From positions 1 to 64,000 of the forward strand of contig JAILLN010000027.1 in NCBI GenBank assembly GCA_024693135.1: a stretch of DNA of 64,000 nt. Reading direction: 5' to 3'. The stretch is from Lachnospiraceae bacterium. Lineage in GTDB: Bacteria > Bacillota > Clostridia > Lachnospirales > Lachnospiraceae. Under the pieces are notes generated by a model. The model saw only the letters and a program-made list of their open reading frames with translations. It did not search any database and had not been told where the DNA came from. Shown piece after piece: positions 1 to 64,000 of this stretch (within the stretch, counting starts at the first letter, position 1; each line of letters opens with the position of its first letter). The position numbers and the translations under genes are program-made.

Positions 1-189
1 CGCTTGCGTGCCTTGGTGTTTCCTAAGGAGCCTCTTTCCGCGAACACGCGGAGATTGCCGCCTGCGAAGACTTGCAAGATCGGCTGCCATGTGAGACAAC
101 ACGCTTTATCGTTGGCTCACATAGCCGAGATTGCATAGTCGAAGCCAGCGGGAAGCTCCGCATTAAGTGAGCGGTGAGGCGACGTGGAA
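1..189. other. gene-free stretch with hairpin potential
   Basis: I see no convincing gene here. The stretch contains an imperfect inverted repeat at about 90-121 (arms TGTGAGACAAC and GTTGGCTCACA around a 10-base loop) and further short GC-rich self-complementary pieces near 150-180, just before the 34-bp tandem repeats begin. It could be a non-coding RNA, the end of a decayed mobile element or plain intergenic DNA. None of these can be chosen from the sequence alone. Confidence 0.3.
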
Positions 190-393
190 ATGCAAGGCCC
201 GCAGGCGGCGCATCTTTGCCATAATGCAAGGCCTGCCGGCGGCGCATCTTTGCCATAATGCAAGGCCCGCCGGCGGCGCATCTTTGCCACAATGCAAGGA
301 CCGCCGGCGGCGTATCTTTGCCACAATGCAAGGCCTGCCGGCGGCGCATCTTTACCACAATGCAAGGCCTGCCAGCGGCGCATCTTTGCCACA
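190..393. repeat. 34-bp tandem repeat, six copies
   Basis: Six head-to-tail copies start at 190, 224, 258, 292, 326 and 360, exactly 34 bases apart with no spacers. Each unit begins ATGCAAGG, carries a GC-rich GCCGGCGGCGC-type core and ends CATCTTTGCCAYA. Copies differ by only a few substitutions. The period is not a multiple of three, so the array does not encode a regular peptide repeat, although several frames stay open by chance. It ends a few bases before the terminator of the nitroreductase gene. Function is unknown. Confidence 0.9.
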
Positions 394-398
394 GCAGA

Positions 399-433
399 CA
401 AAAAAACCGTCCCCTTGTCTGAAGGGAACGGTT
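399..433 (-). terminator. Rho-independent terminator after the nitroreductase gene
   Basis: Read on the minus strand, AACCGTTCCCTT pairs with AAGGGGACGGTT (one G-U pair) around a five-base loop and runs into a stretch of T. It lies 18 bases beyond the nitroreductase stop codon and next to the 34-bp repeat array. Confidence 0.85.
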
Positions 434-450
434 CGCTGGTGGGATCGGGT

Positions 451-990
451 TTAGCGGATCGTCAATAGGTCGTCTACTTCCTTGCGCTTCGGGGCCTGCG
501 GCTCTTCCGCCGGATATCCTAAGGCGATCAGGGCAGACACGGACTGGCCTTCCGGTACGTCCAGCACCTGGATGATCTTCGCTTCATCAAAGATTCCCAT
601 GATGACGGTGCCCAGGCCCGCCTCATGAGCCGCCAGGCAGAAAGCCTCCCCGCAAAGCCCGGCGTCATAGGACTGCCAATGGGTCTCCTTGGACGTGGAA
701 AACGATCCGTCCCGCTCATATCCTGCCCTCTTGTCCACGGTGGTCTGGACGATGAGCACCGGAGCGCCCTTGATGATGGCCTTATTGGGCTCGAAGGTGG
801 TTCCCTCGTCCGCCGCCTTTGCCTTAAGCTCCGGATCCACCACGGCGATATACCTGGCCGTCTGGGAATTTTTCCATGTAGGGGCAAACCTGGCTGTCTC
901 CACCAGGCTCCGGATCACCTCCTCCGGCACCTTGTCCTCCTTGAATTTCCGAATGCTTCTTCTGGTCTTGATTCCCTCTAACAGTTCCAT
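451..990 (-). CDS. nitroreductase family protein
   Basis: Predicted FMN-dependent nitroreductase-fold oxidoreductase of 179 residues, cytoplasmic, substrate unknown. The N-terminus has the family's phosphate-contact signature (TRRSIRKF, about residues 9-16) followed by FAPTWKNSQT (about 35-44), the usual FMN and substrate loop. The C-terminal half has the AAHEAGLG...MGIF helix and an LIALGYPAE strand typical of the family. An upstream extension of 35 codons is open, but I chose the ATG at 990 because AAAGGAGG sits just before it and the homologous region starts there. It lies 107 bases downstream of leuS on the same strand and probably depends on read-through; the terminator at 399-433 ends the unit. 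Members of this family serve flavin reduction, quinone reduction or dehalogenation, which cannot be separated here. Confidence 0.88.
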   Translation of the reverse strand: MELLEGIKTRRSIRKFKEDKVPEEVIRSLVETARFAPTWKNSQTARYIAVVDPELKAKAADEGTTFEPNKAIIKGAPVLIVQTTVDKRAGYERDGSFSTSKETHWQSYDAGLCGEAFCLAAHEAGLGTVIMGIFDEAKIIQVLDVPEGQSVSALIALGYPAEEPQAPKRKEVDDLLTIR

Positions 991-1097
991 TGCCTTGCCT
1001 CCTTTTTTTCTTATTCGTAATCCATTATGTTCAATAACCAATCTGTCCGATCCCAGGCTCTGCCCCGGCCTTCGTCTGAAGCCAGGCGCGGCCATGC

Positions 1098-3509
1098 CTA
1101 TTTGCAGACGATATTGACGATCTTCCCGGGCACGTAGATCTCCTTTATGATATTGCCGGAAAGCTTATCCTTTACGGCATCCCTGCCCTGGGCGATGGCC
1201 TCCTCCTTCGTGGCATCTGCCTTGATCCTGATCGTTGCGCGAAGCTTCCCATTGACCTGTACGGCGATCTCCTTCGTATCCTCCGCCATGGCCTCCTCAT
1301 CCGCCTCGGGCCATTTCTCGGCAAAGACCGAGGTCTCATGTCCCAGATCCTGCCAGAGCTCCTCTGCGATATGCGGGGCAAAGGGGGCAAGGAGGACGAC
1401 GAAGGTCTCTACGGTCTCTTTGTCGATCCCGCCCTTCCTGGAGAGCTCTCCCAGCTTATTATTGAATTCCATGAAGCCGGATACCACGGTATTGAGCGAG
1501 AAGGTATTCAGCCTTGTGGTAATGGCATGGATCAGCTGATGGCGCAGCCTCGTAAGCTCCTCTGTGGGCTCGATGAAGCGGTCCATGTTTTCCTGGGCCA
1601 GGTTCCAGAATTTCGCCAGGAAGCGGTACACTCCCTCGATCCCACGGTCATCCCACTCGGAATCCAGCTCCGGCGGGCCCACGAAGAGCTCATAGAGCCT
1701 TAAGGAATCGCAGCCGTATTTTTCCACCAGATCGTCCGGGGAGATCACGTTGCCCATGGATTTGCTCATCTTCACGCCGTTTTTCCCGGTGACCATGCCC
1801 TGGTTGAAAAGCTTCGTGAAGGGCTCGTCGAAGCCGATGGCTCCGATATCATAGAGGAATTTGGTATAGAACCGGGAATAGAGGAGATGCAGCACCGCAT
1901 GCTCCACGCCTCCGATATACATGTCCACCGGCAGGTATTTGTCGGCCTTTTCCCTGCTCACCAGCTCCTTGTCGTTCTTATTGTCCACATATCTCAGGAA
2001 ATACCAGGAAGAGCCTGCCCACTGGGGCATGGTATTGGTCTCCCGCTTCGCATCCTTCCCGCACTGGGGGCATTTGCAGTTCACCCAGGAGTCGATGGCG
2101 GCAAGGGGTGATTCCCCGGTGCCGGTGGGCTGGTAGGACTCCACCTCCGGCAGGGTCAGCGGCAGCTCTTCTTCCGGGACGGCCACATTGCCGCAGTCCG
2201 GGCAGTGGATAATGGGGATCGGCTCTCCCCAATAGCGCTGCCTGGAAAAGACCCAGTCCCTGAGCTTGAAATTTTTCTTTGCCCGGCCGATGCCCATCTT
2301 TTCCACGATATGCGGGGCCTCTGCCTTGAGCACGGCGCTTTCCATCCCGTTCCAGTCCCCGGAATTAATCATGGTGCCACTGGCCTCAGTATAGGCCTCC
2401 GTCATGTGCCCGATCTCCTTACCGTCCTTTGCGATGACCTGGATGATGGGGATGTTAAACTGTGTGGCAAATTCAAAGTCCCTGTCGTCATGGGCCGGCA
2501 CGCACATGATGGCTCCCGTGCCGTAATCGGCAAGGACATAATCCGAAAGCCAGATCGGTATCTTCTTCTGGTTCATGGGATTTATGGCATAGGTTCCGGT
2601 AAAGACGCCGGTCTTTTCCTTATTCTGCAGCCGGTCCACATTGGACTTATTGGCCGCATCCGTGATGTATTTTTCCACAGCCTCCCTGGTCTCATCCGTC
2701 GCCAGGGATTTTGCCAGGGCATGCTCCGGCGCCAGCACCATGAAGGTGGCTCCATAGAGGGTATCCGGCCTTGTGGTATAGACCGTGATCTTTTCATCCC
2801 TGCCGTCTATGGGGAATTCCACCTCTGCCCCGTAGGACCTGCCGATCCACTCCGTCTGCATCCGCTTGACCTTCTCCGGCCAGTCCAGCCGGTCCAGGTC
2901 GTCCAGAAGCCGGTCGCCGTATTCCGTGATCTTCAGCATCCACTGCTTCAGGTTTTTCTTGGTCACTTCCGAATGGCAGCGCTCGCATTTGCCGTTGACC
3001 ACTTCTTCATTAGCCAGACCCGTCTTGCAGGAGGGACACCAGTTGATGGGCATTTCCTTTTCATAGGCCAGGCCCTTCTTAAACATCTGCACGAAGATCC
3101 ACTGGGTCCATTTATAGAAATCCGGATCCGTGGTATTGACCTCTCTGTCCCAGTCATAAATGGCCGCGATCTGGTTGATCTGCCGCTTGATGTTCTTCAC
3201 ATTCTCGGCGGTGGATACGGCCGGATGGATCTTATTCTTGATGGCGTAGTTTTCCGCCGGAAGCCCGAAGGCATCCCATCCCATAGGGTGGATCAGGTAG
3301 TAGCCGTTCATCAGCTTATAGCGGCTCCATACATCAGAGATCACATAGCCCCGCCAATGGCCCACATGCAGCCCATTGCCGGAGGGATAGGGAAACATAT
3401 CCAGGCAGTAGTATTTCTCTTTTTTGCCGTCGTCCACATTGACCGGATGCTTCTCCCAGTATTCCGTCCATTTCTGCTCGATTTTCTGATGATGATATGC
3501 TTTTGCCAT
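1098..3509 (-). CDS. leuS: leucine--tRNA ligase
   Basis: Class Ia aminoacyl-tRNA synthetase of 803 residues that charges tRNA-Leu. The HIGH-type signature HVGH is at residues 48-51 in the context [12 protein letters not shown]. The inserted CP1 editing domain contains [11 protein letters not shown] near residue 250. A zinc-type cysteine cluster (CPSCKTG, CERCHS) lies near 160-180, and KMSKS is near 580. The C-terminal anticodon-binding region ends in the usual IVNIV strand. Length matches the bacterial family. The start at 3509 has GAGGAG 10 bases upstream. The leader carries a good promoter (3631-3659) and a copy of the dispersed element (3531-3583). I looked for a T-box antiterminator, common for this gene in Firmicutes, and saw none, so regulation is probably by another route. 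Confidence 0.98.
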
Positions 3510-3530
3510 CTTTTTTTACTCTCCTCTATA

Positions 3531-3583
3531 ACGTATGTTTATCTCTTTCCTGCACCGGCCGGATGCGAAACCCGTAACCGGCC
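3531..3583 (-). repeat. dispersed 5'-UTR element, copy A (leuS)
   Basis: Copy of a repeated element also found at 9091-9166, 10566-10643 and 32309-32348. Read with leuS it contains GCCGGTTACGGG, then CGCATCCGGCCGGTGC, then GAGATAAACATACG, and leads directly into the leuS Shine-Dalgarno sequence. GGCCG and CGGCC flank a short loop and could form a hairpin. It lies between the leuS promoter and its start codon, so it should be in the 5' untranslated RNA. Confidence 0.75.
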
Positions 3584-3630
3584 AGAACACGGGCGACAAC
3601 CGCATTCTGCTCCTTAAAAAGGATATCCCT

Positions 3631-3659
3631 ATGGTAAGACCTGCCCTCTTTCTTGTCAA
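3631..3659 (-). promoter_or_regulatory. sigma-A-type promoter of leuS
   Basis: On the minus strand TTGACA (3654-3659) and TACCAT (3631-3636) are separated by 17 bases. The -35 box is a perfect match and the promoter points at leuS, about 120 bases upstream of its start, just beyond the end of the neighbouring membrane-protein gene. Confidence 0.7.
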
Positions 3660-3665
3660 ATCCCT

Positions 3666-5327
3666 TCATTCGATCCTTTCATACAGCTCCTCTGCATTCG
3701 AATCCAGAAACAGCTCATAATGGGAAAAGACATATTCCTTCACATCCTCGTCGTCAAAGGACTCCATGTCCTCGGAAATGATCCACTTCGGCCTCTTTAT
3801 CTTAAGATACTCCATCACTTCCTCCTTGATCCGGGGATCCAGATGGAGGAAGTAGGGAAGATTGACCGGATAGGGGTTCGTAGGCAGCACCCCCAGCATT
3901 TCATAAAAGATCATGCCGGATTCCAGGTCATATACCTCATCCCGCTCATCCTCGGGAATGAAGGACCAGACCTCCATGGTTCCCTCATAGTAGGAGGAAT
4001 TGGGATATCTGCATAAGCAGTAATTCTCATTGATCTTGTCCATCACGGGTGTCCAGTAGAATAACAGCACAGCCATGACCCCCGCCTCGGTCCAGACCAG
4101 TCTTTTCACCGACGCCTTCCCTCCGGCCACGTCTTCCATCATGGAGAAGAACTCGATCAGGAACAGGACGAATAAGGGCAGCTCCGTAATGAAATAGTAG
4201 GTATAGGGCGTCCCCAGATGGAGGGCAAAGAAGGTAAAAAGGGAGCCGAAGACCAGGATGTCTTTCCGGTGTTTTTCCTTTAATGAGGCGGGCTTCAGGA
4301 ACAGGGAAAACAGGAATACCACATAGCAGATGAGCAGGTTTTTCTCCCAATCCAGGGAGAATGCCTCATAATAATCCGTAGACCGCTTGAAGGCAAAGGC
4401 AAAGGTACAATAGATGAACCGCCCGAAGGCATGGTTCATGGCAAAATAGGCGCAGACCGGCACGGCCACAAAAGCCGCACCCAGCAGGAAGAGCCCCAGG
4501 ATCGGGAATAAGAGCTTTGCCCTCTTTCTCCGGATAAGCTCCACCGCCACCGTGATGGCCGCAGCTCCCATGGGTGCCGCTACCGTGATCTTGGATAGGA
4601 CGATCACCGCAAAGGAGACGCCAAACAGAAAAGCAGCCGTGCCGTAATTTTGATAAGGATCCAGTTCTGTGGCTGCCGGTGCATCTGCGGCTTCCGGTGT
4701 ATCCGTAGTTGCCGGTGCATCCGTAGTGGCCGGTGCATCTGCGGCTGCCGGGACATCTGCAGTGGCCGGGGCATCTGCAGTGGCCGGGGCATCTGTGGGT
4801 GCTGGTTCCGATTCTTTGGCGGGTGCCCTCTCCGGCTCCTCCGGCAGGGCCCCGATGTATTTCAGCGCCAGGTAGATGCAGCCCAGATTGAAGGGCATCA
4901 TCAGCTCCTCGCAGGTATTGCCTCCCCAGAGCAGGAAGAAATAAACGAAATAAAAGCAGCCAAGGACCGCGGCGCTTTTTTTCGGACCCAGCCGGAGCCT
5001 GGCCGTCTTCCACAGGATCAGGGCCGAGGAGCCTGCGGCAATGCATTCAATCAGGACGATGCCTCCCCTTCCCGTAAGCAGAAACTGCCCAATGGCTTCC
5101 ATCATGAAAAAGACCGGGCCCTTCAGGTCAAAATAATCCCGGTAGGGCACATAGCCCCTGGTAATGGCCCTTCCCATGAGGGAATACCAGGAGCTGTCGT
5201 AGCCATAGGCATAACGGAAAAGCGGGCTGGTCCAGCTCGCCGCCAGTAAGACAAATATGCAGCCGCTTAGAACCACGGCTGCATATTCGAATATTTTTTT
5301 TGTTCTGGTACTGTCCTTAGTCTTCAT
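3666..5327 (-). CDS. GT-C-like polytopic membrane protein with hexapeptide repeat
   Basis: Membrane protein of 553 residues with about ten hydrophobic segments, the first right after a short basic N-terminus. A first loop containing GYDSSWYSLMGRAI and PYRDYFDLKGP (about residues 45-80) resembles the acidic catalytic loop of GT-C fold glycosyltransferases of the PMT/ArnT type, which use polyprenyl-phosphate sugars. Residues about 178-219 form an Ala/Thr/Asp/Pro-rich loop built from seven copies of an 18-bp repeat. A soluble C-terminal domain with PYFLHLDPRIKEEV follows the last membrane segment. I chose the ATG at 5327, which overlaps the stop region of the EF-G paralogue by 11 bases and suggests translational coupling; 31 upstream codons are open but lie inside that gene. 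The sugar and acceptor are unknown, and the glycosyltransferase call rests mainly on topology and the first loop. Confidence 0.7.
   Translation of the reverse strand: MKTKDSTRTKKIFEYAAVVLSGCIFVLLAASWTSPLFRYAYGYDSSWYSLMGRAITRGYVPYRDYFDLKGPVFFMMEAIGQFLLTGRGGIVLIECIAAGSSALILWKTARLRLGPKKSAAVLGCFYFVYFFLLWGGNTCEELMMPFNLGCIYLALKYIGALPEEPERAPAKESEPAPTDAPATADAPATADVPAAADAPATTDAPATTDTPEAADAPAATELDPYQNYGTAAFLFGVSFAVIVLSKITVAAPMGAAAITVAVELIRRKRAKLLFPILGLFLLGAAFVAVPVCAYFAMNHAFGRFIYCTFAFAFKRSTDYYEAFSLDWEKNLLICYVVFLFSLFLKPASLKEKHRKDILVFGSLFTFFALHLGTPYTYYFITELPLFVLFLIEFFSMMEDVAGGKASVKRLVWTEAGVMAVLLFYWTPVMDKINENYCLCRYPNSSYYEGTMEVWSFIPEDERDEVYDLESGMIFYEMLGVLPTNPYPVNLPYFLHLDPRIKEEVMEYLKIKRPKWIISEDMESFDDEDVKEYVFSHYELFLDSNAEELYERIE
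4672..4797. repeat. 18-bp tandem repeat inside the membrane-protein gene
   Basis: Seven imperfect in-frame copies of an 18-base unit (for example GTGGCCGGGGCATCTGCA on the plus strand). On the coding strand they give a hexapeptide of the DAPATA/DAPATT type. Because 18 is a multiple of three, copy-number change would alter loop length without breaking the frame. Confidence 0.9.
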
Positions 5328-7413
5328 CGCTGAGATCTTCAAGCTTGTCTTTCCTGGCCTCGATCTCCTTCTGCTGTACATCGCCCGGGGCCTGCTCATA
5401 ACGGGTGAACTCATACTCATAATCCCCGGTACCGCCCGTCATGGACCGGAGGTCTGTATTGTAGCCGTAAAGGCTTGCCTCAGGGATCTCCGCCTCCACG
5501 GTCTGCTTGCCGTTTCCGATGGGATTCATGCCCATGACCCTGGCCCGGCGCTTATTCAGGTCTCCCATGACATCGCCGGTATACTGGTCCGGCACCGTGA
5601 CCCTCAAGGTCATGATGGGCTCAAGGAGTACCGGCGTCGCCTTCATGAAGCCATCCTTGAAGGCCATGCGGGTGGCCATCTTGAAGGACTGCTCGGAGGA
5701 ATCCACCGGATGGTAGGATCCGTCGTAAAGGGTAGCCTTCACGCCCACCACGGGATATGCCGCCAAAGGACCCGTTACCACAGAATCGGCCAGTCCCTTT
5801 TCCACCGCCGGGAAGAAGTTCTTCGGCACGGCGCCGCCCACCACCTTCTCCTCAAATTCGAAGGCCTTATCCATATTTCCAAGGGGCGAGAACTGCATCT
5901 TTACATGGCCGTACTGCCCATGGCCGCCGGTCTGCTTCTTGTATTTTCCTTCCACATCGCTGGTGCCGATGATGGTCTCCCTGTAGGCTACCTTCGGCTT
6001 GGACAGGGTGATCTCCACTTTATAGTCGCTGATCAGCTTGGAACGGACGATCTCCAGATGCTGCTCTCCCATTCCGATAAGGAGGGTCTGCCGGTTCTGG
6101 GCATCGTTCACATTCTTCAAGGTCAGGTCTTCTGCCGTCATCTTGGCCAGGGCCTGGGAGATCTTGTCGATATCGCCCTTATTCACGGGACGGTACCGCA
6201 TGGCCGTATAAGGAGTCGGCAGCTTCAGGGCCGGATAGTGGATGGTGGTCGCCTTTGTGGAAAGGGTATCTCCGGTCCGGGTGACATCCAGCTTGCTCAA
6301 TGCACCGATATCCCCCGCGTGCAGCTCCGGAATCTCAGTGGCCTTTGCTCCGCAGAGGGTATAGAGCTTGGAGATCTTAACCTCCGCATCCCTCTCATCA
6401 TTATAGAGCACATCGCCGGACTTCAGCACGCCGGATGCCACTTTGATCAGGGAATACTTGCCGATGTAAGGGTCGATGATGGTCTTGAACACATAGGCGC
6501 TCTTGGGCTTGCTGAAATCGTAATCTGCCTCGAAGACCTCGCTGGTCTTGGTATTGATGCCGGCGAACTTCATATTTTCCGGCGAAGGCAGGTACTTTAC
6601 GATGTCGTCCATCAGTGTATATACTCCACGGCCAAGGAGGCTCGATCCCATGGAGATCGGGACGATGGTGCCGTCACAGACGGAAGTATGCAATGCCGCC
6701 CGGATCTCTGAATCCGAGAAGGTATCTCCTCCGAAATACCGGTCCATGAATTCATCCGAGGTCTCGGCCACGGCTTCCATCAAGGAATCCCTGTAGATGC
6801 TCAGGTTTTCGGTAGAATAATCCGGGATCGGACACTCCACCGCCTCATTCTTATCATTCCATTTGAAGGCTTTTTCGGCCACCACGTTCACGTATCCCAC
6901 AAACTTCTCATTTTCCCGGATGGGGAAATGGAAGGGGGCGATCTTCTTCCCGTAAAGCTCCGTCAGGCTTTCCAGCACATTCTTGAAGGAAGCGTTGTCA
7001 ATGTCCATATTGGATACATAGATGGCACGGGGCACATTATACTTCTCGCACAGATCCCATACCCTCTTCGTACCGGGCTCCACCCCTGCCTTGCCATTGA
7101 TCACGATGATGGCGGAAGCGGCCGCGCTCAATGCCTCCTCCACCTCGCCCACAAAATCAAAATATCCAGGGGTATCCAGGATGTTGATCTTGCAGCCCTC
7201 CCACTCGATGGGGATCACGGAGGTGCTGATGGAGAATTTCCTCTTCTGCTCCTCCTTATCATAATCACTGATGGTGTTGCCGTCATCGGTCTTTCCCATC
7301 CGGCTCGTCAGTCCGGCAATGTTGGCCATTGCTTCTGCAAGGCTGGTTTTCCCGGCTCCGCCGTGCCCGACCAGCACCACGTTCCGGATCTTATCTGTCG
7401 TATAAACCTTCAT
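5317..7413 (-). CDS. elongation factor G-like GTPase (EF-G paralogue)
   Basis: Translation-factor GTPase of 698 residues with the full EF-G layout: G domain, domain II, then domains III-V. The P-loop is GHGGAGKT (16-23), G3 is DTPGYFDF (80-86) and G4 is SNMD (134-137) instead of the usual NKMD. The P-loop also departs from the canonical AHIDAGKT. These changes, and the absence of rpsL, rpsG or tuf next door, fit the clostridial EF-G-like (FusA2-type) paralogue rather than the housekeeping EF-G. Domain IV is present (HGQYGHVKMQFSP, then the tip near GGAVPKNFFPAVEKG), so ribosome binding in the A site is plausible. The role of such paralogues is unsettled. The start has GGAGGGCAC just upstream, and a promoter is at 7475-7503. 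The membrane-protein gene overlaps its 3' end. Confidence 0.88.
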   Translation of the reverse strand: MKVYTTDKIRNVVLVGHGGAGKTSLAEAMANIAGLTSRMGKTDDGNTISDYDKEEQKRKFSISTSVIPIEWEGCKINILDTPGYFDFVGEVEEALSAAASAIIVINGKAGVEPGTKRVWDLCEKYNVPRAIYVSNMDIDNASFKNVLESLTELYGKKIAPFHFPIRENEKFVGYVNVVAEKAFKWNDKNEAVECPIPDYSTENLSIYRDSLMEAVAETSDEFMDRYFGGDTFSDSEIRAALHTSVCDGTIVPISMGSSLLGRGVYTLMDDIVKYLPSPENMKFAGINTKTSEVFEADYDFSKPKSAYVFKTIIDPYIGKYSLIKVASGVLKSGDVLYNDERDAEVKISKLYTLCGAKATEIPELHAGDIGALSKLDVTRTGDTLSTKATTIHYPALKLPTPYTAMRYRPVNKGDIDKISQALAKMTAEDLTLKNVNDAQNRQTLLIGMGEQHLEIVRSKLISDYKVEITLSKPKVAYRETIIGTSDVEGKYKKQTGGHGQYGHVKMQFSPLGNMDKAFEFEEKVVGGAVPKNFFPAVEKGLADSVVTGPLAAYPVVGVKATLYDGSYHPVDSSEQSFKMATRMAFKDGFMKATPVLLEPIMTLRVTVPDQYTGDVMGDLNKRRARVMGMNPIGNGKQTVEAEIPEASLYGYNTDLRSMTGGTGDYEYEFTRYEQAPGDVQQKEIEARKDKLEDLSDED

Positions 7414-7474
7414 GTGCCCTCCATAATTAATATATTTGCCCGGGATTCCCCCTTACGGAAACCCAAACACATAT

Positions 7475-7503
7475 ATATTACTAAAAAAATCGATTGATTA
7501 CAA
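7475..7503 (-). promoter_or_regulatory. promoter of the EF-G-like gene
   Basis: Minus-strand TTGTAA (7498-7503) and TAATAT (7475-7480) with a 17-base, AT-rich spacer. It lies about 60 bases upstream of the start codon, in the gap after the adenylation-enzyme gene. Confidence 0.55.
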
Positions 7504-7535
7504 TCTTTTCGATACAAATTCACCAAAAATCCTTT

Positions 7536-9077
7536 TCAGAGCATTGCAGAAAGTGCGTTCCGGTCGATCTTCCCGTTTTTGTTCAGCGGGAATTCCTCCA
7601 GCCGCACCGTTTTGCCCGGGAGCATGAAGGAGGGAAGCTTTTGGTGCAGCGCCTCAGACACCCCTTCTTTTTCAGCCTCCCCTGCATAGAAGAGCACAAT
7701 CTTCTTCCGCTTCGCATCATAGAGGCAGCAGGCCCTCTGCACTCCTTCCACGGACTGGGCCGAGGCCTCGATGTCCCCCAGCTCGATCCTCTGCCCCATA
7801 TGCTTGATCTGGAAATCCTTCCGGGAAGTAAAGACCAGGTTCCCTGCACTGTCGTATTTTCCCAGATCCCCGGTGCGGTAGATCCGCTCATAATGCCGGT
7901 GGTTCAGCGGATTCTGCACGAAGACTTCCCCGGTCTTTTCCGGATCCTTATAATATCCCAGGGCAAGGCAGCTGCCGGATACGCAGATCTCCCCCTCCTT
8001 TCCCTCTTCCTCCACCAGGCCGTCTTTGTCATCCAGCAGAAACACCCTTTCATTGGGGAAGGGGATCCCGGCGGGGATCATCTCGTCATTTTCAAAATCC
8101 CGATCCAGCACATAATAGGTACAGTTGCAGGTGATCTCCGTAGGGCCGTAAAGATTCACGTAAACGGCATCCGGCAGGGATTTTTTCCATTTGTTGAGCT
8201 GCTTTACGGGCATCATCTCTCCGCTGAACATGACCTGGCGGATCCTCTCCGGCTTCCGGTATTCCAGGCCGTTCATGATGGAGACGAAGCACATGGCGGA
8301 AACGGCCCAGATCAGGACCGTCACCTCATGGTCGGCCAGATAATCCATAAGCACCGATGGATTAGAGAAATATGGCCTGGGGATCAGGAGCACCTCGGCC
8401 CCGGTAAGGAGGGCGCTGTAGATGTCCTTCACGGATACGTCAAAATCAAAGGGAGCCTGGTTTGCCAGGATGTCCCCTTCCGTGATCTGAAAGATGCGGG
8501 TGAATTCCCAGATGAAATCCAATACCGACCTGTGGCCCACCGCTACGCCCTTCGGGATCCCGGTGCTGCCACTGGTAAAATTGACATAGAGGGGATCGGT
8601 ATCGATATGCCTTCTTCCAGCCTTGGAGAGAAGCTCCTCTGAGGCCGGCGTATGGGAGGCAAGCTCCACAAGCTCTTCTATCCGCTGAAGCCTGACTTCC
8701 CTTCTGCTTCCTTCTGCCAGCTTCCTGGCGGCCTCTTCGTTTTCTTCGTCGGTAATGACCAGCGGTGCCTCCAGTACCTCAAGGATCGCTCCCGCCCTTT
8801 CCGGCGTCTGCCTCACGTCGATGAAGCTGTAGCAGGCTCCTGCATAGACAGCCCCAAGCATCATCACCACGGCATCCACGCTTTTTTCCATATAGAAGGC
8901 AACCGCATCCCCCGGCCCTAACGGACGGCAGCAGCGTCCTTCGGCAAAAGCCGTTCCGATGCTCCTGGCCTTCCTTAAAAGTTCCCCGTAGGTAATGCTT
9001 TTCCCCGGATCGGTAAAGGCCCTGTGATCCGGGATCCGCGCCGCGGTCTCCTCCAGCATTTCAAGCACATTGATCAT
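7536..9077 (-). CDS. amino acid adenylation-type AMP-dependent ligase
   Basis: ANL-superfamily enzyme of 513 residues that should activate a carboxylate as acyl-AMP and pass it to a thiol. Core motifs are in order: FTSGSTGIPKG (167-177), FDFDVSVKDIY (210-220), YGPTE (310-314), YRTGDL (400-405), an RIELGDIE hinge and the catalytic lysine in NGKIDR (501-506). Asp213, within FDVS, is at the position that holds the substrate alpha-amino group in NRPS and DltA-type domains, so an amino acid is more likely than a fatty acid. No condensation or carrier domain is attached. It follows the PLP decarboxylase by 97 bases, a gap containing copy B of the dispersed element. The pairing recalls the exosortase-associated ligase and decarboxylase (TIGR03098/TIGR03099), but no exosortase or carrier protein is nearby. 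Substrate and product are unknown. Confidence 0.85.
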   Translation of the reverse strand: MINVLEMLEETAARIPDHRAFTDPGKSITYGELLRKARSIGTAFAEGRCCRPLGPGDAVAFYMEKSVDAVVMMLGAVYAGACYSFIDVRQTPERAGAILEVLEAPLVITDEENEEAARKLAEGSRREVRLQRIEELVELASHTPASEELLSKAGRRHIDTDPLYVNFTSGSTGIPKGVAVGHRSVLDFIWEFTRIFQITEGDILANQAPFDFDVSVKDIYSALLTGAEVLLIPRPYFSNPSVLMDYLADHEVTVLIWAVSAMCFVSIMNGLEYRKPERIRQVMFSGEMMPVKQLNKWKKSLPDAVYVNLYGPTEITCNCTYYVLDRDFENDEMIPAGIPFPNERVFLLDDKDGLVEEEGKEGEICVSGSCLALGYYKDPEKTGEVFVQNPLNHRHYERIYRTGDLGKYDSAGNLVFTSRKDFQIKHMGQRIELGDIEASAQSVEGVQRACCLYDAKRKKIVLFYAGEAEKEGVSEALHQKLPSFMLPGKTVRLEEFPLNKNGKIDRNALSAML

Positions 9078-9090
9078 ATCCTTCTCCTCG

Positions 9091-9166
9091 ATAAACGCAT
9101 GTTAAATCCGGCTTGCACCGGCCGGATGCGAATAACACAGCCGACGAAATACGGCCGCTTACGGTA
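9091..9166 (-). repeat. dispersed 5'-UTR element, copy B (adenylation enzyme)
   Basis: Copy read with the adenylation-enzyme gene: TACCGTAAGCGGCCGTAT, then TTCGCATCCGGCCGGTGC, then TTTAACATGCGTTTATCG, followed at once by GAGGAG and the start codon. It fills nearly all of the space between the decarboxylase stop and the next start. GTCGGC and GCCGGT can pair using G-U pairs, where copy C uses GCCGGT and ACCGGT. Confidence 0.75.
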
Positions 9167-9174
9167 TTTCATTC

Positions 9175-10353
9175 CTATGAATTGATCTCCCAGGTATGTC
9201 CTGCCTTCCGCACCAGGGCGGCCTTCCCCTCCACCTCTAAGATCACGGAGGGCAGGTCCCTGCTTAAAAAGAGCCCCAGCCCCTCGGTCACAGAATAGGC
9301 GCCGATATTGCAAAACGCCAGCACATCCCCCACGGAGAGCGTCCCCGTCCAATAGTCCCTGACCAGCACGTCGTTTGTGGTGCACAAGGAGCCGCAAAGG
9401 CACCAGGATTCCTCCTTGCCCTTCATCCTCATGGAAAGCCTCCGGATCACCGGCACCTTCATTCCCATGATCTGGCCCAGGTAATTCACATGGTTGATCC
9501 CGCCGTCTAAGATGCACCAGTTTTTGCCGAAGGAATGCTTCACGTCGGATACCCTAGTCAGATAATAGCCGCAGCCGCTGGCAAGGAACCGGCCCATCTC
9601 CACGGTAAGGCTGCTCCATCCGGCGGCCTCGGCAAGGTCCGGCGAAAGCTCCTTTAGCGGGGAAAGGGTATCGGAAAAATCATCTCCCTCGAAATAAGGA
9701 TGCCCAAGCCCCGGGCCGTATTCCAGCCAGCTTAGGTTCAGGCCGAATTTCTCCCTGAGGAAGGATACGGTCTCCTTCAGCATGGCAAGCTCTTCCCTCT
9801 GGTGCTTCAGCTTCAGCCTCTGGGTGCCCGCGAAATAGTGGATCCCCTCGATCTCAAGGAGGTCTTCTTCCCGGTTTTCCGAAAGGATGCGCTCTATGTC
9901 TTCCTTCGACATGCCAAACTGGCTTTGGGAAGAAAGCCGCAGCAGGACGCGGATCCTCTGACCCCTTTCCTCTGCCTCCTGCCGGATGAGCTCAGCCTGC
10001 CTGGCCGACTCTGCCGTAAGGACCGCCGCCCCATAGCGGACAGCCTCGGCGATGTCCTCCCTTTCCTTATGCACGCCGGAATAAATGATCTTTTCCCCGG
10101 GCACCTTGTATTTCTCCGAGATGGAAAGCTCCCCGGGGCTGCAGACCTCAACATAATCCACCTCATCCATCAATGCCGGGATCAGGAAGGGGTTGGCCTT
10201 GATGGAATAACAAAGCCGGATGCCTTCCCCTCCCGGAGTCCCGTTTAGGATCCCTTTGATCTGCCTGGCGCGGTTCTTCGCCTCGATGGCATCAAATACA
10301 AAAGCCGGAGTCCCATACTGCTCCGACAGCGCCAAAAGCCTTTCGTCCGTCAT
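9175..10353 (-). CDS. PLP-dependent decarboxylase, DapDC/ODC-like fold III
   Basis: Predicted pyridoxal-phosphate decarboxylase of 392 residues, alanine-racemase-like fold III. The Schiff-base lysine is K52 in CYSIKANP. HYFAGTQ corresponds to the HCHIGSQ strand of diaminopimelate decarboxylases, and EMGRFL to the EPGR phosphate loop. The C-terminal domain has Cys324 and Asp328 (GSLCTTND) and Tyr353 (GAYSV), the usual residues donated across the dimer. EPGR changed to EMGR suggests an unusual substrate rather than ordinary LysA. I chose the ATG at 10353 because AAAGGAG lies five bases before it; an upstream extension of 22 codons overlaps the promoter. It is the first gene of an operon with the adenylation enzyme, from the promoter at 10391-10419. 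Confidence 0.85.
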   Translation of the reverse strand: MTDERLLALSEQYGTPAFVFDAIEAKNRARQIKGILNGTPGGEGIRLCYSIKANPFLIPALMDEVDYVEVCSPGELSISEKYKVPGEKIIYSGVHKEREDIAEAVRYGAAVLTAESARQAELIRQEAEERGQRIRVLLRLSSQSQFGMSKEDIERILSENREEDLLEIEGIHYFAGTQRLKLKHQREELAMLKETVSFLREKFGLNLSWLEYGPGLGHPYFEGDDFSDTLSPLKELSPDLAEAAGWSSLTVEMGRFLASGCGYYLTRVSDVKHSFGKNWCILDGGINHVNYLGQIMGMKVPVIRRLSMRMKGKEESWCLCGSLCTTNDVLVRDYWTGTLSVGDVLAFCNIGAYSVTEGLGLFLSRDLPSVILEVEGKAALVRKAGHTWEINS

Positions 10354-10390
10354 TTTTTCTCCTTTCGGCATCATCCTGCCATGATTAAAA

Positions 10391-10419
10391 ATTATCTTAT
10401 GTTTCGATTTATGTGTCAA
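10391..10419 (-). promoter_or_regulatory. promoter of the decarboxylase-adenylation operon
   Basis: Minus-strand TTGACA (10414-10419), a 17-base spacer and GATAAT (10391-10396): a near-consensus sigma-A promoter 38 bases before the chosen start codon. Confidence 0.8.
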
Positions 10420-10421
10420 CC

Positions 10422-10450
10422 TTGCAGCATGACCACCGCTCTGTTATCAT
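10422..10450 (+). promoter_or_regulatory. possible promoter of the PPK2 gene
   Basis: Plus-strand TTGCAG (10422-10427), a 17-base spacer and TATCAT (10445-10450). It would be divergent from the decarboxylase promoter and leave a leader of about 200 bases that includes the dispersed element. The -35 box is weak. Confidence 0.4.
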
Positions 10451-10565
10451 GGAAAAAAGGCTGTCTTCCGCTAAAGCCCCGTGCCTGGACGGATGCACTT
10501 TTTAAGCATGCCGGGATGAAGGCCAAAGGACAGCGGCATGGCGGCCAGATGAAAAATAAGGAGCC

Positions 10566-10643
10566 GGATACCTTTAGCGGCCGTTTTTTGCCGGTTACGG
10601 GTTCCGCATCCGACCGGTGTAAGTCAGAGATAAACATATATTT
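10566..10643 (+). repeat. dispersed 5'-UTR element, copy C (PPK2 gene)
   Basis: The only plus-strand copy, and it precedes the only plus-strand gene in this half of the window. It reads GGATACCTTTAGCGGCCG, then GCCGGTTACGGGTTCCGC, ATCCGACCGGTGTAAGTC, AGAGATAAACATAT, then AAAAGGAGGG and the start codon. GCCGGT and ACCGGT can form a stem around a 17-base loop. Confidence 0.75.
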
Positions 10644-10661
10644 ACAAAAGGAGGGAAACGT

Positions 10662-12128
10662 ATGCTGAAGGATTGGGTGAAACAGGAAAAGCCGGATGAT
10701 CCGGAACTTACCGAGCGGCTGAAGGAGGCCCGGCTGGCACTGGCCGGAAAGCAGATGGCCATCAAGGAAAAGAAGCTTCCGGTGCTGGTCATCTTTGACG
10801 GCTGGGGCGCCGCCGGCAAAGGAAGCGTGCTGGGCAAGGTGATCCGCAGCCTGGATCCCCGTTTCTTTAAGACGGAGACCCTCTCCCGCCCTTCAGAAGA
10901 CGAGTTAAGAAGGCCCTTCTTATACCGGTACTTTGCAAGGATCCCGGAAGCCGGCAAGTTTTCCTTCTTTGACGGCAGCTGGATGGACGAGACCACGAAG
11001 GGATACCTGACCGGGAGCACCTCCCCCGAAGAATACCGCCGGGAGCTTACCAGCATCAAGCGCTTCGAGCGCCAGCTTTCCGACAACGGATATCTGGTGG
11101 TGAAATTCTTCTTCCATATCAGCAAAAAGGAACAGAAGCAGAGGCTGAAGGAATTGGGGAAGGATAAGAATACGGGCTGGCGCGTGGAGAAATGGGACCT
11201 ATGGCAGAATAAGCACTATGAACTCTGCATGGATGTCTATGAGGACTATCTGGATGCCACCAACCAATTTGTGGCTCCCTGGTATTTCATCGATTCCAAA
11301 AACAAGAAATGGGCTGAGCTCCAGGTGACGGAGATCCTGGTAAAGAGCATCGACATCGCCCTGGAAAACACGGGACGCGCCGTGCCTCTGCTGCAGAATA
11401 CCTTCCCCCTCATCGCCATGCCTTCCCTCCAGGAGATCCCCCTGGACAAGACGATCGCGGACGAGGAATACGAGCAGGAGCTGGACCGCCTGCAGAAGAA
11501 GCTCTCCGGCCTCCACAATGAGCTCTATCACAAGAAGGTTCCCGTGGTCATCGCCTATGAGGGCTGGGATGCCGCAGGCAAGGGTGGCAATATCAAGCGG
11601 GTCACCGCGGCGCTGGATCCCCGGGGCTTTGAGGTCCACCCCATTGCAAGCCCGGAGCCCCATGAAAAGAACCGCCACTATCTCTGGCGCTTCTGGACCA
11701 GGCTTCCGAAGGACGGCCATATCGCCATCTTTGACCGGACCTGGTACGGCCGGGTCATGGTGGAGCGGCTGGAGGGCTTCTGCAGCGAAAACGACTGGCA
11801 GCGGGCTTATAATGAGATCAATGAATTCGAACGGGAGCTTTTCGACTGGGGCGCCGTGATCCTGAAATTCTGGGTGCAGATCGACAAGGACACGCAGCTC
11901 CAGCGCTTCACCGACCGGCAGAATACCCCGGAAAAGCAGTGGAAGATCACCGACGAGGACTGGAGGAACCGGGAAAAATGGGATCTCTATGAGGCGGCCG
12001 TCAATGAGATGATCCAGAAGACCAGCACGGAATTTGCTCCCTGGCATATCCTGGAATCCAATGACAAGCACTACGCCCGCATCAAGGCCTTAAAGACCGT
12101 GATCCGGCAGATCGAAAAGCGTCTTTGA
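10662..12128 (+). CDS. polyphosphate:AMP phosphotransferase, tandem PPK2 domains
   Basis: Protein of 488 residues with two PPK2 domains. The C-terminal domain has Walker A EGWDAAGKGG, a lid segment and Walker B IFDRTWYGRVMVERLEGF. The N-terminal domain has FDGWGAAGKGS but only FDGSWM at the Walker B position, so it is diverged. This two-domain layout matches class II PPK2 enzymes, which phosphorylate AMP to ADP with polyphosphate; in those the C-terminal domain is the catalytic one. The start has AAAAGGAGGG six bases upstream. It is monocistronic, with its own leader containing the dispersed element and a strong terminator at 12148-12189. No polyphosphate kinase of the PPK1 type or exopolyphosphatase is nearby. 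Confidence 0.9.
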   Translation: MLKDWVKQEKPDDPELTERLKEARLALAGKQMAIKEKKLPVLVIFDGWGAAGKGSVLGKVIRSLDPRFFKTETLSRPSEDELRRPFLYRYFARIPEAGKFSFFDGSWMDETTKGYLTGSTSPEEYRRELTSIKRFERQLSDNGYLVVKFFFHISKKEQKQRLKELGKDKNTGWRVEKWDLWQNKHYELCMDVYEDYLDATNQFVAPWYFIDSKNKKWAELQVTEILVKSIDIALENTGRAVPLLQNTFPLIAMPSLQEIPLDKTIADEEYEQELDRLQKKLSGLHNELYHKKVPVVIAYEGWDAAGKGGNIKRVTAALDPRGFEVHPIASPEPHEKNRHYLWRFWTRLPKDGHIAIFDRTWYGRVMVERLEGFCSENDWQRAYNEINEFERELFDWGAVILKFWVQIDKDTQLQRFTDRQNTPEKQWKITDEDWRNREKWDLYEAAVNEMIQKTSTEFAPWHILESNDKHYARIKALKTVIRQIEKRL

Positions 12129-12147
12129 GTTCTCTTCCCGAAAGCTT

Positions 12148-12189
12148 ACGGCAGGCCTTATGGATCTGATCTAAGGCCTGCCGTTTTTT
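12148..12189 (+). terminator. Rho-independent terminator of the PPK2 gene
   Basis: A perfect 13-bp stem, ACGGCAGGCCTTA with TAAGGCCTGCCGT, around an 11-base loop, followed by six T. The T run overlaps the stop of the convergent dprA-like gene, so the hairpin may hinder transcription from both sides. Confidence 0.93.
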
Positions 12190-13123
12190 ATTTCTTCTGG
12201 TTAAGATAATCAAAAAGATTCATCTGTACTGCCTCCGAAGATCCGCTCCCGCCTTCCTCCGGCTTCTCTTCCCGGGGGCTTCCCCCCACCTTCTTTCCTT
12301 CATCGGAAAGGGGGATGCCGCCAAGCTTGATGAGCTGCTGGTTGCCCTCATATTTCTTATTGTCCCATACAAAGACAGGCGCCCATTTATGCCTCAATGC
12401 CTCCGTGGCTCCGGCCCAGGTGCCTCCCCTCTTTATGTCCGACCTTACCACGGCCGTAGCGGCAGACATGGCATAGATCAGCTTATTCCGCTCCATGGCG
12501 GCCGCCACGAAGGAGTTTCTGGTCTTTTTCGCAAAGGGCGACACATGGCTCATCAACAGGAGCCTCCCGTCGATCACCTGCTCCCGGTAGTATTGGTCCT
12601 TGATCCAGGCCTTCAGGCTGTCCGGAAGGAAGGCAACGGCATCCCCCCCGTTTTCCAGGCAGTGGTTGATGGAGATGCTGTCGATTCCCTTTGCCCCGCC
12701 GGAGACGATCCCATATCCCTCCTGAAGGTTCTTTTCCACCATCCTTTTCGTCCAGGAGGCATCCTCCTCCTCGATGGTCCTGGAACCCACATAGCCTGCA
12801 TACCGGCCATGCAGAAGCTCCTCTTTGCCGCAGGCATACAAAAGCGGCGGGCAGAAGTCTCCCAGCCTTTGATAAAGCTTTTCCGGAAAGTCCTCATCGA
12901 GGAAGGTACAGATCCTGATCCCCATCTCCTTCAGTGTTTCCTCGGCAAAGGATATGGCGGCGCTCCGCGCAAGCAGACGTTCCACTTTTTCCTCCCCGCT
13001 TTCTGCCAGCTCCCGCAGGGAGTCATTGTATTTGTGATAAAGCTTCCAGAATTCCGCCCTGGAAAGCGGCACATGATCGTCCTTAAAGACGCCGCATAGA
13101 ATTTTGATATAATCCGATTCCAC
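12188..13123 (-). CDS. DprA/Smf-family DNA-processing-like protein
   Basis: Protein of about 311 residues with a Rossmann-like DprA (SLOG-superfamily) core. Landmarks are FLDEDFPEKLYQRLGDFCPPLLYACG before the core, YVGSRTIEEEDASW (about 111-124) and the nucleotide- or DNA-binding loop IVSGGAKGIDSISIN (about 139-153). Canonical DprA loads RecA on incoming single-stranded DNA, but this protein is linked to a helicase rather than to competence genes and has a Gln-Met-Asn-rich tail. The start is uncertain. The GTG at 13123, two bases after the recQ stop, keeps the genes adjacent and has a GGAGGGG stretch about 12 bases upstream; a TTG at 13159 would overlap recQ by 35 bases. A role with the upstream RecQ-phosphoribosyltransferase is implied by the tight linkage. 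Confidence 0.8.
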   Translation of the reverse strand: MESDYIKILCGVFKDDHVPLSRAEFWKLYHKYNDSLRELAESGEEKVERLLARSAAISFAEETLKEMGIRICTFLDEDFPEKLYQRLGDFCPPLLYACGKEELLHGRYAGYVGSRTIEEEDASWTKRMVEKNLQEGYGIVSGGAKGIDSISINHCLENGGDAVAFLPDSLKAWIKDQYYREQVIDGRLLLMSHVSPFAKKTRNSFVAAAMERNKLIYAMSAATAVVRSDIKRGGTWAGATEALRHKWAPVFVWDNKKYEGNQQLIKLGGIPLSDEGKKVGGSPREEKPEEGGSGSSEAVQMNLFDYLNQKK

Positions 13124-13124
13124 C

Positions 13125-15227
13125 TTAAGTATCTTCCCCTCCCCGGCTGCTGTCTGCAAGGCAGAAAGGAAACACCTTTCCTGCCCCCAATTTTTTGAGG
13201 CGTCCTCCGGCTACCGTAAGGGTCCATTTGGAATCCACCAGGTCATCCACCAGAATGACTCCCGCCCTGTTTAAGAAGCCGGCTCCTTCCTTTGCCCGGA
13301 TCTTTGCCACGGCATTCCAATACTGGAAATAGCTGTTCTGCATGGTTTTCTGCTGTGCCCCTTCCCCTGCTGCGCAGAGAAGCTCCCGGTATTCCATCCC
13401 CAGCGCTTCAGCCAGACTCTTTGCAAATAAAGCCACCTTCGCATTCCGGGCCGAGGGGATATTGGTGACAATGGTATAGCCTTCCCCCATAAGCCTTTCC
13501 TTAAGGACGGCGGCCGCCTTTTCCACCAGCTCCTTCCGGAATTCATCCGCCCTGTATTTATCCTGGGCCACCATCCTGCCGTATCCCGCATCGTTGTATT
13601 TCGACAGGACGAGGCCTGTCTCATTGGGGCTTGTGATCTTGGTATTGGGATCAAAGGGATTATCCTTTTCCATCCATTTCAATCTCGGGAGTATCTCCAG
13701 GTACAGGCTTCCCAGGTATTCCTGGACTTCAGCAAGCTCCTGCTTCCCAGGCATCCCTATGCCGTCCAGGATATCCTTTTTCAGGCAGTTTGCGCATTTC
13801 CCGCAATCCTTTGCCACAGCATCATTGAGCTCATTTACCACAAAGCGGCTGTAGCAGGTCGAAGCGTCCGCAAAGCGGTCTACCGCATCCAGCTCCTGCA
13901 GCTTGATCTTGCGGATCTTTTCATAATAAGCGCCCTGATAATGGTAGGGGTTTGCCGACCTGGCATATTTTGTCCTGTCGCTTTCCAGATTCTGGTAGAT
14001 CACATTCTGGTGCATGAGAAACATGACCGCTCTCTCCAGCGCCTTTTTGGAAATATTGCTTTTTTCCTGCAGGCCCAGAAGGGTAAGTCCCTCAGGCCCT
14101 GCCGTATTCAGGGCATTGACCACGGCCTCCTCCTGCTCCTCTTCCGGAAAGGCATTGGCGATGAAATACTCGCTGATCTCCCTGTCCTCCTTCCCGGTCA
14201 TGAGATAGCAGTAAGCCTCCATCCCTTCTTTCCTTCCCGCCCTGCCGATCTGCTGGTAGTAGGCCACCAGGGAGGAGGGCCTCTGGAAGTGGATGACAAA
14301 GCCGATGTCCTCCTTGTCATAGCCCATTCCCAGCTTGATGGTGGCCACTATGGCCTTCAGCTGATTTTCCTTCAGCATCTTCTCGGTTTCCGGGATCATC
14401 TCCTTGATATTATTTCCGGAATGATAGGGTCTGGCCTGGATCCCCTCCGCCTGAAGGAAGGCTGCCAGCTGGTCGCAGTCCCTTTGGGTGGAGCAATAGA
14501 TGATCCCGGAGCCGGGAATATGGTTCAGGTTTTTCTTAAGCCAGGCGTAGCGCTCTGCCTTTGATTCAAGCCTCAATACCTGTATATGCAGGGATTCCCT
14601 GGTAAGCGGCCCCCTGGATACGTAGACATTGCTGCCGAACTGTGCCTTCAGATCCTCCACCACCCGGTCATTTGCCGTGGCCGTAGTCCCAAGCACCGAT
14701 ACGTTTTCCGAAAGCCTTGCGATGATCTTATAGAGCTTTCCGTATTCCAGGCGGAAATCGTGGCCCCAGTCCGAGATGCAATGGCATTCGTCCACCACGA
14801 AAAGAGCGATCCGAAGCCTGGGGAAGATCCCCGTGATCTCCTTTCGGAACAGGGTTTCCGGCGTCGTGAAAAAGACATCGCATCTTCCTTCCAGCAAAGT
14901 GGTCAGGATCTTCTGCCTCTCTGCCTTATCCTTCACGCTGCTGTTCAGCGCCAGGCAGCGAAGCCCCAGCTTTTCTGCGGCTTCCTTCTGGTTATCCATC
15001 AATATGAGCAGCGGGCTGACCACCACCGTCATGCCCTTTTCCCGGAGCATCTTGGCCGAGATGAAATAGACCAGGGATTTCCCCCAGCCGGTCTTCTGTA
15101 CCACGATGGTCCTTTTGTTTTTTACCGTGGCCTCGATGGCTTCATACTGGCCCTCCCGGAATCCGGCCTTCTCTCCGTAGGATTCCTTCAGGATCGCCTC
15201 TGCCTTCTTAAAAAGCGCTTTATCCAT
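13125..15227 (-). CDS. RecQ-family DNA helicase with C-terminal phosphoribosyltransferase domain
   Basis: Superfamily 2 3'-5' DNA helicase of 700 residues. Walker A is KTGWGKS (45-51), motif II is DECH (146-149) with ISDWGHDFR following, and motif VI is QQIGRAGR (325-332). A cysteine cluster (CGKCANC, about 480) corresponds to the RecQ zinc-binding subdomain. Instead of an HRDC domain, the C-terminus has a phosphoribosyltransferase-like region of roughly 110 residues with the PRPP loop VILVDDLVDSK (657-667), similar to ComF/type I PRTases. The start at 15227 has a strong AAAAAGGAGGAAGGG upstream. It is 21 bases after rng and abuts the dprA-like gene. Helicase activity is well supported; what the PRTase domain does, and whether it binds PRPP, is unknown. 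Confidence 0.9.
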   Translation of the reverse strand: MDKALFKKAEAILKESYGEKAGFREGQYEAIEATVKNKRTIVVQKTGWGKSLVYFISAKMLREKGMTVVVSPLLILMDNQKEAAEKLGLRCLALNSSVKDKAERQKILTTLLEGRCDVFFTTPETLFRKEITGIFPRLRIALFVVDECHCISDWGHDFRLEYGKLYKIIARLSENVSVLGTTATANDRVVEDLKAQFGSNVYVSRGPLTRESLHIQVLRLESKAERYAWLKKNLNHIPGSGIIYCSTQRDCDQLAAFLQAEGIQARPYHSGNNIKEMIPETEKMLKENQLKAIVATIKLGMGYDKEDIGFVIHFQRPSSLVAYYQQIGRAGRKEGMEAYCYLMTGKEDREISEYFIANAFPEEEQEEAVVNALNTAGPEGLTLLGLQEKSNISKKALERAVMFLMHQNVIYQNLESDRTKYARSANPYHYQGAYYEKIRKIKLQELDAVDRFADASTCYSRFVVNELNDAVAKDCGKCANCLKKDILDGIGMPGKQELAEVQEYLGSLYLEILPRLKWMEKDNPFDPNTKITSPNETGLVLSKYNDAGYGRMVAQDKYRADEFRKELVEKAAAVLKERLMGEGYTIVTNIPSARNAKVALFAKSLAEALGMEYRELLCAAGEGAQQKTMQNSYFQYWNAVAKIRAKEGAGFLNRAGVILVDDLVDSKWTLTVAGGRLKKLGAGKVFPFCLADSSRGGEDT

Positions 15228-15248
15228 TTCCCTTCCTCCTTTTTCCTT

Positions 15249-16427
15249 TCAGCTGATCTGGTCCTTCGCCTCTCCCCCTCCATGATCGCTTAAAAGCACC
15301 TCATGAAGCGGTTTCCGGACCTTCTTGCGGGTGATCTCCAAAAGCCCAAGCTTCGTCATGTCCACTGCCTCAGCCTGCACGGGATCCTCCTTAAACAGTT
15401 CGGAAAGCCTCTCCATCAAAGCCCTCCGGTGGCCTTTATCCTCCATATTGATAAAATCCACGAGGATGATGCCGGAGAGGTTCCTGAGCCGCAGCTGCCT
15501 TGCGGTTTCTTCCGCGGCCTCCAGATTGATCTTTAAGAAGCTCTCCTCCCGGTCATGCTTTTTGATGTTTTTTCCGGTATTTACATCGATCACGGTCAGG
15601 GCTTCCGTATATTCGATGACAAGATATGCCCCGCTTTTCAGCCATACCCTTTTTTGAAGGGCTTCCTCGACGGCTGATTCCAGGGAATAAAGACTGCCCA
15701 GGGAGATGTCCTCCGCATGGAGCTTTACGGGAATGCCGCCCGAAAACCTCCGGCTTAACGAGCGGAAAAGCTCCGGATCGTCCGTAATGACCTCCTCCGG
15801 ATGCCCTCCCTTTTCGTCCCGGATCAGAGCCTCAAAAAGCCCGGGGGCTTCATAAAGAAGGGAATAGCAGGTCCGTGTCCCGGCCTTCCGGCAGATCATA
15901 GAAAAGGTTTCCATAAGCTCCCCAAGCTCTGACAGGATCTCTTCGCCCGAAGCCGTAAGAGCCTGGGTCCTGACCACCACGGCGCAGGATAGTTCCTCAA
16001 GCTCCGCTTTCTTTGGGGAAAGCAGTCCGGTAAGCTCCTGCCGCCTGATGGGATCCCCGATCTTTTTGGAGATGCTGATCCCCTCTCCCTCAGAGGAAAG
16101 CACCAGATATTTCCCCGGGATGGAGACCGCCCTGGATACTCGGATCTCCTTGCTCTTCATGGCAGACTTCGTGACCTGGACCATAAGCTCATCCTGGGGC
16201 CTGATTTCCTTCAGCTCCCTCGGCTTAAGCTGCAGGAAGGCTTTTTCCTCCCCCAGGCTTAAAAAAGCGCCGCCGGTATTCCTCACCAGGTCCACCACCT
16301 TTGCCAGGTAGATATTTCCTACCTTCGCATCCGTCTCCTCCTCAAAGAAAAGATCCGTGACCCGGTTTTCCTTCTTCACGGCAAGGAAGCGGTGCCCCTT
16401 GTAGCTGCTGATCAAATAGAGGGTCAT
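15249..16427 (-). CDS. rng: ribonuclease E/G family protein
   Basis: Endoribonuclease of 392 residues. An N-terminal S1-like segment (GNIYLAKVVDLVRNTGGAFL) is followed by the RNase E/G catalytic core. Conserved acidic positions for metal binding appear in TVIDVNTGK and ILVDFINMED. The family normally has a zinc-link with paired cysteines after the catalytic core. Here the region after EITRKKVRKPLHEVL has none and the protein stops about 20 residues later, making it shorter than E. coli RNase G. The start overlaps the TIGR03936 gene by ATGA. The usual clostridial neighbour rplU (L21) does not follow; recQ does. Confidence 0.88.
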   Translation of the reverse strand: MTLYLISSYKGHRFLAVKKENRVTDLFFEEETDAKVGNIYLAKVVDLVRNTGGAFLSLGEEKAFLQLKPRELKEIRPQDELMVQVTKSAMKSKEIRVSRAVSIPGKYLVLSSEGEGISISKKIGDPIRRQELTGLLSPKKAELEELSCAVVVRTQALTASGEEILSELGELMETFSMICRKAGTRTCYSLLYEAPGLFEALIRDEKGGHPEEVITDDPELFRSLSRRFSGGIPVKLHAEDISLGSLYSLESAVEEALQKRVWLKSGAYLVIEYTEALTVIDVNTGKNIKKHDREESFLKINLEAAEETARQLRLRNLSGIILVDFINMEDKGHRRALMERLSELFKEDPVQAEAVDMTKLGLLEITRKKVRKPLHEVLLSDHGGGEAKDQIS

Positions 16428-17110
16428 GAAAAATGCTCCCCTGCTTCGATCAGCGGCCTGAGGTCCTTCCCCAGAAGCTCCATCCGGGTAATAAGGAGGC
16501 AGAAGGGATCAAAGGCAAAGCCCTTTCTTTCATACAGGCTTCCGATGAACTGGCCCGGCTTCACATTGCTTCCGCTTTCCGCGCAGAGCCTCAAGCTGAG
16601 CACGCCCTCCCCGGAAAGGGAAAAGCTATTCACCAGCTCCTTTAAGTCGATCTCCCTCGAGCCCTTTTTGGTCTCCTTTTGCATGATCCAGCTTTCTGCT
16701 TCTGCATATTCCTCAAGGGCTTCCTTTAAGTCAAAGGGACATTCCTGGCCTGTCCGGAAGCGCACTTCATAATCCGCAGCCCTTACCGATGCCATGGCAT
16801 TTTCCGCATTTCCGGGAAGCAGCACCAGATCCTTCACCCTTATGCCCTCCGTCTCGCAGGATGCATACTGGCTCAAGAGCCTCTCGGAGGAATAAGCGCT
16901 TCTTATTTCCAGATCGAAATACTCCCCCTCGCTTTCCACCCCTACGCTCAGGGGCTGGGCGAAAGACATCTTCTGGTGGGGGGAGTAGCCCTCCGAATAA
17001 GCCACGTCGATCCCTGCCCTCCGGTTCAGCTTCTGGAAATAGCGCTGGGTATCCAGATGCCCGATGTATTTCATGGGTCCCTTCTTGCTGAATTTGATCC
17101 TTACTTTCAT
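16424..17110 (-). CDS. TIGR03936 family radical-SAM-associated protein
   Basis: Protein of 228 residues matching the DUF2344/TIGR03936 family. It starts KVRIKFSKKGPMKYIGHLD and continues with RAGIDVAYSEGYSPHQK, MSFAQPLSVGVESEGEYFDL, then a divergent half ending LLITRMELLG. The family is almost always next to, or fused with, the TIGR03960 radical SAM protein and next to RNase G, as here. Overlaps of four bases (ATGA) on both sides show tight coupling. A role with its partner in RNA or ribosome-linked modification has been inferred from this context, but the reaction is not established. Confidence 0.9.
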   Translation of the reverse strand: MKVRIKFSKKGPMKYIGHLDTQRYFQKLNRRAGIDVAYSEGYSPHQKMSFAQPLSVGVESEGEYFDLEIRSAYSSERLLSQYASCETEGIRVKDLVLLPGNAENAMASVRAADYEVRFRTGQECPFDLKEALEEYAEAESWIMQKETKKGSREIDLKELVNSFSLSGEGVLSLRLCAESGSNVKPGQFIGSLYERKGFAFDPFCLLITRMELLGKDLRPLIEAGEHFS

Positions 17111-19020
17111 GTTCCGGTTTCCTTATCCCCTGCGCCTTCCGGCATCTGCCGGCCATGATTCTTAAAGCAGATGCCCGTGCCGAATACCGCCGCTCCGCAG
17201 GCATTGCAGTGATCCCTGCAATTGGGAGTCACCCGCCCCTCCTTTGCGGCCAGGTATTCCTTCTTCAAATATTCCTTCGAGGCCCCTACGTCGATCAGAT
17301 CCCAGGGGAAGGCTTCCTCAAGCCCCCTCTCCCGGATGGTATAAAAATCACGGCTTATCTGAAGCTCCTCAAAGGCCTGGACCCAGCGGTCATAGTGAAA
17401 CTGCTCGCTCCAGGAATCATAGAGGCAGCCATTTTTGTAGGCCCTTAAGATCACCCGGGAAAGCTTCCTGTCCCCCCTGGCAAAGACCCCCTCCAACTCG
17501 CTCATCTGATGCTCATGATATTGGTATTTCAGGCTTTTGTGATGGGGCTCCTTTTCCATGGCTTCCTTCACGAGATATGCCTTCCGCAGGAACTCCTCCG
17601 GCGGGTTCATCCCGGCCCACTGGAAGGGAGTGAAGGGCTTCGGGATAAAAAAGGAGCTGGAGGAATTGATCATGACCCGGATGCCCTTCCGGTTTTCCCT
17701 GGGCACCGTATCGAAATAGGTCCCGGCGATCCGGTCTGCAAGGGAAGCGATGGCAAGCACATCCTCATCCCTCTCCCCGGGAAGCCCCAGCATGAAATAA
17801 AGCTTCACCTTATTCCAGCCTGCGGCAAAGGCAAGGCCTGCCCCATTCAGGATATCTTCCTCGGTGATGCCTTTATTGATCACGTCCCGCATCCTCTGGC
17901 TTCCGGCCTCCGGAGCGAAGGTCAGGGAACCCTTCTTCCCATCCTCCACCTGTTCCATCATCTCAAGGAAGAAATGGTCGATCCTGAGGGAAGGCAGGGA
18001 AATATTGATATACTTCCTGCGGTATTCCTGGACAAGCCACCGCACCAGCTCGCTGATCCTGGTATAGTCCGAAGTGGAAAGGGAGCTTAAGGAGATCTCG
18101 TCATAGCCCGTAAAGGAAAGCATGGCCTTCGCATGCTCCTTCAGCACCTCAAGGCTCCTCTCCCTGACCGGCCGGTAGATCATCCCGGCCTGGCAGAAGC
18201 GGCAGCCCCGGATGCAGCCCCTCTGCACCTCCAGCACCGCCCGGTCCTGCACTGCCTTTACAAAGGGCACCACCGGCTTCAGGGGATAGGGAGCTTCATC
18301 CAGGCTGCGGCAGATCTCCTTCCGGATCCGGTCCGGGGCTTTGTCCCACAGCTTTTCCATCCGTGAGAAGGTGCCGTCTGCATGATAGGAAGGCTCATAA
18401 AAGGAGGGTACGTAGATCCCGGGAACCCGGGCAGCCCTCCTTAAGAAATCCTGTCTGGAGCCTCCATTTTTTTTATTTTCAAGATAGGCATCGAAAAGGG
18501 CGCGGCACTGTGCCTCTCCCTCCCCGATATAGATCAGGTCAAAAAAATCCGCGATGGGCTCGCTATTGTAGGTACAGGGCCCTCCGCCGACCACGATGGG
18601 ATCTTCCTCCTTCCGGTCCCTTGAATGGAAAGGGATCCCCGACAGCTCCAGGATCTGCAGGATATTGGTATAGCACATCTCATACTGGATGGTGATCCCG
18701 AGGAAATCAAAGCAGCGGATCGGATCCTGGGATTCCAGCGCAAAAAGCGGGATCCCCTTCTGCCTCATGAGCCGGTCCAGGTCGGTCCAGGGGGAATAAA
18801 CCCGCTCGCACCATACATCCTCTTCGGCATTAAACATGGAATAAAGGATCTGGATCCCTAAATGGGACATGCCGATCTCATATACATCAGGAAAGCACAG
18901 GGCATACCGGATCTTCACCTTCTCCCTGTCCTTCATCACGGAGCCCACCTCCCCGCCGATATAGCGCTCGGGGTGCTCCACGGAAAGCAGGATATCGTCC
19001 TTCAGCATCAGCTCCCGCAA
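17107..19020 (-). CDS. TIGR03960 family B12-binding-like radical SAM protein
   Basis: Radical SAM protein of 637 residues. An N-terminal cobalamin-binding-like region is followed by the Fe-S cluster motif in VQRGCIRGCRFCQAG (CxxxCxxC). A C-terminal cysteine pair region (CRDHCNACGAAVFGTGICF) may hold a second metal site. The 4-base overlap with the TIGR03936 gene and the adjacent rng match the conserved cluster of the family. The start is ambiguous: a TTG at 19020 has AGAGGTAAGGA upstream and follows hisIE by six bases, while an ATG at 19008 matches the expected LLSVEHPERYIGGE start better but has a poorly spaced site. Substrate unknown. Confidence 0.9.
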   Translation of the reverse strand: MRELMLKDDILLSVEHPERYIGGEVGSVMKDREKVKIRYALCFPDVYEIGMSHLGIQILYSMFNAEEDVWCERVYSPWTDLDRLMRQKGIPLFALESQDPIRCFDFLGITIQYEMCYTNILQILELSGIPFHSRDRKEEDPIVVGGGPCTYNSEPIADFFDLIYIGEGEAQCRALFDAYLENKKNGGSRQDFLRRAARVPGIYVPSFYEPSYHADGTFSRMEKLWDKAPDRIRKEICRSLDEAPYPLKPVVPFVKAVQDRAVLEVQRGCIRGCRFCQAGMIYRPVRERSLEVLKEHAKAMLSFTGYDEISLSSLSTSDYTRISELVRWLVQEYRRKYINISLPSLRIDHFFLEMMEQVEDGKKGSLTFAPEAGSQRMRDVINKGITEEDILNGAGLAFAAGWNKVKLYFMLGLPGERDEDVLAIASLADRIAGTYFDTVPRENRKGIRVMINSSSSFFIPKPFTPFQWAGMNPPEEFLRKAYLVKEAMEKEPHHKSLKYQYHEHQMSELEGVFARGDRKLSRVILRAYKNGCLYDSWSEQFHYDRWVQAFEELQISRDFYTIRERGLEEAFPWDLIDVGASKEYLKKEYLAAKEGRVTPNCRDHCNACGAAVFGTGICFKNHGRQMPEGAGDKETGT

Positions 19021-19026
19021 TGTTCC

Positions 19027-20346
19027 TTACCTCTGTGCGATCTCTTTGGTGATCTCGTCCCAGGTCACGCCCTTTTCCACCATGAGCACCATGGCATGGT
19101 AAAGCCAGTCCGCAAGCTCGTATTTCAGCTCCTCCGGATCCGGATTCTTGGCGGCGATGATGACCTCGGTATTTTCCTCTCCCAGCTTCTTTAAGATCTT
19201 ATCGATCCCCTTATCGAAGAGGTAATTGGTATAGGAGCCCTCCTTGGGATGCACCCTCCGGTCCATGATCACGTCGTATTCTTCTTCAAAGACCTTTAGG
19301 GGATTGGTCTCGTCAAATTCACGCTTCATCATCTCATTGTGGAAGCAGCTCCTCTCCCCGGTATGGCAGGCATTTCCGATCTGCAGCACCTTTGCCAGGA
19401 TCGTGTCATAATCGCAGTCCGCCGTCAGGGACTTCACAAATTGGTAATGTCCGCTGGTCTCTCCCTTGACCCAGATCTCATTCCGGCTCCTGGACCAATA
19501 GGTCATGCGCCCGCTCTCGATGGTGCGCTTGAAGGATTCCTCATTCATATAGGCCAGCATCAGCACCTGGCCCGTCTTATAATCCTGGGTGATCACGGGG
19601 ATCAGCCCGTCTGCGTTCAGCTTCAGCTCGGAAAAGGCGATCTGGCTCTCATAGGTATTCATGGGGATCCCCAGGCCCTTGCACTGCCTCTTGAAGTCCA
19701 TGAATTCCTTGGCGCTGTAATCCAGCACCCCGCCGGCCACGCCGGAAAGCTCCTCATATTTCCTTAAGATGGCGGCGCTTTCATGCAGCGTCTCCTTCTT
19801 CAGGAGGGTAAGCAGGTCCACGGATACCGGATTCGCATTGCCGTCCAGGTTTTTCGCCACCCATTCCATGCATTCTTCCAGATGGTCTTCATCAATGAGG
19901 ATCAGGGTGCTCACGTAGTTTTTGATCTCCGACTCCCCGGCCTCCATCTCCTGCACTCCCCCGATGCAGGCTGCGATCTTATCCCGGCCGAAGCGCTTGG
20001 ATACCTCCTCGGAAAGCTCGATATTGCCCGGCTTGGCAAAATTCAATGCGGCCTTCTGGCAGCCGGCATAGATCAGCTTTTTGATATCCTCCAGCCTCTT
20101 CACATTTCCGGCTCCATAAATGGGGATATCCACATTGCGGCTGATCTCCTTGATGATGCTCAGATTCTTCTCATGGCCCGCATCATTCACGGAAAAATCA
20201 AAGATCAATATCGCATCTGCCCCGCAGTTTGCATATTCCGCGGCGACGGAAGCGGGACTGTCGGAGATCTTCGTCCGGTCGCTGATGCTTTTCACGGCAA
20301 GGCCGTTGCTTAAATAAATGCAGGGTACGATCAGTTTGTAATCCAT
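19027..20346 (-). CDS. hisIE: HisIE with an N-terminal HisF-like pseudoenzyme domain
   Basis: Protein of 439 residues with three parts. Residues about 244-340 are phosphoribosyl-AMP cyclohydrolase (HisI), with the metal-binding CDYD at 311-314 and CHTGERSCF at 327-335. Residues about 360-435 are phosphoribosyl-ATP pyrophosphatase (HisE), with [13 protein letters not shown]. Residues 1 to about 235 resemble the HisF/HisA barrel ([16 protein letters not shown] at the front, [20 protein letters not shown] further on), but the two catalytic aspartates appear replaced: PCLD became PCIY (Y11) and AID became CIG (G129). The first part is therefore unlikely to be an active cyclase and may be structural or regulatory. 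The C-terminal parts catalyse steps 2 and 3 of histidine synthesis. It sits 32 bases after hisB. Confidence 0.92.
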
Positions 20347-20378
20347 AATCTGCTCCTTCTCTTTTGCTTATGAGAGCC

Positions 20379-20963
20379 CTACAGGCTTCCCTTGGTGGAA
20401 AGGACATCGCCGATGCGCCCATCCAACTCCACGGCCTGCCTCAATGCCTTGGCATATGCCTTGAAGGCGGCCTCTGCGATATGATGGCTGTTGCCGCCGG
20501 AGAGCTGCTTTAAGTGGATATTCATGCCGGCGCTGTAGGACAGGGCATAGAAGAATTCCCGCACCATGGCCATATCCATCTCCCCGCAGCGCTCCTGGGG
20601 AAATTCCAGGTCAAAGGACAGGTAGGGTCTCCCCCCAAAATCCACTGCGCACAGGACTAAGGCCTCATCCATGGGAAGGATGATGTGTCCGTACCGGCGG
20701 ATCCCCTTCTTATCTCCCGCGGCTTTCTCAAGGGCTTCCCCCAGGACGATGCCGCAGTCCTCTATGCTGTGATGGCAGTCCACCCTGAGGTCTCCGTCAC
20801 AGGATAGCTTCAGGTCGAAAAGCCCGTGCCTTGCAAAGCTGTTCAGCATATGCTCGAAAAAGCCGATGCCGGTCTTGATCTCCGACTTTCCTGTCCCATC
20901 CAGGACGATCTCGCATTGGATATCGGTTTCCTTTGTCTTTCGGCTCACTGTCCCGATCCGCAT
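20379..20963 (-). CDS. hisB: imidazoleglycerol-phosphate dehydratase
   Basis: IGP dehydratase of 194 residues, step 6 of histidine synthesis. The two metal-binding repeats are visible as DCHHSIED and GNSHHIAEAAFKA, with FFEHMLNSFARHG near the N-terminus. It is the monofunctional form with no phosphatase domain. I chose the ATG at 20963: it follows the hisD stop by one base, has GGGAGGG upstream and matches the usual start of the family; eight extra upstream codons lie inside hisD. Confidence 0.97.
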   Translation of the reverse strand: MRIGTVSRKTKETDIQCEIVLDGTGKSEIKTGIGFFEHMLNSFARHGLFDLKLSCDGDLRVDCHHSIEDCGIVLGEALEKAAGDKKGIRRYGHIILPMDEALVLCAVDFGGRPYLSFDLEFPQERCGEMDMAMVREFFYALSYSAGMNIHLKQLSGGNSHHIAEAAFKAYAKALRQAVELDGRIGDVLSTKGSL

Positions 20964-20964
20964 C

Positions 20965-22269
20965 TTAATCCCTCCCTTTTTCTTCAAACCGGACTGCTAT
21001 GGAATTCGCATGGGCCGTAAGCCCCTCCGCCCTGGCAAACTCCTCGATCTCCTCATGATCCGCAAGCAATGCTTCCCGGGAATAGGAGATCACGGAGGAT
21101 TTCTTGATGAAGTCGTCCACGGAAAGGGGGGAGAAGAACCGGGCTGTGCCATTGGTGGGAAGCACATGGTTCGGCCCCGCAAAGTAATCGCCCAAAGGTT
21201 CCGAGGAATACGCCCCCAGGAAGATGGCACCGGCATTCCGGATCTTCGGCATCACCTCAAAGGGACTCCGGGTGATGATCTCCAGATGCTCCGGCGCGAT
21301 GTCATTTACGGCGGAAACGGCCTCCTCCAGGGTATCGGCCAAAAGGATGAAGCCGTAATTTTCCAGGGATTTTTCCATGATCTCCCTTCTTTCCAGCTTC
21401 TCAAGGAACCCGCGGATCTCCTCTTCGACCTTAAGAGCAAGCTCCTTTGAGGTCGTGACCAGAATGGCGGATGCCATCTCGTCATGCTCTGCCTGGCTTA
21501 GAAGGTCGGCCGCCACAAAGCGCGGATCGGCTGTCTCGTCCGCCAGGACCGTGATCTCGGAGGGTCCCGCCACGGAATCGATGCTCACATGCCCATAGAC
21601 CGCCTTCTTGGCCAGAGCCACGTAGATATTGCCCGGACCCACGATCTTGTCTGCCTTGGGAATAAGGCCTGTGCCGTAAGCCATGGCTCCGATAGCCTGC
21701 GCCCCGCCGGTCTTGAAGATCTTATGGATGCCGGCGATCCGGGCAGCGCAAAGCACCACGGGATTGACCCTCCCATCCTTCTTCGCCGGGGTACAGAGGA
21801 TGATCTCCTCTACGCCGGCCGCCTTCGCAGGCGCTGCGCACATCAGGAGGGTGGATGGATAGGCGGCCTTTCCACCGGGCACGTAGATCCCAGCCCTGGC
21901 CATGGGCGTGATCTTCTGTCCCAGGATGGTGCCGTCCTCCCTGGCCCAGAAGAAGCTCTGCCTGGCCTGTCTTTCATGGAAACGGCAGATATTGTCATAG
22001 GAGTGCTTCATGACCTCCTTGAGGGAATCCGGTACCTCTGCCTCCGCCTCGCGGAATTCCTCCCCAGTGACCAGGAAGTTTTCCGGATCCAGGCTGCAGC
22101 CGTCAAATTTCAGCGCATACGCAAAAAGCGCCGCATCGCCCTTCTCCCTTACTTCCTTCAATATGCCCTCTACGATCTCTTCCTGCTTCTTATAATCCTC
22201 CGTGCTCCGCTTCAGGAGGTTTTGCAACAGGTCCTTCCTGCTTTCTTCCGTAAGCGTTACCTTCCTCAT
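20965..22269 (-). CDS. hisD: histidinol dehydrogenase
   Basis: Zinc enzyme of 434 residues making histidine from histidinol in the last two oxidations of the pathway. Family signatures are GIYVPGGKAAYPSTLLM, DSVAGPSEITVLAD, LLSQAEHDEMASAIL, PEHLEI and FAGPNHVLPTNGTARF, which include the zinc-binding and catalytic residues. Full length. Its start overlaps the end of hisZG by ATGA. Confidence 0.98.
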   Translation of the reverse strand: MRKVTLTEESRKDLLQNLLKRSTEDYKKQEEIVEGILKEVREKGDAALFAYALKFDGCSLDPENFLVTGEEFREAEAEVPDSLKEVMKHSYDNICRFHERQARQSFFWAREDGTILGQKITPMARAGIYVPGGKAAYPSTLLMCAAPAKAAGVEEIILCTPAKKDGRVNPVVLCAARIAGIHKIFKTGGAQAIGAMAYGTGLIPKADKIVGPGNIYVALAKKAVYGHVSIDSVAGPSEITVLADETADPRFVAADLLSQAEHDEMASAILVTTSKELALKVEEEIRGFLEKLERREIMEKSLENYGFILLADTLEEAVSAVNDIAPEHLEIITRSPFEVMPKIRNAGAIFLGAYSSEPLGDYFAGPNHVLPTNGTARFFSPLSVDDFIKKSSVISYSREALLADHEEIEEFARAEGLTAHANSIAVRFEEKGRD

Positions 22270-23903
22270 TTTTTGATGACCTCCTTTAAGCCCTCCGTGA
22301 TCTCCCGGATCCTTTCCGCAAAGAGCCTCATGGACACCCTGTTTACCACCATCCGCGCAGACAGCGGGCAGACCTCCTCCAATACTTCAAGTCCGTTTTC
22401 CCGCAGGGTAGCGCCCGTCTCCACGATATCGCAGATGACCTCCGAAAGCCCCACGATGGGAGCCAGCTCGATGGAGCCGTTGAGCTTGATGATATCCACG
22501 GTCTGATGCTTATGGTTCTGGAAATAATCCTTTGTGATCCGGGGATATTTCGTGGCGACCCGGATCATCTCATGATGCTTCAAAAGCTCTGCCGCCTCCT
22601 TCGGGCCGCAGATGCACATCCTGCATTTTCCGATCCCCAGATCCAGGACCTCATAGATCTTGCGGTTTTCCTCCAGGATGGTATCCTTCCCCACGATCCC
22701 GATGTCTGCGGCGCCGTATTCCACATAGGTGGGCACATCCGGCCCCTTTGCCAGGAAAAACCGGAGCTTCTTTTCCTCATTGACAAAGATCAGCTTCCGG
22801 CTCTCCTTCTCCTGCATGGCAAGGCAGGCAATCCCCATCTCTTCAAACCTGGCCATGGTCTTATCCGCAAGCCTTCCCTTGGTCAGGGCTATGGTCAGAT
22901 ATCCGTCCCCTTCCTTCCTTCCCGCAAGGGCAAGGGCGGAAAACACATCGTCCAGGCAGAGGGTCAGCCCGATGGCCGGCCTGTCCTTTCCGAATTTCGC
23001 CAGCAGGCTGTCATAGCGGCCGCCCTTGATCACCGGCTCCCCGAAGGAAGAGGTAAAGGCCCGGAAGATGATCCCGGTATAATAATTGTATTTTGAGAGC
23101 ATGCCCAGGTCAAAGGAGATATAACGGTCAATCCCCGTTTTCCTGCATTCCCCGTATACCTCCTGAAGCCTTGATACGGCTTTCCTTGCGGTCTCATTTT
23201 GGATGCCGTTGAGCGCCTCCTTCAGGACCTCCTCCCCGCCATAGCAGTTGATGCAGGAAAGAAGCCTTTCCCTGGCAGGCCCCTTGATGCCGGCCTCATC
23301 CAGGATGTCCTCTGCGGCGAAGGACGTCTTATTGGCGATGGCATCCTTCAGGGAGTTCTCCGTCTTTTCGTCAAGGCCGGCCTCCTTAGAAAGCCCCTGG
23401 AAATATCCGGCGTTTCCGATGCAGATCTGGAAATCACTAAGCCCTGCCGCATTAAGGAGCTCCACGCTTAAGCGGATCATCTCCGCATCCGCCAGGGCGC
23501 TGCCATCCCCCATGCATTCCGCGCCGATCTCCTTTACCTCCTTCAGCTTCCCCCGATATCTGGTGGAATTGGAGAATACGTTTCCCACATAGGAAAGCTT
23601 CACGGCCTCCATTTCGTCCAGGAAATACTTGGCGGCCGCCCTGGCCACTCCCGGGGTGAAATCCGACCGCAGCACCAGGGTATTGTTGTCCTGGTCGAAA
23701 AACTTATAGAGCTCATTGGAGGGAGTGGTGCCGATCTCATTGGCAAAGACGTCGAAATACTCAAAGGAAGGGGTTTCGATATCCCGGTATCCGAAGTCCT
23801 TTAAGATCTTATGGAGCCTTAGCTCAAGCTCCAGCTTTCTTTCGTGTTCTTCCCCATAGGAATCCCTGACTCCTTCCGGGGTATGCAGTAGTTTATTTTC
23901 CAT
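22266..23903 (-). CDS. hisZG: HisZ-HisG fusion, ATP phosphoribosyltransferase
   Basis: Protein of 545 residues joining both parts of hetero-octameric ATP phosphoribosyltransferase, step 1 of histidine synthesis. Residues 1 to about 330 are the histidyl-tRNA-synthetase-like regulatory subunit HisZ (HTPEGVRDSYGEE, RSDFTPGVARA, IRFKGGRYD-like GGRYDSLLAKFG near 295). From about 336 (LTIALTKGRL) to the end is the short catalytic HisG, with YGAADIGIVGKD and the PRPP-site region DIVETGATLRENGL. The short HisG form normally needs a separate HisZ, so fusion of the two is unusual. The start at 23903 has only a weak ribosome-binding site. It is the first gene of the long operon, behind the promoter at 24007-24036 with a leader of about 95 bases. 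Confidence 0.93.
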   Translation of the reverse strand: MENKLLHTPEGVRDSYGEEHERKLELELRLHKILKDFGYRDIETPSFEYFDVFANEIGTTPSNELYKFFDQDNNTLVLRSDFTPGVARAAAKYFLDEMEAVKLSYVGNVFSNSTRYRGKLKEVKEIGAECMGDGSALADAEMIRLSVELLNAAGLSDFQICIGNAGYFQGLSKEAGLDEKTENSLKDAIANKTSFAAEDILDEAGIKGPARERLLSCINCYGGEEVLKEALNGIQNETARKAVSRLQEVYGECRKTGIDRYISFDLGMLSKYNYYTGIIFRAFTSSFGEPVIKGGRYDSLLAKFGKDRPAIGLTLCLDDVFSALALAGRKEGDGYLTIALTKGRLADKTMARFEEMGIACLAMQEKESRKLIFVNEEKKLRFFLAKGPDVPTYVEYGAADIGIVGKDTILEENRKIYEVLDLGIGKCRMCICGPKEAAELLKHHEMIRVATKYPRITKDYFQNHKHQTVDIIKLNGSIELAPIVGLSEVICDIVETGATLRENGLEVLEEVCPLSARMVVNRVSMRLFAERIREITEGLKEVIKK

Positions 23904-23992
23904 AATCTGTTACCATAACGAAATAAATTATGCAAACCTTCCCCTAAATCCTTCAGAATTTGAATTGGAATGCAGGAAATGTTGCAAGACAC

Positions 23993-24006
23993 TTTAGTGC
24001 GCTAAA
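23993..24006. promoter_or_regulatory. palindrome next to the his promoter, possible operator
   Basis: TTTAGTGCGCTAAA is a near-perfect 14-base palindrome lying directly downstream of the -10 box, over the expected transcription start. That is a typical place for a repressor. A TrpR-family histidine regulator (HisR) has been proposed in Firmicutes; whether this is its site is not known. Confidence 0.5.
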
Positions 24007-24036
24007 ATTATACCGATTCGCCCTCTCTCCTGTCAA
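24007..24036 (-). promoter_or_regulatory. promoter of the his operon, inside recU
   Basis: Minus-strand TTGACA (24031-24036), an 18-base spacer and TATAAT (24007-24012). Both boxes are perfect. The -10 box overlaps the recU stop codon and the -35 box lies in the recU coding sequence. Confidence 0.85.
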
Positions 24037-24553
24037 GGTCAAGCTGAATATAGTCCAGGTAGGGCACCAGGATCCCCGGCTTTGGGTCCATGATGAAAGC
24101 CGGATCCAGCTCATCGAAGCGGAAGCTCTTCCTGCCTCCTGCAAGCTTCCTTTCCCAGAAGGAGGTAAACTGGCGGAAGGTCAGGTAATAGAGGACGTCC
24201 CTGCCGGTGAAATCCAGAAGGAAGAAGGAAACCCCGCCCTGATGTTCAAATTCTTCCATGAAAAAGACCTGATGCTCATGGATATTCTGCAGGGAAAAGG
24301 TATCCGTGGCGCATTCCTTGGCATCGAAGCAGACCGGGATGCCCTGGACTGCGCCGATGTAATCCACCGTGCTCTTCTGGTCGAAATACGCTTTTTTGAT
24401 CAGACGGGACTCCTTATCAAATTCCAGGGGAGTGATCGGGGTGGGGATCTTCTGGATCAGGGCCAGGCGGTTTTGTTCATATTTTTCATTGGTGCGGTTG
24501 ATCAGTTCCTCTAAGGCAGAGCCGCGAAGGCCCCTCGAATTCCAGGTCGCCAT
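24008..24553 (-). CDS. recU: Holliday junction resolvase RecU
   Basis: Structure-specific nuclease of 181 residues of the Gram-positive RecU family. It shows the N-terminal WNSRGLRGSALEELINRTN region, the IQKIPTPI strand, STVDYIGAVQGIPVCFDAKE with the acidic and lysine residues of the PD-(D/E)XK site, and LQNIHEHQVFFMEEFEHQGGVSF. In B. subtilis recU is paired with a penicillin-binding protein; here it is last in an operon after pepD, a membrane protein and a pseudouridine synthase (gap of six bases). The his promoter is embedded in its 3' end. Confidence 0.93.
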   Translation of the reverse strand: MATWNSRGLRGSALEELINRTNEKYEQNRLALIQKIPTPITPLEFDKESRLIKKAYFDQKSTVDYIGAVQGIPVCFDAKECATDTFSLQNIHEHQVFFMEEFEHQGGVSFFLLDFTGRDVLYYLTFRQFTSFWERKLAGGRKSFRFDELDPAFIMDPKPGILVPYLDYIQLDLDRREGESV

Positions 24554-24559
24554 GCCGGA

Positions 24560-25495
24560 TCAAAGCCCCAGGGATTCCAGCTTATCCGCAAGGTCGTCCG
24601 GAAGCTCAGCCCTGACCGTCCTGCCCTTCAGGATATCCTGCGGCAAGGTGACCTCATAGCAGTGGAGCATGGGCCGGCGGCATCCGTCCCATCCTGCCCC
24701 ATATTTCCTGTCCCCGTAAAGCACATGCCCGAGGAATGCGAGATGTGCCCGGATCTGATGGGATTTGCCGGTGATCAGCTCTGCTTCCACATAAGAGGCT
24801 TTCGCATTGGAGGAAAGCACCCGGAGCCTGGTGACGATCTCCACGCTGCCATCCACGGGATGATCGGTGATCCTGGCGCGGTTTTCCGCCTTATCCTTTT
24901 TCAGATAGGCCCTGTATTCCCCCGACTCCTTCTCCTCCATGCCCCCGTGGCAGATCAGGCGGTAGGCCTTGCGGATCCGTCTTTTCTTGATGGCTTCATC
25001 CATGACCTGGAGTCCCTTTATGGTCTTTCCGCAGATCACGATCCCGCTGGTATTCACATCCAGGCGGTTGCATACGGAGGGCTTTGCCGCCTGGGTCTGG
25101 GGAGCATGATTCATGAGCAGGTCCACCAGGCTCAGCTTCCCGGTTCCGTCAGACTGGGTAAAGAGCCCGGCCGGCTTATCATAGAACAGATAATCCTCAT
25201 CCTCGTAGAGAATGCGGTCTAAGTCCATGAGGGGCACTTCTTTATTCTCATCCCCCGTTCCACCGGCTTCCTCCCGCCCCGAAAGCTTGCCAAAGGTCTC
25301 ATCCGAAAGGAAAAAAGCCACCTTGTCGCCATATTTCAATTTTTCCGAGCCGTCCGCCTTTTTCCGGTTAAGCTCGATATTCTTCTTCCGGAGGAATTTC
25401 CGTACCGTGCCCTGCGGCGCGGCCTTCAGGATCCGGAGGGAATATTTGAGGAGAGTAAGCCCTTCCTCCTGGGACGTAATCTGATATTCGATCAT
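24560..25495 (-). CDS. RluA-family pseudouridine synthase
   Basis: RNA pseudouridine synthase of 311 residues. An N-terminal S4-like RNA-binding region (about 18-65) is followed by the RluA catalytic domain. The catalytic aspartate is D146 in NRLDVNTSG, where most members have HRLD. The KSHQIRAHLAFLGHVLYGDRKYG segment is well preserved. RluC- or RluD-like by layout, but the target uridines in rRNA cannot be read from sequence. The start has GGGAGATAATA just before it and lies 12 bases after the membrane-protein stop. Confidence 0.9.
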   Translation of the reverse strand: MIEYQITSQEEGLTLLKYSLRILKAAPQGTVRKFLRKKNIELNRKKADGSEKLKYGDKVAFFLSDETFGKLSGREEAGGTGDENKEVPLMDLDRILYEDEDYLFYDKPAGLFTQSDGTGKLSLVDLLMNHAPQTQAAKPSVCNRLDVNTSGIVICGKTIKGLQVMDEAIKKRRIRKAYRLICHGGMEEKESGEYRAYLKKDKAENRARITDHPVDGSVEIVTRLRVLSSNAKASYVEAELITGKSHQIRAHLAFLGHVLYGDRKYGAGWDGCRRPMLHCYEVTLPQDILKGRTVRAELPDDLADKLESLGL

Positions 25496-25507
25496 TATTA
25501 TCTCCCG

Positions 25508-26086
25508 TCACAAGGACAGATTGCCGATCAGGGCAAGCACGCTGAGGTCTTTTTCTTTTTTCTGGGGATAGCCGGAGGCAAGCTTTAGAAGCCTTGCCTT
25601 AAAGGCAGAATAATCCTTGAAGATCTTGACTCCCACCCCATCCAGGCCGTTTTTTTCATTCATCTGGCGGATATGCTTCTCCACCAGGGAAGCATCCATT
25701 CCTTCTGCCCCGGCGAAGCCGATCAGGCTCCCGTCCGCGCAGGCAAACACGCTGATGCTGTAGCCCTTCTCCGTGGTGGTGATGACGGAATCATAAAATA
25801 CGGGAACCTCCCCCCGGATCTGCTCGCATTCCTCATAAACCTCCGCACTGCCCGGCTTATGCAGGCAGAACATCACGAAGGATACGGCCGCCATGGCTCC
25901 CGGGATGCAGATCACGATGGCCGTGATGCCGAACATCTTCGAATAAACCGGAAAACGGAGCTTTCCCGTAAGGAGGACTGCGAAGGCGAAGAAGAAAAGA
26001 AGCAGGGCCTTCAACAGCGTATAATAGCGCATTCCCTTCAGATATCCGTAGGTCCCCTTCCGGGGCTTTTTCAGGAAGCCCTTCAT
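25508..26086 (-). CDS. uncharacterised two-helix membrane protein
   Basis: Protein of 192 residues I do not recognise. A basic N-terminus (KGFLKKPRKG) precedes two hydrophobic segments at about 23-40 and 50-70, then a soluble domain of 120 residues containing FYDSVITTTEKGYSISVFACADGSLIGF-type strands and a positively charged end. The ATG at 26086 overlaps the pepD stop by ATGA, which decides the start over an in-frame upstream alternative. Topology by the positive-inside rule puts the soluble domain in the cytoplasm. Its position suggests coupling to pepD but no function. Confidence 0.75.
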   Translation of the reverse strand: MKGFLKKPRKGTYGYLKGMRYYTLLKALLLFFFAFAVLLTGKLRFPVYSKMFGITAIVICIPGAMAAVSFVMFCLHKPGSAEVYEECEQIRGEVPVFYDSVITTTEKGYSISVFACADGSLIGFAGAEGMDASLVEKHIRQMNEKNGLDGVGVKIFKDYSAFKARLLKLASGYPQKKEKDLSVLALIGNLSL

Positions 26087-27537
26087 TTCAGGGCTTTCAG
26101 GAATTCCAGGAGCAGCTCCCACATCCTGCCTGCGGAAGGCACGGAAAGATTTTCATGGGGCGTATGGGCTCCGTTGATCTGCGGCCCGAAGGATACGATA
26201 TCCACCGGCTTCATGGCCTCATAGATGATGCCGCACTCCAGTCCTGCATGGATGCCCTTTACCACCGGCTCCTTCCCGAAAAGCTTCTGATAGGTCTCCA
26301 CCAGCTTCGGCATCATCACGGAATCCCCGTTGTATTCCCAGGCCGGATAATCCCCTCTTTCCTTATAGGAACCCCCGAGGCTTTCCGCCAGGAGGCGCAG
26401 CTTCTCGGAAAGGGCATGCTTCTCGCTTGAGATGGAGCTGCGGAGGGCCGCCTCGATGGTGAATTCCTCCTCGCTCAGCCGCATGATGCCGAAATTCAGG
26501 GAGGTCTGCACCAGGCTTTCCTGTCCCTTTTCCATGCACATCTTCTGCACTCCGTTGGGCACCATATTGAGCATGAAGACCATTTTTTCCTGGCGCTTCT
26601 GCTTCACCACCTCTTCCTCGGCTTCTCCCCGGTTTTCGCAGTAGATCATGAGATTGTTTTCGTTGGCCCGGTATTCGTTGCGTACCTTCTTTTCGAAATC
26701 CCGGACCAGCTCTTCCAACACGCGGATGTCCTGCTCCCGGATATGCACATGGAGGCTGGCTTCCCTCGGGATCGCATTGTCCATGAGTCCTCCCTGGAGA
26801 CTGGCGATCCGGTATTCCAGTTTCTTGTCCATCTCGACCAAAAGCCTTCCCATGAGAAGGATGGCATTGGCCCGGTATTGGTTGATCGTCTCTCCGGAAT
26901 GCCCTCCCAGAAGGCCGCTGATCACGATCTTATACTTCACCCCTTTATGGAGGCTCCATTTCACCGGAAGGGTCAGGCTTCCCCTCATCCCTCCCGCACA
27001 GCTGTTGAAAAATATGCCCTCGTCCTCGGAGTCCAGATTGATGACCCGCCTTGCCTTCAGCACGGAATAATCAAAGGCTTTCGCCCCCTCCATCCCCGTC
27101 TCCTCGTCGGTAGTAAAGAGGCACTCAAGGGGAGGATGCTCGATCTCCGGCGAATCCAGGATGGCCAGGGCATAGGCAATGGCAATGCCGTCATCCGCCC
27201 CCAGGGTCGTGCCCCTGGCAAAAACGGTATCGTCCATATAGGCTAGGGGCAGGGGATCCTTCGTAAAATCATGGCGGGTCTGGGAATCCTTCTCGCAGAC
27301 CATGTCCATATGCCCCTGGATCATCACCGGATCCGAGGCTTCATAGCCCTTCGAGGCTTCCTTCCGGATCATCACGTTGCCGGCTTCGTCCTGGATATAA
27401 TCAAGCTCCCTTTCTTTTGCAAAGCCTGCCAGATAATCCGATATGGCCTTTATATTGCCGGATCCTCTGGGGATCGCGCTGATCTCTTCAAAGAATCGAA
27501 AAACCTTTTTCGGCTCGAGCCCCTCCAATGCTCCCAT
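26083..27537 (-). CDS. pepD: aminoacyl-histidine dipeptidase (PepD-like)
   Basis: M20-family metallopeptidase of 484 residues that cleaves dipeptides such as Xaa-His. Metal ligands are visible in IQGHMDMVCEK, GADDGIAIAYAL, DEETGMEGAKAF and DSEDEGIFF, with a final histidine in IHAGLECGI. The full-length catalytic and lid (dimerisation) domains are present. The ATG at 27537 is chosen because AAGGAGC precedes it and the homologous GLEPKKVFRFFEEISAIPRGSGN segment begins there; 15 upstream codons are also open. It is the first gene of the pepD-membrane protein-pseudouridine synthase-recU operon. Confidence 0.93.
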   Translation of the reverse strand: MGALEGLEPKKVFRFFEEISAIPRGSGNIKAISDYLAGFAKERELDYIQDEAGNVMIRKEASKGYEASDPVMIQGHMDMVCEKDSQTRHDFTKDPLPLAYMDDTVFARGTTLGADDGIAIAYALAILDSPEIEHPPLECLFTTDEETGMEGAKAFDYSVLKARRVINLDSEDEGIFFNSCAGGMRGSLTLPVKWSLHKGVKYKIVISGLLGGHSGETINQYRANAILLMGRLLVEMDKKLEYRIASLQGGLMDNAIPREASLHVHIREQDIRVLEELVRDFEKKVRNEYRANENNLMIYCENRGEAEEEVVKQKRQEKMVFMLNMVPNGVQKMCMEKGQESLVQTSLNFGIMRLSEEEFTIEAALRSSISSEKHALSEKLRLLAESLGGSYKERGDYPAWEYNGDSVMMPKLVETYQKLFGKEPVVKGIHAGLECGIIYEAMKPVDIVSFGPQINGAHTPHENLSVPSAGRMWELLLEFLKALK

Positions 27538-27590
27538 GACATCTGCTCCTTCCTTGTTAAGCTTTCCTTGCTTCTCAATCATCCGTCCCT

Positions 27591-27627
27591 TTAAGGAAAC
27601 ACAGGGGAGAGCGTCGCCCTCCCCTGT
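27591..27627 (-). terminator. terminator after the coiled-coil gene
   Basis: On the minus strand ACAGGGGAGGGC pairs with GCTCTCCCCTGT around GAC. The single non-Watson-Crick position is a G-U in minus-sense RNA but A-C in plus-sense, supporting minus-strand use. The following T run is short (GTTTCCTT). Confidence 0.7.
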
Positions 27628-27651
27628 ACGTAATCTGAAAGATCTAACCGG

Positions 27652-28362
27652 TCAAAGAATATCTACATTATCATCTGTGCCGCCCATGGCTCCGGTCTGC
27701 TGCAGCTGCTGTCCCATGCCGGGATCCGGCGGCAGCTCCTGCATCGGCATCTCCCCCTCGGGAAGCATCCCGGGCTCCACCTGCACCGTGGCCGTCTCCG
27801 GCATGCCCATGTCCGTGGCCACCTGTCTGGAAAGCTGGGCTCTGTTTGCGGAAACGCGGTTCAGCGCCTCATTGAGGGAATTCAGCAGCTCCATATAGCG
27901 GGATTCGGCATTGGTGATGGTCTTGCTGATGATATCCTCCAGGCTCTGCAGCTCATCGTCCGTATACTGGACGGCGCTCATCTGGTAATTATTGGCATCC
28001 CTGGTGGCGCTTGCCAGAAGCTCCTGGGCATTGCCTTTAGCCTGGGATACGATCTCATTTGCCTGGGCGTAGGCCTGCTGCATGATCTGATTCTCGCTCA
28101 CCATCTGATTCTGGTAAGCCTGCGCCTGCTCGATGATCCGGTCTCCGTCCTTCCTCGCCTTGTCTAAGATCATGTCCTTATTCACAATGATCTGCTGGCA
28201 TTTTTTGATCTCCTCCGGAATATGGTCCCTCAGCTCTCCCAAAAGCTCCATCATGTCGTCCTTATTTACGATGATGTTTTCCTTGTTGCTGAAGGCCGCG
28301 TACTTGCAGTTTTCGATCAGGTCATAGATGTCATCGATCGTCTGTTCAATTTTGTTTGCCAT
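27652..28362 (-). CDS. uncharacterised coiled-coil protein
   Basis: Soluble protein of 236 residues. About residues 55-180 are heptad-like and rich in Ala, Gln, Glu and Lys, similar in look to the DivIVA or ATP-synthase b-type coiled coils. A Pro/Met/Gln-rich tail (PGMLPEGEMPMQELPPDPGM) ends in DNVDIL. There is no membrane segment or catalytic motif. It follows coaD by 45 bases, with a TATAAT at 28391-28396 that may give it an extra promoter, and is closed by the terminator at 27591-27627. A scaffolding role is possible, but I do not know the function. Confidence 0.75.
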   Translation of the reverse strand: MANKIEQTIDDIYDLIENCKYAAFSNKENIIVNKDDMMELLGELRDHIPEEIKKCQQIIVNKDMILDKARKDGDRIIEQAQAYQNQMVSENQIMQQAYAQANEIVSQAKGNAQELLASATRDANNYQMSAVQYTDDELQSLEDIISKTITNAESRYMELLNSLNEALNRVSANRAQLSRQVATDMGMPETATVQVEPGMLPEGEMPMQELPPDPGMGQQLQQTGAMGGTDDNVDIL

Positions 28363-28407
28363 GGCAATCCCTGCCCATCCTTTCTGGATTATTATATCAT
28401 AAAGGCT

Positions 28408-28899
28408 TTATTCAGGCTTGATCGGACGCAGCTTGGCATAGATCCTGTCGGCAATGAGATCCGGCACGAAGAGGCTGATGTCTCCTCCAAAGGCCGCCAC
28501 CTCCCTTACGGTGGTGGAGGACAGATATGCATACTCCAGGCTCGTGGTCAGGAAGACGGTATCCGCCTTGGGCGAGAGCTTGCGGTTGGTCTGGGCCATC
28601 TGCAGCTCATATTCAAAGTCCGTGATCGCTCTCAATCCGCGGATCACAACCTCATATCCGTTTTCCGTGACATAATCCGCCAGGAGCCCGGAGAAGGAAT
28701 CGATCCGGACATTCGGCAGATCACGGCATACGTCCTTTAACATATTAACACGTTCGTCTACAGAAAACAACGGACTTTTTGCTTTGTTGTTCAGGACGCT
28801 GACGGTAAGGCTGTCAAAGATGCGGGATGCCCTGTGGATGATGTCGATATGCCCATTGGTCACCGGGTCAAAGCTTCCCGGATATACTGCATTTGCCAT
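28408..28899 (-). CDS. coaD: phosphopantetheine adenylyltransferase
   Basis: Enzyme of 163 residues for the fourth step of coenzyme A synthesis, 4'-phosphopantetheine to dephospho-CoA. The nucleotidyltransferase motif [10 protein letters not shown] is at 8-17, followed by [16 protein letters not shown] and the SSTTVREVA form of the ISST motif. Length is typical. It sits 25 bases after rsmD, a common pairing in Firmicutes. Confidence 0.98.
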
Positions 28900-28924
28900 G
28901 TGTTCTCCTTCCTGCCTTTCCGGC

Positions 28925-29500
28925 TCAGTCCGAACCTGCCCCGCTTTTCTTTACGAAAAACAGATGCCGGTTGGAACGATAATCCTTGGTTTTTGTCAAT
29001 GCGAAGCCAAGCTCTCCGGCGAAGGAAAAATCGGTATCATTGGAGGCCTCCACGATAAGGAGGGTATCCTCTCCCATCAGGCCGCTCCGGGAAAGGAAGC
29101 CCATGGCCATCTGCTCCAGCCCCTTTCCGTAGGGCGGATCCAGGAAAAGGATGTCCGCAGGCCCTTGAAGGCTCCGCTCAAGCTTCTGCAGTCCGGTCAG
29201 GGCATCCATAGCCATGACCTCTCCCCTTTCGGAAAGATGGGTCTTTTCCAGGTTCTGCCGGATGACCTCTGCCGCCTTCTTATTATGCTCCAGAAAGAAG
29301 CACCTCTCTGCCCCCCTGGAAAGTGCCTCGATCCCGATGCCCCCGCAGCCGGCAAAGACATCCACGAATATGCTGCCCGGAACCTCTGTCTGGATGGTAT
29401 TGAAAAGAGTTTCCTTATAGCGGTCAAGGGTGGGCCTGGTCTCCATGCCCTTCAGGCTGATGAGGCTGATCCTCCGGGCGCTTCCTGCGATGACCCTCAT
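28925..29500 (-). CDS. rsmD: 16S rRNA (guanine(966)-N(2))-methyltransferase RsmD
   Basis: SAM-dependent methyltransferase of 191 residues. It opens with the RsmD signature RVIAGSARR and [14 protein letters not shown]; the SAM loop is [14 protein letters not shown] (47-60) and the catalytic motif is DPPYGKG (121-127). It modifies 16S rRNA G966. Its start overlaps parC by ATGA. Confidence 0.96.
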
Positions 29501-31758
29501 GACAGCCTCACCTTCGTCCCCTTGCTGTCCCGCCTGGTCAGCTTGATGCGGGTCAGAGGCATCTGCTTATCCTTATATTCTATGGTGCGCTCATCGGCAT
29601 AATTCATATAATATACCTCCTCCAGCTCGTCTCCCTCCTGGAGCTTCATGCCGCGTACCCCCACGGCGCCCTTCTTTTTTTCCGGCACCTCCTCTAAGGC
29701 GAAGCGGATGAAAAAGCCGCTCCTGCTCTGCATCAGGATCTGCCGGTCAGTCTCCTCATCGTAAAGCCGGATCCGGAAGAGCTCGTCTCCCTCCGACAGT
29801 CCGGTGGCTGACACGGTCCGCTTGGTGGTCACGTCAAATTCGGAGCCCGGCACAAATTTCATCATGGCTTTTCTTGTGATGAAGAGAAGCCGTGCTTTGA
29901 TGACCTGGCTCAAGTCTGCTACCAGGACGAAGGTTTCCTTCGCACTGTCAAAATTGCTCAGATTGTCAATAGGCACGCCCTTGTCCCTAAGCTTCCCAAA
30001 GGGGAGATCGCGGATCTTTACGATATGCAGCTGCCCGGTATTGGTGAAGATGCTGGCACGGCCGGTATTCTTTACCACAAAGCAGTGCCTGAAGCCTGCC
30101 TCGTCCCCTTCGATGGTTTCCCTGTTGCGCTCATAGGTACTGACGTCGATGGTCCTGGCATAGCCGAACCGGTCCATGACAAAGACCACGTCCATCTCCT
30201 CCATGGGCTTTTCTTCAAAGACCGCGGCGCCGATATTGGCAATCTCCGTCCTGCGCTCTTTCCCGTACTTTTTCCCGATCTCATCCAGGTCCTTGATGAT
30301 CTGCTTTGACATGGACCTGGGATTTTCCAGGATGTCCCTGTACCGGTTTATGCATTCCACGGTTTCTTCATGCTCCTTTAAGAGCTGGGTGATCTCCAGC
30401 CCGATCAGCCGCACCAGCCTCATGTCCAATATGGCGGAAGCCTGCTTCTCCGTAAACCGGAGCTGCCCTGCCTCCCGTTCAGACTGGGCCGACTTAAAGC
30501 GTATGCCCGCCGTGCTGCCGTGTACCAGGCAGTCCATGGCCTGTTCCCGCTTCGTGGAGCCCCGGAGGATCTCTACGATCAGGTCGATCACATCGCAGGC
30601 CTTAATGAGCCCCTCCTGGATCTCCTTCCTCCCCTCCTCCTTTGCCAGAAGATTGGTATATTTCCTGCGGTTGACGTCATAAAGGAAGGCCACATGGGCA
30701 GAGATGGCCTGCCTCAGGCCCAGGGTCTCCGGCCTTCCTGAAGAGACCGCCAGCATGTTCACGCCGAAGGTATCCTCCAGCCGGGTCTTGCTGTAGAGCA
30801 GATTCTTGATATTTTCCAGATCCGCATCCTTCCTGCATTCGATGACGATGCGGATGCCTTCCTTGGAGGACTGGTTGGAAATGTCCGTGATATCCGTGGT
30901 CTTCTTGCTCTCCGCCAGATCCGCCACGTCGGCCATGAATTTCGCGATGCCGGAGCCCACCATCGTATAAGGGATTTCCGTCACCACCAGGTTCATCCGG
31001 CCGCCCTTCCCCTTCTCCGTCTCCACCCTGCCCCGGATCTTGATCTTTCCGGTGCCGGTCTCATAGATCTGCCTCAGGTCATCCCCATTGGTCACGATCC
31101 CTCCCGTGGGGAAATCCGGACCCGAGACGATCCCCATCAGCTCCTCCAGGCTGATGTCGCGGTTTCGGACATAGGCCTTTTCGGCTTCTACGATCTCCTT
31201 CAGGTTATGGGGCGGAGTGGATGTGGTCATGCCCACGGCGATGCCCTCGGAGCCGTTTACCAGAAAGTTGCAGATCTTGGCGGGAAGCACCTCCGGCTCC
31301 TTCTCGGTATCATCGAAATTCGGGATGAAGTCCACCGTATCCTTGTCCAGATCCCTCAGGAAGGCATCCTCCGTAACGCTCTGGAGCCTGGCTTCGGTAT
31401 AACGCATGTGCGCCGCCGTATCTCCTTCGATGGAGCCGAAATTGCCATGGCCGTCGACCAGGGGGCATCCCTTCTTGAATTCCTGCGCCATGACCACCAG
31501 GGACTCATAGATGGAGCTGTCGCCATGGGGATGGTATTTACCCATGGTATCTCCTACGATACGGGCGCTTTTCCGGTAGGGCCTGTCGCTCCGTATACCC
31601 AGCTCGTCCATATCGTAAAGGGTCCTTCTCTGCACCGGCTTCAGTCCGTCCCGGATATCGGGGATCGCCCGGGAAATGATGACGCTCATGGCGTAATCAA
31701 TGTAGGACTTCTGCATGATGTCCGAATATTCTGAATTGATGATATTTTCTGTGATCAT
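29497..31758 (-). CDS. parC: type IIA topoisomerase subunit A, ParC-like
   Basis: Subunit of 753 residues. The breakage-reunion domain has ARIVGDTMGKYHPHGDSSIY (the quinolone-resistance region) and the catalytic tyrosine in AHMRYTEARL. The C-terminal domain lacks a recognisable GyrA box (QRRGGKG-type), which argues for decatenating topoisomerase IV rather than gyrase. Its partner is the parE-like gene in the same operon. The start is 9 bases after the cysteine-hydrolase stop. The ParC naming is a judgement; a second gyrase set is the alternative. Confidence 0.88.
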   Translation of the reverse strand: MITENIINSEYSDIMQKSYIDYAMSVIISRAIPDIRDGLKPVQRRTLYDMDELGIRSDRPYRKSARIVGDTMGKYHPHGDSSIYESLVVMAQEFKKGCPLVDGHGNFGSIEGDTAAHMRYTEARLQSVTEDAFLRDLDKDTVDFIPNFDDTEKEPEVLPAKICNFLVNGSEGIAVGMTTSTPPHNLKEIVEAEKAYVRNRDISLEELMGIVSGPDFPTGGIVTNGDDLRQIYETGTGKIKIRGRVETEKGKGGRMNLVVTEIPYTMVGSGIAKFMADVADLAESKKTTDITDISNQSSKEGIRIVIECRKDADLENIKNLLYSKTRLEDTFGVNMLAVSSGRPETLGLRQAISAHVAFLYDVNRRKYTNLLAKEEGRKEIQEGLIKACDVIDLIVEILRGSTKREQAMDCLVHGSTAGIRFKSAQSEREAGQLRFTEKQASAILDMRLVRLIGLEITQLLKEHEETVECINRYRDILENPRSMSKQIIKDLDEIGKKYGKERRTEIANIGAAVFEEKPMEEMDVVFVMDRFGYARTIDVSTYERNRETIEGDEAGFRHCFVVKNTGRASIFTNTGQLHIVKIRDLPFGKLRDKGVPIDNLSNFDSAKETFVLVADLSQVIKARLLFITRKAMMKFVPGSEFDVTTKRTVSATGLSEGDELFRIRLYDEETDRQILMQSRSGFFIRFALEEVPEKKKGAVGVRGMKLQEGDELEEVYYMNYADERTIEYKDKQMPLTRIKLTRRDSKGTKVRLS

Positions 31759-31767
31759 AGATATTCC

Positions 31768-32292
31768 TTACTCCGCGATGTTGATCTGGCAGGCCTTCAT
31801 GGTCTTCAGGGCGGCCTCATGCCCCTCCGGCGTAACCCCGGCACAGCAGGCCGGATCCACAAAGATCGGCACATCCGGCATGACGGCCTTCAAAAGCAGT
31901 GCATTGGAGACGACGCAGATGTCGGTGCAGAGCCCGCAAAGCTCCAGCTCCAGCTCCTCTTCCTTCCCCATCTCCGAAAGCTTCCTTGCCAGGTCCGTGG
32001 AGCCGAAGGTGGGCTTTTCGTAGATCAGCGCCTTGCCCAGGGCCTCCTTGATCTTCGGATTAAGCTGCCAGCCCTCCGTTCCCCGGATGCAGTGCTCCAC
32101 CGGCAGGTGTTTTCCTTCCTGGGTCTTAAGGTAATGGGGGCCGTGGGTATCCATGGTGGCGATCCGGTCTGCCTCCGGATAGGAACGGATCTTTTCGGCC
32201 ACCCTGTCCACGATGGCCTCGGCCTCCTTCGTGCCCAGGGCTCCGTTGATGAAATCATTCTGCATATCGATCACGATCAATTTTTTCCTCAT
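31768..32292 (-). CDS. isochorismatase/nicotinamidase-like cysteine hydrolase
   Basis: Hydrolase of 174 residues. The catalytic triad reads as Asp9 (VIDMQNDF), Lys93 (YEKPTFGSTD) and Cys126 (GLCTDICV). MDTHGPHYL includes the family's metal-binding histidine region. Nicotinamidase is the best guess given length and motifs, but other amidases share them. The ATG at 32292 has TGGAGGAG six bases upstream. It sits between parE and parC with copy D of the dispersed element in front of it, so it looks like an insertion in a topoisomerase operon. Confidence 0.85.
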   Translation of the reverse strand: MRKKLIVIDMQNDFINGALGTKEAEAIVDRVAEKIRSYPEADRIATMDTHGPHYLKTQEGKHLPVEHCIRGTEGWQLNPKIKEALGKALIYEKPTFGSTDLARKLSEMGKEEELELELCGLCTDICVVSNALLLKAVMPDVPIFVDPACCAGVTPEGHEAALKTMKACQINIAE

Positions 32293-32308
32293 TTTCTTCT
32301 CCTCCAGA

Positions 32309-32348
32309 AAACGCATGTTTATCTCTGACTCACACCGGCCGGATGCGG
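32309..32348 (-). repeat. dispersed 5'-UTR element, copy D (cysteine hydrolase)
   Basis: Copy read with the cysteine-hydrolase gene: CCGCATCCGGCCGGTGTG, AGTCAGAGATAAACATGC, then GTTTTCTGGAGGAG. The upstream half shared by copies A to C is missing. It lies in the 67-base gap after parE. Confidence 0.7.
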
Positions 32349-32359
32349 GCTTTTCCCCG

Positions 32360-34285
32360 TCAGATATCTAATGCCGCTTCCTTTGCATGCTCGTAAATGA
32401 AATCCTTCCTCGGCGCCACTTCATTTCCCATGAGAAGCTCTGTGGTAGAGGACGCAAGCCTCGCATCGTCTATGCTGACCCGCCGCATCTTCCTCCGGTC
32501 CGGATCCAGGGTGGTCTCCCAGAGCTGCTCCGGATCCATCTCCCCCAGCCCCTTATAGCGCTGCAGCGCGAAGCTTCCCTTATGGGTCCTGCGGTATTCA
32601 TTCAAGGCCCGGTCGTCATAGAGATAAGCGGCCTCCCCCTTCGCCGGCTGAGCCCGGTACAGGGGTGGCATGGCGATATATACATGCCCTTGGAAGATCA
32701 GATCCGGCATGAAACGGTAGAATAAAGTCAGGAGCAAAGTGGAGATATGCGCTCCGTCCACATCCGCATCCGCCATGATGATGATCTTGTCATACCGGAG
32801 CTTTGTGATGTCAAAATCATTCCCATAGCCCTCCGAAAAGCCGCAGCCGAAGGCATTGATCATGGACTTGATCTCCGCATTGGCCAGAACCTTGTCGATG
32901 GAGGCCTTCTCTACGTTCAGGATCTTGCCCCGGATCGGCAGGATCGCCTGGTACATGCGGTTTCTGGCGGTCTTGGCTGAGCCCCCGGCGGAATCCCCCT
33001 CCACGATAAAGATCTCGCATTTCGATGCATCCCTGGATTCGCAGTTTGCCAGCTTCCCGTTGGAATCAAAGGAATACTTCTGTTTGGAAAGAAGATTCGT
33101 CCGGCTTTTTTCCTCCTGCTTGCGGATCTTGGCCGCCTTTTCCGCTGCGGAAAGGATGGCCTTCAGGGATTCGATGTTCCGGTCGAAGTAGAGCTGGATC
33201 TCATCCCCCGTGACCTTGGCCACGGCTCTCGCGGCATCCTGGTTGTCGAGCTTTGTCTTCGTCTGCCCTTCAAAGCGCGGATCCGGATGCTTCACGGAGA
33301 TCACGGCGGTCATGCCATTTCGGATGTCCGTCCCATTGAAATTGGGATCCTTATCCTTCAGGGTGCCCAGCTGCCTGGCATAGGCATTCATCACCTGGGT
33401 GAACTGGGTCTTGAAGCCCGTGATATGGCTTCCGCCCTCGGAATTATAGATGCAGTTGCAGAAGCCCATCACATCCTCGTGGAATTCATTCACATACTGG
33501 AAGGCACATTCCACGGCGATCCCTTCGGACATGCCCTTGAAATAAACCACATCCGTCAAGGCTTCGTTATTCTTGTTCATATCCTTGATAAAGCCCACGA
33601 GCCCCTCCGGCTCATGATAGGTGATCTCCTCATAGACGGGACCCCGCAGGTCCTTGTAATAGATCGTAAGAGACGGATTCAGGTAAGCCGTCTCATGCAG
33701 CCTGGATTTGATCTCATCTGCCTTGAAGCGGGTGGTATCAAAGATCTCCGGATCCGGTGCAAAGTTAATCCTTGTGCCGGTGCGGTTCGTCTTCCCCAGG
33801 ACGGGAAGCAGGCCGTCTATGAGCTCCACGGTAGGGATCCCTCTCTCATAACGGTCATGGGAGATTACGCCGTCCCGCTTGATGGTGATATCGAGATATG
33901 CGGACAGGGCGTTGACGGCTGAAGAGCCTACGCCGTGGAGTCCTCCGCTGGTCTTATAGGAGCTGCCGTCAAACTTCCCGCCGGCATGCAGCGTAGTCAG
34001 TACCACCCTTTCTGCGGATACCCCCTTCTCATGCATGCCCACCGGGATGCCCCGTCCATTGTCCTCCACCGTGGCTGACCCGTCTGCCTCCAGCGTTACC
34101 CGGATGGTATCGCAGAAGCCGGCCAGGTGCTCATCCACGGAATTATCCATGATCTCATACAGGCAGTGGTTTAAGCCCTTCACTCCCGTAGTGCCGATAA
34201 ACATGCCGGGCCTCAAACGCACCGGCTCCAGCCCCTCCAGCACCTGTATGCTGGATGCGCCGTATTGATCCTTCTTTTCTGCCAT
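32360..34285 (-). CDS. parE: type IIA topoisomerase subunit B, ParE-like
   Basis: ATPase subunit of 641 residues. The GHKL ATP site shows MDNSVDEHLAG, VEDNGRGIPVG and TLHAGGKFDGSSYKTSGGLHGVGSS. The TOPRIM domain shows EGDSAGGSAKTARNR and the metal site MADADVDGAHI. The C-terminus has QRYKGLGEMDPEQLWETT. I chose the ATG at 34285, next to GGGGGAG and where homology begins. Transcribed from the promoter at 34353-34380 as the first gene of the operon with the cysteine hydrolase and parC. Confidence 0.9.
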   Translation of the reverse strand: MAEKKDQYGASSIQVLEGLEPVRLRPGMFIGTTGVKGLNHCLYEIMDNSVDEHLAGFCDTIRVTLEADGSATVEDNGRGIPVGMHEKGVSAERVVLTTLHAGGKFDGSSYKTSGGLHGVGSSAVNALSAYLDITIKRDGVISHDRYERGIPTVELIDGLLPVLGKTNRTGTRINFAPDPEIFDTTRFKADEIKSRLHETAYLNPSLTIYYKDLRGPVYEEITYHEPEGLVGFIKDMNKNNEALTDVVYFKGMSEGIAVECAFQYVNEFHEDVMGFCNCIYNSEGGSHITGFKTQFTQVMNAYARQLGTLKDKDPNFNGTDIRNGMTAVISVKHPDPRFEGQTKTKLDNQDAARAVAKVTGDEIQLYFDRNIESLKAILSAAEKAAKIRKQEEKSRTNLLSKQKYSFDSNGKLANCESRDASKCEIFIVEGDSAGGSAKTARNRMYQAILPIRGKILNVEKASIDKVLANAEIKSMINAFGCGFSEGYGNDFDITKLRYDKIIIMADADVDGAHISTLLLTLFYRFMPDLIFQGHVYIAMPPLYRAQPAKGEAAYLYDDRALNEYRRTHKGSFALQRYKGLGEMDPEQLWETTLDPDRRKMRRVSIDDARLASSTTELLMGNEVAPRKDFIYEHAKEAALDI

Positions 34286-34352
34286 GTCTCCCCCGCAAAT
34301 ACTGCGTCTTTGGCGGCTCGTATTCACCGCTGCATATAGCATTAACTATGAT

Positions 34353-34380
34353 ATTTTACCACAAGATTTGGAAATTGCAA
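34353..34380 (-). promoter_or_regulatory. promoter of the parE operon
   Basis: Minus-strand TTGCAA (34375-34380), a 16-base spacer and an extended -10, TGGTAAAAT (34353-34361). Confidence 0.65.
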
Positions 34381-34454
34381 GACTTTGCCGAATATATGTT
34401 CGAACTGTTTGGGAGACGGTTCACTGATCGAAGACACTCGGATCGGGACTTTGA

Positions 34455-34489
34455 AAGGGCCGCCGCAAGACAGTCCTGCGGTGGCCCTT
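34455..34489 (-). terminator. hairpin after the Ig-like remnant
   Basis: AAGGGCCACCGCAGGAC and the matching GCGGCGGCCCTT arm form a strong stem on the minus strand, with only a short T run afterwards. It lies about 55 bases beyond the end of the Big_2-like remnant and before the parE promoter. Confidence 0.55.
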
Positions 34490-34543
34490 AACGTTCAGCA
34501 TGCCATCCGTATCAAAAAGAGACGGCAGCTTTGTCTCCGGGAC

Positions 34544-34702
34544 TTATTCCACTATGACGGAAATCTTATCGGTCTTTCCGTTGATCTTGGCGGTAATGCT
34601 GGCTTTCCCGGGCTTCCTCGCGTACACAAAGCCGTTTATGGAGCAGCTGACCCTGCTGCTTCCTCCCTTAGCTCCCTGGACGGTGCCGTTTTGTATCTGC
34701 CA
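34544..34702 (-). pseudogene. remnant of a bacterial Ig-like (Big_2) surface-protein C-terminus
   Basis: On the minus strand a 52-codon open stretch runs from just after a TAG at 34703-34705 to a TAA at 34544. It reads WQIQNGTVQGAKGGSS followed by a Big_2-type end (SINGFVYARKPGKASITAK, then INGKTDKISVIVE). This matches the last repeat of Ig-like domains common in clostridial cell-surface proteins, but there is no start codon, signal or upstream domain. I read it as the decayed tail of a larger gene, cut off by whatever put the Rpn-type fragment beside it. Confidence 0.6.
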
Positions 34703-34712
34703 CTAAGGCATG

Positions 34713-35003
34713 TCACGACCCAGCCTCCATCCTTTTTAGGATGGCATCCACATTGTACTCCGGAGCAAATTCTGAGGCGATGGCGCAGATCCCGGACACA
34801 TATTCTTCCCCTTCCTCTACCTCGTCAGCGATAACCCAAACCGGTTTCCCCTTGATCAGCTTCTTTATGATCTGGGTCACTAATTGCTTCTCTATCCCTT
34901 TCTCTATTCCTTTCTCTATCCCTTTCTCTATTCCCTTCTCTATCCCTTTCTCTATTCCCCGCTTTTCTCCGCGTTCCTCCAGCACTTCAAATGCCCTGCA
35001 CAT
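34713..35003 (-). pseudogene. truncated Rpn-type transposase/nuclease C-terminus with GIEK repeats
   Basis: About 96 codons from the ATG at 35003 (GGGAGGAAG upstream). It begins MCRAFEVLEERGEKRGIEKG, continues with six copies of GIEK, then QIIKKLIKGKPVWVIADEVEE and ends DAILKRMEAGS. This is how the C-terminal tails of clostridial Rpn-family (PD-(D/E)XK transposase-like) proteins look; the roughly 200-residue nuclease domain is absent. An open extension upstream to 35069 overlaps a possible -10 box and is unlikely to be translated. It may still make a small protein, but catalytic activity is not expected. Confidence 0.65.
34889..34960. repeat. 12-bp tandem repeat (GIEK codons)
   Basis: About six consecutive copies of a 12-base unit of the type CTCTATYCCTTT on the plus strand, encoding Gly-Ile-Glu-Lys on the minus strand. 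In-frame and nearly identical, so prone to slippage. Confidence 0.85.
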
Positions 35004-35057
35004 CCTTTCACTTCCTCCCTTCTCTGACCCAACAGTGATCTTTGAATTCGTAAAACA

Positions 35058-35086
35058 ATTATATCGCATATTGCCGCCTGCTTAAA
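35058..35086 (-). promoter_or_regulatory. possible promoter of the Rpn-type remnant
   Basis: Minus-strand TTTAAG (35081-35086), a 17-base spacer and a perfect TATAAT (35058-35063), 55 bases before the ATG at 35003. The -35 box is weak. Confidence 0.4.
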
Positions 35087-35124
35087 AAAGGATGAAACGG
35101 CTGGTAAAGAGCACTGTCTCCTTT

Positions 35125-38100
35125 TTACAGGTCAAAGAGCGAGAGCTGGTTGCTTTCCGGCATGCTGCCTAAGATCCCGATCTCCTCCAATTTTTCCGCC
35201 ATCTTATCCGACGCCCCGCTCCTTAAGCAGAAATCCTCCTTTGAGAGAAACGGGCCCCTCTCCGGGGAGCTCTGCAGCTTCGTAAGGATCTCCCCTGCCA
35301 CCTTTACGCCGATGCCGGTCACCGAAGACAGATGCGGCATGATCTTTCCGTCCACGACCTTGCAATACCTGGCATCTGCCTGATAGAGGTCGATGGGCAT
35401 AAATTCAAATCCTCTCTCATACATCTCAAGCACCAGCCTCATTTCATGGAGCTCATCCAGCTCCTGATCGGTGGGCTTTTCCTTATTTTTGATCTCCGCC
35501 ATCTGTTCCTTCAGATAGCCCTTCCCCCGGCAGCATTTCTCATAGGAAAAGGTCTTTGCACGAATGCAGAAAAAGGCGCTGTAATACTGGAGAGGATAAT
35601 GCACCTTATACCAGCCCACCCTCCAGGCCATCATGACATAGGCCGCGGCATGGGCTTTGGGGAACATATAGCTGATCCGCTTGCAGGAATCGATATACCA
35701 TTCCGGCACCTCTGCTTCCCTCATGGCCTGCTCCATCTCCGGTGCCAGTCCGCGTCCCTTCCTTACGCTTTCCATCGTCTTAAAGGAGAGCTGCTTATCC
35801 ATTCCCTTGCCGATGAGATAGATCATGATGTCGTCCCGGCAGCAGATGCAGGTGGAAAGGGTTGCCGTCCCACTTAAGATCAGCTCGTCTGCATTTCCAA
35901 TCCATACCCCGGTACCATGGGAAAGGCCGGAGATCCTTACCAGATCGGAAATATTCTGGGGCTTGGCATCCACCAGCATCTTGATGACGAAATTCGTGCC
36001 AAATTCCGGGATCCCCAAGACCCCGTTGGGCACGCCGTCAATCCTCTCCGGAGTAACGCCTATGCTGGAGGTATCCTGGAAAAGAGCCATGACAAGGGGA
36101 TCATCCAGAGGGATGGTCTCCGCGTCGATCCCGGTCAGATCCTTCAGCCTCTTGATCATGGTAGGATCGTCATGTCCCAGGATATCCAGCTTCAGTAGGT
36201 TATGCTCGATGGAATGGTATTCGAAATGCGTCGTGATCGAGGAGCCCTCGGTCTTGTCCGCCGGATGCTGGATGGGGGTGAAGCTGTCGATCTCCTCCCC
36301 ATGGGGAAGCACCACGATGCCGCCCGGATGTTGTCCCGTGGTCTTCAGCACTCCCGTGCAGCCCTCCGCAATCCTTTCGATCTCACATCTTCTTTTATAG
36401 GCATTTCTGGATTCATAATATTTTTTCACAAAACCAAAGGCGGTCTTTTCCGCCAGGGTGGTCATGGTCCCGGCACGGAAGGTATATCCCTTCCCGAAGA
36501 TCTCCTCCGTGTATTTATGCGCCCTTGACTGATATTCGCTGGAAAAATTTAGGTCGATATCCGGCTCCTTGTCTCCCTTGAAGCCTAAGAAGGTCTGGAA
36601 GGGGATGTCAAAGCCCAGCTTCTGGAGCGGCTTCCCGCAGACCGGGCAGTTCCGGTCCGGCATGTCGATGCCGCAGGTTCCCGTCTTTGTGCACTCCTTT
36701 ACCACCTCGGATTCAAAGTCAGAATAATGGCAGGATGAACAGATATAATGAGGCGGCAGGGAGTTCACCTCGGTGATGCCGGCCAGATAGGCCACAAAGG
36801 AAGACCCTACGGATCCACGGCTTCCGACCATGTAGCCGTCTTCATTGGACTTCCATACCAGCTTCTGGGCGATGATGTAAAGATCCGCATAACCATGGCT
36901 GATGATGGAATTCAGCTCGGTATCCAGCCTGTCCTTTACCTGCACCGGCAGCTCTTCGCCATAGATCTCCGCCGCCCGCTCATAGCAGATCCGGCGAAGC
37001 TCCTCATCGGAACCGGGAAGCTTCGGGGAGCATTTATCCGGCCGCACCGGAGAGATCTTTTCGATCCGCTCAGCGATCCGGTTGGGATTCGTGACCACCA
37101 CCTCGTAGGCCTTTTCTTTATCCAGGTAGTTGAATTCATCCAGCATTTCTTCGGTGGTATGTAGATACAGGGGAGGCTGCCGGTCCGCGTCCTTGAATTT
37201 CTGCCCGTCCATGATCACGGCACGGTACAGGGCATCCCCGGGCTCCGTAAAATGCACATCTCCGGTGGCGCATACCGGGATCTTCAGCTTCTCTCCCAGA
37301 TCGATGATCCTGCGGTTCAGCTCCTCGAGGTCATCCCTTGTCCTGATCCCGTTGTCCAGCTCCTCCGACAGAAGGAATTCATTGTTTCCCAGCGGCTGGA
37401 TCTCCAGGTAATCATAAAACCGGGCGATCTCCAGCACATCCTCCTCCTTGGAGTGGTCTACCAGCGCACGGAATAATTCCCCCTGCTCGCAGGCGGAGCC
37501 GATGATCAGGCCCTCCCTGTGCTTTATGAGCTCGCTCTTTGGGATCTTGGGCTTCTGATAGAAATACTGCAGATAGGATTTTGAAACAAGCCGGTACAGG
37601 TTGACCCGGCCGATGTCGTTTTGTGCCAGCAGGATCACATGGAAGGGCATGAGCTTTTTGATGGATTCATCGCTGAGCTTCGCAGACTGCTCCAGCTGCT
37701 CCACGGTCTCGATGCCCTGCTCCCGGAGCATCTCCACAAAGCGGAGAAAAATCTCGGCTGTGCATGCCGCATCATCCGATGCCCTGTGATGATTCAAAAG
37801 AGAGATCCCCAGCTCCTTTGCCGTATTATTGAGCTTATGGTGCGCAAGGCTTGGCAGCAGCAGCCTGGACAGGTTCATGGTATCGACAAAGACCTGTTCA
37901 AAAGGTATCCCCTGTCTTGCGGCATTGGCCTCGATGAAGCGGAGGTCAAACCGGACATTATGGCCGGCCAGGGCGGCTCCCCTGGTGAAATCCAGAAATC
38001 TGGGAAGCACCTTCTCGATGGTATCCTTGCCCTGCACCATCTCATCCCGGATGCCGGTGAGCTTTTCGATCCGGTAGGGAATGGGGATCAGCGGGTCGAT

Positions 38101-39618
38101 CAGTTCATCAAAGGTATCCACGATCCTTCCATCCTGGACCAGCACGGCCCCGATCTCAATGATCCGGTCCTCATCGGCGTAAAATCCGGTAGTCTCGATG
38201 TCAAATACGCAGAAGGTATCATCCAGCCGGCAACCGTCCGTATCCGGATTTCCGATCCGCCCGCAGGGCTCCTGCAGGTCGTCCACCAGATACCCCTCTA
38301 AGCCGTAGATAAACTTAAAGTCCTCCGGCAGCTTCTGATCGCCCAGTGCCTTATAGAAATCATTATTGATGGACACCGGGAAGGACTGTACCGTACCGTG
38401 GTCCGTGATGGAAATGCTCTTCCATCCCCACCGGATGGCATTTTTGGTAAGATCAGCCAGGTCGCTTACGGCATCCATCCGGCTCATCTTGGTATGGCAG
38501 TGAAGCTCCACCCTCTTTTCGGGAGCGTTATCCATGCGGGTTTGGCGGAAATCCTCGATTTTCCGGATCCCATAGATCCGGTTGACCCGAAGCTCCGGGT
38601 TTTCCTGCTTCTCCTGATCATAGGAGGAGATATAGACATCGCCGTTCAGCTTGATAAAGGACCCCTCCTGGAAATGCGGCCGCAGGTCTTCTGCTCTCTC
38701 CGCCTTGACTAAAAGGGTCACCCCGATGCTGTCGGTAAAATCCGTCAGGTCAAAGGAAAAAATGGCCCATTTCTCCTGACTGACCAGCCTTTCCTCCACC
38801 TTCCGGATCATCCCCCGGATGGTCACCTCATTCATGGGGCCGGTGATATTGCTGATGGGAATGGCGGCTTCCGTCATATCTCCGCCAAAAAAGACATCCG
38901 GATCATCCGATTTCCTCACGGCTGACCCTCCCGATCTTTCCCTCCTCTTCCTGCGGTCTGGATAATTTCCCTGCGGCTTTCCTCCCGTCCACTTCTTCGG
39001 TTTATCCGGTTTCTTTTCACCCGCAGAGATGTTCCTTTTGATCTCGATATATTTTTTCTGGGCGGCCTCGTTGTCCAGCTTTTCCTGCTCGGTAAGCGCT
39101 GCTTTTTCGTAGCTGATCGTGACCCCCGCTTCCAGCCCGCAGCGCTCGCAGAGGATATTCTTTAAGAAGCCGTAAAGCTCCTGCTCAAAGCTCCGGGCGA
39201 TCACGGTATCCGGCAGCACCAGATGAAGGTCATTCTGGTTTTCTACATTTTTCCCCGCATTCCGGTAAATGGAAAACATCAGGGGGGAGTCCACCTTCAT
39301 CTCATACAGGATGCTGGTCCCGTATTCCCTCATGAGGTTTTCCAGGTCATATCTCTTTGACAGGCGGAAGGCCTCGTGCAGGGTGACCTTTCCCTGATTC
39401 CCGGGAAAGATCATTTTGGTGAGTCCCCGTTCCGTTTCCATGATATCCTTCTTATGGATCAGATGGTTGCTGGTCAGGTAGACATCCACCTTGGTCTTTT
39501 CCCCGTTGGAGGTGATGCGGTTTACGGTGGTGTCTTCAAAAAGCTCCCTGCTTTCCTCATTCTTGGGATGATATGCAGGAAATACATCATAGAGGTTTTT
39601 GACTGCCGGATTGCTCAT
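35125..39618 (-). CDS. polC: DNA polymerase III alpha subunit, Gram-positive PolC type
   Basis: Replicative polymerase of 1497 residues. In order: an N-terminal region, an OB-fold (VTIRGMIRKVEERL), a PHP domain (VELHCHTKMSRMDAV), an inserted 3'-5' proofreading exonuclease (FCVFDIETTGFYADEDRIIEIG), the polymerase core with its zinc cysteines (CSSCHYSDFE and CPVCGKP) and the active-site PDIDLNFS, then KAHAAAYVMMAWR and a helix-hairpin-helix end. Length is typical of PolC, though E. coli DnaE differs in layout. The start has AGAGGATCC just upstream. I found no convincing promoter in the 197 bases before it, so it may be read from the Glu-rich gene through the weak hairpin at 39641-39675. Confidence 0.98.
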   Translation of the reverse strand: MSNPAVKNLYDVFPAYHPKNEESRELFEDTTVNRITSNGEKTKVDVYLTSNHLIHKKDIMETERGLTKMIFPGNQGKVTLHEAFRLSKRYDLENLMREYGTSILYEMKVDSPLMFSIYRNAGKNVENQNDLHLVLPDTVIARSFEQELYGFLKNILCERCGLEAGVTISYEKAALTEQEKLDNEAAQKKYIEIKRNISAGEKKPDKPKKWTGGKPQGNYPDRRKRRERSGGSAVRKSDDPDVFFGGDMTEAAIPISNITGPMNEVTIRGMIRKVEERLVSQEKWAIFSFDLTDFTDSIGVTLLVKAERAEDLRPHFQEGSFIKLNGDVYISSYDQEKQENPELRVNRIYGIRKIEDFRQTRMDNAPEKRVELHCHTKMSRMDAVSDLADLTKNAIRWGWKSISITDHGTVQSFPVSINNDFYKALGDQKLPEDFKFIYGLEGYLVDDLQEPCGRIGNPDTDGCRLDDTFCVFDIETTGFYADEDRIIEIGAVLVQDGRIVDTFDELIDPLIPIPYRIEKLTGIRDEMVQGKDTIEKVLPRFLDFTRGAALAGHNVRFDLRFIEANAARQGIPFEQVFVDTMNLSRLLLPSLAHHKLNNTAKELGISLLNHHRASDDAACTAEIFLRFVEMLREQGIETVEQLEQSAKLSDESIKKLMPFHVILLAQNDIGRVNLYRLVSKSYLQYFYQKPKIPKSELIKHREGLIIGSACEQGELFRALVDHSKEEDVLEIARFYDYLEIQPLGNNEFLLSEELDNGIRTRDDLEELNRRIIDLGEKLKIPVCATGDVHFTEPGDALYRAVIMDGQKFKDADRQPPLYLHTTEEMLDEFNYLDKEKAYEVVVTNPNRIAERIEKISPVRPDKCSPKLPGSDEELRRICYERAAEIYGEELPVQVKDRLDTELNSIISHGYADLYIIAQKLVWKSNEDGYMVGSRGSVGSSFVAYLAGITEVNSLPPHYICSSCHYSDFESEVVKECTKTGTCGIDMPDRNCPVCGKPLQKLGFDIPFQTFLGFKGDKEPDIDLNFSSEYQSRAHKYTEEIFGKGYTFRAGTMTTLAEKTAFGFVKKYYESRNAYKRRCEIERIAEGCTGVLKTTGQHPGGIVVLPHGEEIDSFTPIQHPADKTEGSSITTHFEYHSIEHNLLKLDILGHDDPTMIKRLKDLTGIDAETIPLDDPLVMALFQDTSSIGVTPERIDGVPNGVLGIPEFGTNFVIKMLVDAKPQNISDLVRISGLSHGTGVWIGNADELILSGTATLSTCICCRDDIMIYLIGKGMDKQLSFKTMESVRKGRGLAPEMEQAMREAEVPEWYIDSCKRISYMFPKAHAAAYVMMAWRVGWYKVHYPLQYYSAFFCIRAKTFSYEKCCRGKGYLKEQMAEIKNKEKPTDQELDELHEMRLVLEMYERGFEFMPIDLYQADARYCKVVDGKIMPHLSSVTGIGVKVAGEILTKLQSSPERGPFLSKEDFCLRSGASDKMAEKLEEIGILGSMPESNQLSLFDL

Positions 39619-39640
39619 ATGGATCCTCTCTTGCGCTTAT

Positions 39641-39675
39641 AATGAAAGAAACCGAACCTATAGTCCGGTCCGGTT
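39641..39675 (-). terminator. possible weak terminator or attenuator before polC
   Basis: Minus-strand AACCGGACC and GGTTCGGTT form a 9-bp stem around an 8-base loop, followed by TCTTTCATTAT. It lies between the Glu-rich gene and polC and could trim read-through. Confidence 0.45.
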
Positions 39676-39815
39676 TCCCGTCACATTCCGCTCTTCCGAT
39701 TCACTTTATCCTCGCGAACCTATTTTACTGCTGTTTGAAAAACTGCTCCGCAGGTTATGAAGTCAAACTGCAATGCCTGCCTTCGGCAACCATTTCGTTT
39801 AACCAGTATAAGTCC

Positions 39816-40646
39816 TCAGCTTAAGCTGAAATTCTCGTTTGCCTTCTGGATCATATCCACCCTGTCCTCCGGACGGATGGTATTGGAGGAATCCTCAGAG
39901 AATGCGATCTTGATCCCTCTGCCTTCCCTTTCATTCTCTTCGGCCAGAGCCGCCTCCTGGGTCACCTGCCTGGAAAGCCGGCCGGACTCTTCCTGCTCCT
40001 CTTCCCGCTTCTCTTCCCGGGAATCGATCTCCCGGTCATAATCCTGCTTCGAGATCTCTCCCTGCTGGTACATCTGCTTCAGCTGGGCATCGGAATAGCC
40101 GATGAAGGATTTCACCTGGTTATAGGCATTGTTTTCATCCTTCTCATCCTGTCCCGTCATGGCAAGCTCCTTCCTCTGGGCCGCCACGCTGAAAAGATCC
40201 CGCACGGACATGGCTCTTTCGGAAGAAGAGGAAATATCCTCCAGGATCTGAAGCCTTCTTTCCCTGGCCTCGGCTTCCTTCTCGATCTGCTCCTTCACCG
40301 TATTCTCATTGACGATGACCTTGCCTTCAGCCGCTTTGGCTTCCTCGGCATCCTCTTCCTTTTCCTCTGCTAAGGCCTGTGCCGCGACCGGCTTTTCTTC
40401 CTCTTCCGCCTTAAGCCGGGACTGGCTCTCTTCGCTTGCCTGTACCGTATCTCCGTCCTTCGATACGGCTATAACATGATCCAGGCGCTCTTCTTCCAGC
40501 TTTTTTCTCTTCTCTTCCTCCTGCCGGCTCTGCTCCCGGATATCCTGCCTTTCCCTGGTCCGGATCTCCGCGCCTGCTTCCGGCCGGTTTGCCGCATTGA
40601 CATTCTGGGCCGGCGTCTGGATCTGATTGATATTCAGCTCTGCCAT
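39816..40646 (-). CDS. uncharacterised Glu-rich coiled-coil protein
   Basis: Hydrophilic protein of 276 residues, very rich in Glu, Gln, Arg and Lys, with long charged helical stretches at about 30-60 and 85-145 and a conserved-looking segment (FIGYSDAQLKQMYQQGEISKQDYDREID, about 180-205). No membrane segment, signal peptide or catalytic motif. The start has AAAGGAGGAAT just upstream, and a promoter lies at 40701-40729. I do not recognise the family; the short turn of YSDAQLKQMYQQGEIS recalls helix-turn motifs that bind partners, but this is speculation. Confidence 0.75.
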   Translation of the reverse strand: MAELNINQIQTPAQNVNAANRPEAGAEIRTRERQDIREQSRQEEEKRKKLEEERLDHVIAVSKDGDTVQASEESQSRLKAEEEEKPVAAQALAEEKEEDAEEAKAAEGKVIVNENTVKEQIEKEAEARERRLQILEDISSSSERAMSVRDLFSVAAQRKELAMTGQDEKDENNAYNQVKSFIGYSDAQLKQMYQQGEISKQDYDREIDSREEKREEEQEESGRLSRQVTQEAALAEENEREGRGIKIAFSEDSSNTIRPEDRVDMIQKANENFSLS

Positions 40647-40700
40647 TTATTCCTCCTTTCCCATGCTCCGTCATGGTCAGGTCATGTGGTTCTCATTTCC

Positions 40701-40729
40701 ATTGTACTCCAACTGTCCTTTTCTGTAAA
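40701..40729 (-). promoter_or_regulatory. promoter of the Glu-rich coiled-coil gene
   Basis: Minus-strand TTTACA (40724-40729), a 17-base spacer and TACAAT (40701-40706), directly after the argS stop codon and about 55 bases before the gene. Confidence 0.7.
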
Positions 40730-40732
40730 CCT

Positions 40733-42472
40733 CTACATCTTTTCCGGCGCTTCGAAGCCAAGGACATGGATGGAATCCTCCAGGATCCCCTTGGTCAGAA
40801 GGAGCAGCGCGAGCCAGCCCTTCTTTTTCTCCTCATCCTCCTCGGAGAGGATCTTGACCTCATGGTAGAAATGATTGAAGGCATTGGATACCTCATAGAT
40901 GAAGGCGCAGATCTTATGGGGAGCGCTTTCCTCAAAGGCATTTTCCATGACCCCGCCAAATCCCGCCAGGAGCATGGCCAGCTCTTTTTCCGATGCGCCC
41001 TCGGGGCAACGGATGGAAAGGGCATCCAGGCTTCCTCCGCTCTCCTCGTATTTGCGCAGGATGGATTTGATCCGCACGATGGTATAGAGGATATAAGGCC
41101 CGGTATTGCCTTCAAAGGAGGTGAATTTATCGACATCGAAAACATAATCCTTGGAAGCCTGATTGGAAAGGTCTCCGTATTTGATGGCGGCGAGAGCCAC
41201 CTTCTTTGCGGCATCCTCCCTCTCTTCTTCCGTCATCTCATTCCCGTTTTCCTCCATCCGAAGAAGCATCCTTTCATAGACCTCCTCCAGCAGGCTCTCC
41301 AGGCGCATCACGCCGCCGGACCGGGTCTTGAAGGGCTTGCCGTCGCTTCCATTCATGGTGCCGAAGCCTAAGAAGGTCAGCTTCACCTCTTCCGGCACGA
41401 TCCCTGTCTTTTTTGCACAGCGGAATACCTGCTTGAAATGAAGCTCCTGCCGCTTATCTACCACGTAGATGACAAGATCCGGGCGGTAATCCTCCATCCT
41501 CTGTACCAGAGTGGCCAGATCCGTGGTGGTATAAAGTGCGGCTCCGTCGGATTTTAGGAGCATGCAGGGAGGGATCTCCTTCGCATCCCCCTCCTCGGAT
41601 ACATCCACCACCAAGGCTCCCTTTGACTCATAGGCATAGCCCTCCTTTTTCATCCTCTCCACCATATCCGCGATATAGGGATCGGCATCGCTTTCTCCCT
41701 TCCAGATCTCAAAGCTCACATTCAGCCGGTCATAATTCTGCTTCAGGTCTGCCACGGAGATCTTCATGATATGTCTCCAGATGGCCATATATTCTTCATT
41801 TCCATGCTGCAGCTCATAGGTGATGTCCATGGCCTCCTTCTTAAAGGCCTCGTCCTCCCCGGAGCGTTTGGAGGCCGCCGGATAGATCTCCTCCAGCTGC
41901 CGGATCGTAGGAAGCGCAGCCTCCTGCCCTCCGGCTTCCCTTGCCCTCCGCTTCATCTCGGCAATGATCAGGCCCATCTGCAGTCCCCAGTCTCCCATAT
42001 GGATATCGCCCAGCACGGAATGGCCCATATAGGAGCCGATGCGCTTAATGCTCTCCCCGATGATGGCTGCCCTCAAATGTCCGATATGCAGGGGCTTAGC
42101 CACGTTAGGGCCGCCATAATCCACGATGATGCTTTTCGGCTTTTCGGGCTGCGGCGCTGAGTATTTGGGGTCTTCTGCCATATCCCGTAAATATTCCGCC
42201 AGCTTCTCCCCACGGATGTTTAGATTCAGAAAGCCCGGCTTTACGGCCTCTGCCTTTTCAAACGTCGCAGAGCCTGCCAGCTTTTCGGACACCTTCTCAG
42301 CGATCTGGATCGGAGCAGAATGATACTCCTTCGCGGCCGCCATGGCGCCGTTGCATTGATACTCGCACAGATCCGGCCGGTTCGAAAGCGATACCTTCCC
42401 ATATTTGGGATCATAGCCTGCCGCTTCAAAAGCCGACGCCACTTCTTCGGTCAATACATCCAATAATTTCAT
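40733..42472 (-). CDS. argS: arginine--tRNA ligase
   Basis: Class Ia synthetase of 579 residues that charges tRNA-Arg. The HIGH motif is in PLHIGHLRAAIIGES; an N-terminal additional domain precedes it. As in many ArgRS, no strict KMSKS is seen, and FKTRSGGVMRL occupies that place. The C-terminal anticodon-binding domain ends LGFEAPEKM, close to the family's terminal motif. The ATG at 42472 is chosen because the MKLLDVLTEEVA segment starts there; GGAGG lies about 12 bases upstream. It is the last gene of the long purL-carAB operon. Confidence 0.97.
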   Translation of the reverse strand: MKLLDVLTEEVASAFEAAGYDPKYGKVSLSNRPDLCEYQCNGAMAAAKEYHSAPIQIAEKVSEKLAGSATFEKAEAVKPGFLNLNIRGEKLAEYLRDMAEDPKYSAPQPEKPKSIIVDYGGPNVAKPLHIGHLRAAIIGESIKRIGSYMGHSVLGDIHMGDWGLQMGLIIAEMKRRAREAGGQEAALPTIRQLEEIYPAASKRSGEDEAFKKEAMDITYELQHGNEEYMAIWRHIMKISVADLKQNYDRLNVSFEIWKGESDADPYIADMVERMKKEGYAYESKGALVVDVSEEGDAKEIPPCMLLKSDGAALYTTTDLATLVQRMEDYRPDLVIYVVDKRQELHFKQVFRCAKKTGIVPEEVKLTFLGFGTMNGSDGKPFKTRSGGVMRLESLLEEVYERMLLRMEENGNEMTEEEREDAAKKVALAAIKYGDLSNQASKDYVFDVDKFTSFEGNTGPYILYTIVRIKSILRKYEESGGSLDALSIRCPEGASEKELAMLLAGFGGVMENAFEESAPHKICAFIYEVSNAFNHFYHEVKILSEEDEEKKKGWLALLLLTKGILEDSIHVLGFEAPEKM

Positions 42473-42515
42473 TTCGATCGGTTTCCTCCTCTGATCACGA
42501 TATACTCTCACCGGC

Positions 42516-43139
42516 TCAGGTCATGCCGGCCTGCCTTTGGGAATAAATGCACCCGCAGTAATTCTGCCGGTATAGGCCATATTCTCTGGAAAGCTCAATA
42601 GAGCGCAGATAGCCTCCCCTTTTCTTAAAATCCGAAGGCAGGAAGGGCACGCCGCTTTCCTTTGCAAGCTCCTCCCCGATCTCATTGATCTTTTCCGCGT
42701 TTTTGTGAGGACTGATGCTTAAGGTGGTGGTAAAAAGATCCGCTCCCTCCTCCCGTGCTTCCTTCGCCGCCTCCCTCATGCGGAGCCTATAGCAGCGGAA
42801 GCATCGTTCTCCTCCCTCCGGCAGCTCCTGAAGTCCTTCGGCCATTGCATAAAAGGGAGACGGATCATAATCCCGGGAGATGACCTTCACCGGGAATCCT
42901 GCCTCCTTCACCAGTCTTTCCAATTCCGCCCTTCGCTTTTCGTACTCCTCCGCCGTATCCATGTTGGGATTATAAAAAAGCAGGGTCAGGTCAAAATACC
43001 GGGAAAGATATTCCATGCAATAGGAAGAGCACGGAGCGCAGCAGGCATGCAGCACCACCTTCGGCCGTATCCCCTGCTCCTCATTCCTGCGGATGATCCG
43101 GTCCAGCTCCTTTTGATAATTCCGGCCTCCCTGTTTCAT
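42516..43139 (-). CDS. queH: epoxyqueuosine reductase QueH
   Basis: Protein of 207 residues of the DUF208/QueH family, which reduces epoxyqueuosine to queuosine in tRNA. Cysteines for the iron-sulphur and iron centre occur in HACCAPCSSYC (31-41), CFRCYRLR and YCGCIYS. The middle segment STTLSISPHKNAEKINEIGE-type is well preserved. Non-homologous to cobalamin-dependent QueG. Its start overlaps carB by ATGA. Confidence 0.93.
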   Translation of the reverse strand: MKQGGRNYQKELDRIIRRNEEQGIRPKVVLHACCAPCSSYCMEYLSRYFDLTLLFYNPNMDTAEEYEKRRAELERLVKEAGFPVKVISRDYDPSPFYAMAEGLQELPEGGERCFRCYRLRMREAAKEAREEGADLFTTTLSISPHKNAEKINEIGEELAKESGVPFLPSDFKKRGGYLRSIELSREYGLYRQNYCGCIYSQRQAGMT

Positions 43140-46100
43140 TCCTTCCCTACCCGGGCTATATCATAAAGCTCGAGGGAACCGTCCGGATTCTCGTGTTCCA
43201 TGGTATCCAGCAGGGCATTGACGGTATCCAGCGCCGTCAGGCAGTATACCCCGGTCTCGATGGATATCCTCCGGATCAGGAAGCCGTCCCGGTTTTTCTG
43301 GAAGCCCTGGGTCGGGGTATCCACCACCAGGTCGATCTTATGACCCAGGATCAGATCCAGCACGTTCGGGGATTCCTGATGGATCTTATTGACCTTCAGG
43401 GCATTCACCCCGTTTTCCTGCAGGACCTTTGCGGTGCTCCTGGTGGCATAGATCCGGTATCCCAGCGCCTCAAAGCGCTTTCCGATCCCGATGATCTCCG
43501 CCTTGTCCGAATCCTTCACCGTCAGGATGACCTGCCGGTATTTCGGAAGACGGAATCCGGCACCGGCAAAGGCTTTATACAGGGCTTCATTATAGTCCCT
43601 GGAAATCCCCAGGCACTCCCCGGTAGACTTCATCTCAGGCCCTAAGCTGGTCTCCGCCCCATAGATCTTTTCAAAGGAAAATACCGGCATTTTGATGGCA
43701 TAATATTCTGCTGGCTTTGCAAGCCCCGGCTCATATCCCATCCCCCGGATGCTCTCCCCCATGATGGCACGGGCAGCAAGCTCCACGATGGGAATGCCGG
43801 TCACCTTGCTGATATAGGGCACGGTCCGGGAGGAGCGCGGATTTACCTCGATACAGTAGACCTCCTCATCCATGGCAATGTACTGGATGTTGATCATCCC
43901 CTTTACCTTTAGGGCCATGGCAAGCCTCTTCGTATAATCCGTGACAAGCTCCTTCACCCTCTCCGAGATGGTCCGGGCGGGATAGACGGAGATGCTGTCG
44001 CCGGAATGGATCCCGGCTCTTTCGATATGCTCCATGATCCCGGGGATCAGGATATCCTTCCCGTCCGAGACCGCATCCACCTCCAGCTCCTTCCCCATCA
44101 TATATTTATCCACCAGGATGGGATGATCCTGCGCTACCCGGTTGATGATGCCGATGAATTCCCGAAGCTCCCCGTCATGGAATGCGATCCGCATCCCCTG
44201 GCCGCCCAGCACATAGGAGGGCCTCACCAGCACCGGATAGCCCAGGTCCTTCGCGGCCTTTATGGCTTCTTCCTCGGTAAAGACCGTATGTCCCGCGGGA
44301 CGCCGGATGCCTGTCTCGGAGAGCACCTCATCAAAGAGCTCCCTGTCCTCTGCTTTATCCACGTTTTCCGCAGAGGTTCCAAGGATCGGTACCCCCATCC
44401 GCATCAGGGCCTCCGTCAGCTTGATCGCCGTCTGTCCCCCAAACTGCACCACGGCTCCGTCCGGCTTCTCGATCCGCACGATGTTTTCCACATCCTCTTC
44501 CGTCAGCGGCTCGAAGTACAGCTTATCCGCAATGTCGAAATCCGTAGACACCGTCTCCGGATTGTTATTCACAATGACCGTCTCATAGCCCGCCTTTTCA
44601 AAGGCCCAGGCTGCATGGACGGAGCAGTAGTCAAACTCGATGCCCTGGCCGATGCGGATGGGGCCGGAGCCCAGCACCAGCACCTTTTTCTCCTTCCCCG
44701 TCCCGGGAAGCTCTCCGCTTTCATCCTCACCGCCATATACGGAATAAAAATAGGGCGTGACGGCCTTAAACTCTGCCGCGCAGGTATCCACCATCTTAAA
44801 GGAAGCGAAGATCCCTTCCGCAGAGCGCATCCTCCGGATCTCCTCTTTCTCCTTTCCGGAAAGCTCCGCTATGGTCTCATCGGGAAATTCCATCCGTTTC
44901 GCTTCCCGCAGAAGCTCCGGAGTAAGCTCCTCATTTCGAAGCCTCTGCTCCATCTCCACCAGGACGGCGATCTTATCGATGAACCAGCGGTCGATCTGCG
45001 TCATGTCATGGATGGTCTCACGCTCGATCCCCTTGCGGATGGCTTCTGCGATGACATAGATCCTCTGGTCATCTACCACGTCCAGCCTCCGGATCAGCTC
45101 CCTCCGGGTAAGATGGGAGAAATCATTGACCGCAAGAGACTGCACATGCTGCTCTAAGGAGCGGATCGCCTTCATCAAGGCTCCCTCAAAGCATCCGCAG
45201 ATGCTCATCACCTCTCCCGTAGCCTTCATCTGGGTGGTCAGGGTGCGCTTTGCCGTAATGAATTTATCAAAGGGAAGCCGGGGAAGCTTCACCACACAGT
45301 AATCCAGAGCCGGCTCGAAGCTGGCATAGGTCTCCCCCGTCACGGCATTTTTGATCTCATCCAGGTTATAGCCCAGGGCGATCTTGGCCGCCACCTTGGC
45401 TATGGGATAGCCGGTGGCCTTCGAGGCCAGGGCTGAGGAGCGGGACACCCTGGGGTTTACCTCGATCACGCAGTATTCCAGGGATTCCGGATGAAGCGCA
45501 AACTGGACATTGCAGCCCCCGGTGATCTTCAGCTCATCAATGATATTCAAGGCCGCACTGCGGAGCATCTGATATTCCTTATCCCCCAGGGTCTGGCTCG
45601 GAGCCACCACGATGGAGTCTCCCGTATGCACCCCCACGGGATCGATATTTTCCATGTTGCAGACCGTGATCACATTGCCTGCCCCATCCCGCATGACCTC
45701 GTATTCGATCTCCTTCCACCCGGCAATGGAGCGCTCCACCAATACCTGCCCCACCCGGCTGAGCCTCAGCCCGTTTGCCAGGATCTCCCTCAGCTCTCCC
45801 TCATTGGCTGCGATGCCTCCTCCTGAACCTCCCAGGGTATAAGCCGGACGCAGCACCACGGGATATCCGATCTGCTTTGCAAAGGCGATCCCGTCCTCCA
45901 GATTCTCCACGATCATGGAGGGTGCACAAGGCTCGGCGATCTTTTCCATGGTTTTCTTAAACTCCAGCCGGTCCTCTGCCTTCCGGATGGTTTCTGCCGT
46001 GGTCCCGATAAGCTTTACGCCCTTTTCCTCAAGGAAGCCGGATTCGGCAAGCTCCATCCCCAGGTTCAGTCCGGCCTGGCCACCCAGGGTAGGCAGGATG

Positions 46101-46354
46101 CTGTCCGGCTTTTCCTTTTCGATCAGGCTCTTTAATACCGGCACGGTAAGCGGCTCGATATAAACCTTGTCTGCAATATCCCCGTCGGTCATGATGGTGG
46201 CCGGGTTGGAATTGATCAGCACCACCTCCACCCCTTCTTCCCTTAAGGACCGGCAGGCCTGGGTGCCGGCATAGTCAAACTCCGCCGCCTGGCCGATCAC
46301 GATGGGGCCGGAGCCGATGACCAGCACCTTTTTGATTTCCTTATTTCTTGGCAT
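43136..46354 (-). CDS. carB: carbamoyl-phosphate synthase large subunit
   Basis: Synthetase of 1072 residues with two ATP-grasp halves: [20 protein letters not shown] near the N-terminus and [20 protein letters not shown] near 560. The C-terminal methylglyoxal-synthase-like allosteric domain (about 930 on, with VDTPTQGFQ) is present and is where nucleotides and ornithine act in homologues. It makes carbamoyl phosphate for pyrimidine and arginine synthesis. It starts 6 bases after carA. Confidence 0.98.
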   Translation of the reverse strand: [1072 protein letters not shown]

Positions 46355-46360
46355 AATGGA

Positions 46361-47452
46361 TCATCCCTTCATAGCCTTGATGAAACGGTCGAATAAAAAT
46401 GAGGTATCCTGCGGCCCGGGGCTTGCCTCCGGATGAAACTGCACCGTAAAAATCTTCTTTCCCTGATAGGACAGGCCCTCATTCGTCCCGTCATTGACAT
46501 TGGTAAAGGCGGCGGATGCCACCGACTCCGGAAGGGAGGCTTCATCCACCACATATCCATGATTCTGTGAGGTGATATAAACCCTGCCGCTTTCCCGGTC
46601 CTTCACCGGATGGTTTCCTCCCCGGTGCCCGTATTTCAGCCGGTGGGTATCTCCTCCATGAGCCAGGGCCATGAGCTGGTGCCCCAGGCAGATGGCAAAG
46701 ATGGGGATCCCTGCACGGCTTAGCTTTGCGATCTCCCCGATGATCTCCCCGCATTCCTTCGGATCCCCCGGCCCGTTGGAGATCATGATCCCGTCGGGAT
46801 CCTCCTTCAGGATCTCCTCCGCCTTCGTCCAGGCAGGATATACCTTCACGGAAAGACCTCTCCCGGCCAGGCTCAGGGCAATGTCCTTCTTCATCCCCAC
46901 ATCCAGCAGGGCCACCTTCAGCCCTTCCCCCTCCCGGCTTTGGATCTGATCCGTCTTTACGTCATAGCTTTCCCGGCAGCTGACCTTCTGTACCACATCC
47001 CCGGTGCGGTATGCCTCAAGATCTGAGCGGATCTCCTCATACGAAAGGCCGCTCCGGGTCGTGATCATCCCGTTCATGGTGCCCTTCTCCCGCAAGACCT
47101 TGGTCAGGGCCCGGGTATCGATCCCTGCGATCCCCGGGATCTCATATTGCTCCAGATAATCCTGCAGGGTAATATCCGACCGGAAATTGCTGGCCATCCT
47201 GGAGCATTCCCGGACGATCAGGGCGTCCGGCCAGGGCCTTGAAGACTGCAGGTCCTCACGGCAGATGCCGTAATTTCCGATCAGAGGATAGGTCAGGCAT
47301 ACCGCCTGCCCCGCATAGGACGGATCCGTCAGGATCTCCGGATACCCTGTCATGGAGGTATTAAATACGATCTCACTAATGACGTCCTTTTTTGCTCCGA
47401 TGGATTCTCCCGCAAAACGGGTTCCATCCTCCAAAATCAAATATGCCTTCAT
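46361..47452 (-). CDS. carA: carbamoyl-phosphate synthase small subunit
   Basis: Glutaminase subunit of 363 residues supplying ammonia to CarB. The class I amidotransferase nucleophile is in ICLGHQLMALAHGG near residue 255, with the catalytic histidine and glutamate in FHPEASPGP near 342. The N-terminal small-subunit domain starts KAYLILEDGTRF. The start is 57 bases after purL. Confidence 0.98.
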   Translation of the reverse strand: MKAYLILEDGTRFAGESIGAKKDVISEIVFNTSMTGYPEILTDPSYAGQAVCLTYPLIGNYGICREDLQSSRPWPDALIVRECSRMASNFRSDITLQDYLEQYEIPGIAGIDTRALTKVLREKGTMNGMITTRSGLSYEEIRSDLEAYRTGDVVQKVSCRESYDVKTDQIQSREGEGLKVALLDVGMKKDIALSLAGRGLSVKVYPAWTKAEEILKEDPDGIMISNGPGDPKECGEIIGEIAKLSRAGIPIFAICLGHQLMALAHGGDTHRLKYGHRGGNHPVKDRESGRVYITSQNHGYVVDEASLPESVASAAFTNVNDGTNEGLSYQGKKIFTVQFHPEASPGPQDTSFLFDRFIKAMKG

Positions 47453-47509
47453 GGTTAATCCAAATCCCTCTTTTCGACCTTCTCCCTCTGTTTTCTTAAT
47501 GATCTTTCC

Positions 47510-50500
47510 TCATTGGAAATAAGCTGTTCCGGATTCAAAGATCTTCATGTCCTGGTTCCCATAGATATTGATGGCAACCGAGCCTCCCCTCCGCTCTGCA
47601 TGCGCCATCTTCCCGTAAACCCTTCCATCCGGGGAAAGGATCCCCTCCACCGCCTGATAGGAACCGTTCAGATTCCAGGCCGGATCCATCCATACCTCCC
47701 CATCCGGAGTGCAGTACTGGGTGGCGATCTGCCCGTTTTTCATCAGGTCCCCGATCCATTTTTCACTTGCCACAAACCTCCCCTCTCCGTGAGAGGCCGG
47801 ATTCACATATACCTCCCCGGCCTTCGCTTTCAAAAGCCAGGGCGAGCGGCTGGATACCACCTTTGTATAAACCATCCTTGAGATATGCCTGCCCACGGTA
47901 TTGAAGGTCAGGGTAGGGGAATCCTCCCGCTGGGCATCGATGATCTCCCCATAGGGAACCAGTCCCAGCTTGATCAAGGCCTGGAAGCCGTTGCATATCC
48001 CCAGGACCAGGCCGTCCCTTTGATTCAGGAGATCCATGACGGCTTCCTTCAGCTTCGCGTTTCGGAAAGCTGTGGCAAAAAACTTCGCCGAGCCATCCGG
48101 CTCGTCTCCCGCAGAGAAGCCTCCCGGAAACATGATGATCTGCGCATCTTTGATCTCCCGCACATATTCATCCACGGAATCCCGGATGTCCCCTGCGGAA
48201 AGATTGCGGAATACCCGGACGGAAACCTCCGCACCGGCCCGCTCAAAGGCGGCCTGGGAATCATACTCGCAGTTTGTCCCCGGGAAGACCGGAATGAAGA
48301 CCTTGGGTTTTGCCTTCCGGTGGTTTGCGATATGAACCTCCGGTTGTCCTTTGACGATCCGGGACAGGGCCTTTTTCTTTTCTCCCTCCATTACGGCTTC
48401 GGAAGGGAAGATCCCCTCCAGGGTGCCATTGTAAGACGCCTCGGCCTTTTCAAGGCTCAGCCGCTCCCCGGCATAGGTTATGGAATAATCCTGCACCACT
48501 TCTCCGATCACCAGATACGGCACGCCGATCCGGTCCAGCTTCTCCGGCACGGCCTCTGCGATGATATTGCCTGTTTCCGACATAAAGAGCTGCTCCGGAA
48601 GAAGGGAATCCACCAGGACTGCCCCCAGACGGTTTCCAAATGCCATCTTGGACAGGGCCGGTGCTATGCCCTTTTCATCCAGGGCGTAAGCCGATACCAC
48701 CGCTCCGTTTAAGACAGCCTTGTGGATCCCGTCATAGAGCGCAAGCACCTTTTCGTATACCGGCAGGTCATACTCATCCGTGGGGATCGTAAATTTGACC
48801 AGCTTATTTCCGCTCTTTTTCAGCTCCGGGGAGATCACCTCCTTATCCTTGGCGATATCCACAGCAAAGCTTACCAGGGTGGGAGGCACATCCAGCTCCT
48901 CGAAGGTACCGGACATGGAATCCTTGCCGCCGATGGAGGGCAGGCCGTATTCCATCTGTGCCGTAAACGCACCCAGAAGCGCGGTAAACGGCTCGCTCCA
49001 ACGGGAAGCCTCCTCCGTCATCCGTTTGAAATATTCCTGGAAGGTAAACCGGATCTTCTGGCAGTCCCCTCCCGCGGCCACGATCTTTGCCATGGAATCC
49101 GTGACGGCAAATACCGCCCCGTGATAAGGACTCCACTGGGAGATGAAGGGATCAAAGCCATAGGCCATAAGCGAGACCGTATCCGTGGCGCATCCTGCCA
49201 CAGGGATCTTCGCTGCCATAGCCTGGATCGGGGAAGCCTGATAGGTTCCTCCATAGGGCATCAATACCGTTCCGGCGCCGATGGAGGAATCAAACATCTC
49301 CACCAGCCCTCTCTGGGAGCACTCATTCAGATCCGCCATGGTCTTAAGCCACTCCCCCTTCCAGTCCGGTACCCGCATCTCCTCCCGGAAGTATGCATTT
49401 TTCAGGCTGGGAAGCAATACCTTCACATCCGTTTCCTGATGGGCTCCGTTTGTATCCAGGAAGGAACGGGCCAGGTCGACGATGACCTTCCCCCTCCATT
49501 TCATCTTAAGCCTTGCCTCTTCTGTCACTACGGCGACCCGGGTAGCCTCCAGGTTCTCCTCTGCGGCATATTTCAGGAAGCGGCCCTCGTCCTTCGCGGC
49601 TACCACCACCGCCATCCGCTCCTGAGACTCCGAGATCGCCAGCTCCGTACCGTCCAATCCTGCGTATTTTTTGGGAACGAGATCCAGATCCACGGAAAGC
49701 CCCGGCGCCAGCTCGCCGATAGCCACCGATACGCCGCCCGCGCCAAAATCATTGCATACCTTGATCAGAAGGCTTACTTCCTTCCTGCGGAAAAGCCTCT
49801 GCAGCTTCCTTTCCGTGGGAGCATTCCCCTTCTGGACCTCTGCCCCGCAGGTATCGATGGAAGAGGTCGTATGGACCTTGGAGGCTCCGGTGGCGCCGCC
49901 GATCCCATCCCTTCCGGTCCGTCCCCCCAGCAGGATGACCACGTCTCCCGGCTCAGCGTCCTTCCGGATCACATTCTTTCTGGGGGCCGCGGCGATCACC
50001 GCGCCGATCTCCATCCGTTTTGCCGCATATCCCGGATGATAGATCTCATGCACAAGCCCGGTGGCAAGCCCGATCTGGTTTCCATAGGAGGAATATCCCT
50101 TGGCCGCCCCCTTCACCAGCTTCTTCTGGGGAAGCTTCCCTTTCAGGGTTTTCTTTACGGAAACCGTAGGATCCGCAGCCCCGGTGACCCGCATTGCCTG
50201 ATATACATAGGATCTGCCGGAAAGCGGATCCCTGATGGCGCCGCCCAGGCAGGTGGCCGCCCCTCCGAAGGGCTCGATCTCCGTAGGATGGTTATGGGTC
50301 TCGTTCTTAAACATCACGAGCCATTCTTCCTTTTTCTTTTTCCCGTCCTTACCGGTCAAGGTCACGGGCACGATGATGGAGCAGGCATTGATCTCATGGC
50401 TTTCCTCCAGATCCTTCAGCTTTCCCTCTTTCTTCAGCTGCTTCATGGCCAGGGTCGCCAGATCCATGAGGCAGATGTCCTTATCCCCTCCCTTTTCCCG

Positions 50501-51331
50501 GCACCGGCTGCCATACAGCTCTTCCCTGGTTTTCAGATACTGCCGGTAGGAATCCTCGATGGGCTTGCGGAAATACTCCAGATCCTCCGTCCCGCCATCC
50601 GGATCTGAGGCGGTAAAGCTTACCTTCTTCAGCTCGGTGGAAAAGGTGGTATGACGACAGTGATCCGACCAATAGGTATCGAGGACCCGAAGCTCCGTCA
50701 TGGAGGGATCCCGTTTTTCTTCTTTTTTGAAATAATCCCGGATATAGAGGAAATCCCGGAAGGTCATGGCATAGCCCGACCGGTCATAGGCGGCTTTAAG
50801 CTCCTCATCCTTTTTCCGGATGAAATCCTTAAAGGTCCCTACATCCTCCGGCTCCTCATAGGTCTCCGTAAGGGTCTTGGGCTTATCGCCGGTGCAGAGC
50901 CGGGAATCCACCGGATTGACCAGATATTTTCTGATCTGCTCCAGCTCCGCCTCCGAAAGCGCTCCTTCCGCGCAATAGGTCTGTGCCGTGCGGATCACGG
51001 GCTCCGCTTCCTCATCCAAAAAGCGGATGCACTGTTCCGCCGAATCTGCCCTCTGGTCATACTGCCCGGGCAGGTATTCCACGGAAAAGACCCCGGCTCC
51101 CCCGCTTCCGGGAAAATCCTCCTCATAGAGCAGGTCTACCGGCGGCTCCGAAAAAACGGATGTGCAGGCTTTTGCATACACATCCTCCTTCAGGTTTTCC
51201 ATATCATACCGGATCAGGCAGCGAAATCCGGTGAGATTTTTGATGCCGAGGAAATGAACGATCTCATCCCTGAGCTCCCTTGCCTTAACGGCATATTCCG
51301 GCTTTTTTTCCACATAGATTCTTCTGACCAT
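47510..51331 (-). CDS. purL: phosphoribosylformylglycinamidine synthase, single-chain (clade II)
   Basis: Enzyme of 1273 residues for the fourth step of purine synthesis (FGAR to FGAM). An N-terminal PurS-like part is followed by the duplicated PurM-like core (VFKNETHNHPTEIEPFGGAATCLGG, GKDSMSGTFEE) and a glutamine amidotransferase domain with IPVFPGTNCEYDSQAAFE and the nucleophile in VLGICNGFQALIKLG near residue 1115. Many Firmicutes have separate PurS, PurQ and PurL; this large form corresponds to TIGR01857. GGGGGAGCAG precedes the start, 12 bases after the cNMP-like gene. Confidence 0.97.
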   Translation of the reverse strand: MVRRIYVEKKPEYAVKARELRDEIVHFLGIKNLTGFRCLIRYDMENLKEDVYAKACTSVFSEPPVDLLYEEDFPGSGGAGVFSVEYLPGQYDQRADSAEQCIRFLDEEAEPVIRTAQTYCAEGALSEAELEQIRKYLVNPVDSRLCTGDKPKTLTETYEEPEDVGTFKDFIRKKDEELKAAYDRSGYAMTFRDFLYIRDYFKKEEKRDPSMTELRVLDTYWSDHCRHTTFSTELKKVSFTASDPDGGTEDLEYFRKPIEDSYRQYLKTREELYGSRCREKGGDKDICLMDLATLAMKQLKKEGKLKDLEESHEINACSIIVPVTLTGKDGKKKKEEWLVMFKNETHNHPTEIEPFGGAATCLGGAIRDPLSGRSYVYQAMRVTGAADPTVSVKKTLKGKLPQKKLVKGAAKGYSSYGNQIGLATGLVHEIYHPGYAAKRMEIGAVIAAAPRKNVIRKDAEPGDVVILLGGRTGRDGIGGATGASKVHTTSSIDTCGAEVQKGNAPTERKLQRLFRRKEVSLLIKVCNDFGAGGVSVAIGELAPGLSVDLDLVPKKYAGLDGTELAISESQERMAVVVAAKDEGRFLKYAAEENLEATRVAVVTEEARLKMKWRGKVIVDLARSFLDTNGAHQETDVKVLLPSLKNAYFREEMRVPDWKGEWLKTMADLNECSQRGLVEMFDSSIGAGTVLMPYGGTYQASPIQAMAAKIPVAGCATDTVSLMAYGFDPFISQWSPYHGAVFAVTDSMAKIVAAGGDCQKIRFTFQEYFKRMTEEASRWSEPFTALLGAFTAQMEYGLPSIGGKDSMSGTFEELDVPPTLVSFAVDIAKDKEVISPELKKSGNKLVKFTIPTDEYDLPVYEKVLALYDGIHKAVLNGAVVSAYALDEKGIAPALSKMAFGNRLGAVLVDSLLPEQLFMSETGNIIAEAVPEKLDRIGVPYLVIGEVVQDYSITYAGERLSLEKAEASYNGTLEGIFPSEAVMEGEKKKALSRIVKGQPEVHIANHRKAKPKVFIPVFPGTNCEYDSQAAFERAGAEVSVRVFRNLSAGDIRDSVDEYVREIKDAQIIMFPGGFSAGDEPDGSAKFFATAFRNAKLKEAVMDLLNQRDGLVLGICNGFQALIKLGLVPYGEIIDAQREDSPTLTFNTVGRHISRMVYTKVVSSRSPWLLKAKAGEVYVNPASHGEGRFVASEKWIGDLMKNGQIATQYCTPDGEVWMDPAWNLNGSYQAVEGILSPDGRVYGKMAHAERRGGSVAINIYGNQDMKIFESGTAYFQ

Positions 51332-51343
51332 TTTCTGCTCCCC

Positions 51344-53446
51344 CTATCTTTTCAAGAAACCGACCTGCATCGAGATCTCCTTCGGCACCGTTGCCCCGGA
51401 TTTTTCGATCTTCTGCATCAGGATGTCCAGCAGATGCAGCTTCTGTGCTCTTTTCAGGTTGAATTTAGAAATGATGTCTGCATAAGCGGGAGAAGCTGTG
51501 CCCAGGGTGTCCCTGATCTCCCGGGGGAAAGGACAATACCGGAAGATAATGCTCCTCGCCAGCTTATTCAGCCTTAAGGATCCGCTCTTTTCAAATTCCA
51601 CATAATTAACGTAATCACTGACAAATACGCCCTTTACGGAATTTCTGGCGCTCTGCAGCTGCAGCTTGATCTTTTCCCTCACCTCCGGGGACAGATCATG
51701 ATTCTTGCGGTAGAACTGGAGATAGTCGCTGTATTCCGAGGTCAGGGAAGGCACCGTCACATCGTTCCAGTGGACGCCCTGCTCCCGCCGGCACATCTCC
51801 CAGCGGAATTCCCCGGCCAGGATCAGGAAAAACTGCTTTGCATTTCCGGAAGGGAACATGGGCACCATCATGCGGGCAGGGGTATCCCTCCTGGATCCAG
51901 AGATCTCCTGCCACATTGCTCCCCTCTGGCCTGCATTTGGCAGCAGGATCACATACGGCAGGACTTCCTTTGCCACATATTCCCGGTTTACGCCGATCTT
52001 CGGGTTCGAATACATCACATCCCGGCAGAAGCAGGAAAAATCCACCGAGCGGATCTCATCCAGATATTGATGCACCGTAGGGCTCTTCAGCATGGATTCC
52101 TCCGGGGACTTGATATGATCCTCCCCGAAAAAGACCGGCACAAACGAAGAGATCCTCCCATAGGTCATGCGGTTTGCCAGATGGAAGAAATTGCGGATCT
52201 CAAACAGGGCTCTTTCCTCCCCGCTCTCCAAAAGCGACCGCATCTCGGACTGCCGGATATCCCCGTTATGTACCTGCTCCTTCAGGTATGCCGGATACTC
52301 CAGGTCAAATTCATTTTTGGAAGGATCCACTGCCTTGTCATATACCAGCTTCAGCCACTCATAGATCGTCACCACATTGCCTGCCGGATCCGGCTTGTAG
52401 GTATCCGCCAGATAAGCAAGGGTGGCCGTGTTTTCCTTGCCCGCCAGATTTTCATCCACAAATGCGAAGAGCAGAAACATTTTGATCTCCAGGGGAGCGC
52501 TGACGTGCATGCTCTTGAGGAAGACCTTTTCATAGGTACTGTAGAAGCATTCCGCCAGATCCTTCCTGGTCTTCCTGGCCTCATCGGACTGGTCTGTCTT
52601 ATCCGGCATTCGCGCAAAATCATTGACGAGCTTCTTAAATTTCTTGGCCTCCTCCGGGCCGGCCTCGGCAAAGGACAGGATCGCATCCAATGCCCCTTTG
52701 ATCTCGATGGAATTGGAGCCGGAAAACTTTTCTTTTGATGCGGCCTTTCCTGCATCGGCATCCGAAGCCAAACGTTTCAGCTCATTGAGACGCATGACAA
52801 ATTCCGCCGTATCCTCATTAAGCTTGATGCGTTCCTCCGAGGCTTTCTCGATCTGCTCCGTCAGCAGCCCCAGGTATTTCCCGGCATAAAGGATGATGCC
52901 GGTAACGAATTCTGCTCCGAGGGAATACATGTCCTTGCTCAGGGAAGCAAAAAACCGGCTTTCAAACTCGCTAAGATCCGGCTTCTCCGGACGCGGGAGG
53001 GTATCAAAGAGGTCACCCGGCACGTAGCTTTCCCCTGCCGCGATGCACAGTTCCTCTATCCCCTCGCTTTCCTTAAGAAGCTCATCATAATACTCTATAT
53101 TTTCACTGCAGGCTTTGGCTGTCTTTTCATATACTTCCCCCACCGTCCCCACAGCCGCCTCCACCAGATACGGGCTGATCTGGGGATTTGCACGGATGAT
53201 GGCATACAGATCCTCTGTGCTTCCGTATTTGTAGGAGTAGACCACCGCATCCTCGTCTGCCTCATAATCAAACCGGTAATACTCTCCCGGGACCTCCATC
53301 AGACCCAGAAGGCTTCCATAGCCCAGCTTCACCGTACAGGCCGGTCCGGTAGCCGTCACGGAGCCCTTCAATAAGATCTGGATCTCCTGTACCCGCTCCG
53401 CCGTCGTATGCAGCAGCTCTCCCGCGCTGATTTCCTGCTTACCCAT
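51344..53446 (-). CDS. cyclic-nucleotide-binding-domain-like protein
   Basis: Protein of 700 residues. About residues 25-70 (LKGSVTATGPACTVKLGYGSLLGLMEVPG, then the YRFDYEADEDAVVY strands) resemble a Crp-type cyclic-nucleotide-binding barrel, though I see no clear PRAA-type phosphate loop, so ligand binding is uncertain. The remaining 600 residues are mainly helical with no motif I recognise and no membrane segment. It lies between the EAL gene (14 bases away) and purL (12 bases away) in the same operon, which suggests a signalling or regulatory partner of the EAL protein. Confidence 0.7.
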   Translation of the reverse strand: MGKQEISAGELLHTTAERVQEIQILLKGSVTATGPACTVKLGYGSLLGLMEVPGEYYRFDYEADEDAVVYSYKYGSTEDLYAIIRANPQISPYLVEAAVGTVGEVYEKTAKACSENIEYYDELLKESEGIEELCIAAGESYVPGDLFDTLPRPEKPDLSEFESRFFASLSKDMYSLGAEFVTGIILYAGKYLGLLTEQIEKASEERIKLNEDTAEFVMRLNELKRLASDADAGKAASKEKFSGSNSIEIKGALDAILSFAEAGPEEAKKFKKLVNDFARMPDKTDQSDEARKTRKDLAECFYSTYEKVFLKSMHVSAPLEIKMFLLFAFVDENLAGKENTATLAYLADTYKPDPAGNVVTIYEWLKLVYDKAVDPSKNEFDLEYPAYLKEQVHNGDIRQSEMRSLLESGEERALFEIRNFFHLANRMTYGRISSFVPVFFGEDHIKSPEESMLKSPTVHQYLDEIRSVDFSCFCRDVMYSNPKIGVNREYVAKEVLPYVILLPNAGQRGAMWQEISGSRRDTPARMMVPMFPSGNAKQFFLILAGEFRWEMCRREQGVHWNDVTVPSLTSEYSDYLQFYRKNHDLSPEVREKIKLQLQSARNSVKGVFVSDYVNYVEFEKSGSLRLNKLARSIIFRYCPFPREIRDTLGTASPAYADIISKFNLKRAQKLHLLDILMQKIEKSGATVPKEISMQVGFLKR

Positions 53447-53460
53447 TGATCAATGCCCCC

Positions 53461-55134
53461 TTATACCTCATCATAATGCTTATGGATCAAGCGTTTTTCA
53501 AATTCTTCGATGGGAAGCGGCTTATCGAAAAGAAAGCCCTGCACCCTTTCGCTTCCTATGCTCTTCAGGAAGCTTGCCTGCTCCTTCGTCTCCACGCCTT
53601 CCGCAATGATATCGATATCCATGTCCCTGGCCATGCGGATCACATTTTCTATGATCGCCTTATCCCTCCCGGATTCCGAATGATCGATCAGGGATTTATC
53701 GATCTTGATGGTATCCACGGACAGGGATTTCAAAAGGCTTAAGGAAGAATATCCGGTCCCGAAATCATCCATGGAGGTGGCGATGCCATAGGCCTTCAGC
53801 TTGTTCGTGGCCTGGATCAGCCTCTCCTTGTCCTGGAAGTCCATGGTCTCCGTAAACTCAATCTCGATATATCTGGCCGGGATCCGGTGCCTCTTGACCA
53901 CATTGATGATCTGATCCGTAAAGCCCTGATTGGCAAAATGAGCCCTGGAAAAATTCACCGAGACCGTCACCACATCCAGCCCCTGCTCCAGCCACTTCCT
54001 TAAAGCCCGGCAGACACTGTTGAGGACATAGAAATCCACGTTGCAGATAAAGCCGTTTTTCTCAAAGATGGGAATGAATTCATCCGGAGGAGTGAGCCTC
54101 CCGTGATCGATCCAGCGGACCAGGGCCTCTGCTCCGGAAAGGCAGTAGGTATCCAGATCCACCTTGGGCTGGTAATATACCACAAATTCCTTATTATCCA
54201 GGGCATCCCGCATCCGGCTCTCCACGTCCTTCTCCCTGAGGATCTGCTTGTGGAGCTCCTCATCATAGTAGACCGGCTCTCCGGTCTCTTTATGCCTTGC
54301 CATATAATGCGCCACGGAAGCATTCTCCATGGCGGCAGACATATCCCGGTCTGCTGCTCCAAGGGAATATACCCCGGTAAAAAAGGAAAGAGGGATATCA
54401 TATCCTCCCTCATCCGATTGGACATGAATGGTCAGATTGCGGATCGCGCTTAAGAATGAAGGCAACACCTCATTGGGGATCATGGCGACAAAGGTATCTC
54501 CGCTGAGCCTCCCGACAATGCTGTCCTTATCCATGGCCCGGGCAAAGAACTCCACTCTTCTGGCTACCTCCTCCAAAACCAGGTCGCCCACCTGATGCCC
54601 ATACATCTGATTGACCAGCTTGAAGCGGATGATATTCAGATAAACGGCAGAATAACGGCCTCCCAGGCCCTGGTCGATCTTCTTCTGCCCCTCCTCCAGA
54701 TAGCCTTCCGCATTAAAGACGCCGCTGCGGATGTCATGGGTCTTGGCCGTATCTTCCTTCCGGTTTCTGACCACCACCTCATGGCATACATAAAAAAGCC
54801 TTACGATCAGAGGGATTATGCTGGCCTGCTCGTCCAGATCCTCCTGCGGCTGCTCCACATCATCCAGCCAGAAGTCATATTGATAACACGCATCCTGCCC
54901 CGATCCGATCCTTTCCGAATAATCGGCCTGGCTGATCAGGAGGGTATCATAGCGCCGGTACAGGATCTCGCTTTCTACCTCCAGCTCACTCTGGCCGTTG
55001 GAGGCGATCTCCTTCCTTACCAGCTGCATCAGGTGCAGATCGTCTGCAAACTGGGACACAGCCACCTGTGCCCCCTCCAGGCTTCCCGAATATTGGATGA
55101 AGATGTTTAAGAAATCGATGATTTTCTTCAGCAT
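53461..55134 (-). CDS. degenerate GGDEF plus intact EAL domain protein
   Basis: Protein of 557 residues. Residues 1-130 are an uncharacterised helical region. A GGDEF fold spans about 135-295, but its signature is SGDTF (211-215), so diguanylate cyclase activity is unlikely. The EAL domain (about 305-555) keeps the motifs for c-di-GMP hydrolysis: EAL at 336-338, NFSRAHF, EIEFTET, DDFGTG (456-461), IKIDKSLI, AEGVET (511-516) and QGFLFDKP. It is therefore probably an active phosphodiesterase that could be tuned by GTP or another ligand binding the GGDEF fold. No membrane segment or signal peptide is evident. Confidence 0.9.
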   Translation of the reverse strand: MLKKIIDFLNIFIQYSGSLEGAQVAVSQFADDLHLMQLVRKEIASNGQSELEVESEILYRRYDTLLISQADYSERIGSGQDACYQYDFWLDDVEQPQEDLDEQASIIPLIVRLFYVCHEVVVRNRKEDTAKTHDIRSGVFNAEGYLEEGQKKIDQGLGGRYSAVYLNIIRFKLVNQMYGHQVGDLVLEEVARRVEFFARAMDKDSIVGRLSGDTFVAMIPNEVLPSFLSAIRNLTIHVQSDEGGYDIPLSFFTGVYSLGAADRDMSAAMENASVAHYMARHKETGEPVYYDEELHKQILREKDVESRMRDALDNKEFVVYYQPKVDLDTYCLSGAEALVRWIDHGRLTPPDEFIPIFEKNGFICNVDFYVLNSVCRALRKWLEQGLDVVTVSVNFSRAHFANQGFTDQIINVVKRHRIPARYIEIEFTETMDFQDKERLIQATNKLKAYGIATSMDDFGTGYSSLSLLKSLSVDTIKIDKSLIDHSESGRDKAIIENVIRMARDMDIDIIAEGVETKEQASFLKSIGSERVQGFLFDKPLPIEEFEKRLIHKHYDEV

Positions 55135-55152
55135 CCCGCCTGCTCCTTTCTT

Positions 55153-55605
55153 TTACCGGATCCGGCTGTCCTCCAGGAAACCCTGAAGCTTCTTCAGCAC
55201 ATTAAGGAAAACCTTGCGTTCCGTGCCCTCCACCCAGCGGGATCCCTTATAGCGCCCCTCCAGCACATACCGGCTGAGGATCGCCCGGAGCAGCTCCACA
55301 TCCTTCTTTTCCGCATTCTCGATGGCTTCCTTTTCCTGCTCCTGGGTCGCGATCCTGCTCTTTCGGTATTGATAGATGTAATTCGGATCCATGAGCTTCG
55401 TCTGGGATGCCTCATTGGTAAAGGCGATCAGCGTGCCATCGTAAACCGGGAATTTCATCTTGGCATCCCCCATGCTTCCGTCATAGGCCGCCGCCACATC
55501 CCTGCCTGACTTCATCTCGAAATAGGAGATATAAGCAGACAGCCTGCGGATATCGTCTGCATAAACCTTGGTGATCAGCTCTGTGTAGTTTACCGCTTCT
55601 TCCAT
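55153..55605 (-). CDS. uncharacterised small protein, first gene of signalling operon
   Basis: Soluble protein of 150 residues I do not recognise. It shows a helical N-terminus (EAVNYTELITKVYADDIRRL), a strand-rich middle (KMKFPVYDGTLIAFTNEA) and a helical, basic C-terminal third. The ATG at 55605 has AAGGAAG six bases upstream, and a promoter lies 30 bases further (55635-55663). It begins the unit that continues with the EAL and cNMP-like genes, purL and carAB. Confidence 0.75.
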   Translation of the reverse strand: MEEAVNYTELITKVYADDIRRLSAYISYFEMKSGRDVAAAYDGSMGDAKMKFPVYDGTLIAFTNEASQTKLMDPNYIYQYRKSRIATQEQEKEAIENAEKKDVELLRAILSRYVLEGRYKGSRWVEGTERKVFLNVLKKLQGFLEDSRIR

Positions 55606-55634
55606 AACCGTCTTCCTTTCAGGCATGCGGATTT

Positions 55635-55663
55635 ATCATACCATATACGGCATGCAATGAAAA
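55635..55663 (-). promoter_or_regulatory. promoter of the signalling-purL-carAB unit
   Basis: Minus-strand TTTTCA (55658-55663), a 17-base spacer and an extended -10, TGGTATGAT (55635-55643). GCATGC occurs on both sides of the -10 region and makes a partial inverted repeat. Confidence 0.55.
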
Positions 55664-55684
55664 CAGGCACCTGTCCTTCCCGTA

Positions 55685-56836
55685 TCATGCAAGCTCCCGG
55701 GACAATGCCTCGAGCTGTGCCCTGGACTGGTCATCCAGTGCGGCCTGGATCGTAACCGTATTTTCCGCAAATTCGATCTCCCTGCTTCCTTCAAACCGGG
55801 AGCGGATCACCTTCGCCGCCATCGGAGCCCAGGTCCCGTTTTCAATGATGCCGATCCGGCGTTTCTGATATCCCCTCTCCAGCAGGTCTGCGATAAATTC
55901 CCGCATAAAGGGGAAAATATCCCCATTATAGGTGGTGGTGGCAAGCACCAGCTTCCCATAGCGGAAGGCATCCTCCACGGCCTCGGCCATGTCCTCCCTG
56001 GCCAGATCCGTGGCCACGACCTTCGGGCAGCCCTTTTCAAGGAGCTTTTCCTGAAGGATGAGCGCGGCTTCCTTTGTATGTCCATAGACCGAGGTATAGG
56101 CGATAAAAACCCCTTCGCTTTCCACTCCGTAGGAAGACCAGGTATCATACAGATCCAGATAGTATCCCAGATTTTCCGTAAGCACCGGACCATGGAGAGG
56201 GCAGATCGTCCGGATGTCCAGTCCTCCTGCTTTTTTCAGGAGCGACTGCACCTGTGCCCCATACTTTCCTACGATGCCGAAATAATACCTTCTGGCCTCG
56301 CAGGCCCAGTCCGCCTCCACATCCAGCGCACCGAACTTGCCGAAGGCATCTGCACTGAAAAAGATCCCGGTGGATGGGTCATAGGTCATCATGACCTCCG
56401 GCCAGTGTACCATGGGAGCAAATAAAAACTTAAGCTCATGGCTCCCTAAAGAAAGGCTTTCCCCGTCCTTTACCACGAGACGCCGGTCAGCATAATCCGT
56501 ACCGAAATACTTCTTCATCATCGTAAATGCCATGGCATTTCCCACGATCTTCGCCTCCGGAAAGGTTTTCGCAAAGGCTTCGATATTTGCCGAATGATCC
56601 GGCTCCATATGCTGTACCACCAGATAGTCCGGCTTCCGGCCCGAAAGCAGCTCCTTGACCTGAGCCAGCCATTCCTCTCCAAAACGGCGGTCTACCGTAT
56701 CCATGACCGCGGTTTTTTCATCCAGGATAACATAGGAATTATAAGCCATCCCATCCGGCACCACATACTGCCCTTCAAAAAGGTCTGTCTCATGGTCGTT
56801 TACGCCTGCATAAAATACATCTTCTGCGATCTTCAT
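55685..56836 (-). CDS. FprA-type flavodiiron protein
   Basis: A-type flavoprotein of 383 residues. The diiron metallo-beta-lactamase-like domain has HMEPDH at 76-81 as its H-x-E-x-D-H ligand set, with further ligands in MVHWPEVMMTY and CPLHGPVL. The flavodoxin domain begins near residue 254 with IAYTSVYGHTKEAA, the FMN loop. It reduces oxygen or nitric oxide and protects anaerobes. GAGGAGG lies eight bases before the start, and a 19-base stretch here matches the end of dispersed-element copy B. It is 30 bases after the SGNH gene. Confidence 0.95.
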   Translation of the reverse strand: MKIAEDVFYAGVNDHETDLFEGQYVVPDGMAYNSYVILDEKTAVMDTVDRRFGEEWLAQVKELLSGRKPDYLVVQHMEPDHSANIEAFAKTFPEAKIVGNAMAFTMMKKYFGTDYADRRLVVKDGESLSLGSHELKFLFAPMVHWPEVMMTYDPSTGIFFSADAFGKFGALDVEADWACEARRYYFGIVGKYGAQVQSLLKKAGGLDIRTICPLHGPVLTENLGYYLDLYDTWSSYGVESEGVFIAYTSVYGHTKEAALILQEKLLEKGCPKVVATDLAREDMAEAVEDAFRYGKLVLATTTYNGDIFPFMREFIADLLERGYQKRRIGIIENGTWAPMAAKVIRSRFEGSREIEFAENTVTIQAALDDQSRAQLEALSRELA

Positions 56837-56846
56837 TCTGTTTTCC

Positions 56847-56865
56847 TCCTCGATAAACGCCTGTC
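56847..56865 (-). repeat. short match to the dispersed element, copy E
   Basis: CTCCTCGATAAACGC here also occurs at the gene-proximal end of copy B, again directly before a Shine-Dalgarno sequence. The palindromic part is missing, so this is either a fragment or chance. Confidence 0.35.
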
Positions 56866-56866
56866 C

Positions 56867-57997
56867 CTACTCCTCCTCATCTTCCTCATCTTCCTCTTCC
56901 TCCTCGTCCCGGTGGGACTCTTCCTCCGGCGGCGGTTCAGGCTCTCCTCCGGGATTTGTCCCGTAAAGCGCATCCAAAAGTGCCTGGTCCATCTCCGGAG
57001 GCTGCTGCTCGGTCTTCGGCGCCTCGGGAGCGGTCTGGGGAGCCGGCGTCTGCAGATTGGCCGAGGGAGTAGGACTCGGTCTTGGCACATACTTATTTTC
57101 CGCGATGATCTCCCTCTGCAGGCTTTTCTTTTTGGACAGGCCCGACTGATCCAGCACCTCCTTCGGGTCTGCCGTAAGCCTCGACGGATCCTCATCCCGA
57201 AGCCCCAGCCGGATCCCGTCATAGATCTTCCTTGTGGTATCTCCATTATAATGAAGGCCGTCCGTGGTCGCATATCCGGTCACCATGAGCAGGCGGTAGG
57301 TATCGATATAGGGCAGCCCGGCCTTCTCCAGGCCCCGGTTAAATTCTTCGATCTGGGGATTGGTCAGGGTGCCATAGGAGGTTATGGGATTTACCGAAAC
57401 CAGGGAGATATCGTATTCCTCCTTCAGCTGTCCGTACTTCTCCAGGTATTTCGACTGATTCCCCAGGTCATTGATCCCCAGGCAGATGACCAGCTTCCAC
57501 TTCGGAAAGAGGCCCGTCCCTACGATCCTCTTTACCTGCTTCAGGGCATCCTTCGAAAACCAGCTGTAGCCCTCCCCTACCTTTGCCACCATAAAGAGAT
57601 TTTCCACATCCGAGATCTTGCATACATCGTTCATATGGACAAACCGGCTGTCCCCGATGAAGATATAGCCGGTGCCATGCTCCAGGCTGAGCCCCTCGAT
57701 GCTCTTCAGCTCTTCCTCCAGGCTTCCCCTCTGCTCCTTGGCCTCCGGAGAGGTATCCAGGGCTTCCTCCACATGCTCCTTCGGCTCTTCCCTGCTAAGC
57801 CCTGCCTCTTCTTCCTCTTCGTTGAGCTCCAGGAAAATGGTCTCGATCTCATCCCCCGACAGGTTCCGGCTCACGGAGCCCCCGTACTTCTTTTCCGACA
57901 CCCTGGCGATGATCAGGCTCGCTGCCGCCAGCACGATCATAAGCGAGGCCGCATAGATAAAAATGAACTTTGTCTTTTTGGTCATTTTTGGTTTCAT
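56867..57997 (-). CDS. membrane-anchored SGNH-hydrolase-like protein with acidic tail
   Basis: Protein of 376 residues. A basic N-terminus and one hydrophobic segment (about 10-32) make a signal anchor, followed by an acidic linker. The SGNH domain has the nucleophile Ser117 in IGDSRFVH, Asn176 in LGINDLG, and Asp247 and His249 in DGLHYN, with a weaker block II. A proline-rich region precedes an end made almost wholly of Glu and Asp. The fold suggests an extracytoplasmic esterase, perhaps an acetyl or acyl hydrolase acting on envelope carbohydrates. The start is ambiguous between 57997 and an ATG 12 bases downstream; neither has a strong ribosome-binding site. A promoter is at 58033-58061. 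Confidence 0.8.
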   Translation of the reverse strand: MKPKMTKKTKFIFIYAASLMIVLAAASLIIARVSEKKYGGSVSRNLSGDEIETIFLELNEEEEEAGLSREEPKEHVEEALDTSPEAKEQRGSLEEELKSIEGLSLEHGTGYIFIGDSRFVHMNDVCKISDVENLFMVAKVGEGYSWFSKDALKQVKRIVGTGLFPKWKLVICLGINDLGNQSKYLEKYGQLKEEYDISLVSVNPITSYGTLTNPQIEEFNRGLEKAGLPYIDTYRLLMVTGYATTDGLHYNGDTTRKIYDGIRLGLRDEDPSRLTADPKEVLDQSGLSKKKSLQREIIAENKYVPRPSPTPSANLQTPAPQTAPEAPKTEQQPPEMDQALLDALYGTNPGGEPEPPPEEESHRDEEEEEDEEDEEE

Positions 57998-58032
57998 TTG
58001 CTGTATCCAGGCTCCCCCCTGCCACAGATATC

Positions 58033-58061
58033 ATTATATCGCGGTTTTCTTTTTTTTTACA
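58033..58061 (-). promoter_or_regulatory. possible promoter of the SGNH-fprA unit
   Basis: A perfect minus-strand TATAAT (58033-58038) with a weak TGTAAA 17 bases upstream (58056-58061), 35 bases before the SGNH gene. Confidence 0.4.
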
Positions 58062-58074
58062 CCTCTTTCCGGCC

Positions 58075-59424
58075 TCATTTCATTTTCCGGAGCTCGCTGG
58101 CCGCTATGGGGATCGCCAGGGCGGCGGAGAGCACATCCGCTGCGGCCTGGGTGATCTCCACGCCCCAAAGCCCAAAGACACGGGGCAGGATCCAGATCAG
58201 CGGGATGAAAAAGATCCCGCTTCTTGCGGCAGAGGTAACCGAAGCCTTCTTTCCCTGGCCGATGGACTGCAGCAGCATATTCGTCAATATGGTGGCGGCA
58301 AGCAAAGGCAGTGCCAATGCCTGGGCGCGGAGGGCTGTGGTGCCGATCCGGACCACCTCAGGATCGTCCCGGAAGAAGGCGACGATCTGCGGCGCGAAAG
58401 CAATACAGAATCCTGCACCCAGCACCAGGAAGGCGGTGCCGTATTTCAGGCAGAAGAAAAATCCCTCCCGGACTCTTCCCTTTTTATCCGCCCCATAATT
58501 AAAGCTGGCCACCGGCTGATATCCCTGTCCGAAGCCGATCAGGGCTGAGCTGATGAGCATGAGCGCCCTTGTCACCACCGACATTCCTGCGATGGCCGCA
58601 TCGCCTCCATAATGCCCTGCGGAATGATTCAGCATCAACGTCGCCACCGCGGCAAGCCCCTGCCGGAAAAGGGAAGGAATCCCTCCATTGATCAGCTGCC
58701 GGATATAATATCCGTTGATCCGCACATTTCCTGCTTCCGGCCGGATATTTCCTCCCTTCCTGCTGCCCCTTAGCAGCACAAGGAAGCTTATGGCCTGCCC
58801 GCTGACGGTGGCAATGGCGGCTCCCATGACCCCCAGCTTAAAGTACAGGATCAGGAGAGGATCCAGCACGATATTCAGGGCGGCGCCCACCAGAAGCCCG
58901 GTCATGGAATAGATGGCGCTCCCCTGGTATCTCAGCTGGTTATTCAGCACAAACTGCCCGGTCATAAAGGGAGCGCCCATCAATATGATGCGCATATAAG
59001 CCAATGTGTCCTTCAAGGTAGTCTCCGTGGATCCCAATGCATAAGCAATGGGAACGGCAAACAGGTTTCCGGCTGCGGCGATCACAACGCCGATGATCAG
59101 GGAAACGGCAAATCCGGTGGCGCACATTTCCCGGGCATGCTGGATGTCTCCTGCACCGAGCATGCGGGATAAATACGTCCCGGAACCCTGCCCGCAAAAA
59201 AAGCCAAAAGCCTGGATCAGGGCCATCACAGAAAAAACCAGGCCTACAGCCGCTGTGGCCTGGGTAGAGATCCTGCCCACGAAAAAAGTATCCGCCGAAT
59301 TATAGATCCCCGTCACCAGCATGCTCACCATGGTAGGGATCGACAGGCTGACGATCAGCTTCGGGACAGGGGTCACCGTAAGGAAGGTATAACGTGCTTT
59401 GGCATCCTTTGTCTGTCCTGCCAT
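58075..59424 (-). CDS. MATE-family efflux transporter
   Basis: Polytopic membrane protein of 449 residues with about 12 hydrophobic segments in two similar halves, as in MATE antiporters. NSADTFFVGRIS and GQGSGTYLSRMLGAG in the first half and the corresponding SALIGFGQGYQPVASFNYGA in the second are family signatures. It should export drugs or metabolites in exchange for H+ or Na+. The ATG at 59424 is chosen because an open upstream extension overlaps the terminator at 59539-59569; the length then matches the family. Substrate unknown. Confidence 0.9.
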   Translation of the reverse strand: MAGQTKDAKARYTFLTVTPVPKLIVSLSIPTMVSMLVTGIYNSADTFFVGRISTQATAAVGLVFSVMALIQAFGFFCGQGSGTYLSRMLGAGDIQHAREMCATGFAVSLIIGVVIAAAGNLFAVPIAYALGSTETTLKDTLAYMRIILMGAPFMTGQFVLNNQLRYQGSAIYSMTGLLVGAALNIVLDPLLILYFKLGVMGAAIATVSGQAISFLVLLRGSRKGGNIRPEAGNVRINGYYIRQLINGGIPSLFRQGLAAVATLMLNHSAGHYGGDAAIAGMSVVTRALMLISSALIGFGQGYQPVASFNYGADKKGRVREGFFFCLKYGTAFLVLGAGFCIAFAPQIVAFFRDDPEVVRIGTTALRAQALALPLLAATILTNMLLQSIGQGKKASVTSAARSGIFFIPLIWILPRVFGLWGVEITQAAADVLSAALAIPIAASELRKMK

Positions 59425-59538
59425 TATCTCAAGACTCCGTTTCTTATGCTGCCATTTACGGCCGGCCTCAGGCTCTGCGATCCGCCGGGCAGCCATGGCT
59501 TTTATCATCATAACAAATATTATCCCAAAAAACCACGC

Positions 59539-59569
59539 AAAAAAAGGACGGCGGATCACTCCGCCGTCC
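59539..59569 (-). terminator. Rho-independent terminator after the double-glycine peptide gene
   Basis: Minus-strand GGACGGCGGA pairs with TCCGCCGTCC around GTGA and is followed by seven T. It lies 32 bases beyond the stop codon of the small protein and before the MATE gene. Confidence 0.93.
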
Positions 59570-59600
59570 GGTAGATCATTTACCAGCCCTTATTTTCTTC

Positions 59601-59885
59601 TCAATACCTGGGATTGTTTCTCAGATCGCAGACCCTGTTCCAATCCTCCGTATACTCGCTGCTTGCCAGCCCATACAAAGGACTGCTCTTGTCTTCCACC
59701 ATTCTTCTTGCTTCGTCATAGCTGCTCGCCCTGGCGATCACGTTGCCGTTCTTGTCATTCAGGATCTCAAACGGCTTGCTCTTGTCAGATCCCTCGATCC
59801 TTGATGCATTGAAGATGATGCCGCCGCTGGCATTCTCCAGTTCCTCTTCGTCAACGATCTCAAATTTTTTCATCTCATCACTCAT
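59601..59885 (-). CDS. small protein with double-glycine-type leader
   Basis: Protein of 94 residues. The N-terminus FEIVDEEELENASGG (8-22) closely resembles the double-glycine leader of bacteriocin-type and RiPP precursors, cut after GG by C39-protease ABC transporters. The remainder, about 72 residues, is charged and has no Cys-rich or repeat core except one Cys near the end. It has its own AAAGGAG site, and its own terminator follows. No C39-protease transporter or modification enzyme is within the window; the MATE gene downstream is not a peptidase. It may also be a non-exported protein with a fortuitous motif. Confidence 0.7.
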   Translation of the reverse strand: MSDEMKKFEIVDEEELENASGGIIFNASRIEGSDKSKPFEILNDKNGNVIARASSYDEARRMVEDKSSPLYGLASSEYTEDWNRVCDLRNNPRY

Positions 59886-59998
59886 CTTTCGTTCTCCTTT
59901 CCTATTCGTTATCTAAATTCTCTGGTTTTAACCCCTTCACCATATGATACGAACCATTTTGGGGAGCGGCAGTATTTTCGGGAAAAAATTTTCCGGCA

Positions 59999-61066
59999 TC
60001 AATATTCCTTTGCCGCCTCTTCCCCGTTCAGCACACGGAGCGCACCCTGCGCCAGGGCCAGAAGCTCGTCCTCTCCCGGATAAGACACCACCGGGGCAAT
60101 GAAGCCGACTCTTTCGGCGATGCTGTCGGTAATGGACTGATTATAGGCGATGCCGCCCGTAAGGATGATGGCATCCACCTTTCCCTTCAGCACGGCAGCC
60201 ATGGCGCCGATGTCCTTGGAGATCTGATATACAAAGGCATCCTTGATCAGCTTGGCCTTCTCATCCCCCTCCTCTACCATCTTCATGACATCCATCATGC
60301 TGTTTGTATTCAGGTAGGCCGAGAAGCCGCCTCCCCCTACGAATTTCCTGTAGACCTCCTTCTCGGTATATTTCCCGGAAAAGCACATGCGGATCAGGCC
60401 GCCCACCGGCACTGCCCCGGCCCGCTCCGGAGAAAATGCACCGTCTCCTTCCAGGGCGTTGGGCACATCGATGACCCGTCCCTTTTCATGAGCGCCTACG
60501 GACACGCCTCCGCCCAGATGGGCCACGATGCAGTTGATCTCTTCATACTTCTTTCCATGTTCTTTGGCATAGCGCCTGGCCATGGCCTTTTGGTTCAGCG
60601 GATGGAAAATGCTGTTGCGGGGTATCTCCGGCACTCCGGAGATCCTTGCGATGGGCTGCAGCTCATCCACGGCCACCGGATCGACGATAAAGGAAGGCTT
60701 GCCCAGCTCATCCCCGATCTCCCTGGCCAGGATCCCGCCCAGATTTGAGGCATGATGTCCCTGCACCCCATTTTTCAGATCCTGGATCAGGGCATCGTTT
60801 ACCTTATAGGTTCCGCCCTCGATGGGCTTTACGAGTCCGCCCCTTCCCACGCATACATCCAGGGTCTTGATGTCAAAATTTTCTTCCTTCAGGAAATCCA
60901 GGATCATCTTCTTTCGGAAATCCTTCTGGGAAAAGATGGTATCAAAGGGCGCCAGCTCCTCGTTGGAATGCCTCAGGGTTTTGTCAAAGAGCATGGTCTC
61001 GTCTTCAAAGACCGCGATCTTTGTGGATGTGGAGCCCGGATTGATGATCAAAGACTTTACCGACAT
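59999..61066 (-). CDS. buk: butyrate kinase
   Basis: Acetokinase-family enzyme of 355 residues converting butyryl phosphate and ADP to butyrate and ATP. Signatures are [14 protein letters not shown] (7-20), [14 protein letters not shown] and [12 protein letters not shown] near the C-terminus. It follows ptb by 66 bases, the usual clostridial order. Branched-chain or other short-chain acyl phosphates are possible substrates. Confidence 0.96.
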
Positions 61067-61132
61067 ATTCTGCTTCCTCCTCTTTCTTCATTCTGCAAAT
61101 ATCACTCCCGGACTGACGCCGGGTTCGTTTCC

Positions 61133-62044
61133 TTATTTAAGATATTCTGCCACCACGGCGGCCAGCGCGATGGAATTCACCTTGGTCTCTGCCGAATCCG
61201 ACCGGGAGGTCAGGATCGCCGGGGCCTTGGTTCCGGTCAGGATGCATCCGTTCTTGAATTCCGTCGTATGGACGATAAATTTATAGGCGATGTTTCCGGA
61301 ATGGATATCCGGGAAGAGGATCACGTCCGCATCCCCTACGATCTTGCGGTCTTCTGCCTGCTTATGCTTGGCGGCCTCCGGATAGATCGCCAGATCCACC
61401 GACAGGGGTCCGTCCACGATGCATCCGCTGATGGCGCCTTCTTCGTTCATTTTCACAAGCTCTGCCGCTTCCACCGTCTCCGGCATTTTCGGATTGACCA
61501 CCTCCACTGCAGCCACTGCGGCTACCTTCGGCGTATCGATGCCGCAGGCCTTGCATACGTCCACGGTATTTGCGATGATCTTTGCCTTCTCCTCCAGCGT
61601 GGGATAAGGAAGGAATGCCACATCGGTCAGGAAGAGCAGCTTCTCGATCCCCTTGATCTCAAATACCGCTACATGGGACAAGAGCTTATCCGTCCTTAGG
61701 CCTACCTCCTTGTCCAGGATGCTCTTCAGAAAATCCTTGGTGGAGATCAATCCCTTCATATACATATCGGCCTTGCCGTCATGCACAAGCCTTACCGCCT
61801 CGTGTGCCGCCTCGATGGGATCCGGGATATTGATGATCTCAAACTGATCTGCATCGATCTTCATCTCCCCGCAAAGCCTGCGGATGACCGCCTCATCCCC
61901 CACCAGTACCGAATCTGCGATCTTCCTGTCATGCGCCATGGCCACCGCTTCCAGCACGGCATCGTCATTGGCCGCGGCCACAGACAGCTTTTTTGTGGGG
62001 AAATCATTTACCTTCTTCAATATTTCTTCAAAATTTCTGCTCAT
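61133..62044 (-). CDS. ptb: phosphate butyryltransferase
   Basis: Enzyme of 303 residues moving the butyryl group from CoA to phosphate, feeding Buk. It shows the phosphotransacetylase-family segments VLVGDEAVIRRLCGE, DGKADMYMKGLISTKDFL and a LTDVAFLPYPTLEEKA middle. GAAGGAGAGGG precedes the start. Together with buk it gives ATP by substrate-level phosphorylation during butyrate formation. Confidence 0.96.
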   Translation of the reverse strand: MSRNFEEILKKVNDFPTKKLSVAAANDDAVLEAVAMAHDRKIADSVLVGDEAVIRRLCGEMKIDADQFEIINIPDPIEAAHEAVRLVHDGKADMYMKGLISTKDFLKSILDKEVGLRTDKLLSHVAVFEIKGIEKLLFLTDVAFLPYPTLEEKAKIIANTVDVCKACGIDTPKVAAVAAVEVVNPKMPETVEAAELVKMNEEGAISGCIVDGPLSVDLAIYPEAAKHKQAEDRKIVGDADVILFPDIHSGNIAYKFIVHTTEFKNGCILTGTKAPAILTSRSDSAETKVNSIALAAVVAEYLK

Positions 62045-62090
62045 AATCCCTCTCCTTCACATGGTATTAAGTCATGAAACGTACCCATCC

Positions 62091-62099
62091 ACTATATCA
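62091..62099 (-). promoter_or_regulatory. extended -10 promoter of ptb-buk
   Basis: Minus-strand TGATATAGT, an extended -10 box about 45 bases before ptb. The -35 region, 17 bases upstream, is poor and lies inside the inverted repeat at 62109-62127. Confidence 0.55.
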
Positions 62100-62108
62100 C
62101 ATCCTTCA

Positions 62109-62127
62109 AAAAATCACCATGATTTTT
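62109..62127. promoter_or_regulatory. inverted repeat over the ptb -35 region
   Basis: AAAAATCA and TGATTTTT are exact 8-base arms around CCA. The repeat covers the place of the -35 box of ptb, so binding of a regulator there could block or help RNA polymerase. It lies 25 bases from the cobaltochelatase promoter on the other strand. Confidence 0.45.
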
Positions 62128-62150
62128 AGATATGCCCCCCAAAGCGCCAT

Positions 62151-62179
62151 TTGAAACCATGCCTTTTTTTGTGTATAAT
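62151..62179 (+). promoter_or_regulatory. promoter of the cobalamin riboswitch
   Basis: Plus-strand TTGAAA (62151-62156), a 17-base spacer and a perfect TATAAT (62174-62179). Transcription would start just before the riboswitch. Confidence 0.8.
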
Positions 62180-62202
62180 GCAGCTTGATATCAAATGAAT
62201 CT

Positions 62203-62412
62203 CCGGTGCCTTAAGGAAAAGCCCTTAAGGATAATAGGGAAACAGGTGCAAATCCTGTGCGATCCCGTCACTGTAAGCGGCACGCATGCCATGCGCAAGG
62301 CCGGCCATCAGCCACTGATCCTTATCCTGGGATTGGGAAGGCGGCCGTGCCGGATCGCCGCAAGCCAGGAGACCTGCCGGAGATTTCAGGCACATAAGAC
62401 TACGGGGGCTTA
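62203..62412 (+). promoter_or_regulatory. cobalamin riboswitch
   Basis: The aptamer shows the B12-box and conserved core pieces in order: GGTGCC near the 5' end, AATAGGGAAACAGGTGCAA, ATCCTGTGC, CCCGTCACTGTAAGCGGC, GCCACTG, GGGAAGGCGG, CGCAAGCCAGGAGACCTGCC. It is followed by a small GCACAG/CTGTGC hairpin (62424-62440) and a strong terminator (62454-62481), so transcription termination when cobalamin is bound is the likely mode. It controls the downstream cobaltochelatase gene. Confidence 0.95.
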
Positions 62413-62453
62413 GTCTTGCCAAGGCACAGCAGCTCTGTGCTTATTTGTGCATG

Positions 62454-62481
62454 AAAAGCCCCGGGAAACCCCGGGGTTTTT
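62454..62481 (+). terminator. riboswitch expression-platform terminator
   Basis: CCCCGGG and CCCGGGG pair around a short A-rich loop, with the stem extended by A-U pairs, and the hairpin ends in TTTTT. It lies between the aptamer and the gene, 74 bases before the start codon. Confidence 0.9.
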
Positions 62482-62554
62482 GACTATCCTCATGGTCTTT
62501 TTACAGCGGACAAAGGGACCGGATAACAGGAGCCCGTCCGCGGGAAGGAGAAAA

Positions 62555-63955
62555 ATGAAGAACAAATGGCTGAATCTGATGGCTGCAGGACTATTGACCT
62601 CCATAGCCTGCTTTGGGTGCGCACTTCCGGAGTCCGTCCCCCTGCCCGAACCCCCGGAGGCTTTGGAAGGGCTGCCGGAGGCTTTGGATGCGGAGGATGA
62701 AGAAAACTACGAGACCGGCGATGCTTCTTTGGATGATCCCGGCAATCAGGATGAGATCGGGGAGCGTGAGCTTCTGGTGGTAAGCTTCGGCACCAGCTTC
62801 AATGACAGCCGCAGGCTGACCATCGGTGCCATTGAGGATGCCTTAAGGCAGGCTTATCCGGACTATAGCGTAAGACGCGCCTTTACCAGCCAGATCATCA
62901 TCGACCATGTGAAAAAAAGAGACGGGGTCACCATCGACAATGTGGGAGAAGCTCTGGCCAGGGCCAGGAAAAACGGCGTAAAGACCCTGGTGGTACAGCC
63001 CACCCACCTCATGGACGGCTTCGAGTACCATGACCTGGTGGAAGAGCTTGAAGAAAATGCGGCTGATTTCGGATCCGTCACGGTAGGGTCTCCCCTCCTC
63101 ACGGAAGACGAGGATTTTGAGCGGGTCGTGGATGCCGTGACCACAGCCTCGGCACCCTATATGGATGGAAAAACGGCCTTCTGCTTCATGGGCCATGGCA
63201 CGGAGGCGGACTCCAACGGCATCTACGCCAGGCTGCAAAAGCTCCTGACGGAAAAAGGCTTTACGGATCATTATGTCGGAACCGTAGAGGCCGAACCCTC
63301 CCTTGAGGATGTGCTCAAGGCTGTGGGAGAGAAGGACTACGACCGCGTGGTACTGGAGCCGCTGATGGTCGTGGCCGGAGACCATGCCAATAATGACATG
63401 GCGGGAGAGGACGAGGATTCCTGGAAATCCCGGTTTGAAGCAGCAGGCTATGAAGTAGAATGCATCCTCTCCGGGCTTGGGGAAAATGAGGCCATCCGGG
63501 AGATCTATGTGGAGCATGCCGGAAAAGCCATCGATGAAGCACAGTCCGGCGCTTCGAAGCTTTCCGGGGAAAAGGCCGGCACAGAGCCTGCTTCCCACGG
63601 AGCATTACAGGATGGGGATTATGCGGTCACAGTAGACTCCAGCTCCTCCATGTTCAATATCACGGCCTGCACTCTCCATGTATCCCAGGGGGAAATGACG
63701 GCCCGCATGACCATGGGAGGCACGGGATACCTCTATGTCTATCCCGGGACCGGTGCCGAAGCAGAAAAGGCGGAGGAAAAGGACCGGATCCCTTATGAGG
63801 AAAATCCGGACGGGACACACAGCTTCACCTTCCCGGTAAAGGCCCTGGATGAAAAAATCCCCTGTGCCGCCTTCAGCAAGCGCAGGGAAAAGTGGTATGA
63901 CCGGGATCTGGTCTTCTCCTCGGCATCGATCCCGGAGGAAGCCTTTATGCCGTAA
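62555..63955 (+). CDS. cbiK: lipoprotein-like sirohydrochlorin cobaltochelatase with extra C-terminal domain
   Basis: Protein of 466 residues. An N-terminal signal peptide (KNKWLNLMAAGLLTSIACFGC) with cysteines at 19 and 22 suggests a lipoprotein, although neither cysteine sits in a perfect lipobox. An acidic linker follows. The CbiK chelatase fold runs from about 72 to 325, with likely metal-binding His214 (MGHGTE), Glu245 and His277 (AGDHANND) spaced as in known CbiK enzymes. Residues about 350-460 form a second domain with SSMFNITACTLHVSQGEMTARMTMGGTGY, like a surface-protein domain seen in clostridia, possibly ligand-binding. It would insert cobalt into sirohydrochlorin-type tetrapyrroles or bind them outside the membrane. 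The ATG at 62555 has GGGAAGGAG upstream. Confidence 0.88.
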   Translation: MKNKWLNLMAAGLLTSIACFGCALPESVPLPEPPEALEGLPEALDAEDEENYETGDASLDDPGNQDEIGERELLVVSFGTSFNDSRRLTIGAIEDALRQAYPDYSVRRAFTSQIIIDHVKKRDGVTIDNVGEALARARKNGVKTLVVQPTHLMDGFEYHDLVEELEENAADFGSVTVGSPLLTEDEDFERVVDAVTTASAPYMDGKTAFCFMGHGTEADSNGIYARLQKLLTEKGFTDHYVGTVEAEPSLEDVLKAVGEKDYDRVVLEPLMVVAGDHANNDMAGEDEDSWKSRFEAAGYEVECILSGLGENEAIREIYVEHAGKAIDEAQSGASKLSGEKAGTEPASHGALQDGDYAVTVDSSSSMFNITACTLHVSQGEMTARMTMGGTGYLYVYPGTGAEAEKAEEKDRIPYEENPDGTHSFTFPVKALDEKIPCAAFSKRREKWYDRDLVFSSASIPEEAFMP

Positions 63956-64000
63956 TTCCTTCCCGGATTTCTTCCGGCTCAGCGTATCTAGAGGGCATTT

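Follow-up and report, generated by a model that had tools for sequence, protein, structure and literature searches.

Four related palindromic elements lie in the stretch of Lachnospiraceae DNA analysed here (the window, 64,000 nucleotides). Each is located just before a start codon and is oriented with the gene that follows, including the one on the plus strand. The locus raises the question of why one element should precede genes that are unrelated. These genes encode LeuS, an AMP-binding enzyme, PPK2 and a protein of the isochorismatase family, so that the copies and the diversity of their genes, as given in the original prediction, are confirmed. That prediction had offered two explanations, a mobile palindrome carrying a ribosome-binding region or a shared RNA regulatory motif. 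The comparison of sequences presented below points to the former. The element is probably (with a probability of roughly 0.8) a non-autonomous mobile DNA, spread in some gut-type bacteria, with a core of 88-92 nt, two conserved hairpins and a terminal Shine-Dalgarno (SD) sequence.

Copies in the window and architecture of the element

The coordinates of the four copies are presented in Table 1. The genome that contains the window, G000, is a draft of 3.19 Mb in 67 contigs and is 88% complete. In an alignment of 19 copies the typical unit begins after GGAG, continues with a hairpin and then reaches an SD a few bases before the start codon. This unit is longer than the stretch first outlined. 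The motif had also been placed immediately before the SD; the SD is instead part of the motif and lies inside its end. As to the strings said to be shared by all four copies, the relationship holds but the exact identity does not: copy C has CGCATCCGACCGGTG, and GAGATAAACATGCG is exact in copy D only, with one mismatch in copy A and three in copy C, copy B reading GGATTTAACATGCG.

Table 1. Coordinates of the element copies in the window and their matches to the first covariance model (E<0.01)
Feature	Position	Strand	Model match	Description
Copy A core, 89 nt	3521..3609	-	3516-3618	3' end GAGGAG (3521-3526) at SD distance from leuS ATG at 3509
AAGGAG directly upstream of copy A	3610..3615	-		Presumed old target-side SD, by comparison with empty sites of other loci
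Copy B core, 88 nt	9084..9171	-	9079-9180	3' end GAGGAG before AMP-binding enzyme, ATG at 9077
Copy B left flank, ATAGGAA	adjoining 9084..9171	-		Degenerate target
Copy C core, 90 nt	10564..10653	+	10555-10658	3' end AAAGGAG at SD distance from PPK2 ATG at 10662
AAGGAG directly upstream of copy C	10558..10563	+		Presumed old target-side SD
Copy D, right half only, 49 nt	32299..32347	-	32294-32386	CGCATCCGGCCGGTG to GGAGGAG, SD of isochorismatase-family gene (start taken at 32292); left hairpin missing

The region of copy A was compared by eye with that of three relatives whose LeuS is 87-89% identical, and these have one SD directly before the start. No match to the model was found at 80 other leuS loci; in one of these the upstream DNA is limited to 21 nt. 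Among named LeuS sequences, those most similar (87-89% identity) belong to uncultured Lachnospiraceae, including one of deer-rumen origin.

The element folds into two hairpins. The long left helix, P1, has the arrangement GGAGC-GATACCGT-apical hairpin-ACGGTATC-GC-A-UCC, and the C-A-UCC at its 3' foot is able to pair with the GGAG that lies to the left of the element. The short right hairpin, P2, adjoins the terminal SD (GGAG) and reads, for example, AUAAAC-nnnn-GUUUAU in G000 and AAUAAUC-CUG-GAUUAUU in G006. The median core length in six genomes is 90-92 nt, and a core of 88-92 nt has no possible coding capacity for a transposase. By inspection, the ends C... and ...GGAG have no inverted-repeat relation. 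Tandem arrays with a period of about 90 nt occur in several places in the window's genome. Here the SD end of one copy is joined to the next, and the junction GAGGAG-CTG is common to them.

Covariation is found in both hairpins, but not in the arms that had been drawn at first. Those arms, of the type GGCCG/CGGCC, do not form a conserved helix: tested as GCCGGT/ACCGGT in 26 copies, the helix was rejected with 1 both-side cell compared with 1.8 in shuffles. For genomes other than G000 (84 distinct rows), 22 of 28 pairs show changes on both sides, with 254 compensatory cells compared with 78.7 in shuffles and 24-45 for slid partners. For G000 alone (58 rows) the corresponding values are 21 pairs and 76 cells, compared with 36.5 and 23-34. 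These rows comprise all of alignments A4 and A5, with identical rows taken once; orthologues were retained, as was a cut-off duplicate of copy C. Both alignments were fitted to the model; a MAFFT alignment of 26 copies that was not fitted in this way gives 45 cells for the left hairpin compared with 17.6 in shuffles and 10-23 for slid partners. The long hairpin GGAGC...GC-A-UCC, together with its upper stems, is thereby backed by covariation. Departures to G-U outnumber those to A-C by only 154 to 117 (p 0.03), and because of this small excess the fold may be kept at either the DNA or the RNA level.

No Rfam family matches the element in the window at the gathering score. With E up to 10 nothing was found on copies A-C, copy D being scanned at the gathering threshold only. 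The sub-threshold matches on relatives are at chance level: SNORD78 on the other strand of L097 (E 3.4) and TtnuCD20 on L086 (17.9 bits compared with a gathering score of 80, E 1.2).

Distribution among genomes and comparison of filled and empty sites

The draft genome (3.19 Mb) contains 19 occurrences of the pattern CGCATCCGNCCGGTG, compared with 0 for the pattern read backwards. A first covariance model, built from 13 copies, gave 69 matches in this genome at E<0.01, with 150 of 1323 candidates scored; the window contains four of the 69. In the printed flanks of the 69, an ATG follows most of them within a few bases. At E<=1e-4 the same model has matches in 19 of 61 genomes, the window's own included, and all belong to the same genus. 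With a second model, R2 (28 pairs, 26 copies from many genomes), matches at E<=0.001 are present in 25 of the 48 genomes of the genus: 61 copies in G000, 47 in G021, 33 in G020, 21 in G032 and 1-12 in each of the other 21. The genome-wide search envisaged at the outset has thus yielded further copies both in the genome itself and in its relatives. Nearly all the genomes compared are drafts in many contigs; G032 consists of 3 contigs.

The copies are lineage-specific. Across 392 genomes of the order, R2 matches occur beyond G000 in at least three genomes, of genus g26 in the same family; copies were missed in this search because only 10 candidates were scored per genome. The nearest genome by the rpsE-rpmD region (G007, 75.8%) has no R2 match, and no repeat of the element's kind is present in the 164 kb of it examined. 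Its rpsE-rpmD spacer is not a clean empty site because it holds a different hairpin. Viral contigs have no match to three exact patterns of the element, plasmid and phage collections gave no match to one blastn query each, and the genome_contigs collection (GTDB 220 species) has 0 exact matches to one 24-base pattern.

The same sites were compared in related genomes. The flanks of copies in G013 and G030 were searched in sister genomes, and those of copies in G032 likewise. At eight loci the filled and empty relatives differ by the element. In four of them G013 or G030 has the element and G009, G030 or G013 lacks it (flank identity 84-96%); in the other four it is present in G032 and absent from G064 (94-95%). 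The former, with gene names from Pfam, are the loci of a ClpC-like gene (empty in G009, 96% identity), the L099 gene, which has no Pfam name (empty in G030, 89%), a FecCD gene (empty in G009 and G013, 84%) and a homocysteine methyltransferase gene (L185; empty in G030, 89%, the left flank differing over about 20 nt). Seven of the eight loci precede a start codon; the exception, L183, is a site without a gene start that is empty in G064. The filled and empty pairs, together with identical cores at different loci, support the view of the element as a mobile palindrome that carries a ribosome-binding region.

At the eight loci the extra DNA begins directly 3' of GAG, GGAG or, once, TAG. In one pair (junctions marked by slashes) the empty site reads AGAAGGGAG/ATAAGTG and the filled site AGAAGGGAG/CCAGC...TATTAAGGAG/ATAAGTG; in another, the empty site reads TTAAAGTAG/GATAAATC and the filled site TTAAGTAG/CCTGG...GATGAG/GAAAAATC. 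Four loci clearly distinguish the two ends. The left target is GGGAG at L240, L183 and L241 and GTAG at L157, while the right end is AAGGAG, the element's own, at the first three and GATGAG/TGAG at L157. There is no true target duplication, because the left side retains the target and the element supplies its own right end (GGAG or TGAG). The downstream gene is therefore now preceded by the SD of the element. The other four loci are compatible with the lack of target duplication but less telling. At L099 the empty site of G030 has TGAG like the right end of the element and the filled left side has AGAG, which is indecisive alone. Only 2-5 bases are shared at the junctions. The L084 site gave no usable empty state. 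The empty state is presumably ancestral; the empty states could in principle be excisions.

Some of the movement appears to be recent. G032 contains eight identical 92-nt cores at different loci, with boundaries that are sharp on both sides. A ninth identical core, L159 in G064, is at the same site as L239 of G032, as judged by the flanks. Identical cores on different contigs are also found in G021 (two pairs) and G020 (one pair). The median nearest-neighbour identity in G000 is 83%, and the spread in that genome therefore looks older.

Target sequence and position relative to genes

The ends of the element were tabulated for 143 copies (the 146 rows of A4 and A5 minus three duplicate or overlapping windows). 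The left tetramer ends in AG in 120 and is GGAG in 100 and GTAG in 2. The right end is GGAG in 125, TGAG in 8 and AGAG in 4, and was not called in 6. Among 140 distinct copies (the 146 rows minus three duplicates, L088, which is the orthologue of L099, and identical rows), 113 have a same-strand ORF start 0-22 nt after the SD, 102 of them with ATG. An ORF was required to have at least 50 aa, or at least 30 if cut by the end of the locus. The same test is passed by 34 of the 68 GGAG sites in the window that are non-coding, a lower share (one-sided binomial p 5e-14). By a stricter called-gene test (start 0-14 nt away), with the genes of this null called by a crude script, 25 of the 68 are SDs. 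When all GGAG sites of the fetched loci are taken, coding ones included, 1331 of 4124 pass the ORF test. The excess before ORF starts is real, but selection could be its source.

The remaining 27 of the 140 copies, without an ORF start within 22 nt, comprise tandem-internal copies, more distant starts (L023 at +33), short ORFs and degenerate copies, and also include real non-SD positions. L183, L243, L246 and others are exceptions away from gene starts. At the site of L244, an ORF of at least 494 codons follows TTAGGGAG in G064. In G032 roughly 1 kb at the beginning of that ORF is missing; there the element connects TTAGGGAG with the sequence that follows a TGGAG inside the ORF. This arrangement fits two insertions at GGAG, one of them inside the gene, followed by recombination, or else an adjacent deletion. 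In view of the exceptions off gene starts and of the L244 site, the tetranucleotide seems to serve as the target, with most survivors being found at SDs.

The genes downstream include those for ribosomal protein L30, an ATP synthase alpha/beta-family subunit, LeuS, triosephosphate isomerase and peptide deformylase. Since copies stand before such housekeeping genes, the element can rewire the leaders of core genes. It carries its own SD, and the adjacent gene therefore still has a ribosome-binding site. Among 30 downstream proteins tested in G000 (of 50 listed), 29 match Pfam with a wide spread of families, none of which is that of a transposase or integrase.

Mobilisation, alternative explanations and known systems

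A possible mechanism can be proposed from these arrangements. The element inserts immediately 3' of a tetranucleotide of the (G)GAG type (TAG in one case), and its movement would go via a circular or single-stranded intermediate. The cleavage site, between GGAG and C, may be set by pairing with the UCC foot, as in transposition of the IS200/IS605 type (HUH, single-strand), and the enzyme would act in trans. The bias for SDs might be explained if these are the GGAG sites where insertion does little harm, presumably because an SD comes with the element. The UCC foot, located 3' of the hairpin, can pair with GGAG. Foot and right end changed together in one lineage and in G031, with exceptions: 64 rows have a CC foot with GG, and 7 rows of the G013/G030/G009 lineage, largely one evolutionary event, have a CA foot with a TG right end (TGAG). 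Two rows depart from this: L053 combines CC with TGAG, and L069, a degenerate copy, combines CA with GGAG. L046 is an artefact of end calling. L086 of G031 also has a CA foot with GATGAG, which the end-caller missed; by eye, this copy appears to lie within the 3' part of an ORF.

The element could be an ordinary member of the REP or PATE type, moved by a host RAYT or IS200-type Y1 transposase. The GGAG-type tetranucleotide at the hairpin foot, the absence of target duplication and the palindromes near both ends agree with this, and Y1 genes are present in 24 of the 48 genomes of the genus, including G032 (17 matches). However, Y1_Tnp (PF01797) was not found in G000, G021 and G020, the three richest genomes, two of which (G021 and G020) nevertheless have identical cores located on different contigs. 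A Y1 gene could have been missed, because these genomes are 88%, 95% and 93% complete. Nor is there an association with carriage: Y1 genes occur in 14 of 25 carriers and 10 of 23 non-carriers (Fisher p 0.56, counted by hand). With E up to 5, R2 matched at none of 35 Y1 loci, and other palindromic repeats, of the GGGGACG/CGTCCCC type, are seen at 7 of the 11 RAYT-type loci that were printed (one print showed the wrong ORF). The absence from the richest genomes, the lack of association and the lack of R2 matches at Y1 loci do not support Y1/RAYT as the mobiliser, and ordinary membership is accordingly rather unlikely.

A regulatory RNA in cis, either riboswitch-like or a protein-binding leader, would explain the distribution as the control of a regulon copied into many 5' UTRs for its usefulness. 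A conserved covarying structure in sense upstream of start codons, with the SD just after the hairpin, is what such a leader would look like. It is nevertheless improbable as the cause of the distribution, for the 30 downstream proteins have no common function, the element gave no Rfam match at the gathering score, and the lineage-specific copies are identical at different loci, missing at the same genes in relatives (0 of 80 other leuS loci) and in some cases not before genes. The second explanation of the original prediction, a shared RNA regulatory motif, has thus not been borne out as the origin of this distribution. Exchange between SD-containing leaders by homologous recombination or template switching, without any transposase, would account for the tandem copies, for the 2-5 shared junction bases and for the fact that no mobiliser has been found. 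Homologous recombination needs more shared bases than this, and eight identical cores with sharp boundaries on both sides at different loci are difficult to obtain in this way, which makes such an exchange very improbable. A longer autonomous version with separated ends was also considered. The left-half pattern, searched in five genomes, gave 34 matches in four and none in G069; all 34 coincide with full copies (compared by eye), and this candidate was rejected.

The reading of the element as non-autonomous mobile DNA can be compared with known systems. Among the closest are the palindrome-associated transposable elements (PATEs) of Haloquadratum walsbyi, which are related to IS605; as described in passages of PMC3119063, they likewise lack terminal inverted repeats, have palindromes near the ends, make no target duplication, are too short for a transposase and have strain-specific insertions. 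The absence of target duplication, the near-end palindromes without terminal inverted repeats and the short length were all found here. The element differs in its core of 88-92 nt, its location at SDs, its own SD and its sense orientation before genes. As to a related Y1 gene or full-length IS605-type relative, G000, G021 and G020 gave no Y1 match, and the 35 Y1 loci no R2 match. The element works like a PATE but is not filed as a member, because the Y1 partner was expected, looked for and not found. The guides of IS200/IS605 lie 5' of the hairpin foot according to a passage of PMC6006769, whereas the UCC foot of the element lies 3' of the hairpin.

REP sequences with their RAYT/TnpA-REP, in the parts of PMC6006769 and PMC3733652 that concern them, are alike in high copy number and in the tetranucleotide at the foot of an imperfect hairpin. 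They have GT[AG]G and 21-65 nt in the relevant passage of PMC6006769. In the element the tetranucleotide is both the target and its own 3' end, there are two hairpins, and the copies are at start codons; GT[AG]G at the foot with a RAYT nearby was not found, the left tetramer being GGAG in 100 of 143 copies and GTAG in 2. The TAACTGA direct repeats of Beggiatoaceae are also present in many copies, mostly forward and directly before start codons, but these are heptamer tandem repeats, mostly without an SD, and the relevant passages of PMC4679880 contain no evidence of hairpins or empty sites. Classical MITEs and the BOX and RUP repeats of pneumococcus resemble the element as short, non-autonomous dispersed repeats with strong secondary structure. 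MITEs are characterised by terminal inverted repeats and target duplications in the passages of PMC3049150 and PMC10969869 that describe them, and neither was found in the element. Searches of open-licence PMC papers brought up no mobile element that targets SDs in the titles and abstract openings listed.

It is possible, though tentative, that the element is dedicated to translation initiation, in that the C-A-UCC foot would pair with the target GGAG, a non-Y1 enzyme would insert the element 3' of the SD, and the built-in SD and hairpin would take over. Introns illustrate that mobile DNA can persist within genes if it restores what it interrupts. The element appears to be comparable for the ribosome-binding site, as it comes between the SD and the start codon and brings another SD with it. 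If this dedicated role is true, the element would correspond, at the level of translation, to a self-splicing intron, hidden from selection by restoring the interrupted signal. The filled and empty pairs between related strains make its effect on translation directly measurable.

Apparent deletion at a filled site and inserts within copies

In genome G064, the open reading frame at the site compared with L244, a copy of the element in the related genome G032, has at least 494 codons (loci L294/L297), and its initial ~1 kb is absent from G032. The element at L244 is placed exactly between GGGAG, the Shine-Dalgarno sequence of the reading frame, and an internal TGGAG. From this sequence comparison, the missing start of the reading frame in G032 appears to be an element-linked deletion. 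In five other copies (L098, L087, L092, L247 and L250), additional hairpin-like DNA separates the left hairpin from the AGTCAG segment; the inserts are alike between L087 and L098, and likewise between L247 and L250.

Known RNA families in the window

The Rfam scan of the window gave no match at gathering level besides the one listed below.

Rfam match in the window
Feature	Family	Position	Strand	Score (bits)
Cobalamin riboswitch	RF00174	62187-62395	+	117.6

Other hairpins and repeats

The rpsE-rpmD spacer is almost nil in many relatives, whereas in G007, the nearest genome by this region, it is ~100 nt long (L106) and bears a hairpin different from the element. This hairpin is a single occurrence, with no further copies within the 164 kb examined.

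The upstream flank of locus L084 in G013 holds another dispersed repeat of ~175-200 nt, with dozens of matches across G013, G030, G066 and G009, many at 94-99% identity. Palindromic repeats (GGGGACG.../...CGTCCCC), recognized by eye, flank the RAYT-type transposase genes at L312, L313, L315, L316, L232, L235 and L236.
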